A program made the translations under genes and the position numbers. A stretch of 64,000 nucleotides of DNA, taken from Crossaster papposus. Its lineage: Eukaryota > Echinodermata > Asteroidea > Velatida > Solasteridae. Each line of letters starts with the position of its first letter. The stretch's first letter is position 1. Location: contig JBAIAA010000120.1 in the NCBI GenBank assembly GCA_037893245.1, positions 868,001-932,000 on the forward strand, read 5' to 3'. Under the pieces are notes generated by a model. It worked only from the letters and a program-made list of their open reading frames with translations, was not told the origin of the DNA and made no database searches. Positions 1-64,000 of the stretch are shown here, piece after piece.

Positions 1-138
1 CCAATCCATCCTGTCGGGCAGCAAGATGTAACAGGCGTCTTGCCAGGCCAACCAGCCGGGAGGACAGACGGCTAGCAGGGTTTGAAATACCCCGACGGTC
101 ATCAAGATAAGAACGTTTGCAAGGCTTAAAACAGACAT
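1..138 (-). CDS. CTLD-PAN secreted lectin, 5' part only (cut by window start)
   Basis: The start codon is at 136-138 and the frame runs off the window after residue 46 (Trp). What remains is the signal peptide, beginning MSVLSL, and the first CTLD cysteines (C25, C36). The F4L form of the leader is shared only with the gene at 11593-12336, and the DNA from base 1 to about 1280 appears identical to 12199-13478. This start is therefore a very recent copy of that unit. The array must continue to the left of the window. Whether the missing part is intact cannot be seen. Confidence 0.9.
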   Translation of the reverse strand, partial: MSVLSLANVLILMTVGVFQTLLAVCPPGWLAWQDACYILLPDRMDW

Positions 139-249
139 CTTTATTCGTTGGCGGTTAACGATTGTTTCTCCGGATTCTTCAAAAATAATTGTGACATCAG
201 AAACCTATCCCACTCTCTAGATCTGTCTCTTCCTTCAGGTATCTCTCAG

Positions 250-286
250 GTCTGACATGCGTCTGGTATCTCACTAAATTATAAGC
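250..286 (-). promoter_or_regulatory. Core promoter of the partial gene at 1-138
   Basis: Minus-strand GCTTATAATT (277-286) with the TATAAT core exactly 30 bp ahead of the A of an initiator-like GTCAGAC (250-256). This predicts a transcript start near 253, about 115 nt before the ATG. Confidence 0.6.
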
Positions 287-1255
287 GATCCTTTGGTGGT
301 CCAATCTTCTTCTGTTTTTTTTTCCTTTTCCTTTTTTACTATGTAATTGCTTATAGAGACGAATATCACCAGTTGTCGATTCAGTTCCAGCGATCCGTAT
401 AATTAAGCAGTAGGTCCGGAAATTAAAAATGTTGAACAAAGAAAATCATGATAGGGAGACCAGTACCAAGGAATATTATAATAATAGTGCTGGTGTAAAC
501 ATTGCTCAATATGTAATAAAAGCATGAACTTTGACACAATATCAGAGTATGCCATAATTATGAGAAAGATATTTGCCTATAATTATAGGACCCATCGCCG
601 AATTTTATCCGTGATAATTATGGGTAGATAGTAGAACAACTATAATAGTAGAATATAGATAGAATATTAGAATAATAGTACAAATTAATACCAATATAAA
701 AGTCGTATTGCGGAAGAAGGGTTTTCTAAGGCCAATTAATAACTATTTTGCATTTTTAAAATTTGTTTTTATAACGGCTCAACAAATTTACTACGTCATT
801 ATTTTATATCTCCGATTGGTCGCTTCCCCAATATTATAGTTTATAACCGCGCGTGCGCAAAGCTCAAATGTACATAATTATGTTGCTCTCAATTATATAT
901 AGCACCGTTATTTTTCTCTCCGCCCCTCGCTATCGTAGAGGTAAAGTCTGATAACTAAAATCCACTGCAGGTAATTCTTGGCTGGCGAACTTAACAAAAC
1001 ATAATACGTTTTGTTTTATTGGGGAAGGGAATAGCCCTCAACGATCGACCGGAGTGGAATATAAATACCATTGGTACTGCATATACTGCATTTTACTCAT
1101 ATTTTGCAGTATTAGGTAACGTTAGATGTTGCAATTTCAAAACATTTCTTTGCCAAAATAAAAACAAAATTGACAAATTATTTTCTTAAAGTTTGTCTTG
1201 AGTGTATAGTATTTCGCACCTCCCCCCAAATATTAAAAAATTTAAAAAAGAAAAA

Positions 1256-1355
1256 GGTGAGTGTCGAGTTGGCCCAGCGGCTTCGAACCTGTGAGTTGGG
1301 GTGGCGAGAGAATTTGCTTTAGTCTCATATTCGGACCACTGAGCTACGGCTCACC
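1256..1355 (-). ncRNA. tRNA-like Pol III cassette, 5-bp deletion in the extra arm
   Basis: Same element as at 7426-7530, but five bases of the CCCCAACT stem are missing (GAACCTGTGAG on plus). The 8-bp extra-arm hairpin cannot form; the A box, B box and T5 terminator remain. Confidence 0.5.
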
Positions 1356-2424
1356 TCGAGAACAACCAGCAAAAATAATTGTATTATACTTTAGCCAGAG
1401 ACGGCGCAATCATTCTAGTCACGTCTGATGCAACAAGTTGAAAACGATTTAGCTCGGTTGTATAGCGCCATCATGCGACGAGTAGTTTACAATGCGAGAG
1501 GGCGCCCTAGGTGGCAATCACATTATTCATTGATAATGTCTTTGTATACGAGTTATACGCCATCCCAACCAACAAACACTTCAACAAACAAACAAACACC
1601 CCTAATATTTTACCCAACAAAAAAAAGAACTGAGGATCCAGTTTTCTTTTAATTTTTTTGTGCGATAATTCTTTTTTATTAGGTGCTTGAATCTTTCAAA
1701 ATGTAATTACAAACAAGTCTATTTAGCATGTACACATTTTCACACAATGCCACGTACATTATTAACCACCATCAAAACCGTACTATTTGGTTTTGTCTAC
1801 CTACACTTTCCAGCCAATTTAATTAATAACTAATTTGAATTTGTATAACAGCTCAACAAATTAAAATTCCTCCGTCATTATTTTGTGATCTCAGTCCGAT
1901 CTCGTCCCTATAAAGTTATGGTTTATAACCGTGCATGCGCAATGTTCATGTGCAATTATTATTGCTGTCTATCTAGTGCAAACTATTTTGTTATCTCTTT
2001 AAATCGTAGCCTTGTAAGCAGTGAATATAGAATCATTATCTTAATTGTAAGTGTTTCAAAGTCTCTCCTTAAGTAAATTCAAGATAATTTTAGGCATTTG
2101 GCTAAAACAAAACCGGAAAATTCATGTTCCGACCTAGCTCAGTTGATTTCCAGAAGTTCGCGATAATGTACAATGCAAAAGCAACAGTGTTTTAACTTGA
2201 TGTGCCAAACGAGAAGTCTGAACGAGTGTCAACATTGTGTCGTTCAAATAAAGTTAGATGTACATGACTTGTATTATGCAGTCAGCAACTGATTTGAATC
2301 CTCCTTGAAGCAAGTTGAGAATGTGTTGTGGAGCTGACAGACTTTCTTGTCATCAGCTTGTTCTATGGATTGGATGAGTTCTTAAAATTGCTATGAATAT
2401 GTCTTCTTGAACCGCCGCGAAAGT

Positions 2425-3168
2425 TTACAGATCGAAGAAGTTGCAGTTCTTCACGTATTTCCGATCAGTGTCGTCAGCCTCGTTGCTAGTCGCGTTGTTG
2501 AGCTGACATACTTTCTTGTCGTCACCCTGCCAGAGATTGAAGGAGTGGCATCGAGGCTCTGCCCAGCACGCCTGGCCACACCCGATGACTCCCGAAGCTG
2601 TCAGGTTCTTGATCTCGTGGTTGCGCAGACACTGGGGCATGAAGCGCCCATCGGCATCGGCTTGTAGGCAGTACGAGCGGTGAGAGACGCGCATCTCGCA
2701 GACGAAAAATTTGGCATTAGTACACAGGCTGTCTGCCCAGTTCCCATCAAACCTCTCCGCCATTCTGATGCAATCTTGACCTAGTTGTCTATGCGGGTTT
2801 CCGTTGTACCAGTTGGTGAATTTAGGCTCACCTTGGACTCCAAGGCACGCTAGTTGTCCCGTATTTTCAAAATCAGTGCAGCCAATCCACAGATCCAGTT
2901 TGCCTTTGGAATTGCCGACAATCAGCTCCATCCGAGCCCTCATTTCCCGCCAGATGAAGTCGTGTTCTTCCTGCGAGTCAGGAACGACCAGGCTGCTCCC
3001 AGGCCGGTCACAAACCTCCTTAGCTTGCCACCAATCCATCCTGTCTGGCAGCAAGATGTAACAGGCGTCTTGCCAGGCCAACCAGCCGGGAGGACAGACG
3101 GCTAACAGGGTTTGAAATACCCCGACGGTCATCAAGATAAGAAAGATTGCAAGGCTGAAAACAGACAT
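2425..3168 (-). CDS. Secreted C-type lectin with C-terminal PAN/apple domain, 247 aa
   Basis: Intact single-exon frame. The leader is divergent (AIFLILM where most copies read ANVLILM). Variable loop 1 is SKGKLDL and loop 2 contains NPHRQLGQDC and WADSLCTNAKF; position 145 is Ala (WAD). The PAN domain reads NNATSN, which creates an extra N-glycosylation sequon at N225 besides NLT at 188-190. An in-frame upstream ATG (3219) would add 17 residues. I prefer 3168 because it places the hydrophobic leader at the very N-terminus and has A at -3. The spacer upstream is type II (poly-G). Ligand unknown; probably an extracellular or secreted recognition protein. Confidence 0.92.
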   Translation of the reverse strand: MSVFSLAIFLILMTVGVFQTLLAVCPPGWLAWQDACYILLPDRMDWWQAKEVCDRPGSSLVVPDSQEEHDFIWREMRARMELIVGNSKGKLDLWIGCTDFENTGQLACLGVQGEPKFTNWYNGNPHRQLGQDCIRMAERFDGNWADSLCTNAKFFVCEMRVSHRSYCLQADADGRFMPQCLRNHEIKNLTASGVIGCGQACWAEPRCHSFNLWQGDDKKVCQLNNATSNEADDTDRKYVKNCNFFDL

Positions 3169-3277
3169 CTTTATTAGTTGGCAGCTGTTAACGATTGTTT
3201 TTCCTGATCCTTCCAACAAAATTGTGTTTTTAGAAACTCACACTCTAGATCTGTCTCTTCCTTCAGGTATCTCTCAG

Positions 3278-3314
3278 GTCTGACATGCGTCTGGAATCTC
3301 ACTCAATTATAAGC
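3278..3314 (-). promoter_or_regulatory. Core promoter, gene 2425-3168
   Basis: TATA core in 3305-3314 and initiator GTCAGAC at 3278-3284, spaced 30 bp. Predicted start near 3281, so an in-frame upstream ATG at 3219 would lie inside the 5' UTR. AGATC, similar to a downstream promoter element, lies about 30 nt into the transcript. Confidence 0.6.
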
Positions 3315-4431
3315 GATCCTTTGGTGCTCCAATCTTCTTCTGTTTGTTTCTTTTTGATTACAGGTTGCTTAGAGACGATTATTACCAGTTGTCGATTTCA
3401 GTTCCCGTGCGTGTGTATAATTAGGCAGTGGGTCCGGAAATTAAAAAATTCGAACAAAGAAAATCATGGTGAGACTAAGGCCGCCAGACTAGGGCCTAAT
3501 ATAATAATATTGCTGGCGTAGACATTGTTTGATAGGTAATAAAAAGCACGACATCTGTCACAAAATCAGAGTATACCATTATTATGAGAAAGATATTTGC
3601 CTATTATATGCTATGGCCCATTGCAGAATAGAATAAATAGGTGGAATAGTAGAGTAACAATGATAGTAGATTATCGGGGGAGGGGGGGGGGGGGGGGGGG
3701 TGTTTTTCTCTGATTCGGTCTGCTGTCCTATAATGATATGAGAACACGTCGGACCACCTTGTTGTTTGAAACAACAAATACCAACAGGGTACGCGTACGC
3801 CAACAATGGACCGATCCGGATTTGACCATAAGCCCCGCCCACCTTAGCAACGGCACGGCGACGCCATTACCTCGGTAAAATCTCGTATTTTGGAAAGAGT
3901 GTTTTCTGGGGCCAATTAATAACTATTTTGCATTTTTTTAAATTCTTTTTATATCAGCTTAACAAAATTACTACATCATTATTTTGTGATCTCCGATTGG
4001 TCGCTTCCCCAATATTATAGTTTATAACCGCGCGTGCGCAATGCTCAACTGTACATAATTATGTTGCTCTCAATTATATATAGCACCGTTGTTTTTCTCT
4101 CCCCTCGCTATCGTAGAGGTAAAGTCTAATAACTAAAATCCACTGCAGGTAATTCTTGGCTGGCGATCTTAAGAAACATAATACGTTTTGTTTTATTGGG
4201 GAAGAGAATAGCCCTCAACGGTCGACCGGAGTGGAATATAAATATCATTGGTGCTGCATATACTGCATTTTACTCATATTTTGCAGTATTAGGTAACGTT
4301 AGATGTTGAAATTTCAAAACATTTATTTGCCAAAATAAAAACAAAATTGACAATTTATTTTCTTAAAGTTTGTCTTGAGTGTATAGTATTTTGCACCTCT
4401 CCCCTAAATAAGAAATTTTTTAAAAGGAAAA

Positions 4432-4536
4432 GGTGAGTGTCGAGTTGGCCCAGCGGCTTCGAACCCCAACTGTGAGTTGGGGCGGCGAGAGAATTTGCTT
4501 TAGTCTCATATTCGGACCACTGAGCTACAGATCACC
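4432..4536 (-). ncRNA. tRNA-like Pol III cassette
   Basis: A box TAGCTCAGTGG and B box GGTTCGAAGCC are intact. The outer stem is one pair shorter because the 5' end reads GGTGATC, and the terminator is TTTTCC (T4). Confidence 0.5.
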
Positions 4537-5598
4537 TCGGGAACAACCAGCAAAAATAATTGATTTATACTTTAGCCAGAGATGATGCAATCATTCTAGT
4601 CTGATGCAACAAGCTGAAAACGATTAAGCTCGGTTGTATAGCGCCATCATACGACGAGTAGTTTATTTATGCGAGAGGGCGCCCTAGGTGACAATCATAT
4701 CACTCATTGATAATGTCTTTGTATACGAGTTATACACCATCCCAACAAAGAAACAAACACCCCAACAAACAAACAAACACCCCCACTAATTTTACCCAGG
4801 AGAAAGAAGAACTAAGAATCTAGTTTTCATGATTTATTTTTTTGTGCGATAATTCTTTTTTATTAGGTGCTTGAATCTTTCAAAATGTAATTACAAGCAA
4901 TTCTATTTAGCATGTACACATTTTCACACAATGCCACGTACATTTTTAACCATCAAAACCGTACTATTTGGTTTTGTCTACCTACACTTTCCAGCCAATT
5001 TAATTAATAACTAATTTGAAGTTTTATAACAGCTTAACAAATTAAAATGACTCTGTCATCTTTGAGATCTTAGTTCGATCTCTTCCCTATAAAGTTCTAG
5101 TTTATAACCGCGCATGCGCAATGTTCATGCGCAATTATTATTGCTGTCTATCTAGTGCAAACTATTTTTTATCTCTGTAAATCGTAGCCTTGTAAGCAGT
5201 GAATATAGAATCATTATCTTAATTGTAAGTGTTTCAAAGTCTCTCGTTAAGTAAATTCAAGATAATTTAAGGCATTCGGGAAAAACAAAGCCGGAAAATT
5301 CATGTTCCGAACTAGCTCAGTTGGTTTCCAGAAATTCGCGATAATGTACAATGCAAAAGCAACAGTGTTTTAACTTGATTTGCCAAACGAGAAGTCTGAA
5401 CGAGTGTCAACATGTGTTGTCAAATAAAGTTAGATGTACATGACTTGTATTGTGCAGTCAGCAACTGATTTCAATCCTCCTTGAAGCAAGTTGAGAATGT
5501 GTTGTAGAGCTGACAGACTTTCTTGTCATCAGCTTGTTCTGGGGATTGGATGAGTTCTTTAAATTGCTTTGAATAATGCCTTCTTTAACCGCGAAAGT

Positions 5599-6342
5599 TT
5601 ACAGGTCGAAGAAGTTGCAGTTCTTCACGTATTTCCGATCAGTGTCGTCAGCCTCGTTGCTAGTCGCGCTGTTTAGCTGACAGACTTTCTTGTCGTCACC
5701 CTGCCAGAGATTGAAGGAGTGGCATCGAGGCTCTGCCCAGCACGCCCGGCCACACCCGATGACTCCCGGAGCCGTCAGGTTCTTGATCTCGTGGTTGAGA
5801 AGACACTGGGGCGTGAAGCGCCCGTCGGCATCGGCTTGTAGGCAGTACGAGCGGTGAGAGACGCGCATCTCACAGGCGACAAATTTGGCATCAATACACG
5901 AGATGTCTCCCCAGTTCCCGTCAAACCTCACCGCCATTCTGATGCAATATTCACCTGGAGTTGTATGCGGGTTTCCGTTTTGCCAGTTGGTGAATTTAGG
6001 CTCACCTTGGACTCCAAGGCACGCCAGTTGGCCCGTGTTTTCAAAATCAGTGCAGCCAATCCACAGTTCCAGTTTGTCTTCGGAATTGCCGACAATCAGC
6101 TCCATCCGGGCCCTCATTTCCCGCCAGATGAAGTCGTGTTCTTCCTGCGAGTCAGGAACGACCAGGCTGCTCCCAGGCCGGTCACAGACCTCCTTAGCTT
6201 GCCACCAATCCATCCTGTCGGGCAGCAAGATGTAACAGGCGTCTTGCCAGGCCAACCAGCCGGGTGGACAGACGGCTAGCAGGGTTTGAAATACCCCGAC
6301 GGTCATCAAGATAAGAACGTTTGCAAGGCTGAAAACAGACAT
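5599..6342 (-). CDS. Secreted C-type lectin with C-terminal PAN/apple domain, 247 aa (reference copy)
   Basis: Layout used for all copies. Residues 1-23 are a hydrophobic signal peptide. Residues 25-159 are a long-form CTLD: CPPGW and the C25/C36 N-terminal pair, C53 and C157 as the framework disulphide, WIGC at 94-97, C108, and C133/C149 as the distal pair. Residues 167-242 are PAN-like, with C167, C180, C197, C201, C207, C221 and C242 and the hallmark CHSFN...KVCQLN. NLT at 188-190 is a sequon. The usual sugar motif EPN/QPD is replaced by NPH at 124-126 and WND by WGD at 144-146, so calcium-dependent mannose or galactose binding is not assured. Loop 2 reads NPHTTPGEYC and MAVRFDG. No introns are seen. 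Family role is carbohydrate or protein recognition outside the cell; the ligand is unknown. Confidence 0.93.
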   Translation of the reverse strand: MSVFSLANVLILMTVGVFQTLLAVCPPGWLAWQDACYILLPDRMDWWQAKEVCDRPGSSLVVPDSQEEHDFIWREMRARMELIVGNSEDKLELWIGCTDFENTGQLACLGVQGEPKFTNWQNGNPHTTPGEYCIRMAVRFDGNWGDISCIDAKFVACEMRVSHRSYCLQADADGRFTPQCLLNHEIKNLTAPGVIGCGRACWAEPRCHSFNLWQGDDKKVCQLNSATSNEADDTDRKYVKNCNFFDL

Positions 6343-6453
6343 CTTTATTAGTTGGCGGTTAACGATTGTTTCTCCGGATTCTTCAAAAATAATTGTGACA
6401 TCAGAAACCTATCCCACCCTCTAGATCTGTCTCTTCCTTCAGGTATCTCTCAG

Positions 6454-6490
6454 GTCTGACACGCGTCTGGAATCTCACTCAATTATAAGC
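6454..6490 (-). promoter_or_regulatory. Core promoter, gene 5599-6342
   Basis: TATA in 6481-6490 and initiator at 6454-6460. Plus-strand TGACATCA, a CRE-like site with one mismatch, lies in the predicted 5' UTR between this promoter and the ATG. Confidence 0.6.
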
Positions 6491-7425
6491 GATCCTTAGG
6501 TGCTCCGTTTGTTTTGACTACAGGTTGCCTAGAGACTAATTATCACCAGTTGTTGTCGATTTCAGTTCCCGCGATACGTATAAATCATCGATAGTGGGTC
6601 CGGAAATTACATTTGAACAAATGATGAATGTGATGATGAGAGACCAAGGCCTCATTATAATAATATTACTGGTGTAAACACTGTTCGGTAGTTATTTGAA
6701 GCATGACATTTGGCACAAAATCTGAATATGGCATATGAGAACGATGTTTGTCTATAGGACCCATCGCAGAATTGTGTCTGTAATAATAATGGGTAGATAG
6801 TACATGTAGAACAACAATAATAGTAGAATATAGATAGAATATTAGAATAACAGTAAAATACCAATATCAAATTCGTATTGCGATATAAGTGTTTTCTAGG
6901 GCCAATTAATAACTATTTTGCATTTTTAAAATTCTTTTTATAACAGCTTAACAAAATTACTACGTCATGATTATTTGTGATATCCGATTGGTCGCTTCCC
7001 CAATATTATAGTTTATAACCGCGCGTGCGCAAAGCTCAACTGTACATAATTATGTTGCTCTCAATTATATATAGCACCGTTATTTTTCTCTCCGCCCCTC
7101 GCTATCGAGAGGTAAAGTCTGATAACTAAAATCCACTGCAGACAATTCTTGGCTGGCGATCTTAAAAAACATAACACGTTTTGTTTTATAGGGTAAAGGA
7201 ATAGCCCTCAACGATCGACCGGAGTGGAATATAAATATTATTGGTACTGCATACCGCATTTTATTCATATATTGTAATATAGGTAACGTTAGATGTTGCA
7301 ATTTCAAAACAATTCTTTGCCAAAATGAAAACAAAATTGACAATTAATTTTCTTAAAGTTTGTCTTGATTGAGTGTATAGTATTTGTCACCTCCCCCCCA
7401 AATAGGAAAATTTGAAAAAGAAAAA

Positions 7426-7530
7426 GGTGAGTGTCGAGTTGGCCCAGCGGCTTCGAACCCCAACTGTGAGTTGGGGTGGCGAGAGAATTTGCTTTAGTCT
7501 CATATTCGGACCACTGAGCTACGGCTCACC
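7426..7530 (-). ncRNA. tRNA-like Pol III cassette, 105 bp (reference copy)
   Basis: Read on the minus strand: GGTGAGC at the 5' end pairs with CTCACC at the 3' end as an acceptor-like stem. A perfect A box (TAGCTCAGTGG) starts at about nucleotide 9 and a perfect B box (GGTTCGAAGCC) follows after about 50 nt. Between them CCCCAACT-CAC-AGTTGGGG folds as an 8-bp extra-arm hairpin. TTTTTCTTTTT follows the 3' end at once, a Pol III terminator. It is not a standard tRNA: about 23 nt, not 11-12, follow the B box, and no proper anticodon arm forms. A tRNA-derived SINE head or a tRNA-like small RNA are both possible. Confidence 0.55.
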
Positions 7531-7827
7531 TCGAGAACAACCAGCAAAAATAATTGTATTATACTTTAGCCAGAGATGGTGCAATCATTCTAGTCTGATG
7601 CAACAAGCTGAAAATGATTTAGCTCGGTTGTATAGCGCCATCATGCGACGAGTAGTTTATTTATGCGAGAGGGCGCCCTAGGTGACAATCATATTACTGG
7701 TTGATAATGTCTTTGTATACGAGTTATACACCATCCCAACAAAGAAACAAACACCCCAACAAACAAACAAACACCCCCCACTAATTTTACCCAGGAGAAA
7801 GAAGAACTAAGAATCTAGTTTTCATGA

Positions 7828-7858
7828 TTTATTTTTTGTGCGATAATTCTTTTTTATT
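7828..7858 (-). terminator. Paired AATAAA polyadenylation signals for gene 8594-9337
   Basis: AATAAA on minus at 7828-7833 and 7853-7858, about 740 nt beyond the TAA of the gene at 8594. I saw no AATAAA closer to the stop. One or both signals recur at the same place in most units. A 3' UTR of about 0.75 kb crossing segment B is inferred. Confidence 0.4.
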
Positions 7859-8593
7859 AGGTGCTTGAATCTTTCAAAATGTAATTACAAGCAATTCTAT
7901 TTAGCATGTACACATTTTCACACAATGCCACGTACATTTTTAACCATCAAACCGTACTATTTGGTTTTGTCTACCTACACTTTCCAGCCAATTTAATTAA
8001 TAACTAATTTGAATTTTTATAACAGCTCAACAAATTAAAATGACTCTGTCATCTTTGTGATCTTAGTTCGATCTCTTCCCTATAAAGTTCTAGTTTATAA
8101 CCGCGCATGCGCAATGTTCATGCGCAATTATTATTGCTGTCTATCTAGTGCAAACTATTTTTTATCTCTGTAAATCGTAGCCTTGTAAGCAGTGAATATA
8201 GAATCATTATCTTAATTGTAAGTGTTTCAAAGTCTCTCGTTAAGTAAATTCAAGATAATTTAAGGCATTCGGGAAAAACAAAGCCGGAAAATTCATGTTC
8301 CGAACTAGCTCAGTTGGTTTCCAGAAATTCGCGATAATGTATACAATGCAAAAGCAACAGTGTTTTAACTTGATGTGCCAAACGAGAAGTCTGAACGAGT
8401 GTCAACATGTGTTGTCAAATAAAGTTAGATGTACATGACTTGTATTGTGCAGTCAGCAACTGATTTCAATCCTCCTTGAAGCAAGTTGAGAATGTGTTGT
8501 AGAGCTGACAGACTTTCTTGTCATCAGCTTGTTCTGGGGATTGTATGAGTTCTTTAAATTGCTTTGAATAATGCCTTCTTTAACCGCGAACGT

Positions 8594-9337
8594 TTACAGG
8601 TCGAAGAAGTTGCAGTTCTTCACGTATTTCCGATCAGTGTCGTCAGCCTCGTTGCTAGTCGCGCTGTTTAGCTGACAGACTTTCTTGTCGTCACCCTGCC
8701 AGAGATTGAAGGAGTGGCATCGAGGCTCTGCCCAGCACGCCCGGCCACACCCGATGACTCCCGGAGCCGTCAGGTTCTTGATCTCGTGGTTGAGAAGACA
8801 CTGGGGCGTGAAGCGCCCGTCGGCATCGGCTTGTAGGCAGTACGAGCGGTGAGAGACGCGCATCTCGCAGGCGACAAATTTGGCATCAATACACGAGATG
8901 TCTCCCCAGTTCCCGTCAAACCTCTCCGCCATTCTGATGCAATATTCACCTGAATATGTATGCGGGTTTCCGTTTTGCCAGTTGGTGAATTTAGGCTCAC
9001 CTTGGACTCCAAGGCACGCCAGTTGGCCCGTGTTTTCAAAATCAGTGCAGCCAATCCACAGTTCCAGTTTGTCTTCGGAATTGCCGACAATCAGCTCCAT
9101 CCGGGCCCTCATTTCCCGCCAGATGAAGTCGTGTTCTTCCTGCGAGTCAGGAACGACCAGGCTGCTCCCAGGCCGGTCACAGACCTCCTTAGCTTGCCAC
9201 CAATCCATCCTGTCGGGCAGCAAGATGTAACAGGCGTCTTGCCAGGCCAACCAGCCGGGTGGACAGACGGCTAGCAGGGTTTGAAATACCCCGACGGTCA
9301 TCAAGATAAGAACGTTTGCAAGGCTGAAAACAGACAT
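8594..9337 (-). CDS. Secreted C-type lectin with C-terminal PAN/apple domain, 247 aa
   Basis: Nearly identical to the gene at 5599-6342. By eye the coding sequences differ at five bases: three within 4 bp in codons 128-129 (Thr-Pro to Tyr-Ser), one in codon 138 (Val to Glu) and one silent change in Cys157. Loop 2 therefore reads NPHTYSGEYC and MAERFDG. The leader, the rest of the CTLD and the PAN domain are unchanged. The spacers on both sides also match those of its neighbour, which points to a recent unit duplication followed by change confined to the loop. Confidence 0.93.
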   Translation of the reverse strand: MSVFSLANVLILMTVGVFQTLLAVCPPGWLAWQDACYILLPDRMDWWQAKEVCDRPGSSLVVPDSQEEHDFIWREMRARMELIVGNSEDKLELWIGCTDFENTGQLACLGVQGEPKFTNWQNGNPHTYSGEYCIRMAERFDGNWGDISCIDAKFVACEMRVSHRSYCLQADADGRFTPQCLLNHEIKNLTAPGVIGCGRACWAEPRCHSFNLWQGDDKKVCQLNSATSNEADDTDRKYVKNCNFFDL

Positions 9338-9448
9338 CTTTATTAGTTGGCGGTTAACGATTGTTTCTCCGGATTCTTCAAAAATAATTGTGACATCAGA
9401 AACCTATCCCACCCTCTAGATCTGTCTCTTTCTTCAGGTATCTCTCAG

Positions 9449-9485
9449 GTCTGACATGCGTCTGGAATCTCTCTCAATTATAAGC
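9449..9485 (-). promoter_or_regulatory. Core promoter, gene 8594-9337
   Basis: TATA in 9476-9485 and initiator at 9449-9455. Differs from the neighbouring duplicate by small changes between the two motifs only. Confidence 0.6.
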
Positions 9486-10421
9486 GATCCTTTGGTGCTC
9501 CGTTTGTTTTGACTACAGGTTGCCTAGAGACTAATTATCACCAGTTGTTGTCGATTTCAGTTCCCGCGATACGTATAAATCATCGATAGTGGGTCCGGAA
9601 ATTACATTTGAACAAATGATGAATGTGATGATGAGAGACCAAGGCCTCATTATAATAATATTACTGGTGTAAACACTGTTCGGTAGTTATTTGAAGCATG
9701 ACATTTGGCACAAAATCTGAATATGGCATATGAGAACGATGTTTGTCTATAGGACCCATCGCAGAATTGTGTCTGTAATAATAATGGGTAGATAGTACAT
9801 GTAGAACAACAATAATAGTAGAATATAGATAGAATATTAGAATAACAGTAAAATACCAATATCAAATTCGTATTGCGATATAAGTGTTTTCTAGGGCCAA
9901 TTAATAACTGTTTTGCATTTTTAAAATTCTTTTTATAACAGCTTAACAAAATTACTATGTCAAGATTATTTGTGATCTCCGATTGGTCGCTTCCCCAATA
10001 TTATAGTTTATAACCGCGCGTGCGCAAAGCTCAACTGTACATAATTATGTTGCTCTCAATTATATATAGCACCGTTATTTTTCTCTCCGCCCCTCGCTAT
10101 CGTAGAGGTAAAGTCTGATAACTAAAATCCACTGCAGACAATTCTTGGCTGGCGATCTTAAAAAACATAACACGTTTTGTTTTATAGGGTAAAGGAATAG
10201 CCCTCAACGATCGACCGGAGTGGAATATAAATATTATTGGTACTGCATACCGCATTTTATTCATATATTGTAATATAGGTAACGTTAGATGTTGCAATTT
10301 CAAAACAATTCTTTGCCAAAATGAAAACAAAATTGACAATTTATTTTCTTAAAGTTTGTCTTGATTGAGTGTATAGTATTTGTCACCTCCCCCCCAAATA
10401 GGAAAATTTGAAAAAGAAAAA

Positions 10422-10526
10422 GGTGAGTGTCGAGTTGGCCCAGCGGCTTCGAACCCCAACTGTGAGTTGGGGTGGCGAGAGAATTTGCTTTAGTCTCATA
10501 TTCGGACCACTGAGCTACGGCTCACC
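10422..10526 (-). ncRNA. tRNA-like Pol III cassette
   Basis: Same sequence as 7426-7530; both boxes, both stems and T5 terminator present. Confidence 0.55.
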
Positions 10527-11592
10527 TCGAGAACAACCAGCAAAAATAATTGTATTATACTTTAGCCAGAGATGGTGCAATCATTCTAGTCTGATGCAAC
10601 AAGCTGAAAATGATTTAGCTCGGTTGTATAGCGCCATCATGCGACGAGTAGTTTATTTATGCGAGAGGGCGCCCTAGGTGACAATCATATTACTGGTTGA
10701 TAATGTCTTTGTATACGAGTTATACACCATCCCAACAAAGAAACAAACACCCCAACAAACAAACAAACAAACACCCCAACTAATTTTACCCAGGAGAAAG
10801 AAGAACTAAGAATCTAGTTTTCATGATTTATTTTTTTGTGCGATAATTCTTTTTTATTAGGTGCTTGAATCTTTCAAAATGTAATTACAAGCAATTCTAT
10901 TTAGCATGTACACATTTTCACACAATGCCACGTACATTATTAACCATCAAAACCGTACTATTTGGTTTTGTCTACCTAAACTTTCCAGCCAATTTAATTA
11001 ATAACTAATTTGAAGTTTTATAACAGCTCAACAAATTAAAATTACTCTGTCATCTTTGTGATCTTAGTTCGATCTCTTCCCTATAAAGTTCTAGTTTATA
11101 ACCGCGCATGCGCAATGTTCAAGCGCAATTATTATTGCTGTCTATCTAGTGCAAACTATTTTTTATCTCTGTAAATCGTAGCCTTGTAAGCAGTGAATAT
11201 AGAATCATTATCTTAATTGTAAGTGTTTCAAAGTCTCTCGTTAAGTAAATTCAAGATAATTTAAGGCATTCGGGAAAAACAAAGCCGGAAAATTCATGTT
11301 CCGAACTAGCTCAGTTGGTTTCCAGAAATTCGCGATAATGTACAATGCAAAAGCAACAGTGTTTTAACTTGATGTGCCAAACGAGAAGTCTGAACGAGTG
11401 TCAACATGTGTTGTCAAATAAAGTTAGATGTACATGACTTGTATTGTGCAGTCAGCAACTGATTTCAATCCTCCTTGAAGCAAGTTGAGAATGTGTTGTA
11501 GAGCTGACAGACTTTCTTGTCATCAGCTTGTTCTGGGGATTGGATGAGTTCTTTAAATTGCTTTGAATAATGCCTTCTTTAACCGCGAAAGT

Positions 11593-12336
11593 TTACAGGT
11601 CGAAGAAGTTGCAGTTCTTCACGTATTTCCGATCAGTGTCGTCAGCCTCGTTGCTAGTCGCGCTGTTTAGCTGACAGACTTTCTTGTCGTCACCCTGCCA
11701 GAGATTGAAGGAGTGGCATCGAGGCTCTGCCCAGCACGCCCGGCCACACCCCATGACCCCCGGAGCCGTCAGGTTCTTGATCTCGTGGTTGAGAAGACAC
11801 TGGGGCGTGAAGCGCCCGTCAGCATCGGCTTGTAGGCAGTACGAGCGGTGAGAGACGCGCATCTCGCAGGCGACAAATTTGGCATCAATACACGATTTGT
11901 CTGCCCAGTTCCCGTCAAACCTCTCTGCCATTCTGATGCAGTCTTCATCTGGATTTGTTGGCGGTTTTCCGTTGTACCAGTTGGTGAATTTAGGCTCACC
12001 TTGGACTCCAAGGCACGCAAGTTGGCCGGTGTTTTCAAAATCAGTGCAGCCAATCCACAGTTCCAGTTTGTCTTCGGAATTGCCGACAATCAGCTCCATC
12101 CGGGCCCTCATTTCCCGCCAGATGAAGTCGTGTTCTTCCTGCGAGTCAGGAACGACCAGGCTGCTCCCAGGCCGGTCACAGACCTCCTTAGCTTGCCACC
12201 AATCCATCCTGTCGGGCAGCAAGATGTAACAGGCGTCTTGCCAGGCCAACCAGCCGGGAGGACAGACGGCTAGCAGGGTTTGAAATACCCCGACGGTCAT
12301 CAAGATAAGAACGTTTGCAAGGCTTAAAACAGACAT
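11593..12336 (-). CDS. Secreted C-type lectin with C-terminal PAN/apple domain, 247 aa
   Basis: Intact. Leader MSVLSL, shared with the partial gene at the window start. Loop 1 is SEDKLEL; loop 2 has GKPPTNPDEDC and WADKSCIDAKF, so the proline-centred motif is KPP rather than NPH. PAN domain with I195M (GVMGCG) and TAPG at 190-193, as in the two genes to its left. The 5' flank and spacer up to about 13480 match the first 1.28 kb of the window without an indel. Confidence 0.92.
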   Translation of the reverse strand: MSVLSLANVLILMTVGVFQTLLAVCPPGWLAWQDACYILLPDRMDWWQAKEVCDRPGSSLVVPDSQEEHDFIWREMRARMELIVGNSEDKLELWIGCTDFENTGQLACLGVQGEPKFTNWYNGKPPTNPDEDCIRMAERFDGNWADKSCIDAKFVACEMRVSHRSYCLQADADGRFTPQCLLNHEIKNLTAPGVMGCGRACWAEPRCHSFNLWQGDDKKVCQLNSATSNEADDTDRKYVKNCNFFDL

Positions 12337-12447
12337 CTTTATTCGTTGGCGGTTAACGATTGTTTCTCCGGATTCTTCAAAAATAATTGTGACATCAGAA
12401 ACCTATCCCACTCTCTAGATCTGTCTCTTCCTTCAGGTATCTCTCAG

Positions 12448-12484
12448 GTCTGACATGCGTCTGGTATCTCACTAAATTATAAGC
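12448..12484 (-). promoter_or_regulatory. Core promoter, gene 11593-12336
   Basis: TATA in 12475-12484 and initiator at 12448-12454; same sequence as 250-286. Confidence 0.6.
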
Positions 12485-13453
12485 GATCCTTTGGTGGTCC
12501 AATCTTCTTCTGTTTTTTTTTCCTTTTCCTTTTTTACTATGTAATTGCTTATAGAGACGAATATCACCAGTTGTCGATTCAGTTCCAGCGATCCGTATAA
12601 TTAAGCAGTAGGTCCGGAAATTAAAAATGTTGAACAAAGAAAATCATGATAGGGAGACCAGTACCAAGGAATATTATAATAATAGTGCTGGTGTAAACAT
12701 TGCTCAATATGTAATAAAAGCATGAACTTTGACACAATATCAGAGTATGCCATAATTATGAGAAAGATATTTGCCTATAATTATAGGACCCATCGCCGAA
12801 TTTTATCCGTGATAATTATGGGTAGATAGTAGAACAACTATAATAGTAGAATATAGATAGAATATTAGAATAATAGTACAAATTAATACCAATATAAAAG
12901 TCGTATTGCGGAAGAAGGGTTTTCTAAGGCCAATTAATAACTATTTTGCATTTTTAAAATTTGTTTTTATAACGGCTCAACAAATTTACTACGTCATTAT
13001 TTTATATCTCCGATTGGTCGCTTCCCCAATATTATAGTTTATAACCGCGCGTGCGCAAAGCTCAAATGTACATAATTATGTTGCTCTCAATTATATATAG
13101 CACCGTTATTTTTCTCTCCGCCCCTCGCTATCGTAGAGGTAAAGTCTGATAACTAAAATCCACTGCAGGTAATTCTTGGCTGGCGAACTTAACAAAACAT
13201 AATACGTTTTGTTTTATTGGGGAAGGGAATAGCCCTCAACGATCGACCGGAGTGGAATATAAATACCATTGGTACTGCATATACTGCATTTTACTCATAT
13301 TTTGCAGTATTAGGTAACGTTAGATGTTGCAATTTCAAAACATTTCTTTGCCAAAATAAAAACAAAATTGACAAATTATTTTCTTAAAGTTTGTCTTGAG
13401 TGTATAGTATTTCGCACCTCCCCCCAAATATTAAAAAATTTAAAAAAGAAAAA

Positions 13454-13558
13454 GGTGAGTGTCGAGTTGGCCCAGCGGCTTCGAACCCCAACGGTGAGTT
13501 GGGGCGGCGAGAGAATTTGCTTTAGTCTCATATTCGGACCACTGAGCTACGGCTCACC
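13454..13558 (-). ncRNA. tRNA-like Pol III cassette
   Basis: Both boxes are intact. One change in the hairpin loop (AACGGTGAG on plus) leaves the extra-arm stem almost complete. Confidence 0.55.
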
Positions 13559-14648
13559 TCGAGAAAAACCAGCAAAAATAATTGTATTATAGTTTAGCCA
13601 GAGACGGTGCAATCATTCTAGTCTGATGCAACAAGCTGAAACGATTTAGGTCGGTTGTATAGCGCCATCATGCGACGAGTAGTTTATTTATGCGAGAGGG
13701 CGCCCTAGGTGACAATCATAATTATCACTCATTGATAATGTCTTTGGACGAGTTATACACCATCCCAACAAAGAAACAAACACCCCAACAAACAAACAAA
13801 CACCCCAACTAATTTTACCCAGGAGGAAGAAGAACTAAGAATCTAGTTTTCATTATTTATTTTTTGTGCGATAATTCTTTTTTATTAGGTGCTTGAATCT
13901 TTTCAAAACTTTAATTACAAACAAGTCTATTTTAGCATGTACACATTTTCACACAATGCCACGTACATTTTTAACCATCTAAACCGTACTATTCGTTTTG
14001 TCTACCTAAACTTTCCAGCCAATTTGATTAATAACTTATATGAATTTTTATAACAGCTCAACGAATTAAAATTACTCCGTCATTATTTTGTGATCTCAGT
14101 TCGATCTCTTCCCTATAAAGTTATAGTTGATAACCGTGCATGCGCAATGTTCATGTGCAATTATTATTGCTGTCTATCTGGTGCAAACTGGGTTTTTTTA
14201 TCTCTGTAAATCGTAGCCTTGTAAACAGTGAATATAGAATCATTATCTTAATTGTAAGTGTTTCAGAGTCTCTTGTTGAGTAAATTCAAGATAATTTGGG
14301 GCATTCGGGAAAAACAAAACCGGAAAATTCATGTTCCGACCTAGCTCAGTTGATTTCCAGAAGTTCGCGATAATGTACAATGCAAAAGCAACAGTATTTT
14401 AACTTGATGTGCCAAACGAGAAGTCTGAACGAGTGTCAACATTACATGTACATTACATTACATGTGTCGTTCAAATAAAGTTAAATCTACATGACTTGTA
14501 TAATGCAGTCAGCAACTGATTTCAATCCTCCTCGAAGCAAGTTGAGAATGTGTTGTAGAGCTGACAGACTTTCTTGTCACCAGCTTGTTCTGGGGATTGG
14601 ATGAGTTCTTAAAATCACTTTGAATATGCCTTCTTGAACCGCGAAAGT

Positions 14649-14745
14649 TTACAGGTCGAAGAAGTTGCAGTTCTTCACGTATTTCCGATCAGTTTCGCCA
14701 GCCTCGTTGCTAGTCGCGCTGTTTAGCTGACAGACTTTCTTGTTA
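14649..14745 (-). pseudogene. Duplicated 3' tail of a lectin gene (about 97 bp)
   Basis: A copy of the last roughly 32 codons plus TAA lies just downstream of the complete gene at 14815-15558. It keeps the frame for YVKNCNFFDL-stop, but at the shared motif GACAGACTTTCTTGT it switches into the normal 3' flank (TATCAGCTTGTTCTG). That motif occurs both in the CDS (codons around C221) and about 90-110 bp downstream of every gene, so the duplication looks like unequal exchange at this short homology. It explains why this interval is about 180-200 bp longer than usual. Not a functional gene. Confidence 0.85.
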
Positions 14746-14814
14746 TCAGCTTGTTCTGTGGATTGGATGAGTTCTTTAAATTGTTTTGAATATGCCTTCT
14801 TGAACCGCGAAAGT

Positions 14815-15558
14815 TTACAGATCGAAGAAGTTGCAGTTCTTCACGTATTTCCGATCAGTGTCGTCAGTCTCGTTGCTAGTCGCGCTGTTTAGCTGACAGA
14901 CTTTCTTGTCGTCACCCTGCCAAAGATTGAAGGAGTGGCATCGAGGCTCTGCCCAGCACGCCTGGCCACACCCGATGACTCCCGAAGCCGTCAGGTTCTT
15001 GATCTCGTGGTTGATCAGACACTGGGGCGTGAAGCGCCCGTTGGCATCGGCTTGTAGGCAGTACGAGCGGTGAGAGACGCGCATCTCGCAGGCGACAAAT
15101 TTGGAACGAAAACACGATTTGTCTCCCCAGTTCCCGTCATGCTTCTCCGCCATTCTTATGCAGTCTTCACGTGGATCTGTATGCGGGTTTCCGTTGTACC
15201 AGTTGGTGAATTTAGGCTCACCTTGGACTCCAAGGCACGCTAGTTGGCCCGTGTTTTCAAAATCAGTGCAGCCAATCCACAGTTCCAGTTTGTTTGTGGA
15301 ATTGCCGACAATCAGCTCCATCCGGGCCCTCATTTCCCGCCAAATGAAGTCGTGTTCTTCCTGTGAGTCAGGAACGACCAGGCTGCTCCCAGGCCGGTCA
15401 CAGACCTTCTTAGCTTGCCACCAATCCATCCTGTCGGGCAGCAAGATGTAACAGGCGTCTTGCCAGGCCAACCAACCGGGAGGACAGACGGCTAGCAGGG
15501 TTTGAAATACCCCGGCGGCCATCAAGATAAGAACGTTTGCAAGGCTGAAAACAGACAT
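14815..15558 (-). CDS. Secreted C-type lectin with C-terminal PAN/apple domain, 247 aa
   Basis: Intact. Leader with AAGVF (T14A, V15A). Loop 1 is NSTNKLEL, creating an N-glycosylation sequon at N86 next to the variable loop. Loop 2 has NPHTDPREDC, MAEKHDG and WGDKSCFRSKF. The PAN domain carries CLINHE and GQACW, plus NETDD, a further sequon at N229. A duplicated 3' tail of a sister gene follows it at 14649-14745. Confidence 0.92.
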   Translation of the reverse strand: MSVFSLANVLILMAAGVFQTLLAVCPPGWLAWQDACYILLPDRMDWWQAKKVCDRPGSSLVVPDSQEEHDFIWREMRARMELIVGNSTNKLELWIGCTDFENTGQLACLGVQGEPKFTNWYNGNPHTDPREDCIRMAEKHDGNWGDKSCFRSKFVACEMRVSHRSYCLQADANGRFTPQCLINHEIKNLTASGVIGCGQACWAEPRCHSFNLWQGDDKKVCQLNSATSNETDDTDRKYVKNCNFFDL

Positions 15559-15669
15559 CTTTATTCGTTGGCGGTTAACGATTGTTTCTCCGGATTCTTT
15601 AACAATAATTGTGACATCAGAAACCTATCTCACATTCTAGATCTGTCTCTTCGTTCAGGTATCTCTCAG

Positions 15670-15706
15670 GTCTGACACGCGTCTGGAATCTCACTAAATT
15701 ATAAGC
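15670..15706 (-). promoter_or_regulatory. Core promoter, gene 14815-15558
   Basis: TATA in 15697-15706 and initiator at 15670-15676, with 30-bp spacing kept. Confidence 0.6.
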
Positions 15707-16664
15707 GATCCTTTGGTGCTCCAATCTTCTTCTGTTACTTTCGTTTTGTATTACAGGTTGCTTAGAGATGATTATTACCAGTTGTCGATTTCAGTACCAG
15801 CGATGCGTATAATTAAGCAGTAGGTCCGGAAATTAAAAATGTTTAACAAAGAAAACCATAATGGGGAGACCAGTACCGTACCAAGGCATATTATAATAAT
15901 ATTGCTGGTGTAAACATTGCTCGATAGGTAATAAAAGCATGAACCTTGGCACAATATCCGAGTATGCCATATAAATTATGAGAAATATATTTGCCTATAG
16001 AACCCATCGCCGAACTGTGTCGGTAATAATATGGGTAGATAGTAGAATAACAATAATAATAGAATATAGATACTTGTAGAATATTAGAATAATAGTAAAA
16101 TACCAATATCAAATTCGTAATGCGAAAGAAGAGTTTTCTATGGCCAATTAATAACTATTTTGCATTTTTTTTATTTTTTTATAACAGCTTAACAAAATTA
16201 CTACGTCATTATTTTGTGATCTCCGATTGGTCGTTTCCCCAATAATAGTTTATAACCGTGCGTGCGCAATGCTCAACTGTACATAATTATGTTGCTCTCA
16301 ATTATATATAGCACTGTTATTTTTCTCCCCGCCAATCGCTATCGTAGAGGTAAAGTCTAATAACTAAAATCCACTGCAGGTAATTCTTGGCTGGCGAACT
16401 TAACAAAACGTAATACGTTTTGTTTTATTGGGGAAGGGAATAGCCCTCAACGATCGACCGGAGTGGAATATAAATATCATTGGTACTGCATATACTGCAT
16501 TTTACTCATATTTTGCAGTATTAGGTAACGTTAGATGTTGGAATTTCAAAACATTTCTTTGCCAAAATAAAAACAAAATTGACAAATTATTTTCTTAAAG
16601 TTTGTCTTGAGTGTATAGTATTTCGCACCTCCCCCCAAATATTAAAAAATTTAAAAAAGAAAAA

Positions 16665-16769
16665 GGTGAGTGTCGAGTTGGCCCAGCGGCTTCGAACCCC
16701 AACTGTGAGTTGGGGCGGCGAGAGAATTTGCTTTAGTCTCATATTCGGACCACTGAGCTACGGCTCACC
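16665..16769 (-). ncRNA. tRNA-like Pol III cassette
   Basis: Complete copy with GGGGCGGCG variant beside the hairpin; T5 terminator present. Confidence 0.55.
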
Positions 16770-17837
16770 TCGAGAACAACCAGCAAAAATAATTGTATTA
16801 TACTTTAGCCAGAGACGGTGCAATCATTCTAGTCCGATGCAACAAGCTGAAAATGATTTAGCTCGGTTGTATAGCGCCATCATGCGACGAGTAGTTTATT
16901 TATGCTAGAGGGCGCCCTAGGTGACAATCATATCACTCATTGATAATGTCTTTGTATACGAGTTATGCACCATCCCAACAAAGAAACAAACACCCCAACA
17001 AACAAACAAACACCCCCAACTAATTTTACCCAGGATAAAGAAGAACTAAGAATCTAGTTTTCATGACTTATTGTTTGTGCAATAATTTTTTTTTATTAGG
17101 TGCTTGAATCTTTCAAAATGTAATTACAAACAAGTCTATTTAGCATGTACACATTTTCACACAATGCCACGTACATTTGTAGCCATCAAAACCGTACTAT
17201 TTGGTTTTGTCTACCTACACTTTCCAGCCAATTTGATTAATAACTAATTTGAATTTCTATAACAGCTCAACAAATTAAAATTACTCCGTCATTATTTTGT
17301 GATCTCAGTCCGATCTCTTACCTCTAAAGTTATAGTTAATAACCGCGCATGCGCAATGTTCATGTGCAATTATTATTGCTGTCATTCTAGTGCAAACTAT
17401 TTTTGTATCTCTGTAAATCGTAGCCTTATAAGTAGTGAATATAGAATCATTGTCTTAATTGTAAGTGTTTCAAAGTCTCTCGTTGAGTAAATTCAAGATA
17501 ATTTGAGGCATTCGGGAAAAACAAAACCAGAAAATTAATGTTCCGACCTAGCTCAGTTGATTTCCAGAAGTTCGCGATAATGTACAATGCAAAAGCAACA
17601 GTGTTTTAACTTGATGTGCCAAACGAAGAGAAGTCTGAACGAGTGTCAACATGTGTCGTTCAAATAAAGTTAGATGTACATGACTTGTATAATGCAGTCC
17701 GCAACTGATTTGAATCCTCCTTGAAGGAAGTTGAGAATGAGTTGTAGAGCTGACAGACTTTCTTGTCATCAGCTTGTTCTGGGGATTGGATGAGTTCTTT
17801 AAATTGCTTTGAATATGCCTTCTTGAACCGCGAAAGT

Positions 17838-18581
17838 CTACAGGTCGAAGAAGTTGCAGTTCTTCACGTATTTCAGATCAGTCTCGCCAGCCTCGTTGCT
17901 AGTCGCGCTGTTGAGCTGACAGACTTTCTTGTCGTCACCCTGCCAGAGATTGAAGGAGTGGCATCGAGGCTCTGCCCAGCACGCCCGGCCACACCCGATG
18001 ACTCCCGAGGCCGTCAGGTTCTTGATCTCGTGGTTGAGCAGACACTGGGGCGTGAAGCGCCCGTCGGCATCGGCTTGTAGGCAGTACGGGCGGTGAGAGA
18101 CGCGCATCTCGCAGGCGACAAATTTGGAATGAATACACCGGCTGTCTCCCCAGTTCCCGTCAAAACTCTCCGCCATTCTGATGCAATCTTGACCTGGATC
18201 TCTATGCGGGTTTCCTTTGTTCCAGTTAGTGAATGTAGGCTCACCTTGGACTCCAAGGCACGCCAGTTGGCCCGTGTTTTCAAAATCAGTGCAGCCAATC
18301 CACAGTTCCAGTTTGTTTGTGGAATTGCCGACAATCAGCTCCATCCTGGCCCTCATTTCCCGCCAGATGAAGTCGTGTTCTTCCTGCGAGTCAGGAACGA
18401 CTAGGCTGCTCCCAGGCCGGTCACATACCTCCTTAGCTTGCCACCAATCCATCCTGTCGGGCAGCAAGATGTAACAGGCGTCTTGCCAGGCCAACCAGCC
18501 GGGAGGACAGACGGCTAGCAGGGTTTGAAATACCCCGACGGTCATCAAGATAAGAACGTTTGCAAGGCTGAAAACAGACAT
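17838..18581 (-). CDS. Secreted C-type lectin with C-terminal PAN/apple domain, 247 aa
   Basis: Intact. Loop 1 is NSTNKLEL (sequon at N86). Loop 2 has EPTFTNWNKGNP, HRDPGQDC, MAESFDG and WGDSRCIHSKF, combining features found separately in other copies: HR as at 2425-3168 and the HSKF end as at 24169-24912. Linker S165P (HRPYC). The PAN tail reads EAGETDLKYVK. No frame defects seen. Confidence 0.92.
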   Translation of the reverse strand: MSVFSLANVLILMTVGVFQTLLAVCPPGWLAWQDACYILLPDRMDWWQAKEVCDRPGSSLVVPDSQEEHDFIWREMRARMELIVGNSTNKLELWIGCTDFENTGQLACLGVQGEPTFTNWNKGNPHRDPGQDCIRMAESFDGNWGDSRCIHSKFVACEMRVSHRPYCLQADADGRFTPQCLLNHEIKNLTASGVIGCGRACWAEPRCHSFNLWQGDDKKVCQLNSATSNEAGETDLKYVKNCNFFDL

Positions 18582-18692
18582 CTTTATTCGTTGGCGGTTA
18601 ACGAGTGTTTCTCCGGTTCCTTCAAAACTAATTGTGACATCAGAAACCTATCCCACCCTCTAGATCTGTCTCTTCCTTCAGGTATCTCTCAG

Positions 18693-18729
18693 GTCTGACA
18701 TGCGTCTGGAATCTCATTCAATTATAAGC
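18693..18729 (-). promoter_or_regulatory. Core promoter, gene 17838-18581
   Basis: TATA in 18720-18729 and initiator at 18693-18699. Confidence 0.6.
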
Positions 18730-19662
18730 GATCCTTAGGTGCTCCGTTTGTTTTGACTACAGGTTGCCTAGAGACTAATTATCGTCAATTGTTGTCGATT
18801 TCAGTTCCCGTGATGCGTATAAATTATAAACAGTGGGTCTGAAAATTACATAATTAATGTGATGATGAGAGACCAAGGCCTCATTATAATAATATTACTG
18901 GTGTAAACACTGTCCGATAGTTAATATCGAAACATGACATTTGGCACAAAATCTGAATATGGCATATGAGAACGATATTTGCCTGTAGGGCCCATCGCAG
19001 AATTGTGTCCGTAATAATAATTATGGGTAGATAGTAGAATAACAACATAGTAGAATATAAAATAATAGAATAGTAGAATAATAGAATAATAGTAAAATAC
19101 CAATATTAAATTCGTATTGCAGAAGAAGGGTTTTCTAGGGCCAATTAATAACTATTTTGCATTTTCAAAATTCTTTTTATAACAGCTTAACAAAATTACC
19201 ACGTCATTATTTTCTGATCTCCGATTGGTCGCTTCCCCAATATTATAGTTTATAACCGCGCGTGCGCAATGCTCAACTGTACATAATTATGTTGCTCTCA
19301 ATTATATATAGCACCGTTATTTTTCTCTCCCCTCGCTAACGTAGAGGTAAAGTCTAATAACTAAAATCCACTGCAGGTAATTCTTGGCTGGTGATCTTAA
19401 AAAACATAATACGTTTTGTTTTATTGGGGAAGGGAATAGCCCTCAACGATCGACCGGAGTGGATTATAAATATCATTGGTACTGCATGCCGAATTTTACT
19501 CACATTTTGTAGTATTAGGTAGCGTTAGATGTTGCAATTTCAAAACATTTCTTTGCCAAAAAAAAATAAAAAATCACAATTTATTTTCTTAAAGCTTGTC
19601 TTGAGTGTATACATGTAGTATTTTGCACCTCCCCTCCAATAGGAAAATTTTAAAAAGAAAAA

Positions 19663-19767
19663 GGTGAGTGTCGAGTTGGCTCAGCGGCTTCGAACCCCAA
19701 CTGTGAGTTGGGGTGACGAGAGAATTTGCTTTAGTCTCATATTCGGACCACTGAGCTACGGCTCACC
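19663..19767 (-). ncRNA. tRNA-like Pol III cassette
   Basis: Complete copy with GAGTTGGCTCAG and GGGGTGACG variants on plus; boxes on the minus strand unchanged. Confidence 0.55.
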
Positions 19768-19967
19768 TCGAGAACAACCAGCAAAAATAATTGAATTATA
19801 CTTTAGCCAGAGACGGTGCAATCATTCTAGTCTGATGCAACAAGCTGAAAACGATTTAGCTCGGTTGTATAGCGCCATCATGCGACGAGTATTTTATTTA
19901 TGCGAGAGGGCGCCCTAGGTGACAATCATATCACTCATTGATAATGTCTTTGTATACGAGTTATACA

Positions 19968-20281
19968 CATTGACCTCTATACATGGACAGATCATCATTG
20001 TTTCATTTTGAAGTCGGCATGCGGAGAAGTGCAACATGGCGGACCCACGACGTGACTCTGTGAGCCAATGAAATGTCCAGGTGTTGGTACGATACGTATT
20101 ACGTAATGTTTATGAATACAAAATGTACCGAATAAATCCGCTGACCCCCACATCTGGACATTTCATTGGCTCACAGCAGTGACGTCTCGGGTCCGCCATG
20201 TTGCACTTCCAGTTCGCGCCGACTTCAAGTGTTAGCACAGCAGAATATGGACAATGGTCCGTCCAGGTGTAGAGGGCAGTG
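19968..20281. mobile_element. hAT-type foldback MITE, 314 bp
   Basis: Begins CATTGACC and ends GGGCAGTG, hAT-like ends, between an exact 8-bp duplication GTTATACA (19960-19967 and 20282-20289). The two arms are inverted copies over about 120 bp (TGAGCCAATGAAATGTCCAG on the left, its complement on the right), so the whole element can fold back. Each arm carries CAACATGGCGGAC, a YY1-like motif. No transposase frame, so non-autonomous. Other spacers read straight through GAGTTATACACCATCCC, the empty site. Confidence 0.88.
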
Positions 20282-21150
20282 GTTATACACCATCCCAACA
20301 AAGAAACAAACACCCCAACAAACAAACAAACACCCCAACTAATTTTACCCAGGAGGAAGAAGAACTAAGAATCTAGTTTTCATGATTTATTTTTTGTGCG
20401 ATAATTTTTTTTTATTAGGTGCTTGAATCGTTCAATAATGTAATTACTAACAAGTCTATTTTAGCATGTACACATTTTCACACAATGCCACGTACATTGG
20501 TAACCATCAAAACCGTACTATTTGGTTTTGTCTACCTAAACTTTCCAGCCAATTTGATTAATAACTAATTTAAATGTTTATAACAGCTCAACAAATTAAA
20601 ATTACTCCGTCATTATTTTGTGATCTCAGTCCGATCTCTTTCCTAAAGTTATGGTTTATAACCGCGCATGCGCAATGTTCATGTGCAATTATTATTGCTG
20701 TCTATCTAGTGCAAACTATTTTGTTATCTCTGTAAATCGTAGCCTTGTAAACAGTGAATATAGAATCATTGTCCTAATTGTGAGTGTTTCAAAGTCTCTC
20801 GTTGAGTAAATAATTCGAGGCATTCGGGGAAAAAAAAACCCCGGAAAATTCATGTTCCGACCTATAGCTCAGTTAATTTCTTGAAGTTCGCGATAATGTA
20901 CAATGCAAAAGCAACAGTGTTTTAACTTGATGTGCCAAACGAGAAATCTGAATGAGTGTCAACATGTGTCGTTCAAATAAAGTTAGATGTACATGACTTG
21001 TATTATGCAGTCAGCAACTGATTTGAATCCTCCTTGAAGCAAGTTGAGAATGTGTTGTAGAGCTGGCAGACTTTCTTGTCATCAGCTTGTTCTGGGGATT
21101 GGATGAGTTCTTTAAATTGCTTTGAATATGCCTTCTTTAACCGCGAAAGT

Positions 21151-21894
21151 TTACAGGTCGAAGAAGTTGCAGTTCTTCATGTATTTCCGATCAGTGTCGC
21201 CAGCCTCGTTGCTAGTCGCGCTGTTTAGCTGACAGACTTTCTTGTCGTCACCCTGCCAGAGATTGAAGGAGTGGCATCGAGGCTCTGCCCAGCACGCCCG
21301 GCCACACCCGATGACTCCCGAAGCTGTCAGGTTCTTGATCTCGTGGTTGAGCAGACACTGGGGCGTGAAGCGCCCGTCGGCAACGGCTTGTAGGCAGTAC
21401 GAGCGGTGAAAGACGCGCATCTCGCAGGCGACAAATTTGGCATGAATACACGGGCTGTCTCCCCACTTCCCGTCATACTTCTCCGCCATTCTGATGCAGT
21501 CTTCACCTGGATCTGTATGCGGGTTGCCGTTGTTCCAGTTGGTGAATTTAGGCTCACCTTGGACTCCAAGGCACGCCAGTTGGCCCGTGTTTTCAAAATC
21601 AGTGCAGCCAATCCACAGTTCCAGTTTGCCTGTGGAATTGCCGACAATCAGCTCCATCCTTGCCCTCATTTCCCGCCAGATGAAGTCGTGTTCTTCCTGC
21701 GAGTCGGGAACGACCAGGCTGCCCCCAGGCCGGTCACAGACCTCCTTAGCTTGCCTCCAAGCCATCCTGTCGGGCAGCAAGATGTAACAGGCGTCTTGCC
21801 AGGCCAACCAACCGGGAGGACAGACGGCTAGCAGGGTTTGAAATACCCCGACGGTCATCAAGATAAGAACGTTTGCAAGGCTGAAAACAGACAT
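21151..21894 (-). CDS. Secreted C-type lectin with C-terminal PAN/apple domain, 247 aa
   Basis: Intact and one of the more diverged frameworks: RMAWRQAKE at 43-51, PGGSL at 56-60, VFHRS in the linker, QAVADG at 169-174 and KYMKNC near the end. Loop 1 is NSTGKLEL (sequon at N86); loop 2 is WNNGNPHTDPGEDC, MAEKYDGKWGDSPCIHAKF. All framework cysteines are kept. The neighbouring 3' spacer (18582-21150) holds a hAT-type MITE. Confidence 0.92.
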   Translation of the reverse strand: MSVFSLANVLILMTVGVFQTLLAVCPPGWLAWQDACYILLPDRMAWRQAKEVCDRPGGSLVVPDSQEEHDFIWREMRARMELIVGNSTGKLELWIGCTDFENTGQLACLGVQGEPKFTNWNNGNPHTDPGEDCIRMAEKYDGKWGDSPCIHAKFVACEMRVFHRSYCLQAVADGRFTPQCLLNHEIKNLTASGVIGCGRACWAEPRCHSFNLWQGDDKKVCQLNSATSNEAGDTDRKYMKNCNFFDL

Positions 21895-22007
21895 CTTTAT
21901 TCGTTAGCGGTTAACGATTGTTTTTCCTGATCTTTCAAAAATAATTGTGACATCAGAAACCTAACTCACTCCCTCTAGATCTGTCTCTTCCTTCAGGTAT
22001 CTCTCAG

Positions 22008-22044
22008 GTCTGACATGCGTCTGGAATCTCACTCAATTATAAGC
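22008..22044 (-). promoter_or_regulatory. Core promoter, gene 21151-21894
   Basis: TATA in 22035-22044 and initiator at 22008-22014. The leader region between here and the ATG carries a small insertion (CTAACTCACTCCCTC on plus). Confidence 0.6.
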
Positions 22045-22995
22045 GATCCTTTGGTGCTCCAATCTTCTTCTGTTACTTTCTTTTTGTATTACAGGTTGCT
22101 TGGAGACGATTATTACCAGTTGTCGATTTCAGTACCAGCGATGCTTATAATTGAGTAGTAGGTCCGGAAATTAAAAAGGTTTAACAAAGAAAATCATCAT
22201 AGGGAGACCAGTACCGTACCAAGGTATATTATAATAATATTGCTGGTGTAAACATTGCTCGATATGTAATAAAAGCATGAACCTTGGCACAATATCAGAG
22301 TATGCCATAATTATGAGAAAGATATTTGCCTATAGGACCCATCGCCGAACTGTGTCCGTAATAATATGGGTAGATAGTAGAATAACAATAATAAAAGAAT
22401 ATAGATAGAATAGAATAATAGTAAAATACCAATATCAAATTCGTATTGCGGAAGAAGTGTTTTCTCGGGCCAATTAATAACTATTTTGCATTTTTAAAAT
22501 TATTTTTATAACAGCTCAACAAAATTACTACGTCATTATTTTGTGATCTCCGATTGGTCCCATCCCCAATAATAGTTTATAACCGCGCGTGCGCAATGCT
22601 GAACTGTTCATAATTATGTTGCTCTCAATTATATATAGCACCGTTATTTTTCTCCCCGCCCATCGCTATCGTAGAGGTAAAGTCTAATAACTAAAATCCA
22701 CTGCAGGTAATTCTTGGCTGGCGATCTTTAAAAAACATAATACGTTTTGTTTTATTGGGGAAGGGAATAGCCCTCAACGATCGACCGGAGTGGAATATAA
22801 ATATCATTGGTACTGCATATACTGCATTTTACTCATATTTTGCAGTATTAGGTAGCATTAGATGTTGCAATTTCAAAACATTTCTTTGCCAAAATAAAAA
22901 CAAAATTCACAATTTACTTTCTTAAAGCTTGTTTTTAGTGTATACATGTAGTATTTTGCACCTCCCCCCAAATAAGAAATTTTAAAAAAGAAAAA

Positions 22996-23100
22996 GATGA
23001 GTGTCGAGTTGGCCCAGCGGCTTCGAACCCCAACTGTGAGTTGGGGCGGCGAGAGAATTTGCTTTAGTCTCATATTCGGACCACTGAGCTACGGCTCACC
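22996..23100 (-). ncRNA. tRNA-like Pol III cassette
   Basis: The 3' end reads CTCATC instead of CTCACC, weakening the outer stem by one pair; boxes and terminator present. Confidence 0.5.
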
Positions 23101-24168
23101 TCGAGAACAACCAGCAAAAATAATTGTATTATACTTTTAGCCAGAGATGATGCAATCATTCTGGTCTGATGCAACAAGCTGAAAATGATTTAGCTCGGTT
23201 GTATAGCGCCATCATGCGACGAGTAGTTTATTTATGCGAGAGGGCGCCCTAGGTGACAATCATATTACTGGTTGATAATGTCTTTGTATACGAGTTATAC
23301 ACCATCCCAACAAAGAAACAAACACCCCAACAAACAAACAAACACCCCACTAATTTTACCCAGGAGAAAGAAGAACTAAGAATCTAGTTTTCATGATTTA
23401 TTTTTTGTGCGATAATTCTTTTTTATTAGGTGCTTGAATCTTTCAAAATGTAATTACAAGCAATTCTATTTAGCATGTACACATTTTCACACAATGCCAC
23501 GTACATTTTTAACCATCAAAACCGTACTATTTGGTTTTGTCTACCTAAACTTTCCAGCAAATTGCATTAATAACTAATTTGAATTTTTATAACAGCTCAA
23601 CAAATTAAAATTACTCCGTCATTATGTTGTGATCTCAGTCCGATCTCTTCCCTATAAAGTTCTAGTTTATAACCGTGCATGCGCAATGTTCACGTGCAAT
23701 TATTATTGCTGTCTATCTAGTGCAAACTATTTTGTTATCTCTTTAAATCGTAGCCTTGTAAGCAGTGAATATAGAATCATTATCTTAATTGTAAGTGTTT
23801 CAAAGTCTCTCGTTAAGTAAATTCAAGATAATTTGAGGCATTTGGCTAAAACAAAACCGGAAAATTCATGTTCCGACCTATAGCTCAGTTAATTTCTTGA
23901 AGTTTGCGATAATGTACAATGCAAAAGCAATAGTGTTTTAACTTGATGTGCCAAACGAGAAGTCTGAACGAGTGTCAACATGTGTTGTTCAAATAAAGTT
24001 AGATGTACATGACTTGTATAAGCAGTCAGCAACTGATTTGAATCCTCCTTGAAGCAAGTTGAGAATGTGTTGTAGAGCTGACAGACCTTCTTGTCATCAG
24101 CTTGTTCTGTGGATTGGATGAGTTCTTTAAATTGCTTTGAATATGCCTTCTTAAACCCCCGCGAAAGT

Positions 24169-24912
24169 TTACAGGTCGAAGAAGTTGCAGTTCTTCACGT
24201 ATTTCCGATCAGTGTCGTCAGCCTCGTTGCTAGTCGCGCTGTTTAGCTGACAGACTTTCTTGTTGTCACCCTGCCAGAGATTGAAGGAGTGGCATCGAGG
24301 CTCTGCCCAGCACGCCCGGCCACACCCGATGACTCCTGAAGCTGTCAGGTTCTTGATCTCGTAGTTGAGCAGACACTGGGGCTTGAAGCGCCCGTCGGCA
24401 TCGGCTTGTAGGCAGTACGAGCGGTGAGAGAAGCGCATCTCGCAGGCGACAAATTTGGAATGAAAACACGATTTGTCTCCCCAGTTCCCGTCATGCTTCT
24501 CCGCCATTCTGATGCAATCTTGACCTAGATCTGTATGCGGGTTTCCGTTTTTCCAGCCAGTGAATATAGGCTCACCTTGGACTCCAAGGCACGCCAGTTG
24601 GCCCGTGTTTTCAAAATCAGTGCAGCCGATCCACAGTTCCAGTTCGTCTATGGAATTGCCGACAATCAGCTTCATCCGGGCCCTCATTTCCCGCCAGATG
24701 AAGTCGTGTTCTTCCTGCGAGTCGGGAACGACCAGGCTGCTCCCAGGCCGGTCACAAACCTCCTTAGCTTTCCACCAATCCATCCTGTCGGGCAGCAAGA
24801 TGTAACAGGCGTCTTGCCAGGCCAACCAGTCGGGAGGACAGACGGCTAGCAGGGTTTGAAATACCCCTACTGTCATCAAGATAAGAACGTTTGCAAGGCT
24901 GAAAACAAACAT
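24169..24912 (-). CDS. Secreted C-type lectin with C-terminal PAN/apple domain, 247 aa
   Basis: Intact. Leader MFVFSL; CPPDW at 25-29; WWKAK at 46-50; MKLIV at 80-84. Loop 1 is NSIDELEL. Loop 2 has EPIFTGWKNGNP (the only Gly at 119), HTDLGQDC, MAEKHDG and WGDKSCFHSKF. The PAN domain has FKPQC, NYEIK and GDNKK. Its 5' flank is the only one in which the conserved TGACATCA motif is a perfect palindromic CRE, TGACGTCA (24966-24973). Confidence 0.92.
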   Translation of the reverse strand: MFVFSLANVLILMTVGVFQTLLAVCPPDWLAWQDACYILLPDRMDWWKAKEVCDRPGSSLVVPDSQEEHDFIWREMRARMKLIVGNSIDELELWIGCTDFENTGQLACLGVQGEPIFTGWKNGNPHTDLGQDCIRMAEKHDGNWGDKSCFHSKFVACEMRFSHRSYCLQADADGRFKPQCLLNYEIKNLTASGVIGCGRACWAEPRCHSFNLWQGDNKKVCQLNSATSNEADDTDRKYVKNCNFFDL

Positions 24913-24965
24913 CTTTATTCGTTGGCGGTTAACGAGTGTTTCTCCGGATCCTTAAAATATAATTG

Positions 24966-24973
24966 TGACGTCA
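24966..24973. promoter_or_regulatory. Perfect palindromic CRE (TGACGTCA) in the 5' flank of gene 24169-24912
   Basis: All other copies I checked read TGACATCA or a decayed form here. This copy alone has the perfect CREB/ATF consensus, about 55 bp from the ATG. Binding is inference. Confidence 0.5.
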
Positions 24974-25023
24974 GAAACCTATCCCACCCTCTAGATCTGT
25001 CTCTTCCTTCAGGTATCTCTCAG

Positions 25024-25060
25024 GTCTGACATGCGTCTGGAATCTCACTCAATTATAAGC
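25024..25060 (-). promoter_or_regulatory. Core promoter, gene 24169-24912
   Basis: TATA in 25051-25060 and initiator at 25024-25030. Predicted start near 25027, giving a 115-nt 5' UTR that contains the CRE. Confidence 0.6.
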
Positions 25061-26018
25061 GGTCCTTAGGTGCTCCAATCTTCTTCTGTTTGTTTCTGTT
25101 TGATTACTGGTTGCCTAGAGACTGATTATCGCCAATTGTTGTCGATTTCAGTTCCCGCGATGCGTATAAATAATAAACAGTGGGCCCGGAAATTACATTT
25201 GAACAAATAATTCAGATGATGATGAGAGACCAAGGTCTCATTATAATAATATTACTGGTGTAAACACTGTTCGGTAGTTAATTGAAGCCTTACATTTGTC
25301 ACAAAATTTGATTATGGCATTTGAGAGCGATATTTGTCTATAGGACCCATCGCAGAATTGTGTCCGTAATAATAATTATGGGTAGATAGTAGAATAACAA
25401 CAATAGTAGAATATAAAATAATAGAATAGTAGAATAATAGAATAATAGTAAAATACCCAAATTAAATTCGTATTGCAGAAGAAGGGTTTTCTAGGGCCAA
25501 TTAATAACTATTTTGCATTTTTTTAATTATTTGTATAACAGCTCAACAAAATTACACGTCATTATTTTCTGATCTCAGATTGGTCGCTTCCCCATTATTA
25601 TAGTTTATAACCGCGCGTGCGCAATGCTTCACTGTACATAATTATGTTGCTCTCAATTATATATAGCACCGTTATTTTTCTCTCCGCCCCTCGCTATCGT
25701 AGAGGTAAAGTCTGATAACTAAAATCCACTGCAGACAATTCTTGGCTGGCGATCTTAAAAAACATAACACGTTTTGTTTTATAGGGTAAAGGAATAGCCC
25801 TCAACGATCGACCGAAGTGGAATATAAATATTATTGGTACTGCATACCGCATTTTATTCATATATTGTAATATAGGTAACGTTAGATGTTGCAATTTCAA
25901 AACAATTCTTTGCCAAAATGAAAACAAAATTGACAATTTATTTTCTTAAAGTTTGTCTTGATTGAGTGTATAGTATTTGTCACCTCCCCCCCAAATAGGA
26001 AAATTTGAAAAAGAAAAA

Positions 26019-26123
26019 GGTGAGTGTCGAGTTGGCCCAGCGGCTTCGAACCCCAACTGTGAGTTGGGGTGGCGAGAGAATTTGCTTTAGTCTCATATTC
26101 GGACCACTGAGCTACGGCTCACC
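26019..26123 (-). ncRNA. tRNA-like Pol III cassette
   Basis: Complete copy, same subtype as 7426 and 10422, including its flanks. Confidence 0.55.
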
Positions 26124-27185
26124 TCGAGAACAACCAGCAAAAATAATTGTATTATACTTTAGCCAGAGATGGTGCAATCATTCTAGTCTGATGCAACAAG
26201 CTGAAAATGATTTAGCTCGGTTGTATAGCGCCATCATGCGACGAGTAGTTTATTTATGCGAGAGGGCGCCCTAGGTGACATTCATACCACTCATTGATAA
26301 TGTCTTTGTATACGAGTTATACATCATCCCAACAAAGAAACAAACACCGCAACAAACCAACAAACACCCCCCACTAATTTTACCCAGGAGGAAGAAGAAC
26401 TAAGAATCTAGTTTTCATGATTTATTTTTTGTGCGATAATTTTTTTTTATTAGGTGCTTGAATCTTTCAAAATGTAATTACAAACAAGTCTATTGAGCAT
26501 GTACACTTTTTCACACAATGCCACGTACATTATTAACCATCAAAACCGTACTATTTGGTTTTGTCTACCTACACTTTCCAGCAAATTGCATTAATAACTA
26601 ATTTGAATTTGTATAACAGCTCAACAAATTAAAATTACTCCGTCATTATTTTGTGATGTTAGTCCGATCTCTTCCCTATAAAGTTATGGTTTATAACCGT
26701 GCATGCGCAATGTTCATGTGCAATTATTATTGCTATCATTCTGGTGCAAACTATTTTTTTTTCTGTAAATCGTAGCCTTGTAAGCAGTGAATATAGAATC
26801 ATTGTCTTAATTGTGAGTGTTTCAAAGTCTCTCGTTGAGTAAATAATTTGAGGCATTCGGGAAAAAAACAAACCGGAAAATTCATGTTCCGACCTATAGC
26901 TCAGTTAATTTCTTGAAGTTCGCGATAATGTACAATGCAAAAGCAACAGTGTTTTAACTTGATGTGCCAAATGAGAAGTCTGAACGAGTGTCAACAAGTG
27001 TCGTTCAAAGAAAGTTAGATGTACATGGCTAGTATAAGCAGTCAGCAACTGATTTGAATCCTCCTTGAAGCAAGTTGAGAATGTGTTGTAGAGCTGACAG
27101 ACTTTCTTGTCATCAGTTTGTTCTGGGGATCGATTGGATGAGTTCTTTAAATTGTTTTGAATATGCCTTCTTGAACCGCGAAAGT

Positions 27186-27929
27186 TTACAGGTCGAAGAA
27201 GTTGCAGTTCTTCACGTATTTCCGATCAGTGTCGTCAGCCTCGTTGCTAGTAGCGCTGTTGAGCTGACAGACTTTCTTGTCGTCACCCTGACAGAGATTG
27301 AAGGAGTGGCATCGAGGCTCTGCCTAGCACGCCCGGCCACACCCGATGACTCCCGAAGCCGTCAGGTTCTTGATCTCGTGGTTGAGCAGACACTGGGGCG
27401 TGAAGCGCCCGTCGGCATCCGCTTGTAGGCAGTACGAGCGGTGAGAGACGCACATCTCGCAGGCGGCGAATTTGGCATGATTACACGGGCTGTCTCCCCA
27501 GTTCCCGTCATACTTCTCCGTCATTCTGATGCAATCTTCACCTGGTTCTGTATGCGGTTTTCCGTTGTACCAGTTGGTGAATTTAGGCTCACCTTGGACT
27601 CCAAGGCACGCCAGTTGGCCCGTGTTTTCAAAATCAGTGCAGCCAATCCACAGTGGCAGATTGCCTTTTGAATTGCCGACAATCAGCTCCATCCGGGCCC
27701 TCATTTCCCGCCAGATGAAGTCGTGTTCTTCCTGCGAGTCGGGAACGACCAGGCTGCTCCCGGGCCGGTTACAAACCTCCTTAGCTTGCCACCAATCCAT
27801 CCTGTCGGGCAGCAAGATGTAACAGGCGTCTTGCCAGCCCAACCAGCCGGGAGGACAGACGGCTAGCAGGGTTTGAAATACTCCGACGGTCATCAAGATA
27901 AGAACGTTTGCAAGGCTGAAAACAGACAT
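27186..27929 (-). pseudogene. CTLD-PAN lectin gene with nonsense codon at Trp202
   Basis: Full-length 744-bp gene body with an in-frame TAG at 27324-27326 replacing the conserved Trp202 codon (CGRACW). Translation would stop after 201 residues: the CTLD is complete but the PAN domain loses C207, C221 and C242. Downstream of the stop the frame stays open to the usual TAA at 27186-27188, with one further oddity (Trp213 to Cys). Loop 1 SKGNLPL; loop 2 GKPHTEPGEDC, MTEKYDG, WGDSPCNHAKFAACEM; linker R160C. It could still make a CTLD-only secreted protein. The missense change beyond the stop suggests relaxed constraint. Confidence 0.85.
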
Positions 27930-29316
27930 CTTTATTCGTTGGCGGTTAACGATTGTTTCTCCGGATTCTTCAAAAATAATTGTGACATCAGAAACCTATC
28001 TCACACCCTAGATCTGTCTCTTCCTTCAGGTATCTCTCAGGTCTGACATGCGTCTGGAATCTCACTAAATTATAAGCGATCCTTTGGTGCTCCAATCTTC
28101 TTCTGTTGCTTTCTTTTGGTATTACAGGTTGCTTAGAGACGATTATTACCAGTTGTCGATTTCAGTACCAGCGATGCGTATAATTAAGTAGTAGGTCCGG
28201 AAATTAAAAATGTTTAACAAAGAAAATCATAATGCGGAGACCAGTACCGTACCAAGGCATATTATAATAATATTGCTGGTGTAAACATTGCTCGATAGGT
28301 AATAAAAGCATGAACCTTGGCACAATATCAGAGTATGCCATTTATGCCAGAAAGATATTTGCCTATAGGACCCATTGCCGAACTGTGTCGGTAATAATAG
28401 AACAACAATAATAGTAGAATATAGATAGAATAGTAGTAGAATAATAGTAAAATACCAATATCAAATTCGTAGTGCGGAAGAAGTGTTTTCTATGGCCACT
28501 TAATAACTATTTTGCATTTGTTTAAATTCTGTTTATAACAGCTTAACAAAATTACCACGTCATTATTTTGTGATCTCCGATTGGTCACTTCCCCAATATT
28601 ATAGCTTATAACCGCGCGTGCGCAATGCTCAAATGTACATAATTATGTTGCTCTCAATTATATATCTCAAAAACCGTACTATTTGGTTTTGTCTACCTAA
28701 ACTTTCCAGCCAATTTGATTATTAACTAATTTGAATTGTTATAACAGCTCAACAAATTAAAATTACTCCGTCATTATTTTGTGATCTCAGTCCGATCTCT
28801 TCACTATAAAGTTATGGTTTATAACCGCGCATGCGCAATGTTCATGTGCAATTATTATTGCTGTCTATCTAGTACAAACTGTTTTTTTATCTCTGTAAAA
28901 CGTAGCCTTGTAAGCAGTGAATATAGAATCATTATCTTAATTGTAAGTGTTTCAAAGTCTCTCGTTAAGTAAATTCAAGATAATTTAAGGCATTCGGGAA
29001 AAACAAAGCCGGAAAATTCATGTTCCGAACTAGCTCAGTTGGTTTCCAGAAATTCGCGATAATGTACAATGCAAAAGCAACAGTGTTTTAACTTGATTTG
29101 CCAAACGAGAAGTCTGAACGAGTGTCAACATGTGTTGTCAAATAAAGTTAGATGTACATGACTTGTATTGTGCAGTCAGCAACTGATTTCAATCCTCCTT
29201 GAAGCAAGTTGAGAATGTGTTGTAGAGCTGACAGACTTTCTTGTCATCAGCTTGTTCTGGGGATTGGATGAGTTCTTTAAATTGCTTTGAATAATGCCTT
29301 CTTTAACCGCGAAAGT
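27930..29316. repeat. Short intergenic spacer with internal deletion
   Basis: Segment A (28496 to about 28665) breaks off at TATAT and joins directly to CTCAAAAACCGTACTATTTGG, the lead-in to segment B (28710-28876). About 0.88 kb present in other units is missing, including the Pol III cassette, the microsatellite and the AATAAA signals. This is the only inter-gene interval here without the cassette. Confidence 0.88.
28041..28077 (-). promoter_or_regulatory. Core promoter of the nonsense-mutated gene 27186-27929
   Basis: TATA in 28068-28077 and initiator at 28041-28047, both intact, so this pseudogene may still be transcribed. Confidence 0.55.
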
Positions 29317-30060
29317 TTACAGGTCGAAGAAGTTGCAGTTCTTCACGTATTTCCGATCAGTGTCGTCAGCCTCGTTGCTAGTCGCGCTGTTTAGCTGACA
29401 GACTTTCTTGTCGTCACCCTGCCAGAGATTGAAGGAGTGGCATCGAGGCTCTGCCCAGCACGCCCGGCCACACCCGATGACTCCCGAAGCGGTCAGGTTC
29501 TTGATCTCGTGGTTGAGCAGACACTGGGGCGTGAAGCGCCCGTCGGCATCGGCTTGTAGGCAGTACGAGCGGTGAGAGACGCGCATCTCGCAGGCGACAA
29601 ATTTGGCTTGAATACACGGTTTGTCTCCCCAGTTCCCGTCATGCTTCTCCGCCATTCTGATGCAATCTTGGCCTGGATCTGTTGGCGGTTTTCCGTTGTA
29701 CCAGTTGGTGAATCGAGGCTCACCTTGGACTCCAAGGCACGCTACTTGGCCCGTGTTTTCAAAATCAGTGCAGCCTATCCACAGTTCCAGTTGGTCTTCG
29801 GAATTGCCGACAATCAGCTCCATCCGGGCCCTCATTTCCCGCCAGATGAAGTCGTGTTCTTCCTGCGAGTCAGGAACGACCAGGCTGCTCCCATGCCGGT
29901 CACAGACCTCCTTAGCTTGCCACCAATCCATCCTGTCGGGCAGCAAGATGTAACAGGCGTCTTGCCAGGCCAACCAACCGGGAGGACAGACGGCTAACAG
30001 GGTTTGAACTACTCCGACGGTCATCAAGATAAGAACGTTTGCAAGGCTGAAAACAGACAT
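29317..30060 (-). CDS. Secreted C-type lectin with C-terminal PAN/apple domain, 247 aa (KPP loop type)
   Basis: Intact. Leader GVVQTLL, P56H (CDRHG), loop 1 NSEDQLEL, L106V, and EPRF at 114-117. Loop 2 is GKPPTDPGQDC, MAEKHDG, WGDKPCIQAKF, shared residue for residue with the genes at 36839, 44115 and 55148. It differs from the 36839 protein at only three positions. The spacer on its 3' side (27930-29316) is about 0.9 kb short because of an internal deletion. Confidence 0.92.
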   Translation of the reverse strand: MSVFSLANVLILMTVGVVQTLLAVCPPGWLAWQDACYILLPDRMDWWQAKEVCDRHGSSLVVPDSQEEHDFIWREMRARMELIVGNSEDQLELWIGCTDFENTGQVACLGVQGEPRFTNWYNGKPPTDPGQDCIRMAEKHDGNWGDKPCIQAKFVACEMRVSHRSYCLQADADGRFTPQCLLNHEIKNLTASGVIGCGRACWAEPRCHSFNLWQGDDKKVCQLNSATSNEADDTDRKYVKNCNFFDL

Positions 30061-30171
30061 CTTTATTCGTTGGCGGTTAACGATTGTTTCTCCGGATTCT
30101 TCAACAATAATTGTGACATCAGAAACCTATCTCAACCTCTAGATCTGTCTCTTCCTTCAGGTATCTCTCAG

Positions 30172-30208
30172 GTCTGACATGCGTCTGGAATCTCACTCAA
30201 TTATAAGC
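30172..30208 (-). promoter_or_regulatory. Core promoter, gene 29317-30060
   Basis: TATA in 30199-30208 and initiator at 30172-30178. Confidence 0.6.
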
Positions 30209-31163
30209 GGTCCTTAGGTGCTCCAATCTTCTTCTGTTTGTTTCTGTTTGATTACTGGTTGCCTAGAGACTGATTATCGCCAATTGTTGTCGATTTCAGT
30301 TCCCGCGATGCGTATAAATTATAAAGAGTGGGTCCGGAAATTACATTTGAACAAAAAATGAATATTATGACGAGAGACCAAGGCCTCATTATAATAATAT
30401 TACTGGTGTAAACACTCTTCGATTGTCAATTGAAGCATGACATTTGGTACAAAATCTGATTATGGCATTTGAGAGCGATATTTGTCTATAGGACCCATCG
30501 CAGAATTGTGTCCGTAATAATAATTATGGGTAGATAGTAGAACAACAACAATAGTAGAATATAAAATAATAGAATAGTAGAATAATAGAATAATAGTAAA
30601 ATACCAACATTAAATTCGTATTGCAGAAGAAGGGTTTTCTAGGGCAAATTAATAACTATTTTGCATTTTTGTTATTTTTTGTATAACAGCTCAACAAAAT
30701 TACTACGTCATTATTTTCTGATCTCCGATTGGTCGCTTCCCCAATAATAGTTTATAACCGCGCGTGCGCAATGCTCAACTGTACATAATTATGTTGCTCT
30801 CAATTATATATAGCACCGTTATTTTTCTCACCGCCCATCGCTATCGTAGAGGTAAAGTCTAATAACTAAAATCCACTGCAGTTAATTCTTGGCTGGCGAT
30901 CTTAAGAAACATAATACGTTTTGTTTTATTGGGGAAGGGAATAGCCCTCAACGATCGACCGGAGTGGAATATAAATATCATTGGTACTGCATATACTGCA
31001 TTTTACTCATATTTTGCAGTATTAGATAGCGTTAGATGTTGCAATTTCAAAACATTTCTTTGCCAAAATAAAAACAAAATTGACCAATATTTTTCTGAAA
31101 GTTTGTCTTTAGTGTATAGTATTTTGCACTTCTCCCCAAATAAGAAATTTACAAAAAGAAAAA

Positions 31164-31268
31164 GATGAGTGTCGAGTTGGCCCAGCGGCTTCGAACCCCA
31201 ACTGTGAGTTGGGGCGGCGAGAGAATTTGCTTTAGTCTCATATTCGGACCACTGAGCTACGGCTCACC
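31164..31268 (-). ncRNA. tRNA-like Pol III cassette
   Basis: The 3' end reads CTCATC, as at 22996; otherwise complete. Confidence 0.5.
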
Positions 31269-32011
31269 TCGGGAACAACCAGCAAAAATAATTGTATTAT
31301 ACTTTAGCCAGAGATGGTGCAATCATTCTAGTCTGATGCAACAAGCTGAAACGATTTGGCTCGGTTGTATAGCGCCATCATGCGACGAGTAGTATATATG
31401 CGAGAGGGCGCCCTAGGTGGCAATCATATCACTCATTGATAATGTCTTTGTATACGAGTTATACACTATCCCAACAAAGAAAACAAACACCCCAACAAAC
31501 AAACAAACAAACACCCCTACTAATTTTACCCAGGAGGAAGAAGAACTAACAATCTAGTTTTCATATTAATTTTTTTTGTGCGATAATTCTTTATTATTAG
31601 GTGCTTGAATCTTTCAAAATGTAATTACAAACGAGTCTATTTAGCATGTACACATTTTCACACAATGCCACGTACATTTTTAACCATCAAAACCGTACTA
31701 TTTGGTTTTGTCTACCTAAACTTTCCAGCAAATTGCATTAATAACTAATTTGAATTTTTATAACAGCTCAACAAATTAAAATTACTCCGTCAGTATTTTG
31801 TGATCTCAGTCCGATCTCTTCCCTATAAAGTTATGGTTTATAACCGTGCATGCGCAATGTTCATGTGCAATTATTATTGCTATCATTCTGGTGCAAACAA
31901 TTGTTTTATCTCTATAAATTGTAGCCTTGTAAGCAGTGAATATAGAATCATTGTCTTAATTGTAAGTGTTACAAAGTCTCTCGTTAAGTAAATTCAAGAT
32001 AATTTGAGGCA

Positions 32012-33358
32012 CCCGTAAAACGGGGTGAATAGGGACAATTTTAGCAGTTAAAGCAGTGCACCGTTTTAACCACACGGCCAGTGCCAAAGATTATTGTGCT
32101 ATTTACTGTCCACTCGTGTTGACTTTGCATTGACAGCAAGAAGAAATCTCAGCAGTGTTGGATTAATTTTATATTTGTTTTTATTTGACTGTTCCTATTC
32201 ACCCCGACTCGGGGGTGATTAGGAACAAAGTATGAAATACTGTCACTGCTCCTAGTCTACCCCTAGCAGAGGGGGATAGGGACTCTAAGGTGTTTTTTTA
32301 AAACAACACAATGCCTGCAGAAGCATTTTAACAATTTATAAGAACTTTTAATGGTAAAGATCCACCTTTATAAATTTATAAAAGAATACAAAACTTCTTT
32401 GTACTTTATAGTAGCTTTTGTAGTATACTTCTGGCTTTGGAATGTTGGCACAATGGTTTTAAAGTTAAAAATAATAGAAAATAAACTCAGCTCTGTACTT
32501 CTGACTTTGGTACTTTGGCACAATGGTTTTAACAAAAGTAACAAACAAATATAATGAATAAAATTAAAACTGCTGCAAACTGCTTACTGGCTGGAATGAC
32601 CTGAAATATACAAATCAAATAAGTTAACTAACAAAAAGGTATGAATAGGAGTAATGTGGGGGGGGGGGGGGGGTGTTAGGGAAAAACCAAAGGAGTGAGA
32701 ACAAACACAAACAAACTCCTGGCAAGAAAAAAATCTGAAACAGATGACAAATTGGGGAACAAAATAGAAGTTAATCATTTCCTAGTTGGATGTTGAGCCC
32801 ACGTGATTGAATAGTCCTAAGACGATTTATCCAAACTTTCTCCCGGCTGAGGCGGACTGAGTCTCTCCGATGGCAAGTGATTCTATGCCCTGTAGAATTA
32901 TACCACAGATGTCAATCTGTATATAAATCTGTATATAAATCTGTCCCTATTCGCCCCGCTTGTTAAGCAAAAATCTGAAAATAAAAAAGAAAATTTAAAA
33001 AAAATATAAGGACTAATGCAAATGATTTTCTTCTCCAACTTCACATGCAAGACAATATTTGTGAGGTCTTGGATGTGAAATCTGATGGTTATCTCTAGTG
33101 GGTCCGAAGATAGATGCAAAGTTTTGACCACATCGCGATTTGAGACATATTTAAAGACGTCGGAATTTCTTCCATGCAGGGGTAGGAGTTAGTTGTTTCC
33201 CGTCTTGTGAGCCATGGTTGGACAGCTGTAGGCCTATTGTACATAAATAGAAGAAATGAGAAGGATCTGCATTATTACTTAGAAAAGAAAAAAATCAAAA
33301 AACTTTTCTGCTTTTTGTCCCTATTCACCTCTGTGTTCCTATTCACCTCGTTTTACGG
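32012..33358. mobile_element. Terminal-inverted-repeat DNA transposon, non-autonomous, 1347 bp
   Basis: Left end CCCGTAAAACGGGGTGAATA, right end complementary (CCTCGTTTTACGG), flanked by CA or GCA on both sides (2-3 bp duplication) inside GAGGCATTCGGG, which is uninterrupted elsewhere. The motif TCCCTATTCACC recurs in both orientations at about 32022, 32191, 32208, 32943, 33317 and 33335, including an imperfect palindrome at 32191-32226: subterminal repeats. A 70-75 bp tandem duplication lies near 32423-32533 (CTTTGG...GGCACAATGGTTTTAA) and a 16-bp G-run at 32658-32673. No long transposase frame. Superfamily not assigned. Confidence 0.82.
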
Positions 33359-33688
33359 CATTCAGGAAAAACAAAACCGTAAAATTCATGTTCCGACCTA
33401 GCTCAGTTGATTTCCAGAAGTTCGCGATAATGTACAATGCAAAAGCAACAGTGTTTTAACTTGATGTGCCATACGAGAAGTCTGAACGAGTGTCTGACAA
33501 CTTGTGTCGTTCAAATAAAGTTAGATGTACATGACTTGTATTATGCAGTCAGCAACTGATTTCAATCCTCCTTGAAGCAAGTTGAGAATGTGTTGTAGAG
33601 CTGACAGACTTTCTTGTCATCAGCTTGTTCTGTGGATTGGATGAGTTCCTAAAATTGCTTTGAATATGCCTTCTTTAACCGCGAAAGT

Positions 33689-34435
33689 CTACAGGTCGAA
33701 GAAGTTGCAGTTCTTCACGTATTTCCAATCAGTGTCGTCAGCCTCGTTGCTAGTCGCGCTGTTTAGCTGACAGACTTTCTTGTCGTACTCACCCTGCCAG
33801 AGATTGAAGGAGTGGCATCGAGGCTCTGCCCAGCACGCCCGGCCACACCCGATGACTCCCGAAGCCGTCATGTTCTTGATCTCGTGGTTGAGCAGACACT
33901 GGGGCGTGAAGCGCCCGTCGGCATCGGCCTGTAGGCAGTACGAGCGGTGAGAGACGCGCATCTCGCAGGCGACAAATTTGGCTTGAATACACGAGATGTC
34001 TCCCCAGTTCCCGTCAAACCTCTCCGCCATTCTGATGCAGTCTTCACCTGGATCTGTTTGCGGGTTTCCGTTGTACCAGTTGGTGAATTTTGGCTCACCT
34101 TGGACTCCAAGGCACGCCAGTTGGCCCGTGTTTTTAAAATCAGTACAGCCAATCCACAGTTCCAGATAGTCTTCGGAATTGCCAACAATCAGCTCCATCC
34201 GGGCCCTCATTTCCCGCCAGATGAAGTCGTGTTCTTCCTGCGAGTCAGGAACGACCAGGCTGCTCCCAGGCCGGTCACAGGCCTCCTTAGCTTGCCACCA
34301 ATCCATCCTGTCGGGCAGCAAGATGTAACAGGCGTCTTGCCAGGCCAACCAACCGGGAGGACAGACGGCTAGCAGGGTTTGAAATACCCCGACGGTCATC
34401 AAGATAAGAACGTTTGCAAGGCTGAAACCAAACAT
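33689..34435 (-). CDS. Secreted C-type lectin with C-terminal PAN/apple domain, 248 aa
   Basis: Intact, one codon longer than usual: a 3-bp insertion near 33787 gives QGEYDKK instead of QGDDKK in the PAN loop before C221. Leader MFGFSL; KEACDRP at 50-56; loop 1 NSEDYLEL; TDFKNTG at 98-104. Loop 2 is GNPQTDPGEDC, MAERFDG, WGDISCIQAKF. The NMT sequon replaces NLT at 188-190 and remains valid. D235 region reads DTDWKYVK. Its downstream spacer carries the 1.35-kb TIR element. Confidence 0.92.
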   Translation of the reverse strand: MFGFSLANVLILMTVGVFQTLLAVCPPGWLAWQDACYILLPDRMDWWQAKEACDRPGSSLVVPDSQEEHDFIWREMRARMELIVGNSEDYLELWIGCTDFKNTGQLACLGVQGEPKFTNWYNGNPQTDPGEDCIRMAERFDGNWGDISCIQAKFVACEMRVSHRSYCLQADADGRFTPQCLLNHEIKNMTASGVIGCGRACWAEPRCHSFNLWQGEYDKKVCQLNSATSNEADDTDWKYVKNCNFFDL

Positions 34436-34546
34436 CTTTATTCTTTTGTGGTTTACGATCGTTTCTCCGAATCCTTTAAAAATAATTGTGACATCAGATT
34501 CCTATCCCACCCTCTAGATCTGTCTCTTCCTTCAGGTATCTCTCAG

Positions 34547-34583
34547 GTCTGACATGCGTCTGGTATCTCACTCAATTATAAGC
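34547..34583 (-). promoter_or_regulatory. Core promoter, gene 33689-34435
   Basis: TATA in 34574-34583 and initiator at 34547-34553. In this copy the CRE-like site is altered (TGACATCAGATTCC). Confidence 0.6.
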
Positions 34584-35682
34584 GAACCTTTGGTGCTCCA
34601 ATCTTCTTCTGTTTGTTTCTTTTTGATTACAGGTTGCTTAGAGACGATTATTACCAGTTGTCGATTTCAGTTCCCGTGCGTGCGTATAATTAAGCAGTGG
34701 GTCCGGAAATTAAAAAAATTGAACAAAGAAAATCATAGTGAGACTAAGGCCGCCAGACTGAAGGCCTAATATAATAATATTGCTGGCGTAGACATTGTTT
34801 GATAGGTAATAAAAGCATGAAATCTGGCACAAAATCAGAGTATACCATTATTATGAGAAAGATATTTGCCTATAGGCTATGGCCCATTGCAGAATAGAAT
34901 AAATAGGTAGAATAGTAGAGTAACAATAATAGTAGATTATCGGGGGTGGGGGGGGGGGGGTGTTTTTCTCTGATTTGGTCTGCTGTCCTATAATGAAATG
35001 AGAACACGTCGGACCACCTTGTTGTTTGAAACAACAAATACCAACAGGGTAGGCGTACGCCAACAATGGACCGATCCGGATTTGACCATAAGCCCCGCCC
35101 ACCTTAGCAACGGCACGGCGACGCCATTGCCTCGGTAAAATCTCGTATTTTGGAAAGAGTGTTTTCTTGGGCCAATTAATAACTATTTTGCATTTTTTTA
35201 AATTCTTTTTATATCAGCTTAACAAAATTACTACGTCATTATTTTGTGATCTCCGATTGGTCGCTTCCCCAATAATAGTTTATAACCGCGCGTGCGCAAT
35301 GCTCAACTGTACATAATTATATTGCCAATTATATATAGCACCGTTATTTTTCTCTCCCCTCGCTATTGTAGATTTAAATTCTAATAACTAATCCACTGCA
35401 GGTAATTCTTGGCTGGCGATCTTTAAAAACATAATACGTTTTGTTGTATTGGGGAAGGGAATAGCCCTCAACGATCGACCGGAGTGGAATATAAATATTA
35501 TTGGTGCTGCATATACTGCATTTTACTCATATTTTGCAGTATTAGGTAACGTTAGATGTTGCAATTTTAAAACATTTCTTTGCCAAAATAAAAACAAAAT
35601 TGACAATTTATTTTCTTAAAGTTTGTCTTGAGTGTATAGTATTTTGCACCTCCCCTAAATAAGAAATTTAAAAAAAGAAAAA

Positions 35683-35787
35683 GGTGAGTGTCGAGTTGGC
35701 CCAGCGGCTTCGAACCCCAACTGTGAGTTGGAGCGGCGAGAGAATTTGCTTTAGTCTCATATTCGGACCACTGAGCTACGGCTCACC
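35683..35787 (-). ncRNA. tRNA-like Pol III cassette
   Basis: One change in the extra-arm stem (GTTGGAGCGG on plus) creates a mismatch; boxes intact. Confidence 0.5.
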
Positions 35788-36838
35788 TCGAGAACAACCA
35801 GCAAAAATAATTGAATTATACTTTAGCCAGAGACGGTGAAATCATTCTAGTCTGATGCAACAAGCTGAAAACATTAAGCTCGGTTGTATAGCGCCATCAT
35901 GCGACGAGTAGTTTATTTTTGAGAGAGGGCGCCCTAGGTGACAATCATATCACTCATTGATAATGTCTTTGTATACGAGTTATACACCATCCCAACAAAG
36001 AAAAAACACCCCAACAAACAAACAAACACCACCACTAATTTTACCCAGGAGGAAGAAGAACTAAGAATCTAGTTTTCATGATTTATTTTTTGTGCGATAA
36101 TTCTTTTTTATTAGGTGCTTGAATCTTTCAAAATGTAAAAACAAGTCTATTTAGCATGTACACATTTTCACACAATGCCACGTACATTTTTAACCATCAA
36201 AACCGTACTATTTGGTGTTGTCTACCTACACTTTCCAGCCAAATTGATTAATAAATAATTTGAATTGTTATAACAGCTCAACAAATTTAAATTACTCCGC
36301 CTCTATTTTGGGATCTCAGTCCGATCTCTTCCCTATAAAGTTATGGTTTATAACCGTGCATGCGCAATGTTCATGTGCAATTATTATTGCTATCATTCTG
36401 GTGCAAACTATTTTTTATCTCTGTAAATTGTAGCCTTGTAAACAGTGAATATAGAATCATTGTCTTAATTGTAAGTGTTTCAACGTCTCTCGTTGAGTAA
36501 ATAATTTGAGGCATTCGGGAAAAACAAAACCGGAAAATTCATGTTCCGACCTATAGCTCAGTTAATTTCTTGAAGTTCGCGATAATGTACAATGCAAAAG
36601 CAACAGTGTTTTAACTTGATGTGCCAAATGAGAAGTCTGAACGAGTGTCAACAAGTGTCGTTCAAAGAAAGTTAGATGTACATGGCTAGTATAAGCAGTC
36701 AGCAACTGATTTGAATCCTCCTCGAAGCAAGTTGAGAATGTGTTGTAGAGCTGACAGACTTTCTTGTCATCAGTTTGTTCTGGGGATTGGATGAGTTCTT
36801 TAAATTGTTTTGAATATGTCTTCTTTAACCGCGAAAGT

Positions 36839-37582
36839 TTACAGGTCGAAGAAGTTGCAGTTCTTCACGTATTTCCGATCAGTGTCGTCAGCCTCGTTGC
36901 TAGTCGCGCTGTTGAGCTGACAGACTTTCTTGTCGTCACCCTGCCAGAGATTGAAGGAGTGGCATCGAGGCTCTGCCCAGCACGCCCGGCCACACCCGAT
37001 GACTCCCGAAGCGGTCAGGTTCTTGATCTCGTGGTTGAGCAGACACTGGGGCGTGAAGCGCCCGTCGGCATCGGCTTGTAGGCAGTACGAGCGGTGAGAG
37101 ACGCGCATCTCGCAGGCGACAAATTTGGCTTGAATACACGGTTTGTCTCCCCAGTTCCCGTCATGCTTCTCCGCCATTCTGATGCAATCTTGGCCTGGAT
37201 CTGTTGGCGGTTTTCCGTTGTACCAGTTGGTGAATCGAGGCTCACCTTGGACTCCAAGGCACGCTAGTTGGCCCGTGTTTTCAAAATCAGTGCAGCCAAT
37301 CCACAGTTCCAGTTTGTCTTCGGAATTGCCGACAATCAGCTCCATCCGGGCCCTCATTTCCCGCCAGATGAAGTCGTGTTCTTCCTGCGAGTCAGGAACG
37401 ACCAGGCTGCTCCCAGGCCGGTCACAGACCTCCTTAGCTTGCCACCAATCCATCCTGTCGGGCAGCAAGATGTAACAGGCGTCTTGCCAGGCCAACCAAC
37501 CGGGAGGACAGACGGCTAACAGGGTTTGAACTACTCCGACGGTCATCAAGATAAGAACGTTTGCAAGGCTGAAAACAGACAT
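36839..37582 (-). CDS. Secreted C-type lectin with C-terminal PAN/apple domain, 247 aa (KPP loop type)
   Basis: Intact. Leader GVVQTLL; loop 1 NSEDKLEL; EPRF at 114-117; loop 2 GKPPTDPGQDC, MAEKHDG, WGDKPCIQAKF. The frame is open upstream to 37642 (20 more codons), but the leader-first start at 37582 is preferred. The identical loop 2 in four scattered units suggests gene conversion or a retained successful specificity. Confidence 0.92.
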   Translation of the reverse strand: MSVFSLANVLILMTVGVVQTLLAVCPPGWLAWQDACYILLPDRMDWWQAKEVCDRPGSSLVVPDSQEEHDFIWREMRARMELIVGNSEDKLELWIGCTDFENTGQLACLGVQGEPRFTNWYNGKPPTDPGQDCIRMAEKHDGNWGDKPCIQAKFVACEMRVSHRSYCLQADADGRFTPQCLLNHEIKNLTASGVIGCGRACWAEPRCHSFNLWQGDDKKVCQLNSATSNEADDTDRKYVKNCNFFDL

Positions 37583-37694
37583 CTTTATTCGTTGGCGGTT
37601 AACGATTGTTTCTCCGGATTCTTCAAAAAATAATTGTGACATAAGAAACCTATCTCACCCTCTAGATCTGTCTCTTCCTTCAGGTATCTCTCAG

Positions 37695-37731
37695 GTCTGA
37701 CATGCGTCTGGAATCTCACTCAATTATAAGC
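37695..37731 (-). promoter_or_regulatory. Core promoter, gene 36839-37582
   Basis: TATA in 37722-37731 and initiator at 37695-37701. The CRE-like site here reads TGACATAA. Confidence 0.6.
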
Positions 37732-38680
37732 GATCCTTAGGTGCTCTAATCTTCTTCTGTTTGTTTCTGTTTGATTACTGGTTGCTTAGAGACGATTATC
37801 ACCAGTTGTTGTCGATTTCAGTTCCCGCGATGCGTATAAATTATAAACAGTGGGCCCGGAAATTACATTTGAACAAATAATTCATATGATGATGAGAGAC
37901 CAAGGCCTCATTATAATAATATTACTGGTGTAAACACTGTTCGGTAGTTAATTGAAGCATGACATTTGTCACAAAATTTGATTATGGCATTTGAGAGCGA
38001 TATTTGTCTATAGGACCCATCGCAGACTTGTGTCCGTAATAATAATTATGGGTAGATAGTAGAATAACAACAATAGTAGAATATAAAATAATAGAATAGT
38101 AGAATAATAGAATAATAGTAAAATACCAATATCAAATTTGTGATGCGGAAGAAGAGTTTTCTAGGGCCAATTAATAACTATTTTGCATTTTTAAAATTCT
38201 TTTTATAACAGCTAAACAAAATTACTACGTCATTATTTTGTGATCTCCGATTGGTCGCTTCCCCAATATTATAGTTTATAACCGCGCGTGCGCAATGCTC
38301 AACTGTACATAATTATATTGCCAATTATATATAGCACCGTTATTTTTCCCTCCCCTCGCTATTGTAGATGTAAATTCTAATAACTAATCCACTGCAGGTA
38401 ATTCTTGGCTGGCGATCTTAAAAAACATAATACGTTTTGTTTTATTGGGGAAGGGAATAGCCCTCGCAACGATCGACCGGAGTGGAATATAAATATCATT
38501 GGTACTGCATACACTGCATTTTACTCATATTTTGCAGTATTAGGTAGCGTTAGATGTTGCAATTTCCAAACATTTCTTTGCCAAAATGAAAACAAAATTC
38601 ACAATTTATTTTCTTGAGGTTTGTCTTGAATGTATAGTATTTTGCACCTCCCCCCAAATAGGACATTTAAATAAGAAAAA

Positions 38681-38785
38681 GGTGAGTGTCGAGTTGGCCC
38701 AGCGGCTTCGAACCCCAACTGTGAGTTGGGGCGGCGAGAGAATTTGCTTTAGTCTCATATTCGGACCACTGAGCTACGGCTCACC
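38681..38785 (-). ncRNA. tRNA-like Pol III cassette
   Basis: Complete copy. A Helitron-type insertion begins 32 bp away on the upstream side (38817) and separates it from its usual 5' flank. Confidence 0.55.
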
Positions 38786-38816
38786 TCGAGAAGAACCAGC
38801 AAAAATAATTGAATTA

Positions 38817-39892
38817 CTAGGCGGTCACCCGGGGTTTGTCGGTTCTCGGGTTTGTAGCTACTTCCCTGGATGGATGGGGATTGTGGATACATGTTGACTC
38901 TATCATGGAGGTGCCAAATAAAAATGTTGAAAGAAACACATTCACAAATATGGTTAATGATACCTTTAAAATGGGAGATATTTGTGGGAGATGTATGACA
39001 TATTTGATGATGCAATAATTACATTTGCAAGACTTCAGGATAGATTACATTGGTTGTAACCAAAGTATTGTTCATGAAGCCTTGTGAGTTGGTTGGTTCT
39101 ACTTTCACATATATGTCATGAAATGCCCGAGCTCGTGAGAATGCTACATATAGCTGTCCGTGTGAAAACACTGGTGCTGGTAAATATATCAAGATTTAAA
39201 CATTCTGGCTATTTTATGTATTTTTTTAAGGACATCCATTGCAAGCATGTAAACATTGAAATCAGTATTGCGCAATACAGACATGAAACAGCCATATGAT
39301 ACAAATAACAACGACCAACAGCTCTAACTACCCCCCAGGGGATATCTGGGTGGCGATTGATAACAGCTGTGTTTGTTCTCTACCAAGGCCGCTCAAAGAG
39401 ATGTCAGAGACTTTTTTTGACAGCGGCTAAACACAAAGGGATCAGATTTCGATTTGTCTGCACAACTCTATGGCTTTTGGCCCAAACCATTATTTTGAAG
39501 GGATGTTTCACCCCCTGAATGACCTCCTGGGTTAGAATTTTTTTCCCCAGTCCATTAGCCCGATAGGACAAACTTTGAAAATTCGACCCTTAGACGACCT
39601 TTGACCCCGGAAGACCCGAAAAACGCTAACCCGTTTTATTTTTGCCACGCTCACCTCGCATCGAGCATTGCGATCACCGAGTTTAAGCACGATCCGACCA
39701 ACTTCAAAAAGGTGACCCCTAGATGACCTTTGACCTCGTACGCTCTAGCGAATGGAAACTGGTTCTTGCGGGGACCGAGCCGGACCCACCCACCGAGTTT
39801 GAACGCCGCACGACCCCGGGAAGGGGACGAAAAAGCGCGCACAGACACACAGACAGACAGACAGACAGAGAGTAGCGTATTATTATATAGGA
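38817..39892 (-). mobile_element. Helitron-type non-autonomous element, 1076 bp
   Basis: On the minus strand it begins TCCTATATAATAATACGC and ends GGGTGACCGCCTAG: the 5'-TC and 3'-CTRR (CTAG) ends of Helitrons. It sits between A (38816) and T (39893) with no target duplication; the empty sequence GAATTATACTTTAG is seen in other units. A GACA-repeat (39841-39870 region) lies near its 5' end. The 3' terminal 120 bp and 5' terminal 710 bp match the element at 49417, while about 200-250 bp in the middle differ. No Rep/helicase frame seen. Confidence 0.85.
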
Positions 39893-40918
39893 TACTTTAG
39901 CCAGAGATGGTGCAATCATTCTAGTCTGATGCAACAAGCTGAAAACGATTTAGCTCTGTTGTATAGCGCCATCTTGCGACGAGTAGTTTATTTATTCGAG
40001 AGGGCGCCCTACGTGGCTATCATGTCACCCATTGATAATGTCTTTGTATACGAGTTATACACCATCCCAACAAACAAACAAACACCCCAACAAACAAACA
40101 AACACCCCCACTAATTTTACCCAGGAGAAAGAAGAACTAAGAATCTAGTTTTCATGATTTATTTTTTGTGCGATAATTCTTTTTTATTAGGTGCTTGAAT
40201 CTTTCAAAATGTAATTACAAACAAGTCTATTTAGCATGTACACATTTTCACACAATGCCACGTACATTTTTAACCATCAAAACCGTACTATTTGGTTTTG
40301 TCTACCTAAAATTTCCAGCAAATTGCATTAATAACTAATTTGAATTTTTATAACAGCTTAACAAATTAAAATGACTCTGTCATTTTTGTGATCTATCTCT
40401 TCCCTATAAAGTTATGGTTTATAACCGCGCATGCGCAATGTTCATGTGCAATTATTATTGCTGTCTATCTAGTGCAAACTATTTTGTTATCTCTGTAAAT
40501 CGTAGCCTTGTAAGCAGTGAATATAGAATCATTGTCTTAATTGTAAGTGTTACAAAGTCTCTCGTTGAGTAAATTCAAAATAATTTGAGGCATTCGGGAA
40601 AAACAAAACCGGAAAATTCACGTTCCGACCTAGCTCAGTTGATTTCCAGAAGTTCGCGATAATGTACAATGCAAAAGCAACAGTGTTTTAACTTGATGTG
40701 CCAAACGAGAAGTCTGAACGAGTGTCAACAAGTGTCGTTCAAATAAAGTTAGATGTACATGGCTAGTATAAGCAGTCAGCAACTGATTTGAATCCTCCTT
40801 GAAGCAATTTGAGAATGTGTCGTAGAGCTGACAGACTTTCTTGTCATCAGCTTGTTCTGTGGATTGGGTGAGTTCTTAAAATTGCTTTGAATATGTCTTC
40901 TTGAACCGCTTTGAAAGT

Positions 40919-41662
40919 TTACAGATCGAAGAAGTTGCAGTTCTTCACGTATTTCCGATCAGTGTCGTCAGCCTCGTTGCTAGTCGCGCTGTTTAGCTGA
41001 CAGACTTTCTTGTCGTCACCCTGCCAGAGATTGAAGGAGTGGCATCGGGGCTCTGCCCAGCACGCCCGGCCACAGCCGATGACTCCCGAAGCCGTCAGGT
41101 TCTTGATCTCGTGGTTGAGCAGACACTGGGGCGTGAAGCGCCCGTCGGCATCGGCTTGTAGGCAGTACGAGCGGTGAGAGACGCTCATCTCGCAGGCGAC
41201 AAATTTGGCTTGAATACACGGGCTGTCTGCCCACTTCCCGTCATGCTTCTTCGCCATTTTGATGCAATCTTGACCTAGTTGTCTATGCGGGTTGCCGTTG
41301 TACCAATCGGTGAATTTTGGCTCACCTTGGACTCCAAGGCACGCCAGTTGGCCCGTGTTTTCAAAATCAGTGCAGCCAATCCACAGTTCCAGTTTGTTTG
41401 TGGAATTGCCGACAATCAGCTCCATCCGGGCCCTCATTTCCCGCCAGATGAAGTCGTGTTCTTCCTGCGAGTCAGGAACGACCAGGCTGCTCCCAGGCCG
41501 GTCACAGACCGCCTTAGCTTGCCACCAATCCATCCTGTCGGGCAGCAAGATGTAACAGGCGTCTTGCCAGACCAACCAGCCGGGAGGACAGACGGCTAGC
41601 AGGGTTTGAAATACCCCGACGGTCATCAAGATAAGAACGTTTGCAAGGCTGAAAACAGACAT
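40919..41662 (-). CDS. Secreted C-type lectin with C-terminal PAN/apple domain, 247 aa
   Basis: Intact. WLVWQ at 29-33; AKAVC at 49-53; loop 1 NSTNKLEL (sequon at N86). Loop 2 is FTDWYNGNP, HRQLGQDC, IKMAKKHDGKWADSPCIQAKF, with WAD at 144-146 as in the genes at 2425 and 11593. Linker SVSH. The frame is open upstream to 41710 (16 codons), but I place the start at 41662. Its 5' flank (CCTGATCCTTCCAAC on plus, then GTGTTTTCAG) and the upstream type II spacer match the gene at 2425-3168 closely. Confidence 0.92.
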   Translation of the reverse strand: MSVFSLANVLILMTVGVFQTLLAVCPPGWLVWQDACYILLPDRMDWWQAKAVCDRPGSSLVVPDSQEEHDFIWREMRARMELIVGNSTNKLELWIGCTDFENTGQLACLGVQGEPKFTDWYNGNPHRQLGQDCIKMAKKHDGKWADSPCIQAKFVACEMSVSHRSYCLQADADGRFTPQCLLNHEIKNLTASGVIGCGRACWAEPRCHSFNLWQGDDKKVCQLNSATSNEADDTDRKYVKNCNFFDL

Positions 41663-41768
41663 CTTTATTAGTTGGCGGTTAACGATTGTTTTTCCTGATC
41701 CTTCCAACAAAATTGTGTTTTCAGAAACTCACACTCTAGATCTGTCTCTTCCTTCAGGTATCTCTCAG

Positions 41769-41805
41769 GTCTGACATGCGTCTTGATTCTCACTAAATTA
41801 TAAGC
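41769..41805 (-). promoter_or_regulatory. Core promoter, gene 40919-41662
   Basis: TATA in 41796-41805 and initiator at 41769-41775. The 5' flank is the variant without TGACATCA (GTGTTTTCAG on plus). Confidence 0.6.
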
Positions 41806-42924
41806 GATCCTTTGGTGCTCCAATCTTCTTCTGTTTGTTTCTTTGTTATTACAGGTTGCTTAGAGACGATTATTACCAGTTGTCGATTTCAGTTCCCGCG
41901 CGTGTGTATAATTAAGCAGTGGGTCCGGAAATTAAAAAAATTGAACAAAGAAAATCATGGTGAGACTAAGGCCGCCAGACTAAGGCCTAATATAATAATA
42001 TTGCTGGCGTAGACATTGTTTGATAGGTAATAAAAGCATGAAATTTGGCACAAAATCAGAGTATACCATTATTATGAGAAAGATATTTGCCTACAGATAG
42101 GCTATGTCCCATTGCAGAATATAATAAATAGGTAGAATAGTAGAGTAACAATAATAGTAGATAATCGGGGGTTGGGGGGGGGGGGTGTTTTTCTCTGATT
42201 CGGTCTGCTGTCCTATAATGAAATGAGAACACGTCGGACCACCTTGTTGTTTGAAACAACAAATACCAACAGGGTACGCGTACGCCAACAATGGACCGAT
42301 CCGGATTTGACCATAAGCCCCGCCCACCTTGGCAACGGCACGGCGACGCCATTACCTCGGTGAAATCTCGTATTTTGGAAAGAGTGTTTTCTAGGGCCAA
42401 TTAATAACTATTTTGCATTTTTAAAATTCTTTTTATAGCAGCTCAACAAAATTACTACGTCATTATTTTGTGATCTCCGATTGTTCGCTTCCCCAATATT
42501 ATAGTTTATAATCGCGCGTGCGCAATGCTCAACTGTACATAATTATGTTGCTCTCAATTATATATAGCACCGTTGTTTTTCTCTCCCCTCGCTATCGTAG
42601 AGGTAAAGTCTAATAACTAAAATCCACTGCAGGTAATTCTTGGCTGGCGATCTTTAAAAATAAATAAAACGTGTTGTTTTATTGGGGAAAGGCTAGGAAT
42701 AGCCCTCAACGATCGACCGGCCGGAGTGGAATATCAATATTTTTGGTACTGCATAATACCGCATTTTACTCATATTTTGCAGTATTAGGTAACGTTAGAT
42801 GTTGCAATTTCAAAACATTTCTTTGCCAAAATAAAAACAAAGTTGACAATTTATTTTCTTGATGTTTGTCTTGAGTGTATAGTATTTTGCACCTCCCCAT
42901 AATAAGAAATTTGAAAAAGAAAAA

Positions 42925-43029
42925 GGTGAGTGTCGAGTTGGCCCAGCGGCTTCGAACCCCAACTGTGAGTTGGGGCGGCGAGAGAATTTGCTTTAGTCTC
43001 ATATTCGGACCACTGAGCTACGGCTCACC
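42925..43029 (-). ncRNA. tRNA-like Pol III cassette
   Basis: Complete copy; boxes, hairpin and T5 terminator present. Confidence 0.55.
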
Positions 43030-44114
43030 TCGAGAAAAACCAGCCAAAATAATTGTATTATAGTTTAGCCAGAGACGGTGCAATCATTCTAGTCTGATGC
43101 AACAAGCTGAAACGATTTAGCTCGGTTGTATAGCGCCATCATGCGACGAGTAGTTTATTTATGCGAGAGGGCGCCCTAGGTGACAATCATAATTATCACT
43201 CATTGATAATGTCTTTGGACGAGTTATACACCATCCCAACAAAGAAACAAACACCCCAACAAACAAACAAACACCCCAACTAATTTTACCCAGGAGGAAG
43301 AAGAACTAAGAATCTAGTTTTCATTATTTATTTTTTGTGCGATAATTCTTTTTTATTAGGTGCTTGAATCTTTTCAAAACTTTAATTACAAACAAGTCTA
43401 TTTTAGCATGTACACATTTTCACACAATGCCACGTACATTTTTAACCATCTAAACCGTACTATTCGTTTTGTCTACCTAAACTTTCCAGCCAATTTGATT
43501 AATAACTTATATGAATTTTTATAACAGCTCAACGAATTAAAATTACTCCGTCATTATTTTGTGATCTCAGTTCGATCTCTTCCCTATAAAGTTATAGTTG
43601 ATAACCGTGCATGCGCAATGTTCATGTGCAATTATTATTGCTGTCTATCTGGTGCAAACTGGGTTTTTTTATCTCTGTAAATCGTAGCCTTGTAAACAGT
43701 GAATATAGAATCATTATCTTAATTGTAAGTGTTTCAGAGTCTCTTGTTGAGTAAATTCAAGATAATTTGGGGCATTCGGGAAAAACAAAACCGGAAAATT
43801 CATGTTCCGACCTAGCTCAGTTGATTTCCAGAAGTTCGCGATAATGTACAATGCAAAAGCAACAGTATTTTAACTTGATGTGCCAAACGAGAAGTCTGAA
43901 CGAGTGTCAACATTACATGTACATTACATTACATGTGTCGTTCAAATAAAGTTAAATCTACATGACTTGTATAATGCAGTCAGCAACTGATTTCAATCCT
44001 CCTCGAAGCAAGTTGAGAATGTGTTGTAGAGCTGACAGACTTTCTTGTCATCAGCTTGTTCTGTGGATTGGATGAGTAAATTGTTTTGAATATGTCTTCT
44101 TTAACCGCGAAAGT

Positions 44115-44858
44115 TTACAGATCGAAGAAGTTGCAGTTCTTCACGTATTTCCGATCAGTGTCGTCAGCCTCGTTGCTAGTCGCGCTGTTTAGCTGACAGA
44201 CTTTCTTGTCGTCACCCTGCCAGAGATTGAAGGAGTGGCATCGAGGCTCTGCCCAGCACGCCCGGCCACACCCGATGACTCCCGAAGCGGTCAGGTTCTT
44301 GATCTCGTGGTTGAGCAGACACTGGGGCGTGAAGCGCCCGTCGGCATCGGCTTGTAGGCAGTACGAGCGGTGAGAGACGCGCATCTCGCAGGCGACGAAT
44401 TTGGCTTGAATACACGGTTTGTCTCCCCAGTTCCCGTCATGCTTCTCCGCCATTCTGATGCAATCTTGGCCTGGATCTGTTGGCGGTTTTCCGTTGTACC
44501 AGTTGGTGAATTTAGGCTCACCTTGGACTCCAAGGCACGTCAGTTGGCCCGTGTTTTCAAAATCAGTGCAGCCAATCCACAGTTCCAGTTTGTCTATGGA
44601 ATTGCCGACAATCAGCCTCATCCGGGCCCTCATTTCCCGCCAGATGAAGTCGTGTTCTTCCTGCGAGTCAGGAACGACCAGGCTGCTCCCGGGCCGGTCA
44701 CAGACCTCCTTAGCTTGCCACCAATCCATCCTGTCGGGCAGCAAGATGTAACAGGCGTCTTGCCAGCCCAACCAGCCGTGAGGACAGACGGCTAGCAGGG
44801 TTTGAAATACCCCGACGGTCATCAAGATAATAACGTTTGCAAGGCTGAAAACAGACAT
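44115..44858 (-). CDS. Secreted C-type lectin with C-terminal PAN/apple domain, 247 aa (KPP loop type)
   Basis: Intact. Leader ANVIILM; CPHGWLGWQ at 25-33; MRLIV at 80-84; loop 1 NSIDKLEL; A107T (QLTC). Loop 2 is the shared GKPPTDPGQDC, MAEKHDG, WGDKPCIQAKF. The N-terminal third resembles the gene at 58415-59158 (CPHGW, NSIDK), while loop 2 resembles 29317 and 36839. The gene therefore looks mosaic, with a switch around residues 97-116. Confidence 0.92.
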   Translation of the reverse strand: MSVFSLANVIILMTVGVFQTLLAVCPHGWLGWQDACYILLPDRMDWWQAKEVCDRPGSSLVVPDSQEEHDFIWREMRARMRLIVGNSIDKLELWIGCTDFENTGQLTCLGVQGEPKFTNWYNGKPPTDPGQDCIRMAEKHDGNWGDKPCIQAKFVACEMRVSHRSYCLQADADGRFTPQCLLNHEIKNLTASGVIGCGRACWAEPRCHSFNLWQGDDKKVCQLNSATSNEADDTDRKYVKNCNFFDL

Positions 44859-44969
44859 CTTTATTCGTTGGCGGTTAACGATTGTTTCTCCGGATTCTTC
44901 AAAAATAATTGTGACATCAGAAACCTATCCCACCCTCTAGATCTGTCTCTTCCTTCAGGTATCTCTCAG

Positions 44970-45006
44970 GTCTGACATGCGTCTGGAATCTCACTCAATT
45001 ATAAGC
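44970..45006 (-). promoter_or_regulatory. Core promoter, gene 44115-44858
   Basis: TATA in 44997-45006 and initiator at 44970-44976. Confidence 0.6.
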
Positions 45007-45965
45007 GATCCTTTGGTGCTCTAATCTTCTTCTGTTTGTTTCTGTTTGATTACTGGTTGCTTAGAGACGATTCTCACCAGTTGTTGTCGATTTCAGTTCC
45101 CGCGATGCGTATAAATAATAAACAGTGGGCCCGGAAATTACATTTGAACAAAAAATTCAGATGATGATGAGAGACCAAGGTCTCATTATAATAATATTAC
45201 TGGTGTAAACACTGTTCGGTAGTTAATTGAAGCATGACATTTGTCACAAAATTTGATTATGGCATTTGAGAGCGATATTTGTCTATAGGACCCATCGCAG
45301 ACTTGTGTCCGTAATAATAATTATGGGTGGATAGTAGAATAACAACAATAGTAGAATATAAAATAATAGAATAGTAGAATAATAGAATAATAGTAAAATA
45401 CCAATATCAAATTTGTGATGCGGAAGAAGGGTTTTCTAGGGCCAATTAATAACTATTTTGCATTTTCAAAATTCTTTTTATAACAGCTTAACAAAATTAC
45501 CACGTCATTATTTTGTGATCTCCGATTGGTCGCTTCCCCAATATTATAGTTTATAACCGCGCGTGCGCAATGCTTAACTGTACATAATTATGTTGCTCTC
45601 AATTATATATAGCACCGTTATTTTTCTCTCCCCTCGCTATCGTAGAGGTAAAGTCTAATAACTAAAATATACTGCAGGTAATTCTTGGCTGGCGATCTTA
45701 AAAAAAATAATACGTTTTGTTTTATTGGGGAAGGGAATAGCCCTCAACGATCGACCGGAGTGGAATATAAATATCATTGGTACTGCATATACTGCATTTT
45801 ACTCATATTTTGCAGTATTAGGTAACGTTAGATGTTGCAATTTCCAAACATTTCTTTGCCAAAATAAAAACAAAGTTCACAATTTACTTTCTTAAAGCTT
45901 GTCTTGAGTGTATACATGTAGTATTTTGCACCTCCCCCCAAATAGGAAAATTTAAAAATGAAAAA

Positions 45966-46070
45966 GGTGAGTGTCGAGTTGGCCCAGCGGCTTCGAACCC
46001 CAACTGTGAGTTGGGGTGGCGAGAGAATTTGCTTTAGTCTCATATTCGGACCACTGAGCTACGGCTCACC
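45966..46070 (-). ncRNA. tRNA-like Pol III cassette
   Basis: Complete copy. The flank just outside the 5' end is changed (CTCAAAAACAACC on plus). Confidence 0.55.
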
Positions 46071-47132
46071 TCAAAAACAACCAGCAAAAATAATTGAATT
46101 ATACTTTAGACAGAGATGGTGCAATCATTCTAGTCACGTCTGATGCAACAAGTTGAAAACGATTTAGCTCGGTTGTATAGCGCCATCATGCGACGAGTAG
46201 TTTATAATGCGAGAGGGCGCCCTAGGTTGCAATCATATTACTCATTGATAATGTCTTTGTATACGAGTTATACGCCATCCCAACCAACAAACACTTTAAC
46301 AAACAAACAAACACCCCTAATATTTTACCCAACAAACAAAAAAACTGAGGATCCAGTTTTCTTTTAATTTTTTTGTGCGATAATTCTTTTTTATTAGGTG
46401 CTTGAATCTTTCAAAATGTAATTACAAACAAGTCTATTTAGCATGTACACATTTTCACACAATGCCACGTACATTTTTAACCATCAAAACCGTACTATTT
46501 GGTTTTGTCTACCTAAACTTTCCAGCCAATTTAATTAATAACTAATTTGAATTTGTATAACAGCTCAACAAATTAAAATTACTCCGTCATTATTTTGTGA
46601 TGTTAGTCCGATCTCTTCCCTATAAAGTTATGGTTTATAACCGTGCATGCGCAATGTTCATGTGCAATTATTATTGCTATCATTCTGGTGCAAACTATTT
46701 TTTTTCTCTGTAAATCGTAGCCTTGTAAGCAGTGAATATAGAATCATTGTCTTAATTGTAAGTGTTTCAAAGTCTCTCGTTGAGTAAGATCAAGATAATT
46801 TGATGCATTCGGTAAAAACAAAACCGGAAAATTCATGTTCCGACCTATAGCTCAGTTAATTTCTTGAAGTTCGCGATAATGTACAATGCAAAAGCAACAG
46901 TGTTTTAACTTGATGTGCCAAACGAGAAGTCTGAACGAGTGTCAACATGTGTCGTTCAAATAAAGTTAGATGTACATGGCTAGTATAAGCAGTCAGCAAC
47001 TGATTTGAATCCTCCTTGAAGCAAGTTGAGAATGTGTTGTAGAGCTGACAGACTTTCTTGTCATCAGCTTGTTCTGGGGATTGGATGAGTTCTTTAAATT
47101 GCTTTGAATATGCCTTCTTGAACCGCGAAAGT

Positions 47133-47876
47133 TTACAGGTCGAAGAAGTTGCAGTTCTTCACGTATTTCCGATCAGTGTCGTCAGCCTCGTTGCTAGTCG
47201 CGCTGTTTAGCTGACAGACTTTCTTGTCGTCACCCTGCCAGAGATTGAAGGAGTGGCATCGAGGCTCTGCCCAGCACGCCCGGCCACACCCGATGACTCC
47301 CGAAGCTGTCAGGTTCTTGATCTCGTGGTTGAGCAGACACTGGGGCGTGAAGCGCCCGTCGGCATCGGCTTGTAGGCAGTACGAGCGGTGAGAGACGCGC
47401 ATCTCGCAGGCGGCGAATTTGGCATGATTACACGGGCTGTCTCCCCAGTTCCCGTCATACTTCTCCGTCATTCTGATGCAATCTTCACCTGGATGTGTAT
47501 GCGGGTTTCCGTTGTACCAGTTGGTGAATTTAGGCTCACCTTGGACTCCAAGGCACGCCAGTTGGCCCGTGTTTTCAAAACCAGTGCAGCCAATCCACAG
47601 TTCCAGTTTGCCTTTGGAATTGCCGACAATCAGCTCCATCCGGGCCCTCATTTCCCGCCAGATGAAGTCGTGTTCTTCCTGTGAGTCAGGAACGAACAGG
47701 CTGCTTCCGGGCCGGTCACAGACCTCCTTAGCTTGCCACCAACCCATCCTGTCGGGCAGCAAGATGTAACAGGCGTCTTGCCAGGCCAACCAGCCGGGTG
47801 GACAGACGGCTAACAGGGTTTGAAATACCCCGACGGTCATCAAGATAAGAACGTTTGCAAGGCTGAAAACAGACAT
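47133..47876 (-). CDS. Secreted C-type lectin with C-terminal PAN/apple domain, 247 aa
   Basis: Intact. MGWWQAK at 44-50; SLFVPDS at 59-65; loop 1 NSKGKLEL; D99G (CTGFENT). Loop 2 has GNPHTHPGEDC, MTEKYDG, WGDSPCNHAKFAACEM, the NHAKFAACEM group also seen at 27186 and 61410. All cysteines are kept. The core promoter reads AATTATAAAC on plus, leaving the TATA core unchanged. Confidence 0.92.
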   Translation of the reverse strand: MSVFSLANVLILMTVGVFQTLLAVCPPGWLAWQDACYILLPDRMGWWQAKEVCDRPGSSLFVPDSQEEHDFIWREMRARMELIVGNSKGKLELWIGCTGFENTGQLACLGVQGEPKFTNWYNGNPHTHPGEDCIRMTEKYDGNWGDSPCNHAKFAACEMRVSHRSYCLQADADGRFTPQCLLNHEIKNLTASGVIGCGRACWAEPRCHSFNLWQGDDKKVCQLNSATSNEADDTDRKYVKNCNFFDL

Positions 47877-48561
47877 CTTTATTAGTTGGCGGTTAACGAT
47901 TGTTTCTCCTGATCCTTCAAAAAAATATGTGACATCAGAAACCTATCTCAACCTCTAGATCTGTCTCTTCCTTCAGGTATCTCTCAGGTCTGACATGCGT
48001 CTGGAATCTCACTCAATTATAAACGATCCTTTGGTGCTCCGATCTTCTTCTGTTTGTTTCTTTTTGATTACAGGTTGCTTAGAGACGATTATTACTAGTT
48101 GTCTATTTCAGTTCCCGCGCGTGTGTATAATTGAGCAGTGGGTCCGGAAATTAAAAAAATTGAACAAAGAAAATCATGGTGAGACTAAGGCCGCCAGACT
48201 GAAGGCCTAATATAATAATATTGCTGGCGTAGACATTGTTTGATAGGTAATAAAAGCATGAAATCTGGCACAAAATCAGAGTATACCATTATTATGAGAA
48301 AGATGTTTGCCTATAGGGGCTAGGGCCCATTGCAGAATAGAATAAATAGGTAGAATAGTAGAGTAACAATAATAGTAGATTATCGGGGGGTGGGGGGGGG
48401 GGGGGTGAGGTTTTTTTTTTTGATTCGGTCTGCTGTCCTATAATAAAAAGAGAACACGTCGGACCACCTTGTTGTTTGAAACAACAAATACCAACAGGGT
48501 ACGCGTACGCCAACAATGGAACGATCCGGATTTGACCATAAGCCACGCCCACCTCAGCAAC
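47877..48561. repeat. Truncated type II spacer
   Basis: 5' flank of the gene at 47133, then a G-run (48385-48405) and the left part of the type II module up to CAGCAACG, where it is joined to the gene fragment 48562-48672. Segment A, the Pol III cassette and segment B are absent. Confidence 0.85.
47988..48024 (-). promoter_or_regulatory. Core promoter, gene 47133-47876
   Basis: TATA core in 48015-48024 and initiator at 47988-47994; the base flanking the TATA differs (AAAC for AAGC on plus). Confidence 0.6.
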
Positions 48562-48672
48562 GTAACAGGCGCCTTGCCAGGCCAACCAACCGGGAGGACA
48601 GACGGCTAGCAGGGTTTGAAATACCCCGACGGTCATCAAGATAAGAACGTTTGCAAGGCTGAAAACAGACAT
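48562..48672 (-). pseudogene. Lectin gene fragment: signal peptide and first CTLD residues only
   Basis: Codons 1-37 of a lectin gene, ending at ACY with D34G, then an abrupt switch into a type II spacer at CAGCAACG. The breakpoint lies in CAGCAA, a 6-bp match between the gene (CAGCAAGATG) and the type II module (AGCAACGGCAC). The rest of the gene, its 3' flank, segment B, the tRNA-like cassette and segment A are missing. The core promoter upstream (48784-48820) looks intact, so it may still be transcribed. An open frame of 126 codons continues into the spacer but has no conserved content. Confidence 0.9.
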
Positions 48673-48783
48673 CTGTATTCGTTGGCGGTTAACGAGTGTT
48701 TCTCTGGATCCTTTAAAAATAATTGTGACATCAGAAACCTATCTCAACCTCTAGATCTGTCTCTTCCTTCAGGTATCTCTCAG

Positions 48784-48820
48784 GTCTGACATTCGTCTGG
48801 AATCTCACTCAATTATAAGC
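48784..48820 (-). promoter_or_regulatory. Core promoter retained in front of the gene fragment 48562-48672
   Basis: TATA in 48811-48820 and initiator at 48784-48790. The promoter was kept when the gene body was lost. Confidence 0.55.
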
Positions 48821-49416
48821 GATCCTTTGGTGCTCCAATCTTCTTCTGTTTGTTTCTTTGTTATTACAGGTTGCTTAGAGACGATTATTACCAGTTGTCG
48901 ATTTCAGTTCCCGCGCGTGAGTATAATTAAGCAGTAGGTCCGGAAATTAAAAAATTTGAACAAAGAAAATCATGGTGAGACTAAGGCCGCCAGACTAAGG
49001 CCTTATATAATAATATTGCTGGCGTAGACATTGTTTGATAGGTAATAAAAGCATGAAATCTGGCACAAAATCAGAGTATACCATTATTATGAGAAAGATA
49101 TTTGCCCATAGGCTATGGGCCATTGAAGAATAGAATAAATAGGTAGAATAGTAGAGTAATAATAATAGTAGATTATCGAGGGGGGGGGGGGGGGGGTTCT
49201 CTGATTCGGTCTGCTGTCCTATAATGAAATTAGAACACATCGGACCACCTTGTTGTTTGAAACAACAAATACCAACAGGGTAGGCGTACGCCAACAATGG
49301 AACGATCCGGATTTGACCATAAGCCCCGCCCACCTTAGCAACGGCACGGCGACGCCATTACCTCGGTAAAATCTCGTATTTTGGAAAGAGTGTTTTCTGT
49401 GGCCAATTAATAACTA

Positions 49417-50580
49417 CTAGGCGGTCACCCGGGGTTTGTCGGTTCTCGGGTTTGTAGCTACTTCCCTGGATGGATGGGGATTGTGGATACATGTTGACTC
49501 TATCATGGAGGTGCCAAATACAACTCTCGTCTGATTGCTTCATCTGACAGACTAATAATTGATTTACAAAATATTTTGCTGACCTTGCATAAACTTAATT
49601 GGCTGCAATGATACAGATACACAGGCCTACATTTCTTATAATATTTCCCACCTTTTGAGCATTATTTTGTAACAGTTATAAGAATGTATTGAATTATTGA
49701 TACACCATTTTCCCTTGATTAAAGTTATTTAAATTCAACTTAGATATAAAAACCAATGCATTACCTTATATGAGCGAAATCAGCACTGCTTGTAGACTTC
49801 TTCCCGTGACAATGTTGGGGGTAATGAACTGTGTTTGGGGGTACAAATCTTTTTCTCACGGTCTCAACAGATGGATATAAGGACCCTGGACACACATATC
49901 AAAGATTTAAACATTCTGGCTATTTTATGTATTTTTTTAAGGACATCCATTGCAAGCATGTAAACATTGAAATCAGTATTGCGCAATACAGACATGAAAC
50001 AGCCATATGATACAACTAACAACGACCAACAGCTCTAACTACCCCCCAGGGGATATCTGGGTGGCGATTGATAACAGCTGTGTTTGTTCTCTACCAAGGC
50101 CGCTCAAAGAGATATCAGAGACTTTTTTTGACAGCGGCTAAACACAAAGGGATCAGATTTCGATTTGTCTGCACAACTCTATGGCTTTTGGCCCAAACCA
50201 TTATTTTGAAGGGATGTTTCACCCCCTGAATGACCTCCTGGGTTAAAAAAAATTTTTCCAGTCCATTAGCCCGATAGGACAAACTTTGAAAATTCGACCC
50301 TTAGACGACCTTTGACCCCGGAAGACCCGAAAAACGCTAACCCGTTTTATTTCGCATCGAGCATTGCGATCACCGAGTTTAAGCACGATCCGACCAACTT
50401 GAAAAAGGTGACCCCTAGATGACCTTTGACCTCGTACGCTCTAGCGAATGCAAACTGGTTCTTGCGGGGACCGAGCCGGACCCACCCACCGAGTTTGAAC
50501 GCCGCACGACCCCGGGAAGGGGACGAAAAAGCGCGCACAGACAGACACACAGACAGAGAGTAGCGTATTATTATATAGGA
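49417..50580 (-). mobile_element. Helitron-type non-autonomous element, 1164 bp
   Basis: Same TCCTATATAATAATACGC 5' end and GACCGCCTAG 3' end as 38817-39892, again between A (49416) and T (50581), splitting AACTATTTTGC in segment A without duplication. From about 49520 to 49895 it carries its own internal sequence, then rejoins the sister element at GATTTAAACATTCTGG. A different filler between common ends is typical of this class. Confidence 0.85.
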
Positions 50581-51091
50581 TTTTGCATTTTTTAAAATTC
50601 TTTTTGTATCAGCTTAACAAAATTACTACATCATTATTTTGTGATCTCCGATTGGTCGCTTCCCCAATAATAGTTTATAACCGCGCGTGCGCAATGCTCA
50701 ACTGTACATAATTATGTTGCTCTCAATTATATATAGCACCGTTATTTTTCTCTCCCCTCGCTATCGTAGAGGTAAAGTCTAATAACTAAAATCCACTGCA
50801 GGTAATTCTTGGCTGGCGATCTTAAAAAACATAATACGTTTTGTTTTATTGGGGATCGGGAAGGGAATAGCCCTCAACGATCGACCGGAGTGGATTATAA
50901 ATATTATTGGTGCTGCATATACTGCATTTTACTCATATTTTGCAGTATTAGGTAACGTTAGATGTTGCAATTTCAAAGAATTTCTTTGCCAAAATAAAAA
51001 CAAAATTTACCATTTATTTTCTTAAAGTTTGTCTTGGATGTATAGAATTGTGCACCTCCCCCCAAATAATAAAAAAATTAAAAAAGAAAAA

Positions 51092-51196
51092 GGTGAGTGT
51101 CGAGTTGGCCCAGCGGCTTCGAACCCCAACTGTGAGTTGGGGCGGCGAGAAAATTTGCTTTAGTCTCATATTCGGACCACTGAGCTACGGCTCACC
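51092..51196 (-). ncRNA. tRNA-like Pol III cassette
   Basis: Complete copy with one change in the central region (GCGAGAAAATTT on plus). Confidence 0.55.
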
Positions 51197-52252
51197 TCGA
51201 GAAGAACCAGCAAAAATAATTGAATTATACTTTAGCCAGAGATGGTGCAATCATTCTAGTCTGATGCAACAAGCTGAAAATGATTTAGCTCGGTTGTATA
51301 GCGCCATCATGCGACGAGTAGTTTATTTATGCGAGAGGGCGCCCTAGGTGACAATCATATCACTCATTGATAATGTCTTTGTATACGAGTTATAAACCAT
51401 CCCAACAAAGAAACAAACACCCCAACAAACAAACAAAAACCCCCACTAATTTTACCCAGGAGAAAGAAGAACTAAGAATCTAGTTTTCATGATTTATTTT
51501 TGTGCGATAATTCTTTTTTATTAGGTGCTTGAATCGTTCAATAATGTAATTACAAACAAGTCTATTTAGCATGTACACATTTTCACACAATGCCACGTAC
51601 ATTTTTAACCATCAAAACCGTACTATTTGGTTTTGTCTACCTAAACTTTCCAGCAAATTGCATTAATAACTAATTTGAATTTTTATAACAGCTCAACAAA
51701 TTAAAATTACTCCGTCATTATTTTGGGATCTCAGTCCGATCTCTTCCCTATAACGTTATTGTTTATAACCGTGCATGCGCAATGTTCATGTGCAATTATT
51801 ATTGCTGTCTATCTAGTGCAAACTATTTTTTATCTCTTTAAATCGTAGCCTTGTAAGCAGTAAATATAGAATCATTGTCTTAATTGTAAGTGTTTCAAAG
51901 TCTCTCGTTGAGTAAATAATTTGAGGCTTTCGGGGAAAAACAAAACCGGAAAATTCATGTTCCGATCTAGCTCAGTTGATTTCCAGAAGTTCGCGATAAT
52001 GTACAATGCAAAAGCAACAGTGTTTTAACTTGATGTGCCAAACGAGAAGTCTGAACGAGTGTCAACATGTGTCGTTCAAATAAAGTTAGATGTACATGGC
52101 TAGTATAAGCAGTCAGCAACTGATTTGAATCCTCCTTGAAGGAAGTTGAGAATGTGTTCTAGAGCTGACAGACTTTCTTGTCATCAGCTTGTTCTGGGGA
52201 TTGGATGAGTTCTTAAAATGGCTTTGAATATGCCTTCTTGAACCGCGAAAGT

Positions 52253-52995
52253 TTACAGGTCGAAGAAGTTGCAGTTCTTCACGTATTTCCGATCAGTGTC
52301 GTCAGCCTCGTTGCTAGTCGCGCTGTTTAGCTGACAGACTTTCTTGTCGTCACCCTGCCAGAGATTGAAGGAGTGGCATCGAGGCTCTGCCCAGCACGCC
52401 CGGCCACACCCGATGACTCCCGAAGCCGTCAGGTTCTTGATCTCGTGGTTGAGCAGACACTGGGGCGTGAAGCGCCCGTCGGCATCGGCTTGTAGGCAGT
52501 ACGAGCGATGAGAGACGCGCATCTCGCAGGCGGCAAATTTGACATGAATACACGAGATGTCTCCCCAGTTCCCGCCATACCTCTCCGCCATTCTTATGCA
52601 GTCTTCACCTGGATCTGTATGCGGTTTTCCGTTGTACCAGTTGGCGAATTGAGGCTCACCTTGGACTCCAAGGCACGCCAGTTGGCCCGTGTTTTCAAAA
52701 TCAGTGCAGCCAATCCACAGTTCTAGTTTGCTTGTGGATTTGCCGACAATCAGCTCCATCCGGGCCCTCATTTCCCGCCAGATGAAGTCGTGTTCTTCCT
52801 GTGAGTCAGGAACGACCAGGCTGCTCCCAGGCCGGTCACAAACCTCCTTAGCTTGCCACCAATCCATCCTGTCGGGCAGCAAGATGTAACAGGCGTCTTG
52901 CCAGGCCAACCAGCCGGGAGGACAGACGCTAGCAGGGTTTGAAACACCCCGACGGTCATCAAGATAAGAACGTTTGCAAGGCTGAAAACAAACAT
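52253..52995 (-). pseudogene. CTLD-PAN lectin gene with 1-bp deletion in signal peptide region
   Basis: The gene body is 743 bp. One G is missing near 52927-52928 (GACAGACGCTAG against GACAGACGGCTAG), shifting the frame right after the leader (residue 23), so the secreted protein cannot be made from the normal ATG at 52995. The remaining frame from Met at 52909 lacks a signal peptide. N86K and STSK in loop 1; FANWYNGKPH, MAERYGG and WGDISCIHVKF in loop 2. The core promoter has also decayed (TATAAT to TACAAT on minus), as has the 5' flank. Could be a sequencing error alone, but the promoter loss argues for a real pseudogene. Confidence 0.85.
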
Positions 52996-53084
52996 CTTTA
53001 TTCGTTGGCTAACGGTAGTTTCTCTTTCGTTGTAAATTAAGAAACCTCTCACACACTCTGTCTCTTCCTTCAGGTATCTCTCAG

Positions 53085-53121
53085 GTCTGACATGCGTCTG
53101 GAATCTCACTAAATTGTAAGC
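53085..53121 (-). promoter_or_regulatory. Decayed core promoter of pseudogene 52253-52995
   Basis: The initiator GTCAGAC is present at 53085-53091, but the plus strand at 53112-53121 reads AATTGTAAGC, so the TATAAT core has become TACAAT. It is the only copy in the window with a broken TATA. Confidence 0.55.
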
Positions 53122-53987
53122 GATCTTTTAGTGCTCCAATTTGTTATTTTTTTACGACATGTTGCTTAGAGACGAATATCACAAATTTGTTTTAGTTACC
53201 GATGCGTATAATTGGTGTGAGGTACCAAGGCCTCCTTATAATAATGTTGCTGGTGTAAACACTGTTCGGTGATTTATTTAATTAAAGCATGACATTTGGC
53301 ACAAGATCGGAATATGCCATGAGAATGATATTTGCCTATAGGACCCATCGCAGAATGGTGTCCGTAACAATATGGGTATATAGTAGAATATAGATAGAAT
53401 AGATAGAATAGCAGAATAATAGTAAAATACCAATATCAAATTGGTATTGCGAAAGAAGTGTTTTCTATGGCCAATTAATAACTATTTTGCATTTTTAAAA
53501 TTCTTTTTATAACAGCTCAACAAAATTACTACGTCATTATTTTGTGATCTCCGATTGGTCGCTTCCCCAATATTATAGTTTATAACCGCGCGTGCGCAAT
53601 GCTCAACTGTACATAATTATGTTGCTCTCAATTATATAGCACCGTTGTTTTTCTCTCCCCTCGCTATCGTATAGGTAAAGTCTAATAACTAAAATCCGCT
53701 GCAGGTAATTCTTGGCTGGCGATCTTAAGAAACATAATACGTTTTGTTTTATTGGGGAAGGGAATAGTCCTCAACGATCGACCGGAGTGGAATATAAATA
53801 TCATTGGTGCTGAATATACTGCATTTTACTCATATTTTGCAGTATTAGGTAGCGTTAGATGTTGAAATTTCAAAACATTTATTTGCCAAAATAAAAACAA
53901 AATTGACAATTTATTTTCTTAAAGTTTGTCTTGAGTGTATAGTATTTTGCACCTCTCCCCTAAATAAGAATTTTTTTAAAAGGAAAA

Positions 53988-54092
53988 GGTGAGTGTCGAG
54001 TTGGCCCAGCGGCTTCGAACCCCAACTGTGAGTTGGGGTGGCGAGAGAATTTGCTTTAGTCTCATATTCGGACCACTGAGCTACGGATCACC
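53988..54092 (-). ncRNA. tRNA-like Pol III cassette
   Basis: 5' end GGTGATC and T4 terminator, the same subtype as 4432-4536 and 60233-60337. Confidence 0.5.
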
Positions 54093-55147
54093 TCGGGAAC
54101 AACCAGCAAAAATAATTGAATTATAGTTTAGCCAGAGATGGTGAACTCGTTCTAGTCTGATGCAACAAGCTGAAAACGATTCAGCTCGGTTGTATAGCGC
54201 CATCATGCGACGAGTAGTTTATTTATGCGAGAGGGCGCCCTAGGTGACAATCATATCACTCATTGATAATGTCTTTGTATACGAGTTACACACCATCCCA
54301 ACAAAGAAACAAACACCCCAACAAACAAACAAACACCCCAACTAATTTTACCCAGGAGGAAGAAGAACTAAGAATCTAGTTTTCATGATTTATTTTTTGT
54401 GCGATAATTCTTTTTTATTAGGTGCTTGAATCGTTCAATAATGTAATTACTAACAAGTCTATTTTAGCATGTACACATTTTCACACAATGCCACGTACAT
54501 TTGTAACCATCAAAACCGTACTATTTGGTTTTGTCTACCTAAACTTTTCAGCCAATTTGATTAATAACTAATTCGAATTTGTATAACAGCTCAACAAATT
54601 AAAATTTCTCCGTCATTATTTTGTGATCATAGTCCGATCTCTTCCCTATAAAGTTATGGTTTATAACCGTGCATGCGCAATGTTCACGTGCAATTATTAT
54701 TGCTATCATTCTGGTGCAAACTATTTTTTATCTCTGTAAATCGTAGCCTTTTAAGCAGTGAATATAGAATCATTGTCTTAATTGTAAGTGTTTCAAAGTC
54801 TCTCGTTGAGTAAATAATTTGAGGCATTCGGGAAAAACAAAACCGGAAAATTCATGTTCCGACCTAGCTCAGTTGATTTCCAGAAGTTCGCGATAATGTA
54901 CAATGCAAAAGCAACAGTGTTTTAACTTGATGTGCCAAACGAGAAGTCTGAACGAGTGTCAACGTGTCGTTCAAATAAAGTTAGATGTACATGGCTAGTA
55001 TAAGCAGTCAGCAACTGATTTGAATCCTCCCTGAAGGAAGTTGAGAATGTGTTCTAGAGCTGACAGACTTTCTTGTCATCAGCTTGTTCTGGGGATTGGA
55101 TGAGTTCTTAAAATGGCTTTGAATATGCCTTCTTGAACCGCGAAAGT

Positions 55148-55883
55148 TTACAGGTCGAAGAAGTTGCAGTTCTTCACGTATTTCCGATCAGTGTCGTCAG
55201 CCTCGTTGCTAGTCGCGCTGTTTAGCTGACAGACTTTCTTGTCGTCACCCTGCCAGAGATTGAAGGAGTGGCATCGAGGCTCTGCCCAGCACGCCCGGCC
55301 ACACCCGATGACTCCCGAAGCGGTCAGGTTCTTGATCTCGTGGTTGAGCAGACACTGGGGCGTGAAGCGCCCGTCGGCATCGGCAGTACGAGCGGTGAGA
55401 GACGCGCATCTCGCAGGCGACAAATTTGGCTTGAATACACGGTTTGTCTCCCCAGTTCCCGTCATGCTTCTCCGCCATTCTGATGCAATCTTGGCCTGGA
55501 TCTGTTGGCGGTTTTCCGTTGTACCAGTTGGTGAATCGAGGCTCACCTTGGACTCCAAGGCACGTCAGTTGGCCCGTGTTTTCAAAATCAGTGCAGCCAA
55601 TCCACAGTTCCAGTTTGTCTTCGGAATTGCCGACAATCAGCTCCATCCGGGCCCTCATTTCCCGCCAGATGAAGTCGTGTTCTTCCTGCGAGTCAGGAAC
55701 GACCAGGCTGCTCCCAGGCCGGTCACAGACCTCCTTAGCTTGCCACCAATCCATCCTGTCGGGCAGCAAGATGTAACAGGCGTCTTGCCAGGCCAACCAA
55801 CCGGGAGGACAGACGGCTAACAGGGTTTGAACTACTCCGACGGTCATCAAGATAAGAACGTTTGCAAGGCTGAAAACAGGCAT
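55148..55883 (-). pseudogene. CTLD-PAN lectin gene with 8-bp deletion at the CTLD/PAN junction (KPP loop type)
   Basis: Leader MPVFSL and a complete KPP-type CTLD (SEDKLEL; GKPPTDPGQDC; WGDKPCIQAKF). Eight bases are missing at 55384/55385 (CGGCAGTACG against CGGCTTGTAGGCAGTACG), with GGC repeated at both ends, as in slippage. The frame shifts at about codon 167, so the PAN domain is lost and a scrambled tail follows to 55245. A protein would keep the signal peptide and full CTLD (212 residues in all). The correct PAN frame persists from 55148 upward. Confidence 0.87.
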
Positions 55884-55994
55884 CTTTATTCGTTGGCGGT
55901 TAACGAGTGTTTCTCCGGTTCCTTCAAAACTAATTGTGACATCAGAAACCTATCTCACCCTCTAGATCTGTCTCTTCCTTCATGTATCTCTCTG

Positions 55995-56031
55995 GTCTGA
56001 CATGCGTCTGGAATCTCACTCAATTATAAGC
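55995..56031 (-). promoter_or_regulatory. Core promoter of pseudogene 55148-55883
   Basis: TATA in 56022-56031 and initiator at 55995-56001 remain intact; the flank has small changes (TCTCTGGTCTG on plus). Confidence 0.55.
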
Positions 56032-56961
56032 GATCCTTAGGTGCTCGGTTTGTTTTGACTGCAGGTTGCCTAGAGACTAATTATCGCCAGTAATTGTTGT
56101 CGATTTCAGTTCCCGTGATGCGTATACATTATAAACAATAGGTCCGAAATTTACATAATTAATGTGATGATGAGAGACCAAGGCCTCATTATAATAATAT
56201 TACTGGTGTAAACACTGTCAGATAGTTAATATTGAAGCCTGACATTTGGCACAAAATCTGAATATGGCATATGAGAACGATATTTGCCTGTAGGACCCAT
56301 CGCAGAATTGTGTCCGTAATAATATGGGTAGATAGTAGAACAACAACAATAGTAGAATATAAAATAATAGAATAGTAGAATAATAGAATAATAGTAAAAT
56401 ACCAATATTAAATTCGTATTGCAGAAGAAGGGTTTTCTAGGGCCAATTAATAACTATTTTGCATTTTCAAAATTATTTTTATAACAGCTTAACAAAATTA
56501 CCACGTCATTATTTTCTGATCTCCGATTGGTCACTTCCCCAATATTATAGTTTATAACCGCGCGTGCGCAATGCTCAACTGTACATAATTATGTTGCTCT
56601 CAATTATATATAGCACCGTTATTTTTCTTTGCCCTCGCTATTGTAGAGGTAAAGTCTAATAACTAAAATCCACTGCAGGTAATTCTTGGCTGCCGAACTT
56701 AACAAAACGTAATACGTTTTGTTTTATTGGGGAAGGGAATAGCCCTCAACGATCGACCGGAGTGGAATATAAATATCATTGGTACTGCATATACTGCATT
56801 TTACTCATATTTTGTAGTATTAGGTAGCGTTAGATGTTGCAATTTCAAAACATTTATTTGCCAAAATGAAAACAAAATTGAGAATTCATTTTCTTAAAGT
56901 TTGTCTTGAGTGTATAGTATTTTGCACCTCCCCCTAAATAAGAAATTTTAAAAAAGAAAAA

Positions 56962-57066
56962 GGTGAGTGTCGAGTTGGCCCAGCGGCTTCGAACCCCAAC
57001 TGTGAGTTGGGGTGGCGAGAGAATTTGCTTTAGTCTCATATTCGGACAACTGAGCTACGGCTCACC
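56962..57066 (-). ncRNA. tRNA-like Pol III cassette
   Basis: One change touches the A box (TAGCTCAGTTG, from TTCGGACAACTGAG on plus); B box and terminator intact. Confidence 0.5.
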
Positions 57067-57233
57067 TCAAGAATAACCAGCAAAAATAATTGTATTATAC
57101 TTTAGCCAGAGATGGTGCAATCATTCTGGTCTGATGCAACAAGCTGAAAACGATTCAGCTCGGTTGTATAGCGCCATCATGCGACGAGTAGTTTATTTAT
57201 GCGAGAGGGCGCCCTAGGTGACAATCATATCAC

Positions 57234-57506
57234 CACTGACCTCTATACATGGACAGATCATCCATTGTTTCATTTTGAAGTCGGCATGCAGAGAAGTGCA
57301 ACATGGCGGACCCACGAAGTCACTCTGTGAGCCAATGAAATGTCCAGGTGTAGAGTTCAGTTGGTTGGTAAATCCACTGACCTCTACAACTGGACATTTC
57401 ATTGGCTCACAGCAGTGACGCCATGTTGCACTTCCAGTTCGCGCCGACTTCAAGTGTTAGCACAGCAGAATATGGACAATGATCCGTCCAGGTGTTGAGG
57501 TCAGTG
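57234..57506. mobile_element. hAT-type foldback MITE, 273 bp
   Basis: Ends CACTGACCTC and GAGGTCAGTG are perfect inverted copies; exact 8-bp duplication CATATCAC at 57226-57233 and 57507-57514. Same family as 19968-20281, with inverted arms and CAACATGGCGGAC in the left arm, but shortened in the centre and right arm. The different insertion site shows independent insertion rather than duplication with the unit. Confidence 0.9.
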
Positions 57507-58414
57507 CATATCACTCATTGATAATGTCTTTGTATACGAGTTATACACCATCCCAACAAAGAAACAAACACCCCAACAAACAAACAAACACCCCCCACTA
57601 ATTTTACCCTGGAGGAAGAAGAACTAAGAATCTAGTTTTCATGATTTATTTTTTGTGCGATAATTTTTTTTATTAGGTGCTTGAATCTTTCAAAATGTAA
57701 TTACAAACAAGTCTATTTAGCATGTACACATTTTCACACAATGCCACGTACATTATTAACCATCAAAACCGTACTATTTGGTTTTGTCTACCTACACTTT
57801 CCAGCAAATTGCATTAATAACTAATTTGAATTTGTATAACAGCTCAACAAATTAAAATTACTCCGTCATTATTTTGTGATGTTAGTCCGATCTCTTCCCT
57901 ATAAAGTTATGGTTTATAACCGTGCATGCGCAATGTTCATCATGTGCAATTATTATTGCTATCATTCTGGTGCAAACTATTTTTTTTCTCTTTAAATCGT
58001 AGCCTTGTAAGCAGTGAATATAGAATCATTGTCTTAATTGTAAGTGTTTCAAAGTCTCTCGTTGAGTAAGATCAAGATAATTTGATGCATTCGGTAAAAA
58101 CAAAACCGGAAAATTCATGTTCCGACCTATAGCTCAGTTAATTTCTTGAAGTTCGCGATAATGTACAATGCAAAAGCAACAGTGTTTTAACTTGATGTGC
58201 CAAACGAGAAGTCTGAACGAGTGTCAACATGTGTCATTCAAATAAAGTTAGATGTACATGGCTAGTATAAGCAGTCAGCAACTGATTTGAATCCTCCTTG
58301 AAGCAAGTTGAGAATGTGTTGTAGAGCTGACAGACTTTCTTGTCATCAGCTTGTTCTGGGGATTGGATGAGTTCTTTAAATTGCTTTGAATATGCCTTCT
58401 TTAACCGCGAAAGT

Positions 58415-59158
58415 TTACAGGTCGAAGAAGTTGCAGTTCTTCACGTATTTCCGATCAGTGTCGTCAGCCTCGTTGCTAGTCGCGCTGTTTAGCTGACAGA
58501 CTTTCTTGTCGTCACCCTGCCAGAGATTGAAGGAGTGGCATCGAGGCTCTGCCCAGCACGCCCGGCCACACCCGATGACTCCCGAAGCGTTCAGGTTCTT
58601 GATCTCGTGGTTGAGCAGACACTGGGGCGTGAAGCGCCCGTCGGCATCGGCTTGTAGGCAGTACGAGCGGTGAGAGACGCGCATCTCGCAGGCGGAGAAT
58701 TTGGCATGAATACACGGGCTGTCTCCCCACTTCCCGTCATGCTTCTCCGTCATTCTGATGCAATCTTGACCTCGATCTGTATGCGGGTTTCCGTTGTTCC
58801 AGTTGGTGAATTTAGGCTCACCTTGGACTCCAAGGCACGCCAGTTTGCCCGTGTTTTCAAAATCAGTGCAGCCAATCCACAGTTCCAGTTTGTCTATGGA
58901 ATTGCCAACAATCAGCTCCATCCGGGCCCTCATTTCCCGCCTGATGAAGTCGTGTTCTTTCTGCGAGTCAGGAACGACCAGGCTGCTCCCGGGCCGGTCA
59001 CAGACCTTCTTGGCTTGCCACCAATCCATCCTGCCGGGCAGCAAGATGTAACAGGCGTCTTGCCAGACCAACCAGCCGTGAGGACAGACGGCTAGCAGGG
59101 TTTGAAATACCCCGACGGTCATCAAGATAAGAAAGTTTGCAAGGCTGAAAACAGACAT
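58415..59158 (-). CDS. Secreted C-type lectin with C-terminal PAN/apple domain, 247 aa
   Basis: Intact but diverged in framework: ANFLILM, CPHGWLVWQ, LPGRMDW, AKKVC, SQKEHDFIRREM, GKLAC. Loop 1 NSIDKLEL; loop 2 WNNGNPHTDRGQDC, MTEKHDGKWGDSPCIHAKFSACEM. At 188-192 the sequence NLNAS replaces NLTAS, so the usual sequon at N188 is lost and a new one (NAS) appears at N190. All CTLD and PAN cysteines are kept. Confidence 0.92.
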   Translation of the reverse strand: MSVFSLANFLILMTVGVFQTLLAVCPHGWLVWQDACYILLPGRMDWWQAKKVCDRPGSSLVVPDSQKEHDFIRREMRARMELIVGNSIDKLELWIGCTDFENTGKLACLGVQGEPKFTNWNNGNPHTDRGQDCIRMTEKHDGKWGDSPCIHAKFSACEMRVSHRSYCLQADADGRFTPQCLLNHEIKNLNASGVIGCGRACWAEPRCHSFNLWQGDDKKVCQLNSATSNEADDTDRKYVKNCNFFDL

Positions 59159-59269
59159 CTTTATTCGTTGGCGGTTAACGATTGTTTTTCCTGATCCTTC
59201 AAAAATAATTGTGACATCAGAAACCTATCTCACCCTCTAGATCTGTCTTTTCCTTCAGGTATCTCTCAG

Positions 59270-59306
59270 GTCTGACATGCGTCTGGAATCTCACTCAATT
59301 ATAAGC
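59270..59306 (-). promoter_or_regulatory. Core promoter, gene 58415-59158
   Basis: TATA in 59297-59306 and initiator at 59270-59276. A small deletion just upstream removes the GGTGCTC block found at most genes. Confidence 0.6.
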
Positions 59307-60232
59307 GATCCTTTGTTTTGACTGCAGGTTGCCTAGAGACTAATTATCACCAGTAATTGTTGTCGATTTCAGTTCCCGTGATGCGTATACATTATAAACA
59401 ATAGGTCCGAAATTTACATAATTAATGTGATGATGAGAGACCAAGGCCTCATTATAATAATATTACTGGTGTAAACACTGTCAGATAGTTAATATTGAAG
59501 CATGACATTTGGCACAAAATCTGAATATGGCATATGAGAGCGATATTTGTCTATAGGACCCATCGCAGAATTGTGTCCGTAATAATATGGGTAGATAGTA
59601 GAATAACAACAATAGTAGAATATAAAATAATAGAATAGTAGAATAATAGAATAATAGTAAAATACCAATATTAAATTCGTATTGCAGAAGAAGGGTTTTC
59701 TAGGGCCAATTAATAACTATTTTGCATTTTTAAAAATGTTTTTATAACGGCTCAACAAATTTACTACGTCATTATTTTGTGATCTCCGATTGGTCGCTTC
59801 CCCAATATTATAGTTTATAACCGCGCGTGCGCAATGCTTAACTGTACATAATTATGTTGCTCTCAATTATATATAGCACCGTTATTTTTCTCTCCCCTCG
59901 CTATCGTAGAGGTAAAGTCTAATAACTAAAATCCACTGCAGGTAATTCTTGGATGGCGATCTTAAGAAACATAATACGTTTTGTTTTATTGGGGAAGGGA
60001 ATAGTCCTCAACGATCGACCGGAGTGGAATATAAATATCATTGGTGCTGCATATACTGCATTTTACTCATATTTTGCAGTATTAGGTAGCGTTAGATGTT
60101 GAAATTTCAAAACATTTATTTGCCAAAATACATTTGTAAAAACAAAATTGACAATTTATTTTCTTAAAGTTTGTCTTGAGTGTATAGTATTTTGCACCTC
60201 TCCCCTAAATAAGAAATTTTTTAAAAGGAAAA

Positions 60233-60337
60233 GGTGAGTGTCGAGTTGGCCCAGCGGCTTCGAACCCCAACTGTGAGTTGGGGCGGCGAGAGAATTTGCT
60301 TTAGTCTCATATTCGGACCACTGAGCTACGGATCACC
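60233..60337 (-). ncRNA. tRNA-like Pol III cassette
   Basis: 5' end GGTGATC, T4 terminator; boxes intact. Confidence 0.5.
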
Positions 60338-61409
60338 TCGGGAACAACCAGCAAAAATAATTGATTTATACTTTAGCCAGAGATGGTGCAATCATTCTAG
60401 TCTGATGCAACAAGCTGAAAACGATTCAGCTCGGTTGTATAGCGCCATCATGCGACGAGTAGTTTATTTATGCGAGAGGGCGCCCTAGGTGGCAATCATA
60501 TCACTCATTGATAATGTCTTTGTATACGAGTTATACACCATCCCAACAAAGAAACAAACACCCCAACAAACAAACAAACAAACACCCCAACTAATTTTAC
60601 CCAGAAGGAAGAAGAACTAAGAATCTAGTTTTCATGATTTATTTTTTGTGCGATAATTCTTTTTTATTAGGTGCTTGAATCTTTCAAAATGTAATTACAA
60701 ACAAGTCTATTTAGCATGTACACATTTTCACACAATGCCACGTACATTATTAACCATCAAAACCGTACTATTTGGTTTTGTCTACCTACACTTTCCAGCA
60801 AATTGCATTAATATAACTAATTTGAATTTGTATAACAGCTCAACAAATTAAAATTACTCCGTCATTATTTTGTGATGTTAGTCCGATCTCTTCCCTATAA
60901 AGTTATGGTTTATAACCGTGCATGCGCAATGTTCATGTGCAATTATTATTGCTATCATTCTGGTGCAAACTATTTTTTTTCTCTGTAAATCGTAGCCTTG
61001 TAAGCAGTGAATATAGAATCATTGTCTTAATTGTAAGTGTTTCAAAGTCTCTCGTTGAGTAAGATCAAGATAATTTGATGCATTCGGTAAAAACAAAACC
61101 GGAAAATTCACGTTCCGACCTAGTTCAGTTGATTTCCAGAAGTTCACGATAATGTACAATGCAAAAGCAACAGTGTTTTAACTTGATGTGCCAAACGAGA
61201 AGTCTGAACGAGTGTCAACATGTGTTGTTTAAATAAAGTTAGATGTACATGGCTAGTATAAGCAGTCAGCAACTGATTTGAATCCTCCTTGAAGAAAGTT
61301 GAGAATGTGTTGTAGAGCTGACAGACTTTCTTGTCATCAGCTTGTTCTGGGGATTGGATGAGTTCTTAAAATTGCTTTGAATAATGCCTTCTTGAACCCC
61401 CGCGAAAGT

Positions 61410-62159
61410 CTACAGGTCGAAGAAGTTGCAGTTCTTCACGTATTTCAGATCAGTGTCGTCAGCCTCGTTGCTAGTCGCGTTATTGAGCTGACAGACTTTC
61501 TTGTCGTCACCGGCACCCTGCCAGAGATTGAAGGAGTGGCATCGAGGCTCTGCCCAGCACGCCCGGCCACACCCGATGACTCCCGAAGCCGTCAGGTTCT
61601 TGATCTCGTGGTTGAGCAGACACTGGGGCGTGAAGCGCCCGTCGGCATCCGCTTGTAGGCAGTACGAGCGGTGAGAGACGCGCATCTCGCAGGCGGCGAA
61701 TTTGGCATGATTACACGGGCTGTCTCCCCAGTTCCCGTCATAATTCTCCGTCATTCTGATGCAATCTTCACCTGGATGTGTATGCGGGTGTTTGTTGTAC
61801 CAGTTGGTGAATTTAGGCTCACCTTGGACTCCAAGGCACGCCAGTTGGCCCGTGTTTTCAAAATCAGTGCAGCCAATCCACAGTTCCAGTTTGCCTTTGG
61901 AATTGCCGACAATCAGCTCCATCCGGGCCCTCATTTCCCGCCAGATGAAGTCGTGTTCTTCCTGCGAGTCAGGAACGACCAGGCTGCTCCCAGGCCGGTC
62001 ACAGACCGCCTTAGCTTGCCACCAATCCATCCTGTCGGGCAGCAAGATGTAACAGGCGTCTTGCCAGGCCAACCAGCCGGGAGGACAGACGGCTAGCAGG
62101 GTTTGAAATACCCCGACGGTCATCAAGATAAGAACGTTTGCAAGGCTGAAAACAGACAT
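61410..62159 (-). CDS. Secreted C-type lectin with C-terminal PAN/apple domain, 249 aa
   Basis: Intact, two codons longer than usual: a 6-bp insertion near 61510 gives QGAGDDKK in the PAN loop. AKAVC at 49-53; loop 1 NSKGKLEL; loop 2 WYNKHPHTHPGEDC, MTENYDG, WGDSPCNHAKFAACEM. It is the only copy with KHP at 123-125. NNATSN gives an extra sequon at N225+2. The frame is open upstream to 62207 (16 codons), but the start is placed at 62159. The 5' flank matches the genes at 2425 and 40919, and the next spacer is type II like theirs. Confidence 0.92.
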   Translation of the reverse strand: MSVFSLANVLILMTVGVFQTLLAVCPPGWLAWQDACYILLPDRMDWWQAKAVCDRPGSSLVVPDSQEEHDFIWREMRARMELIVGNSKGKLELWIGCTDFENTGQLACLGVQGEPKFTNWYNKHPHTHPGEDCIRMTENYDGNWGDSPCNHAKFAACEMRVSHRSYCLQADADGRFTPQCLLNHEIKNLTASGVIGCGRACWAEPRCHSFNLWQGAGDDKKVCQLNNATSNEADDTDLKYVKNCNFFDL

Positions 62160-62270
62160 CTTTATTCGTTGGCGGTTAACGATTGTTTTTCCTGATCCTT
62201 CCAACAAAATTGTGTTTTCAGAAACCTATCCCACCCTCTAGATCTGTCTCTTCCTTCAGGTATCTCTCAG

Positions 62271-62307
62271 GTCTGACTAGCGTCTGGAATCTCACTCAAT
62301 TATAAGC
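62271..62307 (-). promoter_or_regulatory. Core promoter, gene 61410-62159
   Basis: TATA in 62298-62307 and initiator at 62271-62277. Confidence 0.6.
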
Positions 62308-63398
62308 GATCCTTTGGTGCTCCGATCTTCTTCTGTTTGTTTGTTTTGTATTAACAGGTTGCTTGGAGACGATTATTACTAGTTGTCTATTACAGTTCCC
62401 GCGCGTGTCTATAATTAAGCAGCGGGTCCGGAAATTAAAAAAATGGAACAAAGAAAATCATGGTGAGAGACTAGGGCCTAATATAATAATATTGCCGGTG
62501 TAAACATTTTTGATAGGTAATAAAAGCATGAAATTTGGCACAAAATCAGAGTATACCATTATTATGAGAAAGATATTTGCCTATAGGCTATGGCCCATTG
62601 CAGAATAGAATAAATAGGTAGAATAGTAGAGTAACAATAATAGTAGATTATCGAGGGGGGGGGGGGGGGGGGGTTCTCTGATTCGGTCTGCTGTCCTATA
62701 ATGAAATTAGAACACATCGGACCACCTTGTTGTTTGAAACAACAAATACCAACAGGGTAGGCGTACGCCAACAATGGAACGATCCGGATTTGACCATAAG
62801 CCCCGCCCACCTTAGCAACGGCACGGCGACGCCATTACCTCGGTAAAATCTCGTATTTTGGAAAGAGTGTTTTCTGTGGCCAATTAATAACTATTTTGCA
62901 TTTTTTAAAATCCTTTTTGTATCAGCTTAACAAAATTACTACATCATTATTTTGTGATCTCCGATTGGTCGCTTCCCCAATAATAGTTTATAACCGCGCG
63001 TGCGCAATGCTCAACTGTACATAATTATGTTGCTCTCAATTATATATAGCACCGTTATTTTTTTCTCCCCTCGCTATCGTAGAGGTAAAGTCTAATAACT
63101 AAAATCCACTGCAGACAATTCTTGGCTGGCGATCTTAAAAAACATAACACGTTTTGTTTTATAGGGTAAAGGAATAGCCCTCAACGATCGACCGGAGTGG
63201 AATATAAATATTATTGGTACTGCATACTGCATTTTATTCATATATTGTAATATAGGTAACGTTAGATGTTGCAATTTCAAAACAATTCTTTGCCAAAATG
63301 AAAACAAAATTGACAATTTATTTTCTTAAAGTTTGTCTTGATTGAGTGTATAGTATTTGTCACCTCCCCCCCAAATAGGAAAATTTGAAAAAGAAAAA

Positions 63399-63503
63399 GG
63401 TGAGTGTCGAGCTGGCCCAGCGGCTTCGAACCCCAACTGTGAGTTGGGGCGGCGAGAGAATTTGCTTTAGTCTCATATTCGGACCACTGAGCTACGGCTC
63501 ACC
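63399..63503 (-). ncRNA. tRNA-like Pol III cassette
   Basis: Complete copy with GAGCTGGCCC variant on plus near the 3' end; T5 terminator present. Confidence 0.55.
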
Positions 63504-64000
63504 TCGAGAACAACCAGCAAAAATAATTGTATTATACTTTAGCCAGAGACGGTGCAATCATTCTAGTCTGATGCAACAAGCTGAAAACGATTAAGCTCGG
63601 TTGTATAGCGCCATCATGCGACGAGTAGTTTATTTATGCGAGAGGGCGCCCTAGGTGACAATCATATCACTCATTGATAATGTCTTTGTATACGAGTTAT
63701 ACACCATCCCAACAAAGAAACAAACACCCCAACAAACAAACAAACACCCCCCACTAATTTTACCCAGGAGGAAGAAGAACTAAGAATCTAGTTTTCATGA
63801 TTTATTTTTTGTGCGATAATTTTTTTTTATTAGGTGCTTGAATCTTTCAAAATGTAATTACAAACAAGTCTATTTAGCATGTACACATTTTCACACAATG
63901 CCACGTACATTATTAACCATCAAAACCGTACTATTTGGTTTTGTCTACCTACACTTTCCAGCAAATTGCATTAATAACTAATTTGAATTTGTATAACAGC

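What the first reader, a model, noticed from the sequence alone, without database searches (positions are those of the whole stretch)
2425..62159. Lectin array with invariant framework and two hypervariable CTLD stretches
Across 19 gene bodies, the signal peptide, CTLD core and PAN domain are nearly constant, while residues 87-92 and 119-152 vary in almost every copy (Q/N/K/Y at 121; NP, KP or HP at 124-125; T/R, D/T/Y/H/N/E/Q at 127-128; ISCID, KSCFR, SRCIH, SPCNH, KPCIQ, SLCTN at 147-151). In known CTLDs this part forms the long loop and the ligand face. A secreted, single-exon, promoter-equipped multicopy lectin with diversity limited to the binding face fits an innate recognition repertoire. 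Function is inference; the pattern is seen directly.
Basis: partly seen in the sequence, partly recalled or inferred. Interest (0 to 1): 0.88.

Follow-up and report, generated by a model that had tools for sequence, protein, structure and literature searches.

The report
Lectin gene array with variable loops
A row of nineteen near-identical secreted lectin-like genes in an unidentified animal-like genome differ from one another mainly at the face where such proteins usually grip their targets, which suggests an inherited set of recognition molecules kept diverse by natural selection.

Summary
Observation confirmed. Nineteen genes of 247-249 codons in one coding exon (signal peptide, C-type lectin-like domain, PAN-like domain) lie on the - strand, mostly ~3 kb apart; 16 are intact and unit sequence runs to both window ends. 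Their piN/piS is 1.69, against 0.28 elsewhere, with similar synonymous divergence. Site models put 10-12% of codons at omega 3.7-3.9. The likelihood ratio of 51 is reached by 0 of 300 recombining neutral simulations and 0 of 80 with matched faster loops. Limits: using local synonymous sites only, the loop ratio is 1.69 with CI 0.89-3.83; the loop segment alone gives simulated p ~0.05.

Best reading: a germline repertoire of secreted recognition proteins, diversified by positive selection and sequence exchange. Immune role and organism are inference. New member of a known kind.

The parts
2425..3168 (-). g01, intact CTLD-PAN gene body (ATG to stop)
5599..6342 (-). g02, intact CTLD-PAN gene body
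6067..6084 (-). variable stretch 1 (codons 87-92), shown on g02; same codons in the other copies
   Evidence: coordinates computed by hand from the frame; variation
5887..5988 (-). variable stretch 2 (codons 119-152), shown on g02; same codons in the other copies
   Evidence: coordinates computed by hand from the frame; variation
6481..6488 (-). TATA-like box TTATAATT at -146 of g02; equivalent in 19 of 19 copies (TTACAATT in g16)
6453..6460 (-). initiator-like GTCAGACC at -118 of g02, 28 bp from the TATA-like box; equivalent in 19 of 19 copies
8594..9337 (-). g03, intact CTLD-PAN gene body (unit 99.0% identical to that of g02)
11593..12336 (-). g04, intact CTLD-PAN gene body
14815..15558 (-). 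g05, intact CTLD-PAN gene body, with a 166-bp tandem duplication at its 3' end (14559-14910)
17838..18581 (-). g06, intact CTLD-PAN gene body
21151..21894 (-). g07, intact CTLD-PAN gene body
24169..24912 (-). g08, intact CTLD-PAN gene body
27186..27929 (-). g09, broken: amber stop at codon 202, within the PAN part
29317..30060 (-). g10, intact CTLD-PAN gene body
33689..34435 (-). g11, intact CTLD-PAN gene body, one extra codon
36839..37582 (-). g12, intact CTLD-PAN gene body
40919..41662 (-). g13, intact CTLD-PAN gene body
44115..44858 (-). g14, intact CTLD-PAN gene body
47133..47876 (-). g15, intact CTLD-PAN gene body
48559..48672 (-). truncated relic: first 38 codons only
52253..52995 (-). 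g16, broken: 1-nt deletion in the signal-peptide region
55148..55883 (-). g17, broken: 8-nt deletion at codons 167-169 shifts the PAN part out of frame
58415..59158 (-). g18, intact CTLD-PAN gene body
61410..62159 (-). g19, intact CTLD-PAN gene body, two extra codons
1..138 (-). start (46 codons) of a further copy cut by the left window edge

Best explanation
The window is part of a germline tandem array of secreted CTLD-PAN proteins that acts as a recognition repertoire. Shown from sequence: each gene body has a signal peptide, a core-promoter-like block and one coding exon; the cysteines and framework are held by purifying selection, while about 15 codons on the presumed ligand face change under positive selection; face variants and flanks recur in different combinations in different copies. 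Inferred: copies exchange segments by gene conversion or unequal crossing-over; the proteins are secreted into body fluid or onto a mucosal surface and each binds a somewhat different foreign, food or symbiont surface structure; the PAN part may anchor or oligomerise them, since 15 cysteines leave one unpaired. Because the EPN/QPD and WND motifs are missing and those positions vary, binding is probably not the classic calcium-bridged sugar contact but a calcium-independent protein or glycan contact through the same face.
For: Loops piN/piS 0.150/0.089, rest 0.020/0.071. M1a/M2a 2dlnL 51.5, M8a/M8 50.2, omega 3.7-3.9 for 10-12% of codons. The 16 intact copies alone give 38.8; codons 24-85 and 158-247 with their own trees give ~0; 0 of 300 recombining neutral simulations reach 51.3, and 0 of 22 pilot ones. 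Dropping four multi-nucleotide codons leaves 52.5. Neutral loops at rate x1.25, matching observed loop diversity: 0 of 80. Alignments put 124-126 on EPN and 144-146 on WND of mincle and mannose-binding protein C. Nine DC-SIGN contact residues (of 11 noted): 6 of 9 fall on sites with posterior >0.9, 9 of 9 on sites >0.5 (transfer partly recalled). EPN/QPD and WND in 0 of 19; 14 of 15 cysteine columns are cysteine in 19 of 19 copies and one in 18 (deleted in g17). TATA/initiator-like pair in 19 of 19. Nearest relative changes from segment to segment.
Against: With local synonymous sites only, the loop ratio CI is 0.89-3.83 and the long loop alone is 0.82. The loop segment alone is matched by 6 of 137 and 6 of 137 neutral simulations. 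Neutral loops at rate x1.7 or x2.1 reach the observed ratio in 1 of 80 and 6 of 80, though with more loop diversity (0.180, 0.214) than observed (0.139). Upstream spacer DNA (75-column medians up to 0.31) is more diverged than the loops. A phi-type recombination test was not significant (p 0.56). There are no expression, ligand or population data here. Both structure models are too poor to map sites (pLDDT 35 and 50).
Confidence: 0.55

Rival explanations
1. Reproductive recognition: the proteins are gamete or seminal lectins and the loops diverge through sperm-egg or sexual conflict.
For: Rapid loop evolution of secreted recognition proteins is equally expected there (general knowledge); the selection result does not distinguish roles.
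Against: No expression data either way. A many-copy array holding many variants at once fits a repertoire better than one coevolving partner pair (inference).
Confidence: 0.12
2. Secretion for feeding or offence (venom-, mucus- or glue-type C-type lectin-like proteins), with diversification against prey or predator targets, as in snake snaclecs.
For: Calcium ligands are lost, as in many snaclecs (recalled); Foldseek hits of the poor CTLD model include snaclecs among other CTLDs.
Against: Not especially close to snaclecs by sequence: the best matches are PLA2 receptor, mincle and mannose receptor and PLA2 receptor, yolk-sac IgY receptor and mincle. The PAN fusion is not a snaclec feature (recalled).
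Confidence: 0.12
3. Food, symbiont or plastid recognition in the digestive gland, as proposed for expanded lectin-like genes of sacoglossan sea slugs.
For: PMC8079154 (passages) reports 367 and 213 lectin-like genes in two sea slugs, few one-to-one orthologues, many species-specific subclades, and digestive-gland up-regulation of 18.
Against: The organism of this window is unknown and the paper's sequences could not be compared here.
Confidence: 0.13
4. No positive selection: loops are merely unconstrained (omega about 1) in a fast-evolving array, and recombination inflates the site tests.
For: Recombination does inflate the test (null values up to 22.4). The local ratio does not exclude 1 and the segment-only test is marginal.
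Against: 0 of 300 and 0 of 80 matched neutral simulations reach the observed value; piN in loops is twice gene-wide piS (CI 1.35-3.00); cysteines 133 and 149 inside the variable stretch are invariant in 19 of 19, so the region is not unconstrained.
Confidence: 0.08

Closest known systems
Lineage-expanded lectin-like genes of sacoglossan sea slugs (OG0000005; PMC8079154, passages seen)
   Same: Large, largely species-specific duplication of lectin-like genes
   Different: The passages seen do not describe a CTLD-PAN array or site-level loop selection; shared ancestry was not testable here
CREPs and FREPs of Biomphalaria snails (PMC10875847, passages seen)
   Same: Secreted, diversified recognition proteins; that paper also reports nonsynonymous excess in the extracellular part of a CTLD-bearing receptor
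   Different: CREPs and FREPs are defined by IgSF domains; none was matched here, and there is a PAN-like domain instead
Sea urchin 185/333 family (PMC1988830, abstract and section list seen)
   Same: Small, closely linked, repeat-flanked genes; diversification attributed to gene conversion, recombination and mispairing
   Different: 185/333 are two-exon genes with element presence/absence patterns and are not C-type lectins; here diversity is mainly point substitutions on one face
Rlec hypervariable C-type lectins of river prawn (PMC7536079, abstract and section list seen)
   Same: Multigene C-type lectin family with type-specific differences
   Different: Rlec variation is repeat number, exon 5 and alternative splicing; here a single coding exon with loop substitutions
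Snake venom C-type lectin-like proteins (snaclecs; recalled, structural hits)
   Same: CTLD fold, accelerated evolution, often without calcium-dependent sugar binding (recalled)
   Different: Vertebrate venom heterodimers without a PAN domain (recalled)

Membership tests
C-type lectin-like domain (Pfam PF00059) | Significant profile match | tested here: met
   46.1-52.5 bits against cut-off 22.6 in the members whose scores were shown; 16 of 16 members matched at E <= 0.01
C-type lectin-like domain (Pfam PF00059) | Conserved CTLD cysteines | tested here: met
   8 CTLD cysteine columns are cysteine in 19 of 19 copies; which pairs form disulphides is recalled, not tested
Canonical calcium-dependent sugar-binding C-type lectin | EPN or QPD motif and WND motif | tested here: not met
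   124-126 is NPH (10), KPP (5), KPH (2), NPQ (1) or HPH (1); 144-146 is WGD (16) or WAD (3); 0 of 19 have the motifs (alignments)
PAN/apple domain (Pfam PF00024) | Match above Pfam cut-off | tested here: inconclusive
   20.3, 19.0 and 21.3 bits against 21.4 in the three members whose scores were shown; 16 of 16 at E <= 0.01, best 8.1e-05; weak match to factor XI apple domains, best E 0.0087
CREP (snail C-type lectin-related proteins) | Signal peptide, one or more IgSF domains, C-terminal CTLD | tested here: not met
   No Ig family among the Pfam matches of 16 members at E <= 0.01 (the three families found were Lectin_C, PAN_1 and, in one member, UL45); the CTLD precedes the PAN part
Diversified recognition gene family (functional class) | Multicopy, secreted, binding-face diversity under positive selection | tested here: met
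   with the limits; secretion inferred by eye from the signal sequence, no signal-peptide predictor was run
Diversified recognition gene family (functional class) | Induction by or binding to foreign targets | not testable with these tools
   no expression or binding data

The most novel reading that the evidence does not exclude
The array is a conversion-fed combinatorial library. Short face segments are copied between genes so often that variants at different sites are nearly unlinked, broken copies can act as donors, and a calcium-free CTLD face has become a general variable binding surface. Exchange might even go on in somatic cells, which would make it an invertebrate analogue of cassette-diversified receptors.
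Probability: 0.08. Interest if true: 0.85.

Novelty: new member of a known kind. Interest (0 to 1): 0.5.

Why it matters
A compact array with single coding exons, near-identical frameworks and about 15 changing face residues is a natural mutagenesis experiment on the CTLD fold. It would let one test directly whether invertebrates keep germline recognition repertoires diverse by selection plus sequence exchange, and what a C-type lectin fold binds once its calcium site is gone.

Tried and rejected
Structure mapping: AlphaFold2 on the 16 intact mature proteins gave pLDDT 34.9, and on 14 of those 16 cut to the CTLD gave 50.3 with residues 64-130 under 50. Foldseek of the latter listed 50 of 473 matches, CTLD proteins as far as their titles tell, but at rmsd 12-15.5 and TM-scores (query-normalised) of 0.36-0.42, so no distances were taken and face mapping rests on sequence alignment.

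Relatives: none confirmed in viral contigs (24 pattern matches) or prokaryote genomes (84 pattern matches); no eukaryote collection is on hand and no whole genome is held for the window. Rfam at gathering thresholds and the tRNA scan found nothing.

A phi-type recombination test was not significant (p 0.56): 39% of the pairs among 61 informative sites are incompatible whatever their distance, which fits saturated exchange but also recurrent mutation. I therefore rely on flanks that switch partner.

Considered and set aside: a local mutation hotspot alone (synonymous divergence 0.089 in loops, 0.071 elsewhere; simulations); gene conversion erasing framework differences alone (same synonymous values).

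Literature: nine searches were answered (and for DC-SIGN contacts). The listings show only the top 3-20 papers of each (for example 20 of 124), and none of the titles and abstract openings shown names such a CTLD-PAN array. The library is open-access only, so this does not prove novelty. Also looked at by passages, without use for the argument: PMC10140915 (bivalve C-type lectin expansion) and PMC2711939 (snake venom segment switching; the passages shown were not about C-type lectins).
Full report
What is there. The window holds a head-to-tail array on the - strand with spacers of 1.4-4.4 kb, most about 2.3 kb. Each of 19 gene bodies encodes a signal peptide (judged by eye), a C-type lectin-like domain (Pfam PF00059, E 9e-12 to 5e-14 in the values shown) and a weakly matching PAN domain in a single coding exon. 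16 of 19 are intact; g09, g16 and g17 carry a stop, a 1-nt deletion and an 8-nt deletion. A 38-codon relic and a copy cut by the left edge show birth and death of copies and that the array is larger than the window; on the right, unit sequence runs to the window end. A TATA-like and an initiator-like box 28 bp apart precede 19 of 19.

Variation. Similar synonymous divergence in both parts speaks against a mutation hotspot or framework-only homogenisation. The first ~350 columns of 3' flank have 75-column medians of 0.016-0.059, but upstream DNA reaches 0.31, so the loops are not the most diverged DNA in the unit. Bootstrap over codons: 1.69 (0.89-3.83) with local synonymous sites, 2.04 (1.35-3.00) with gene-wide ones. 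The long loop 106-132 alone is 0.82 and 1.38, not significant; with the two following loops added it is 1.34 (0.75-2.76) and 1.81 (1.19-2.72).

Selection tests. I wrote a small codon-model program (M0, M1a, M2a, M7, M8a, M8; F3x4; FastTree topology; branch lengths scaled together). It gave 2dlnL 51.5 for M1a/M2a, 63.2 for M7/M8 and 50.2 for M8a/M8, with 16 sites above 0.9 under M8. Posteriors are naive empirical Bayes. Because copies recombine, I simulated neutral genes whose tree labels are reshuffled every 1, 5 or 25 codons: maxima 22.1, 22.4 and 13.9 in 100 each, and 18.3 at most in 22 pilot runs, against 51.3 observed with the same fitting routine. Intact copies only: 38.8; mature part: 45.9; codons 24-85 and 158-247: about 0. 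Leaving out four codons with multi-nucleotide differences: 52.5. Against my reading: codons 86-157 with their own tree give 21.9, which 6 of 137 and 6 of 137 neutral runs reach. Neutral loops with rates x1.25, x1.7 and x2.1 reach 51.3 in 0, 1 and 6 of 80; of these only x1.25 reproduces the observed loop diversity (0.137 against 0.139; the others 0.180 and 0.214).

Where the sites lie. Alignments to mincle and mannose-binding protein C place residues 124-126 on EPN and 144-146 on WND. In 19 of 19 copies neither motif is present; 124 is N/K/H, 126 is H/P/Q, 131 is E/Q, 145 is G/A, and D146 is constant. DC-SIGN residues named as contacts in two papers (passages) map to 92, 124, 126, 128, 131, 145, 147, 148 and 151. 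Six of nine have posterior >0.9 (hypergeometric 4e-5 against 15 such sites in residues 24-160) and nine of nine >0.5 (4e-8 against 24 sites); the transfer is by spacing and partly recalled, and two ambiguous contacts were left out. By recalled spacing the 87-92 stretch, just before the WIG strand, corresponds to the DC-SIGN loop with Phe313, a secondary-site residue. Of 15 cysteine columns, 14 are cysteine in 19 of 19 copies and one in 18, being deleted in g17.

Mosaic copies. Nearest relatives differ by segment. g10, g12 and g17 are nearly identical in coding sequence, and g14 joins them in the loop and 3' coding parts (0.024 and 0.004 to its nearest), but their proximal 3' flanks are nearest to g02 (0.000), g09 (0.010), g16 (0.007) and, for g14, g05 (0.023). 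The 5' coding segment and the loop segment are uncorrelated (Mantel r 0.03), while loop and 3' coding segments correlate (r 0.42) and loop and proximal upstream segments do so less (r 0.36). LD r2 is 0.19 within 6 nt and 0.065-0.095 in all longer distance bins; among the 14 synonymous informative sites it is 0.055 (90 pairs). Exchange between copies is the simplest account; conversion tracts were not mapped formally, the phi-type test was not significant, and recurrent mutation may contribute at loop sites.

Interpretation. Purifying selection on a disulphide-rich secreted framework plus diversifying selection on one face, in many co-existing copies, is best read as a recognition repertoire. 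I hold positive selection at about 0.85-0.9, a recognition repertoire of some kind at about 0.75, and the stated immune, microbe- or foreign-surface-facing role at about 0.55. The source organism is unknown; GC 41% and CpG observed/expected 0.91 do not decide it. A mollusc, perhaps gastropod, is my guess from recalled CTLD features, not a result.

Known or new. Expanded and diversified lectin or recognition families are known in molluscs, crustaceans and echinoderms (PMC8079154, PMC10875847, PMC7536079, PMC1988830; what was seen of each is stated in Closest known systems; also PMC13428168, passages). This is a new member of that kind, notable for its CTLD-PAN architecture, single coding exon and variable site without the calcium motifs.

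Noticed in passing
32012-33358: Spacer insertion with 25-nt terminal inverted repeats (92% complementary), like a non-autonomous DNA transposon.
   Followed up: partly
19969-20281 and 57234-57506: Two ~80% identical, self-complementary elements in two different spacers, MITE-like.
   Followed up: partly
38817-39891 and 49180-50579: Two long spacer inserts that share 95-99% identical blocks; the second lies next to the unit remnant that holds the truncated gene relic, suggesting a related rearrangement.
   Followed up: partly
14559-14910: 166-bp tandem duplication at the 3' end of g05, placing a spare coding tail downstream of the stop.
   Followed up: partly
3' flank of the 19 copies (alignment): The units carry a short stretch after the stop that resembles the end of the coding sequence, perhaps an older duplication of the same kind.
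   Followed up: no
3605-3877, 34941-35137, 42162-42362, 48384-48561, 49180-49368, 62655-62845: A ~190-bp block present only in some upstream spacers, part of what look like two upstream sequence classes.
   Followed up: partly
residue 86 of g05, g06, g07 and g13; residue 188: A potential N-glycosylation sequon at residue 86 is created in four copies by a Thr at variable site 88; another at 188 is in 18 of 19 copies (190 in g18).
   Followed up: no
window:5599-6342 and 61410-62159 (- strand): A weak match of the N-terminal part to the UL45 C-type-lectin-like family (E 0.006 and 0.0035, below its cut-off); taken as CTLD cross-matching.
   Followed up: no
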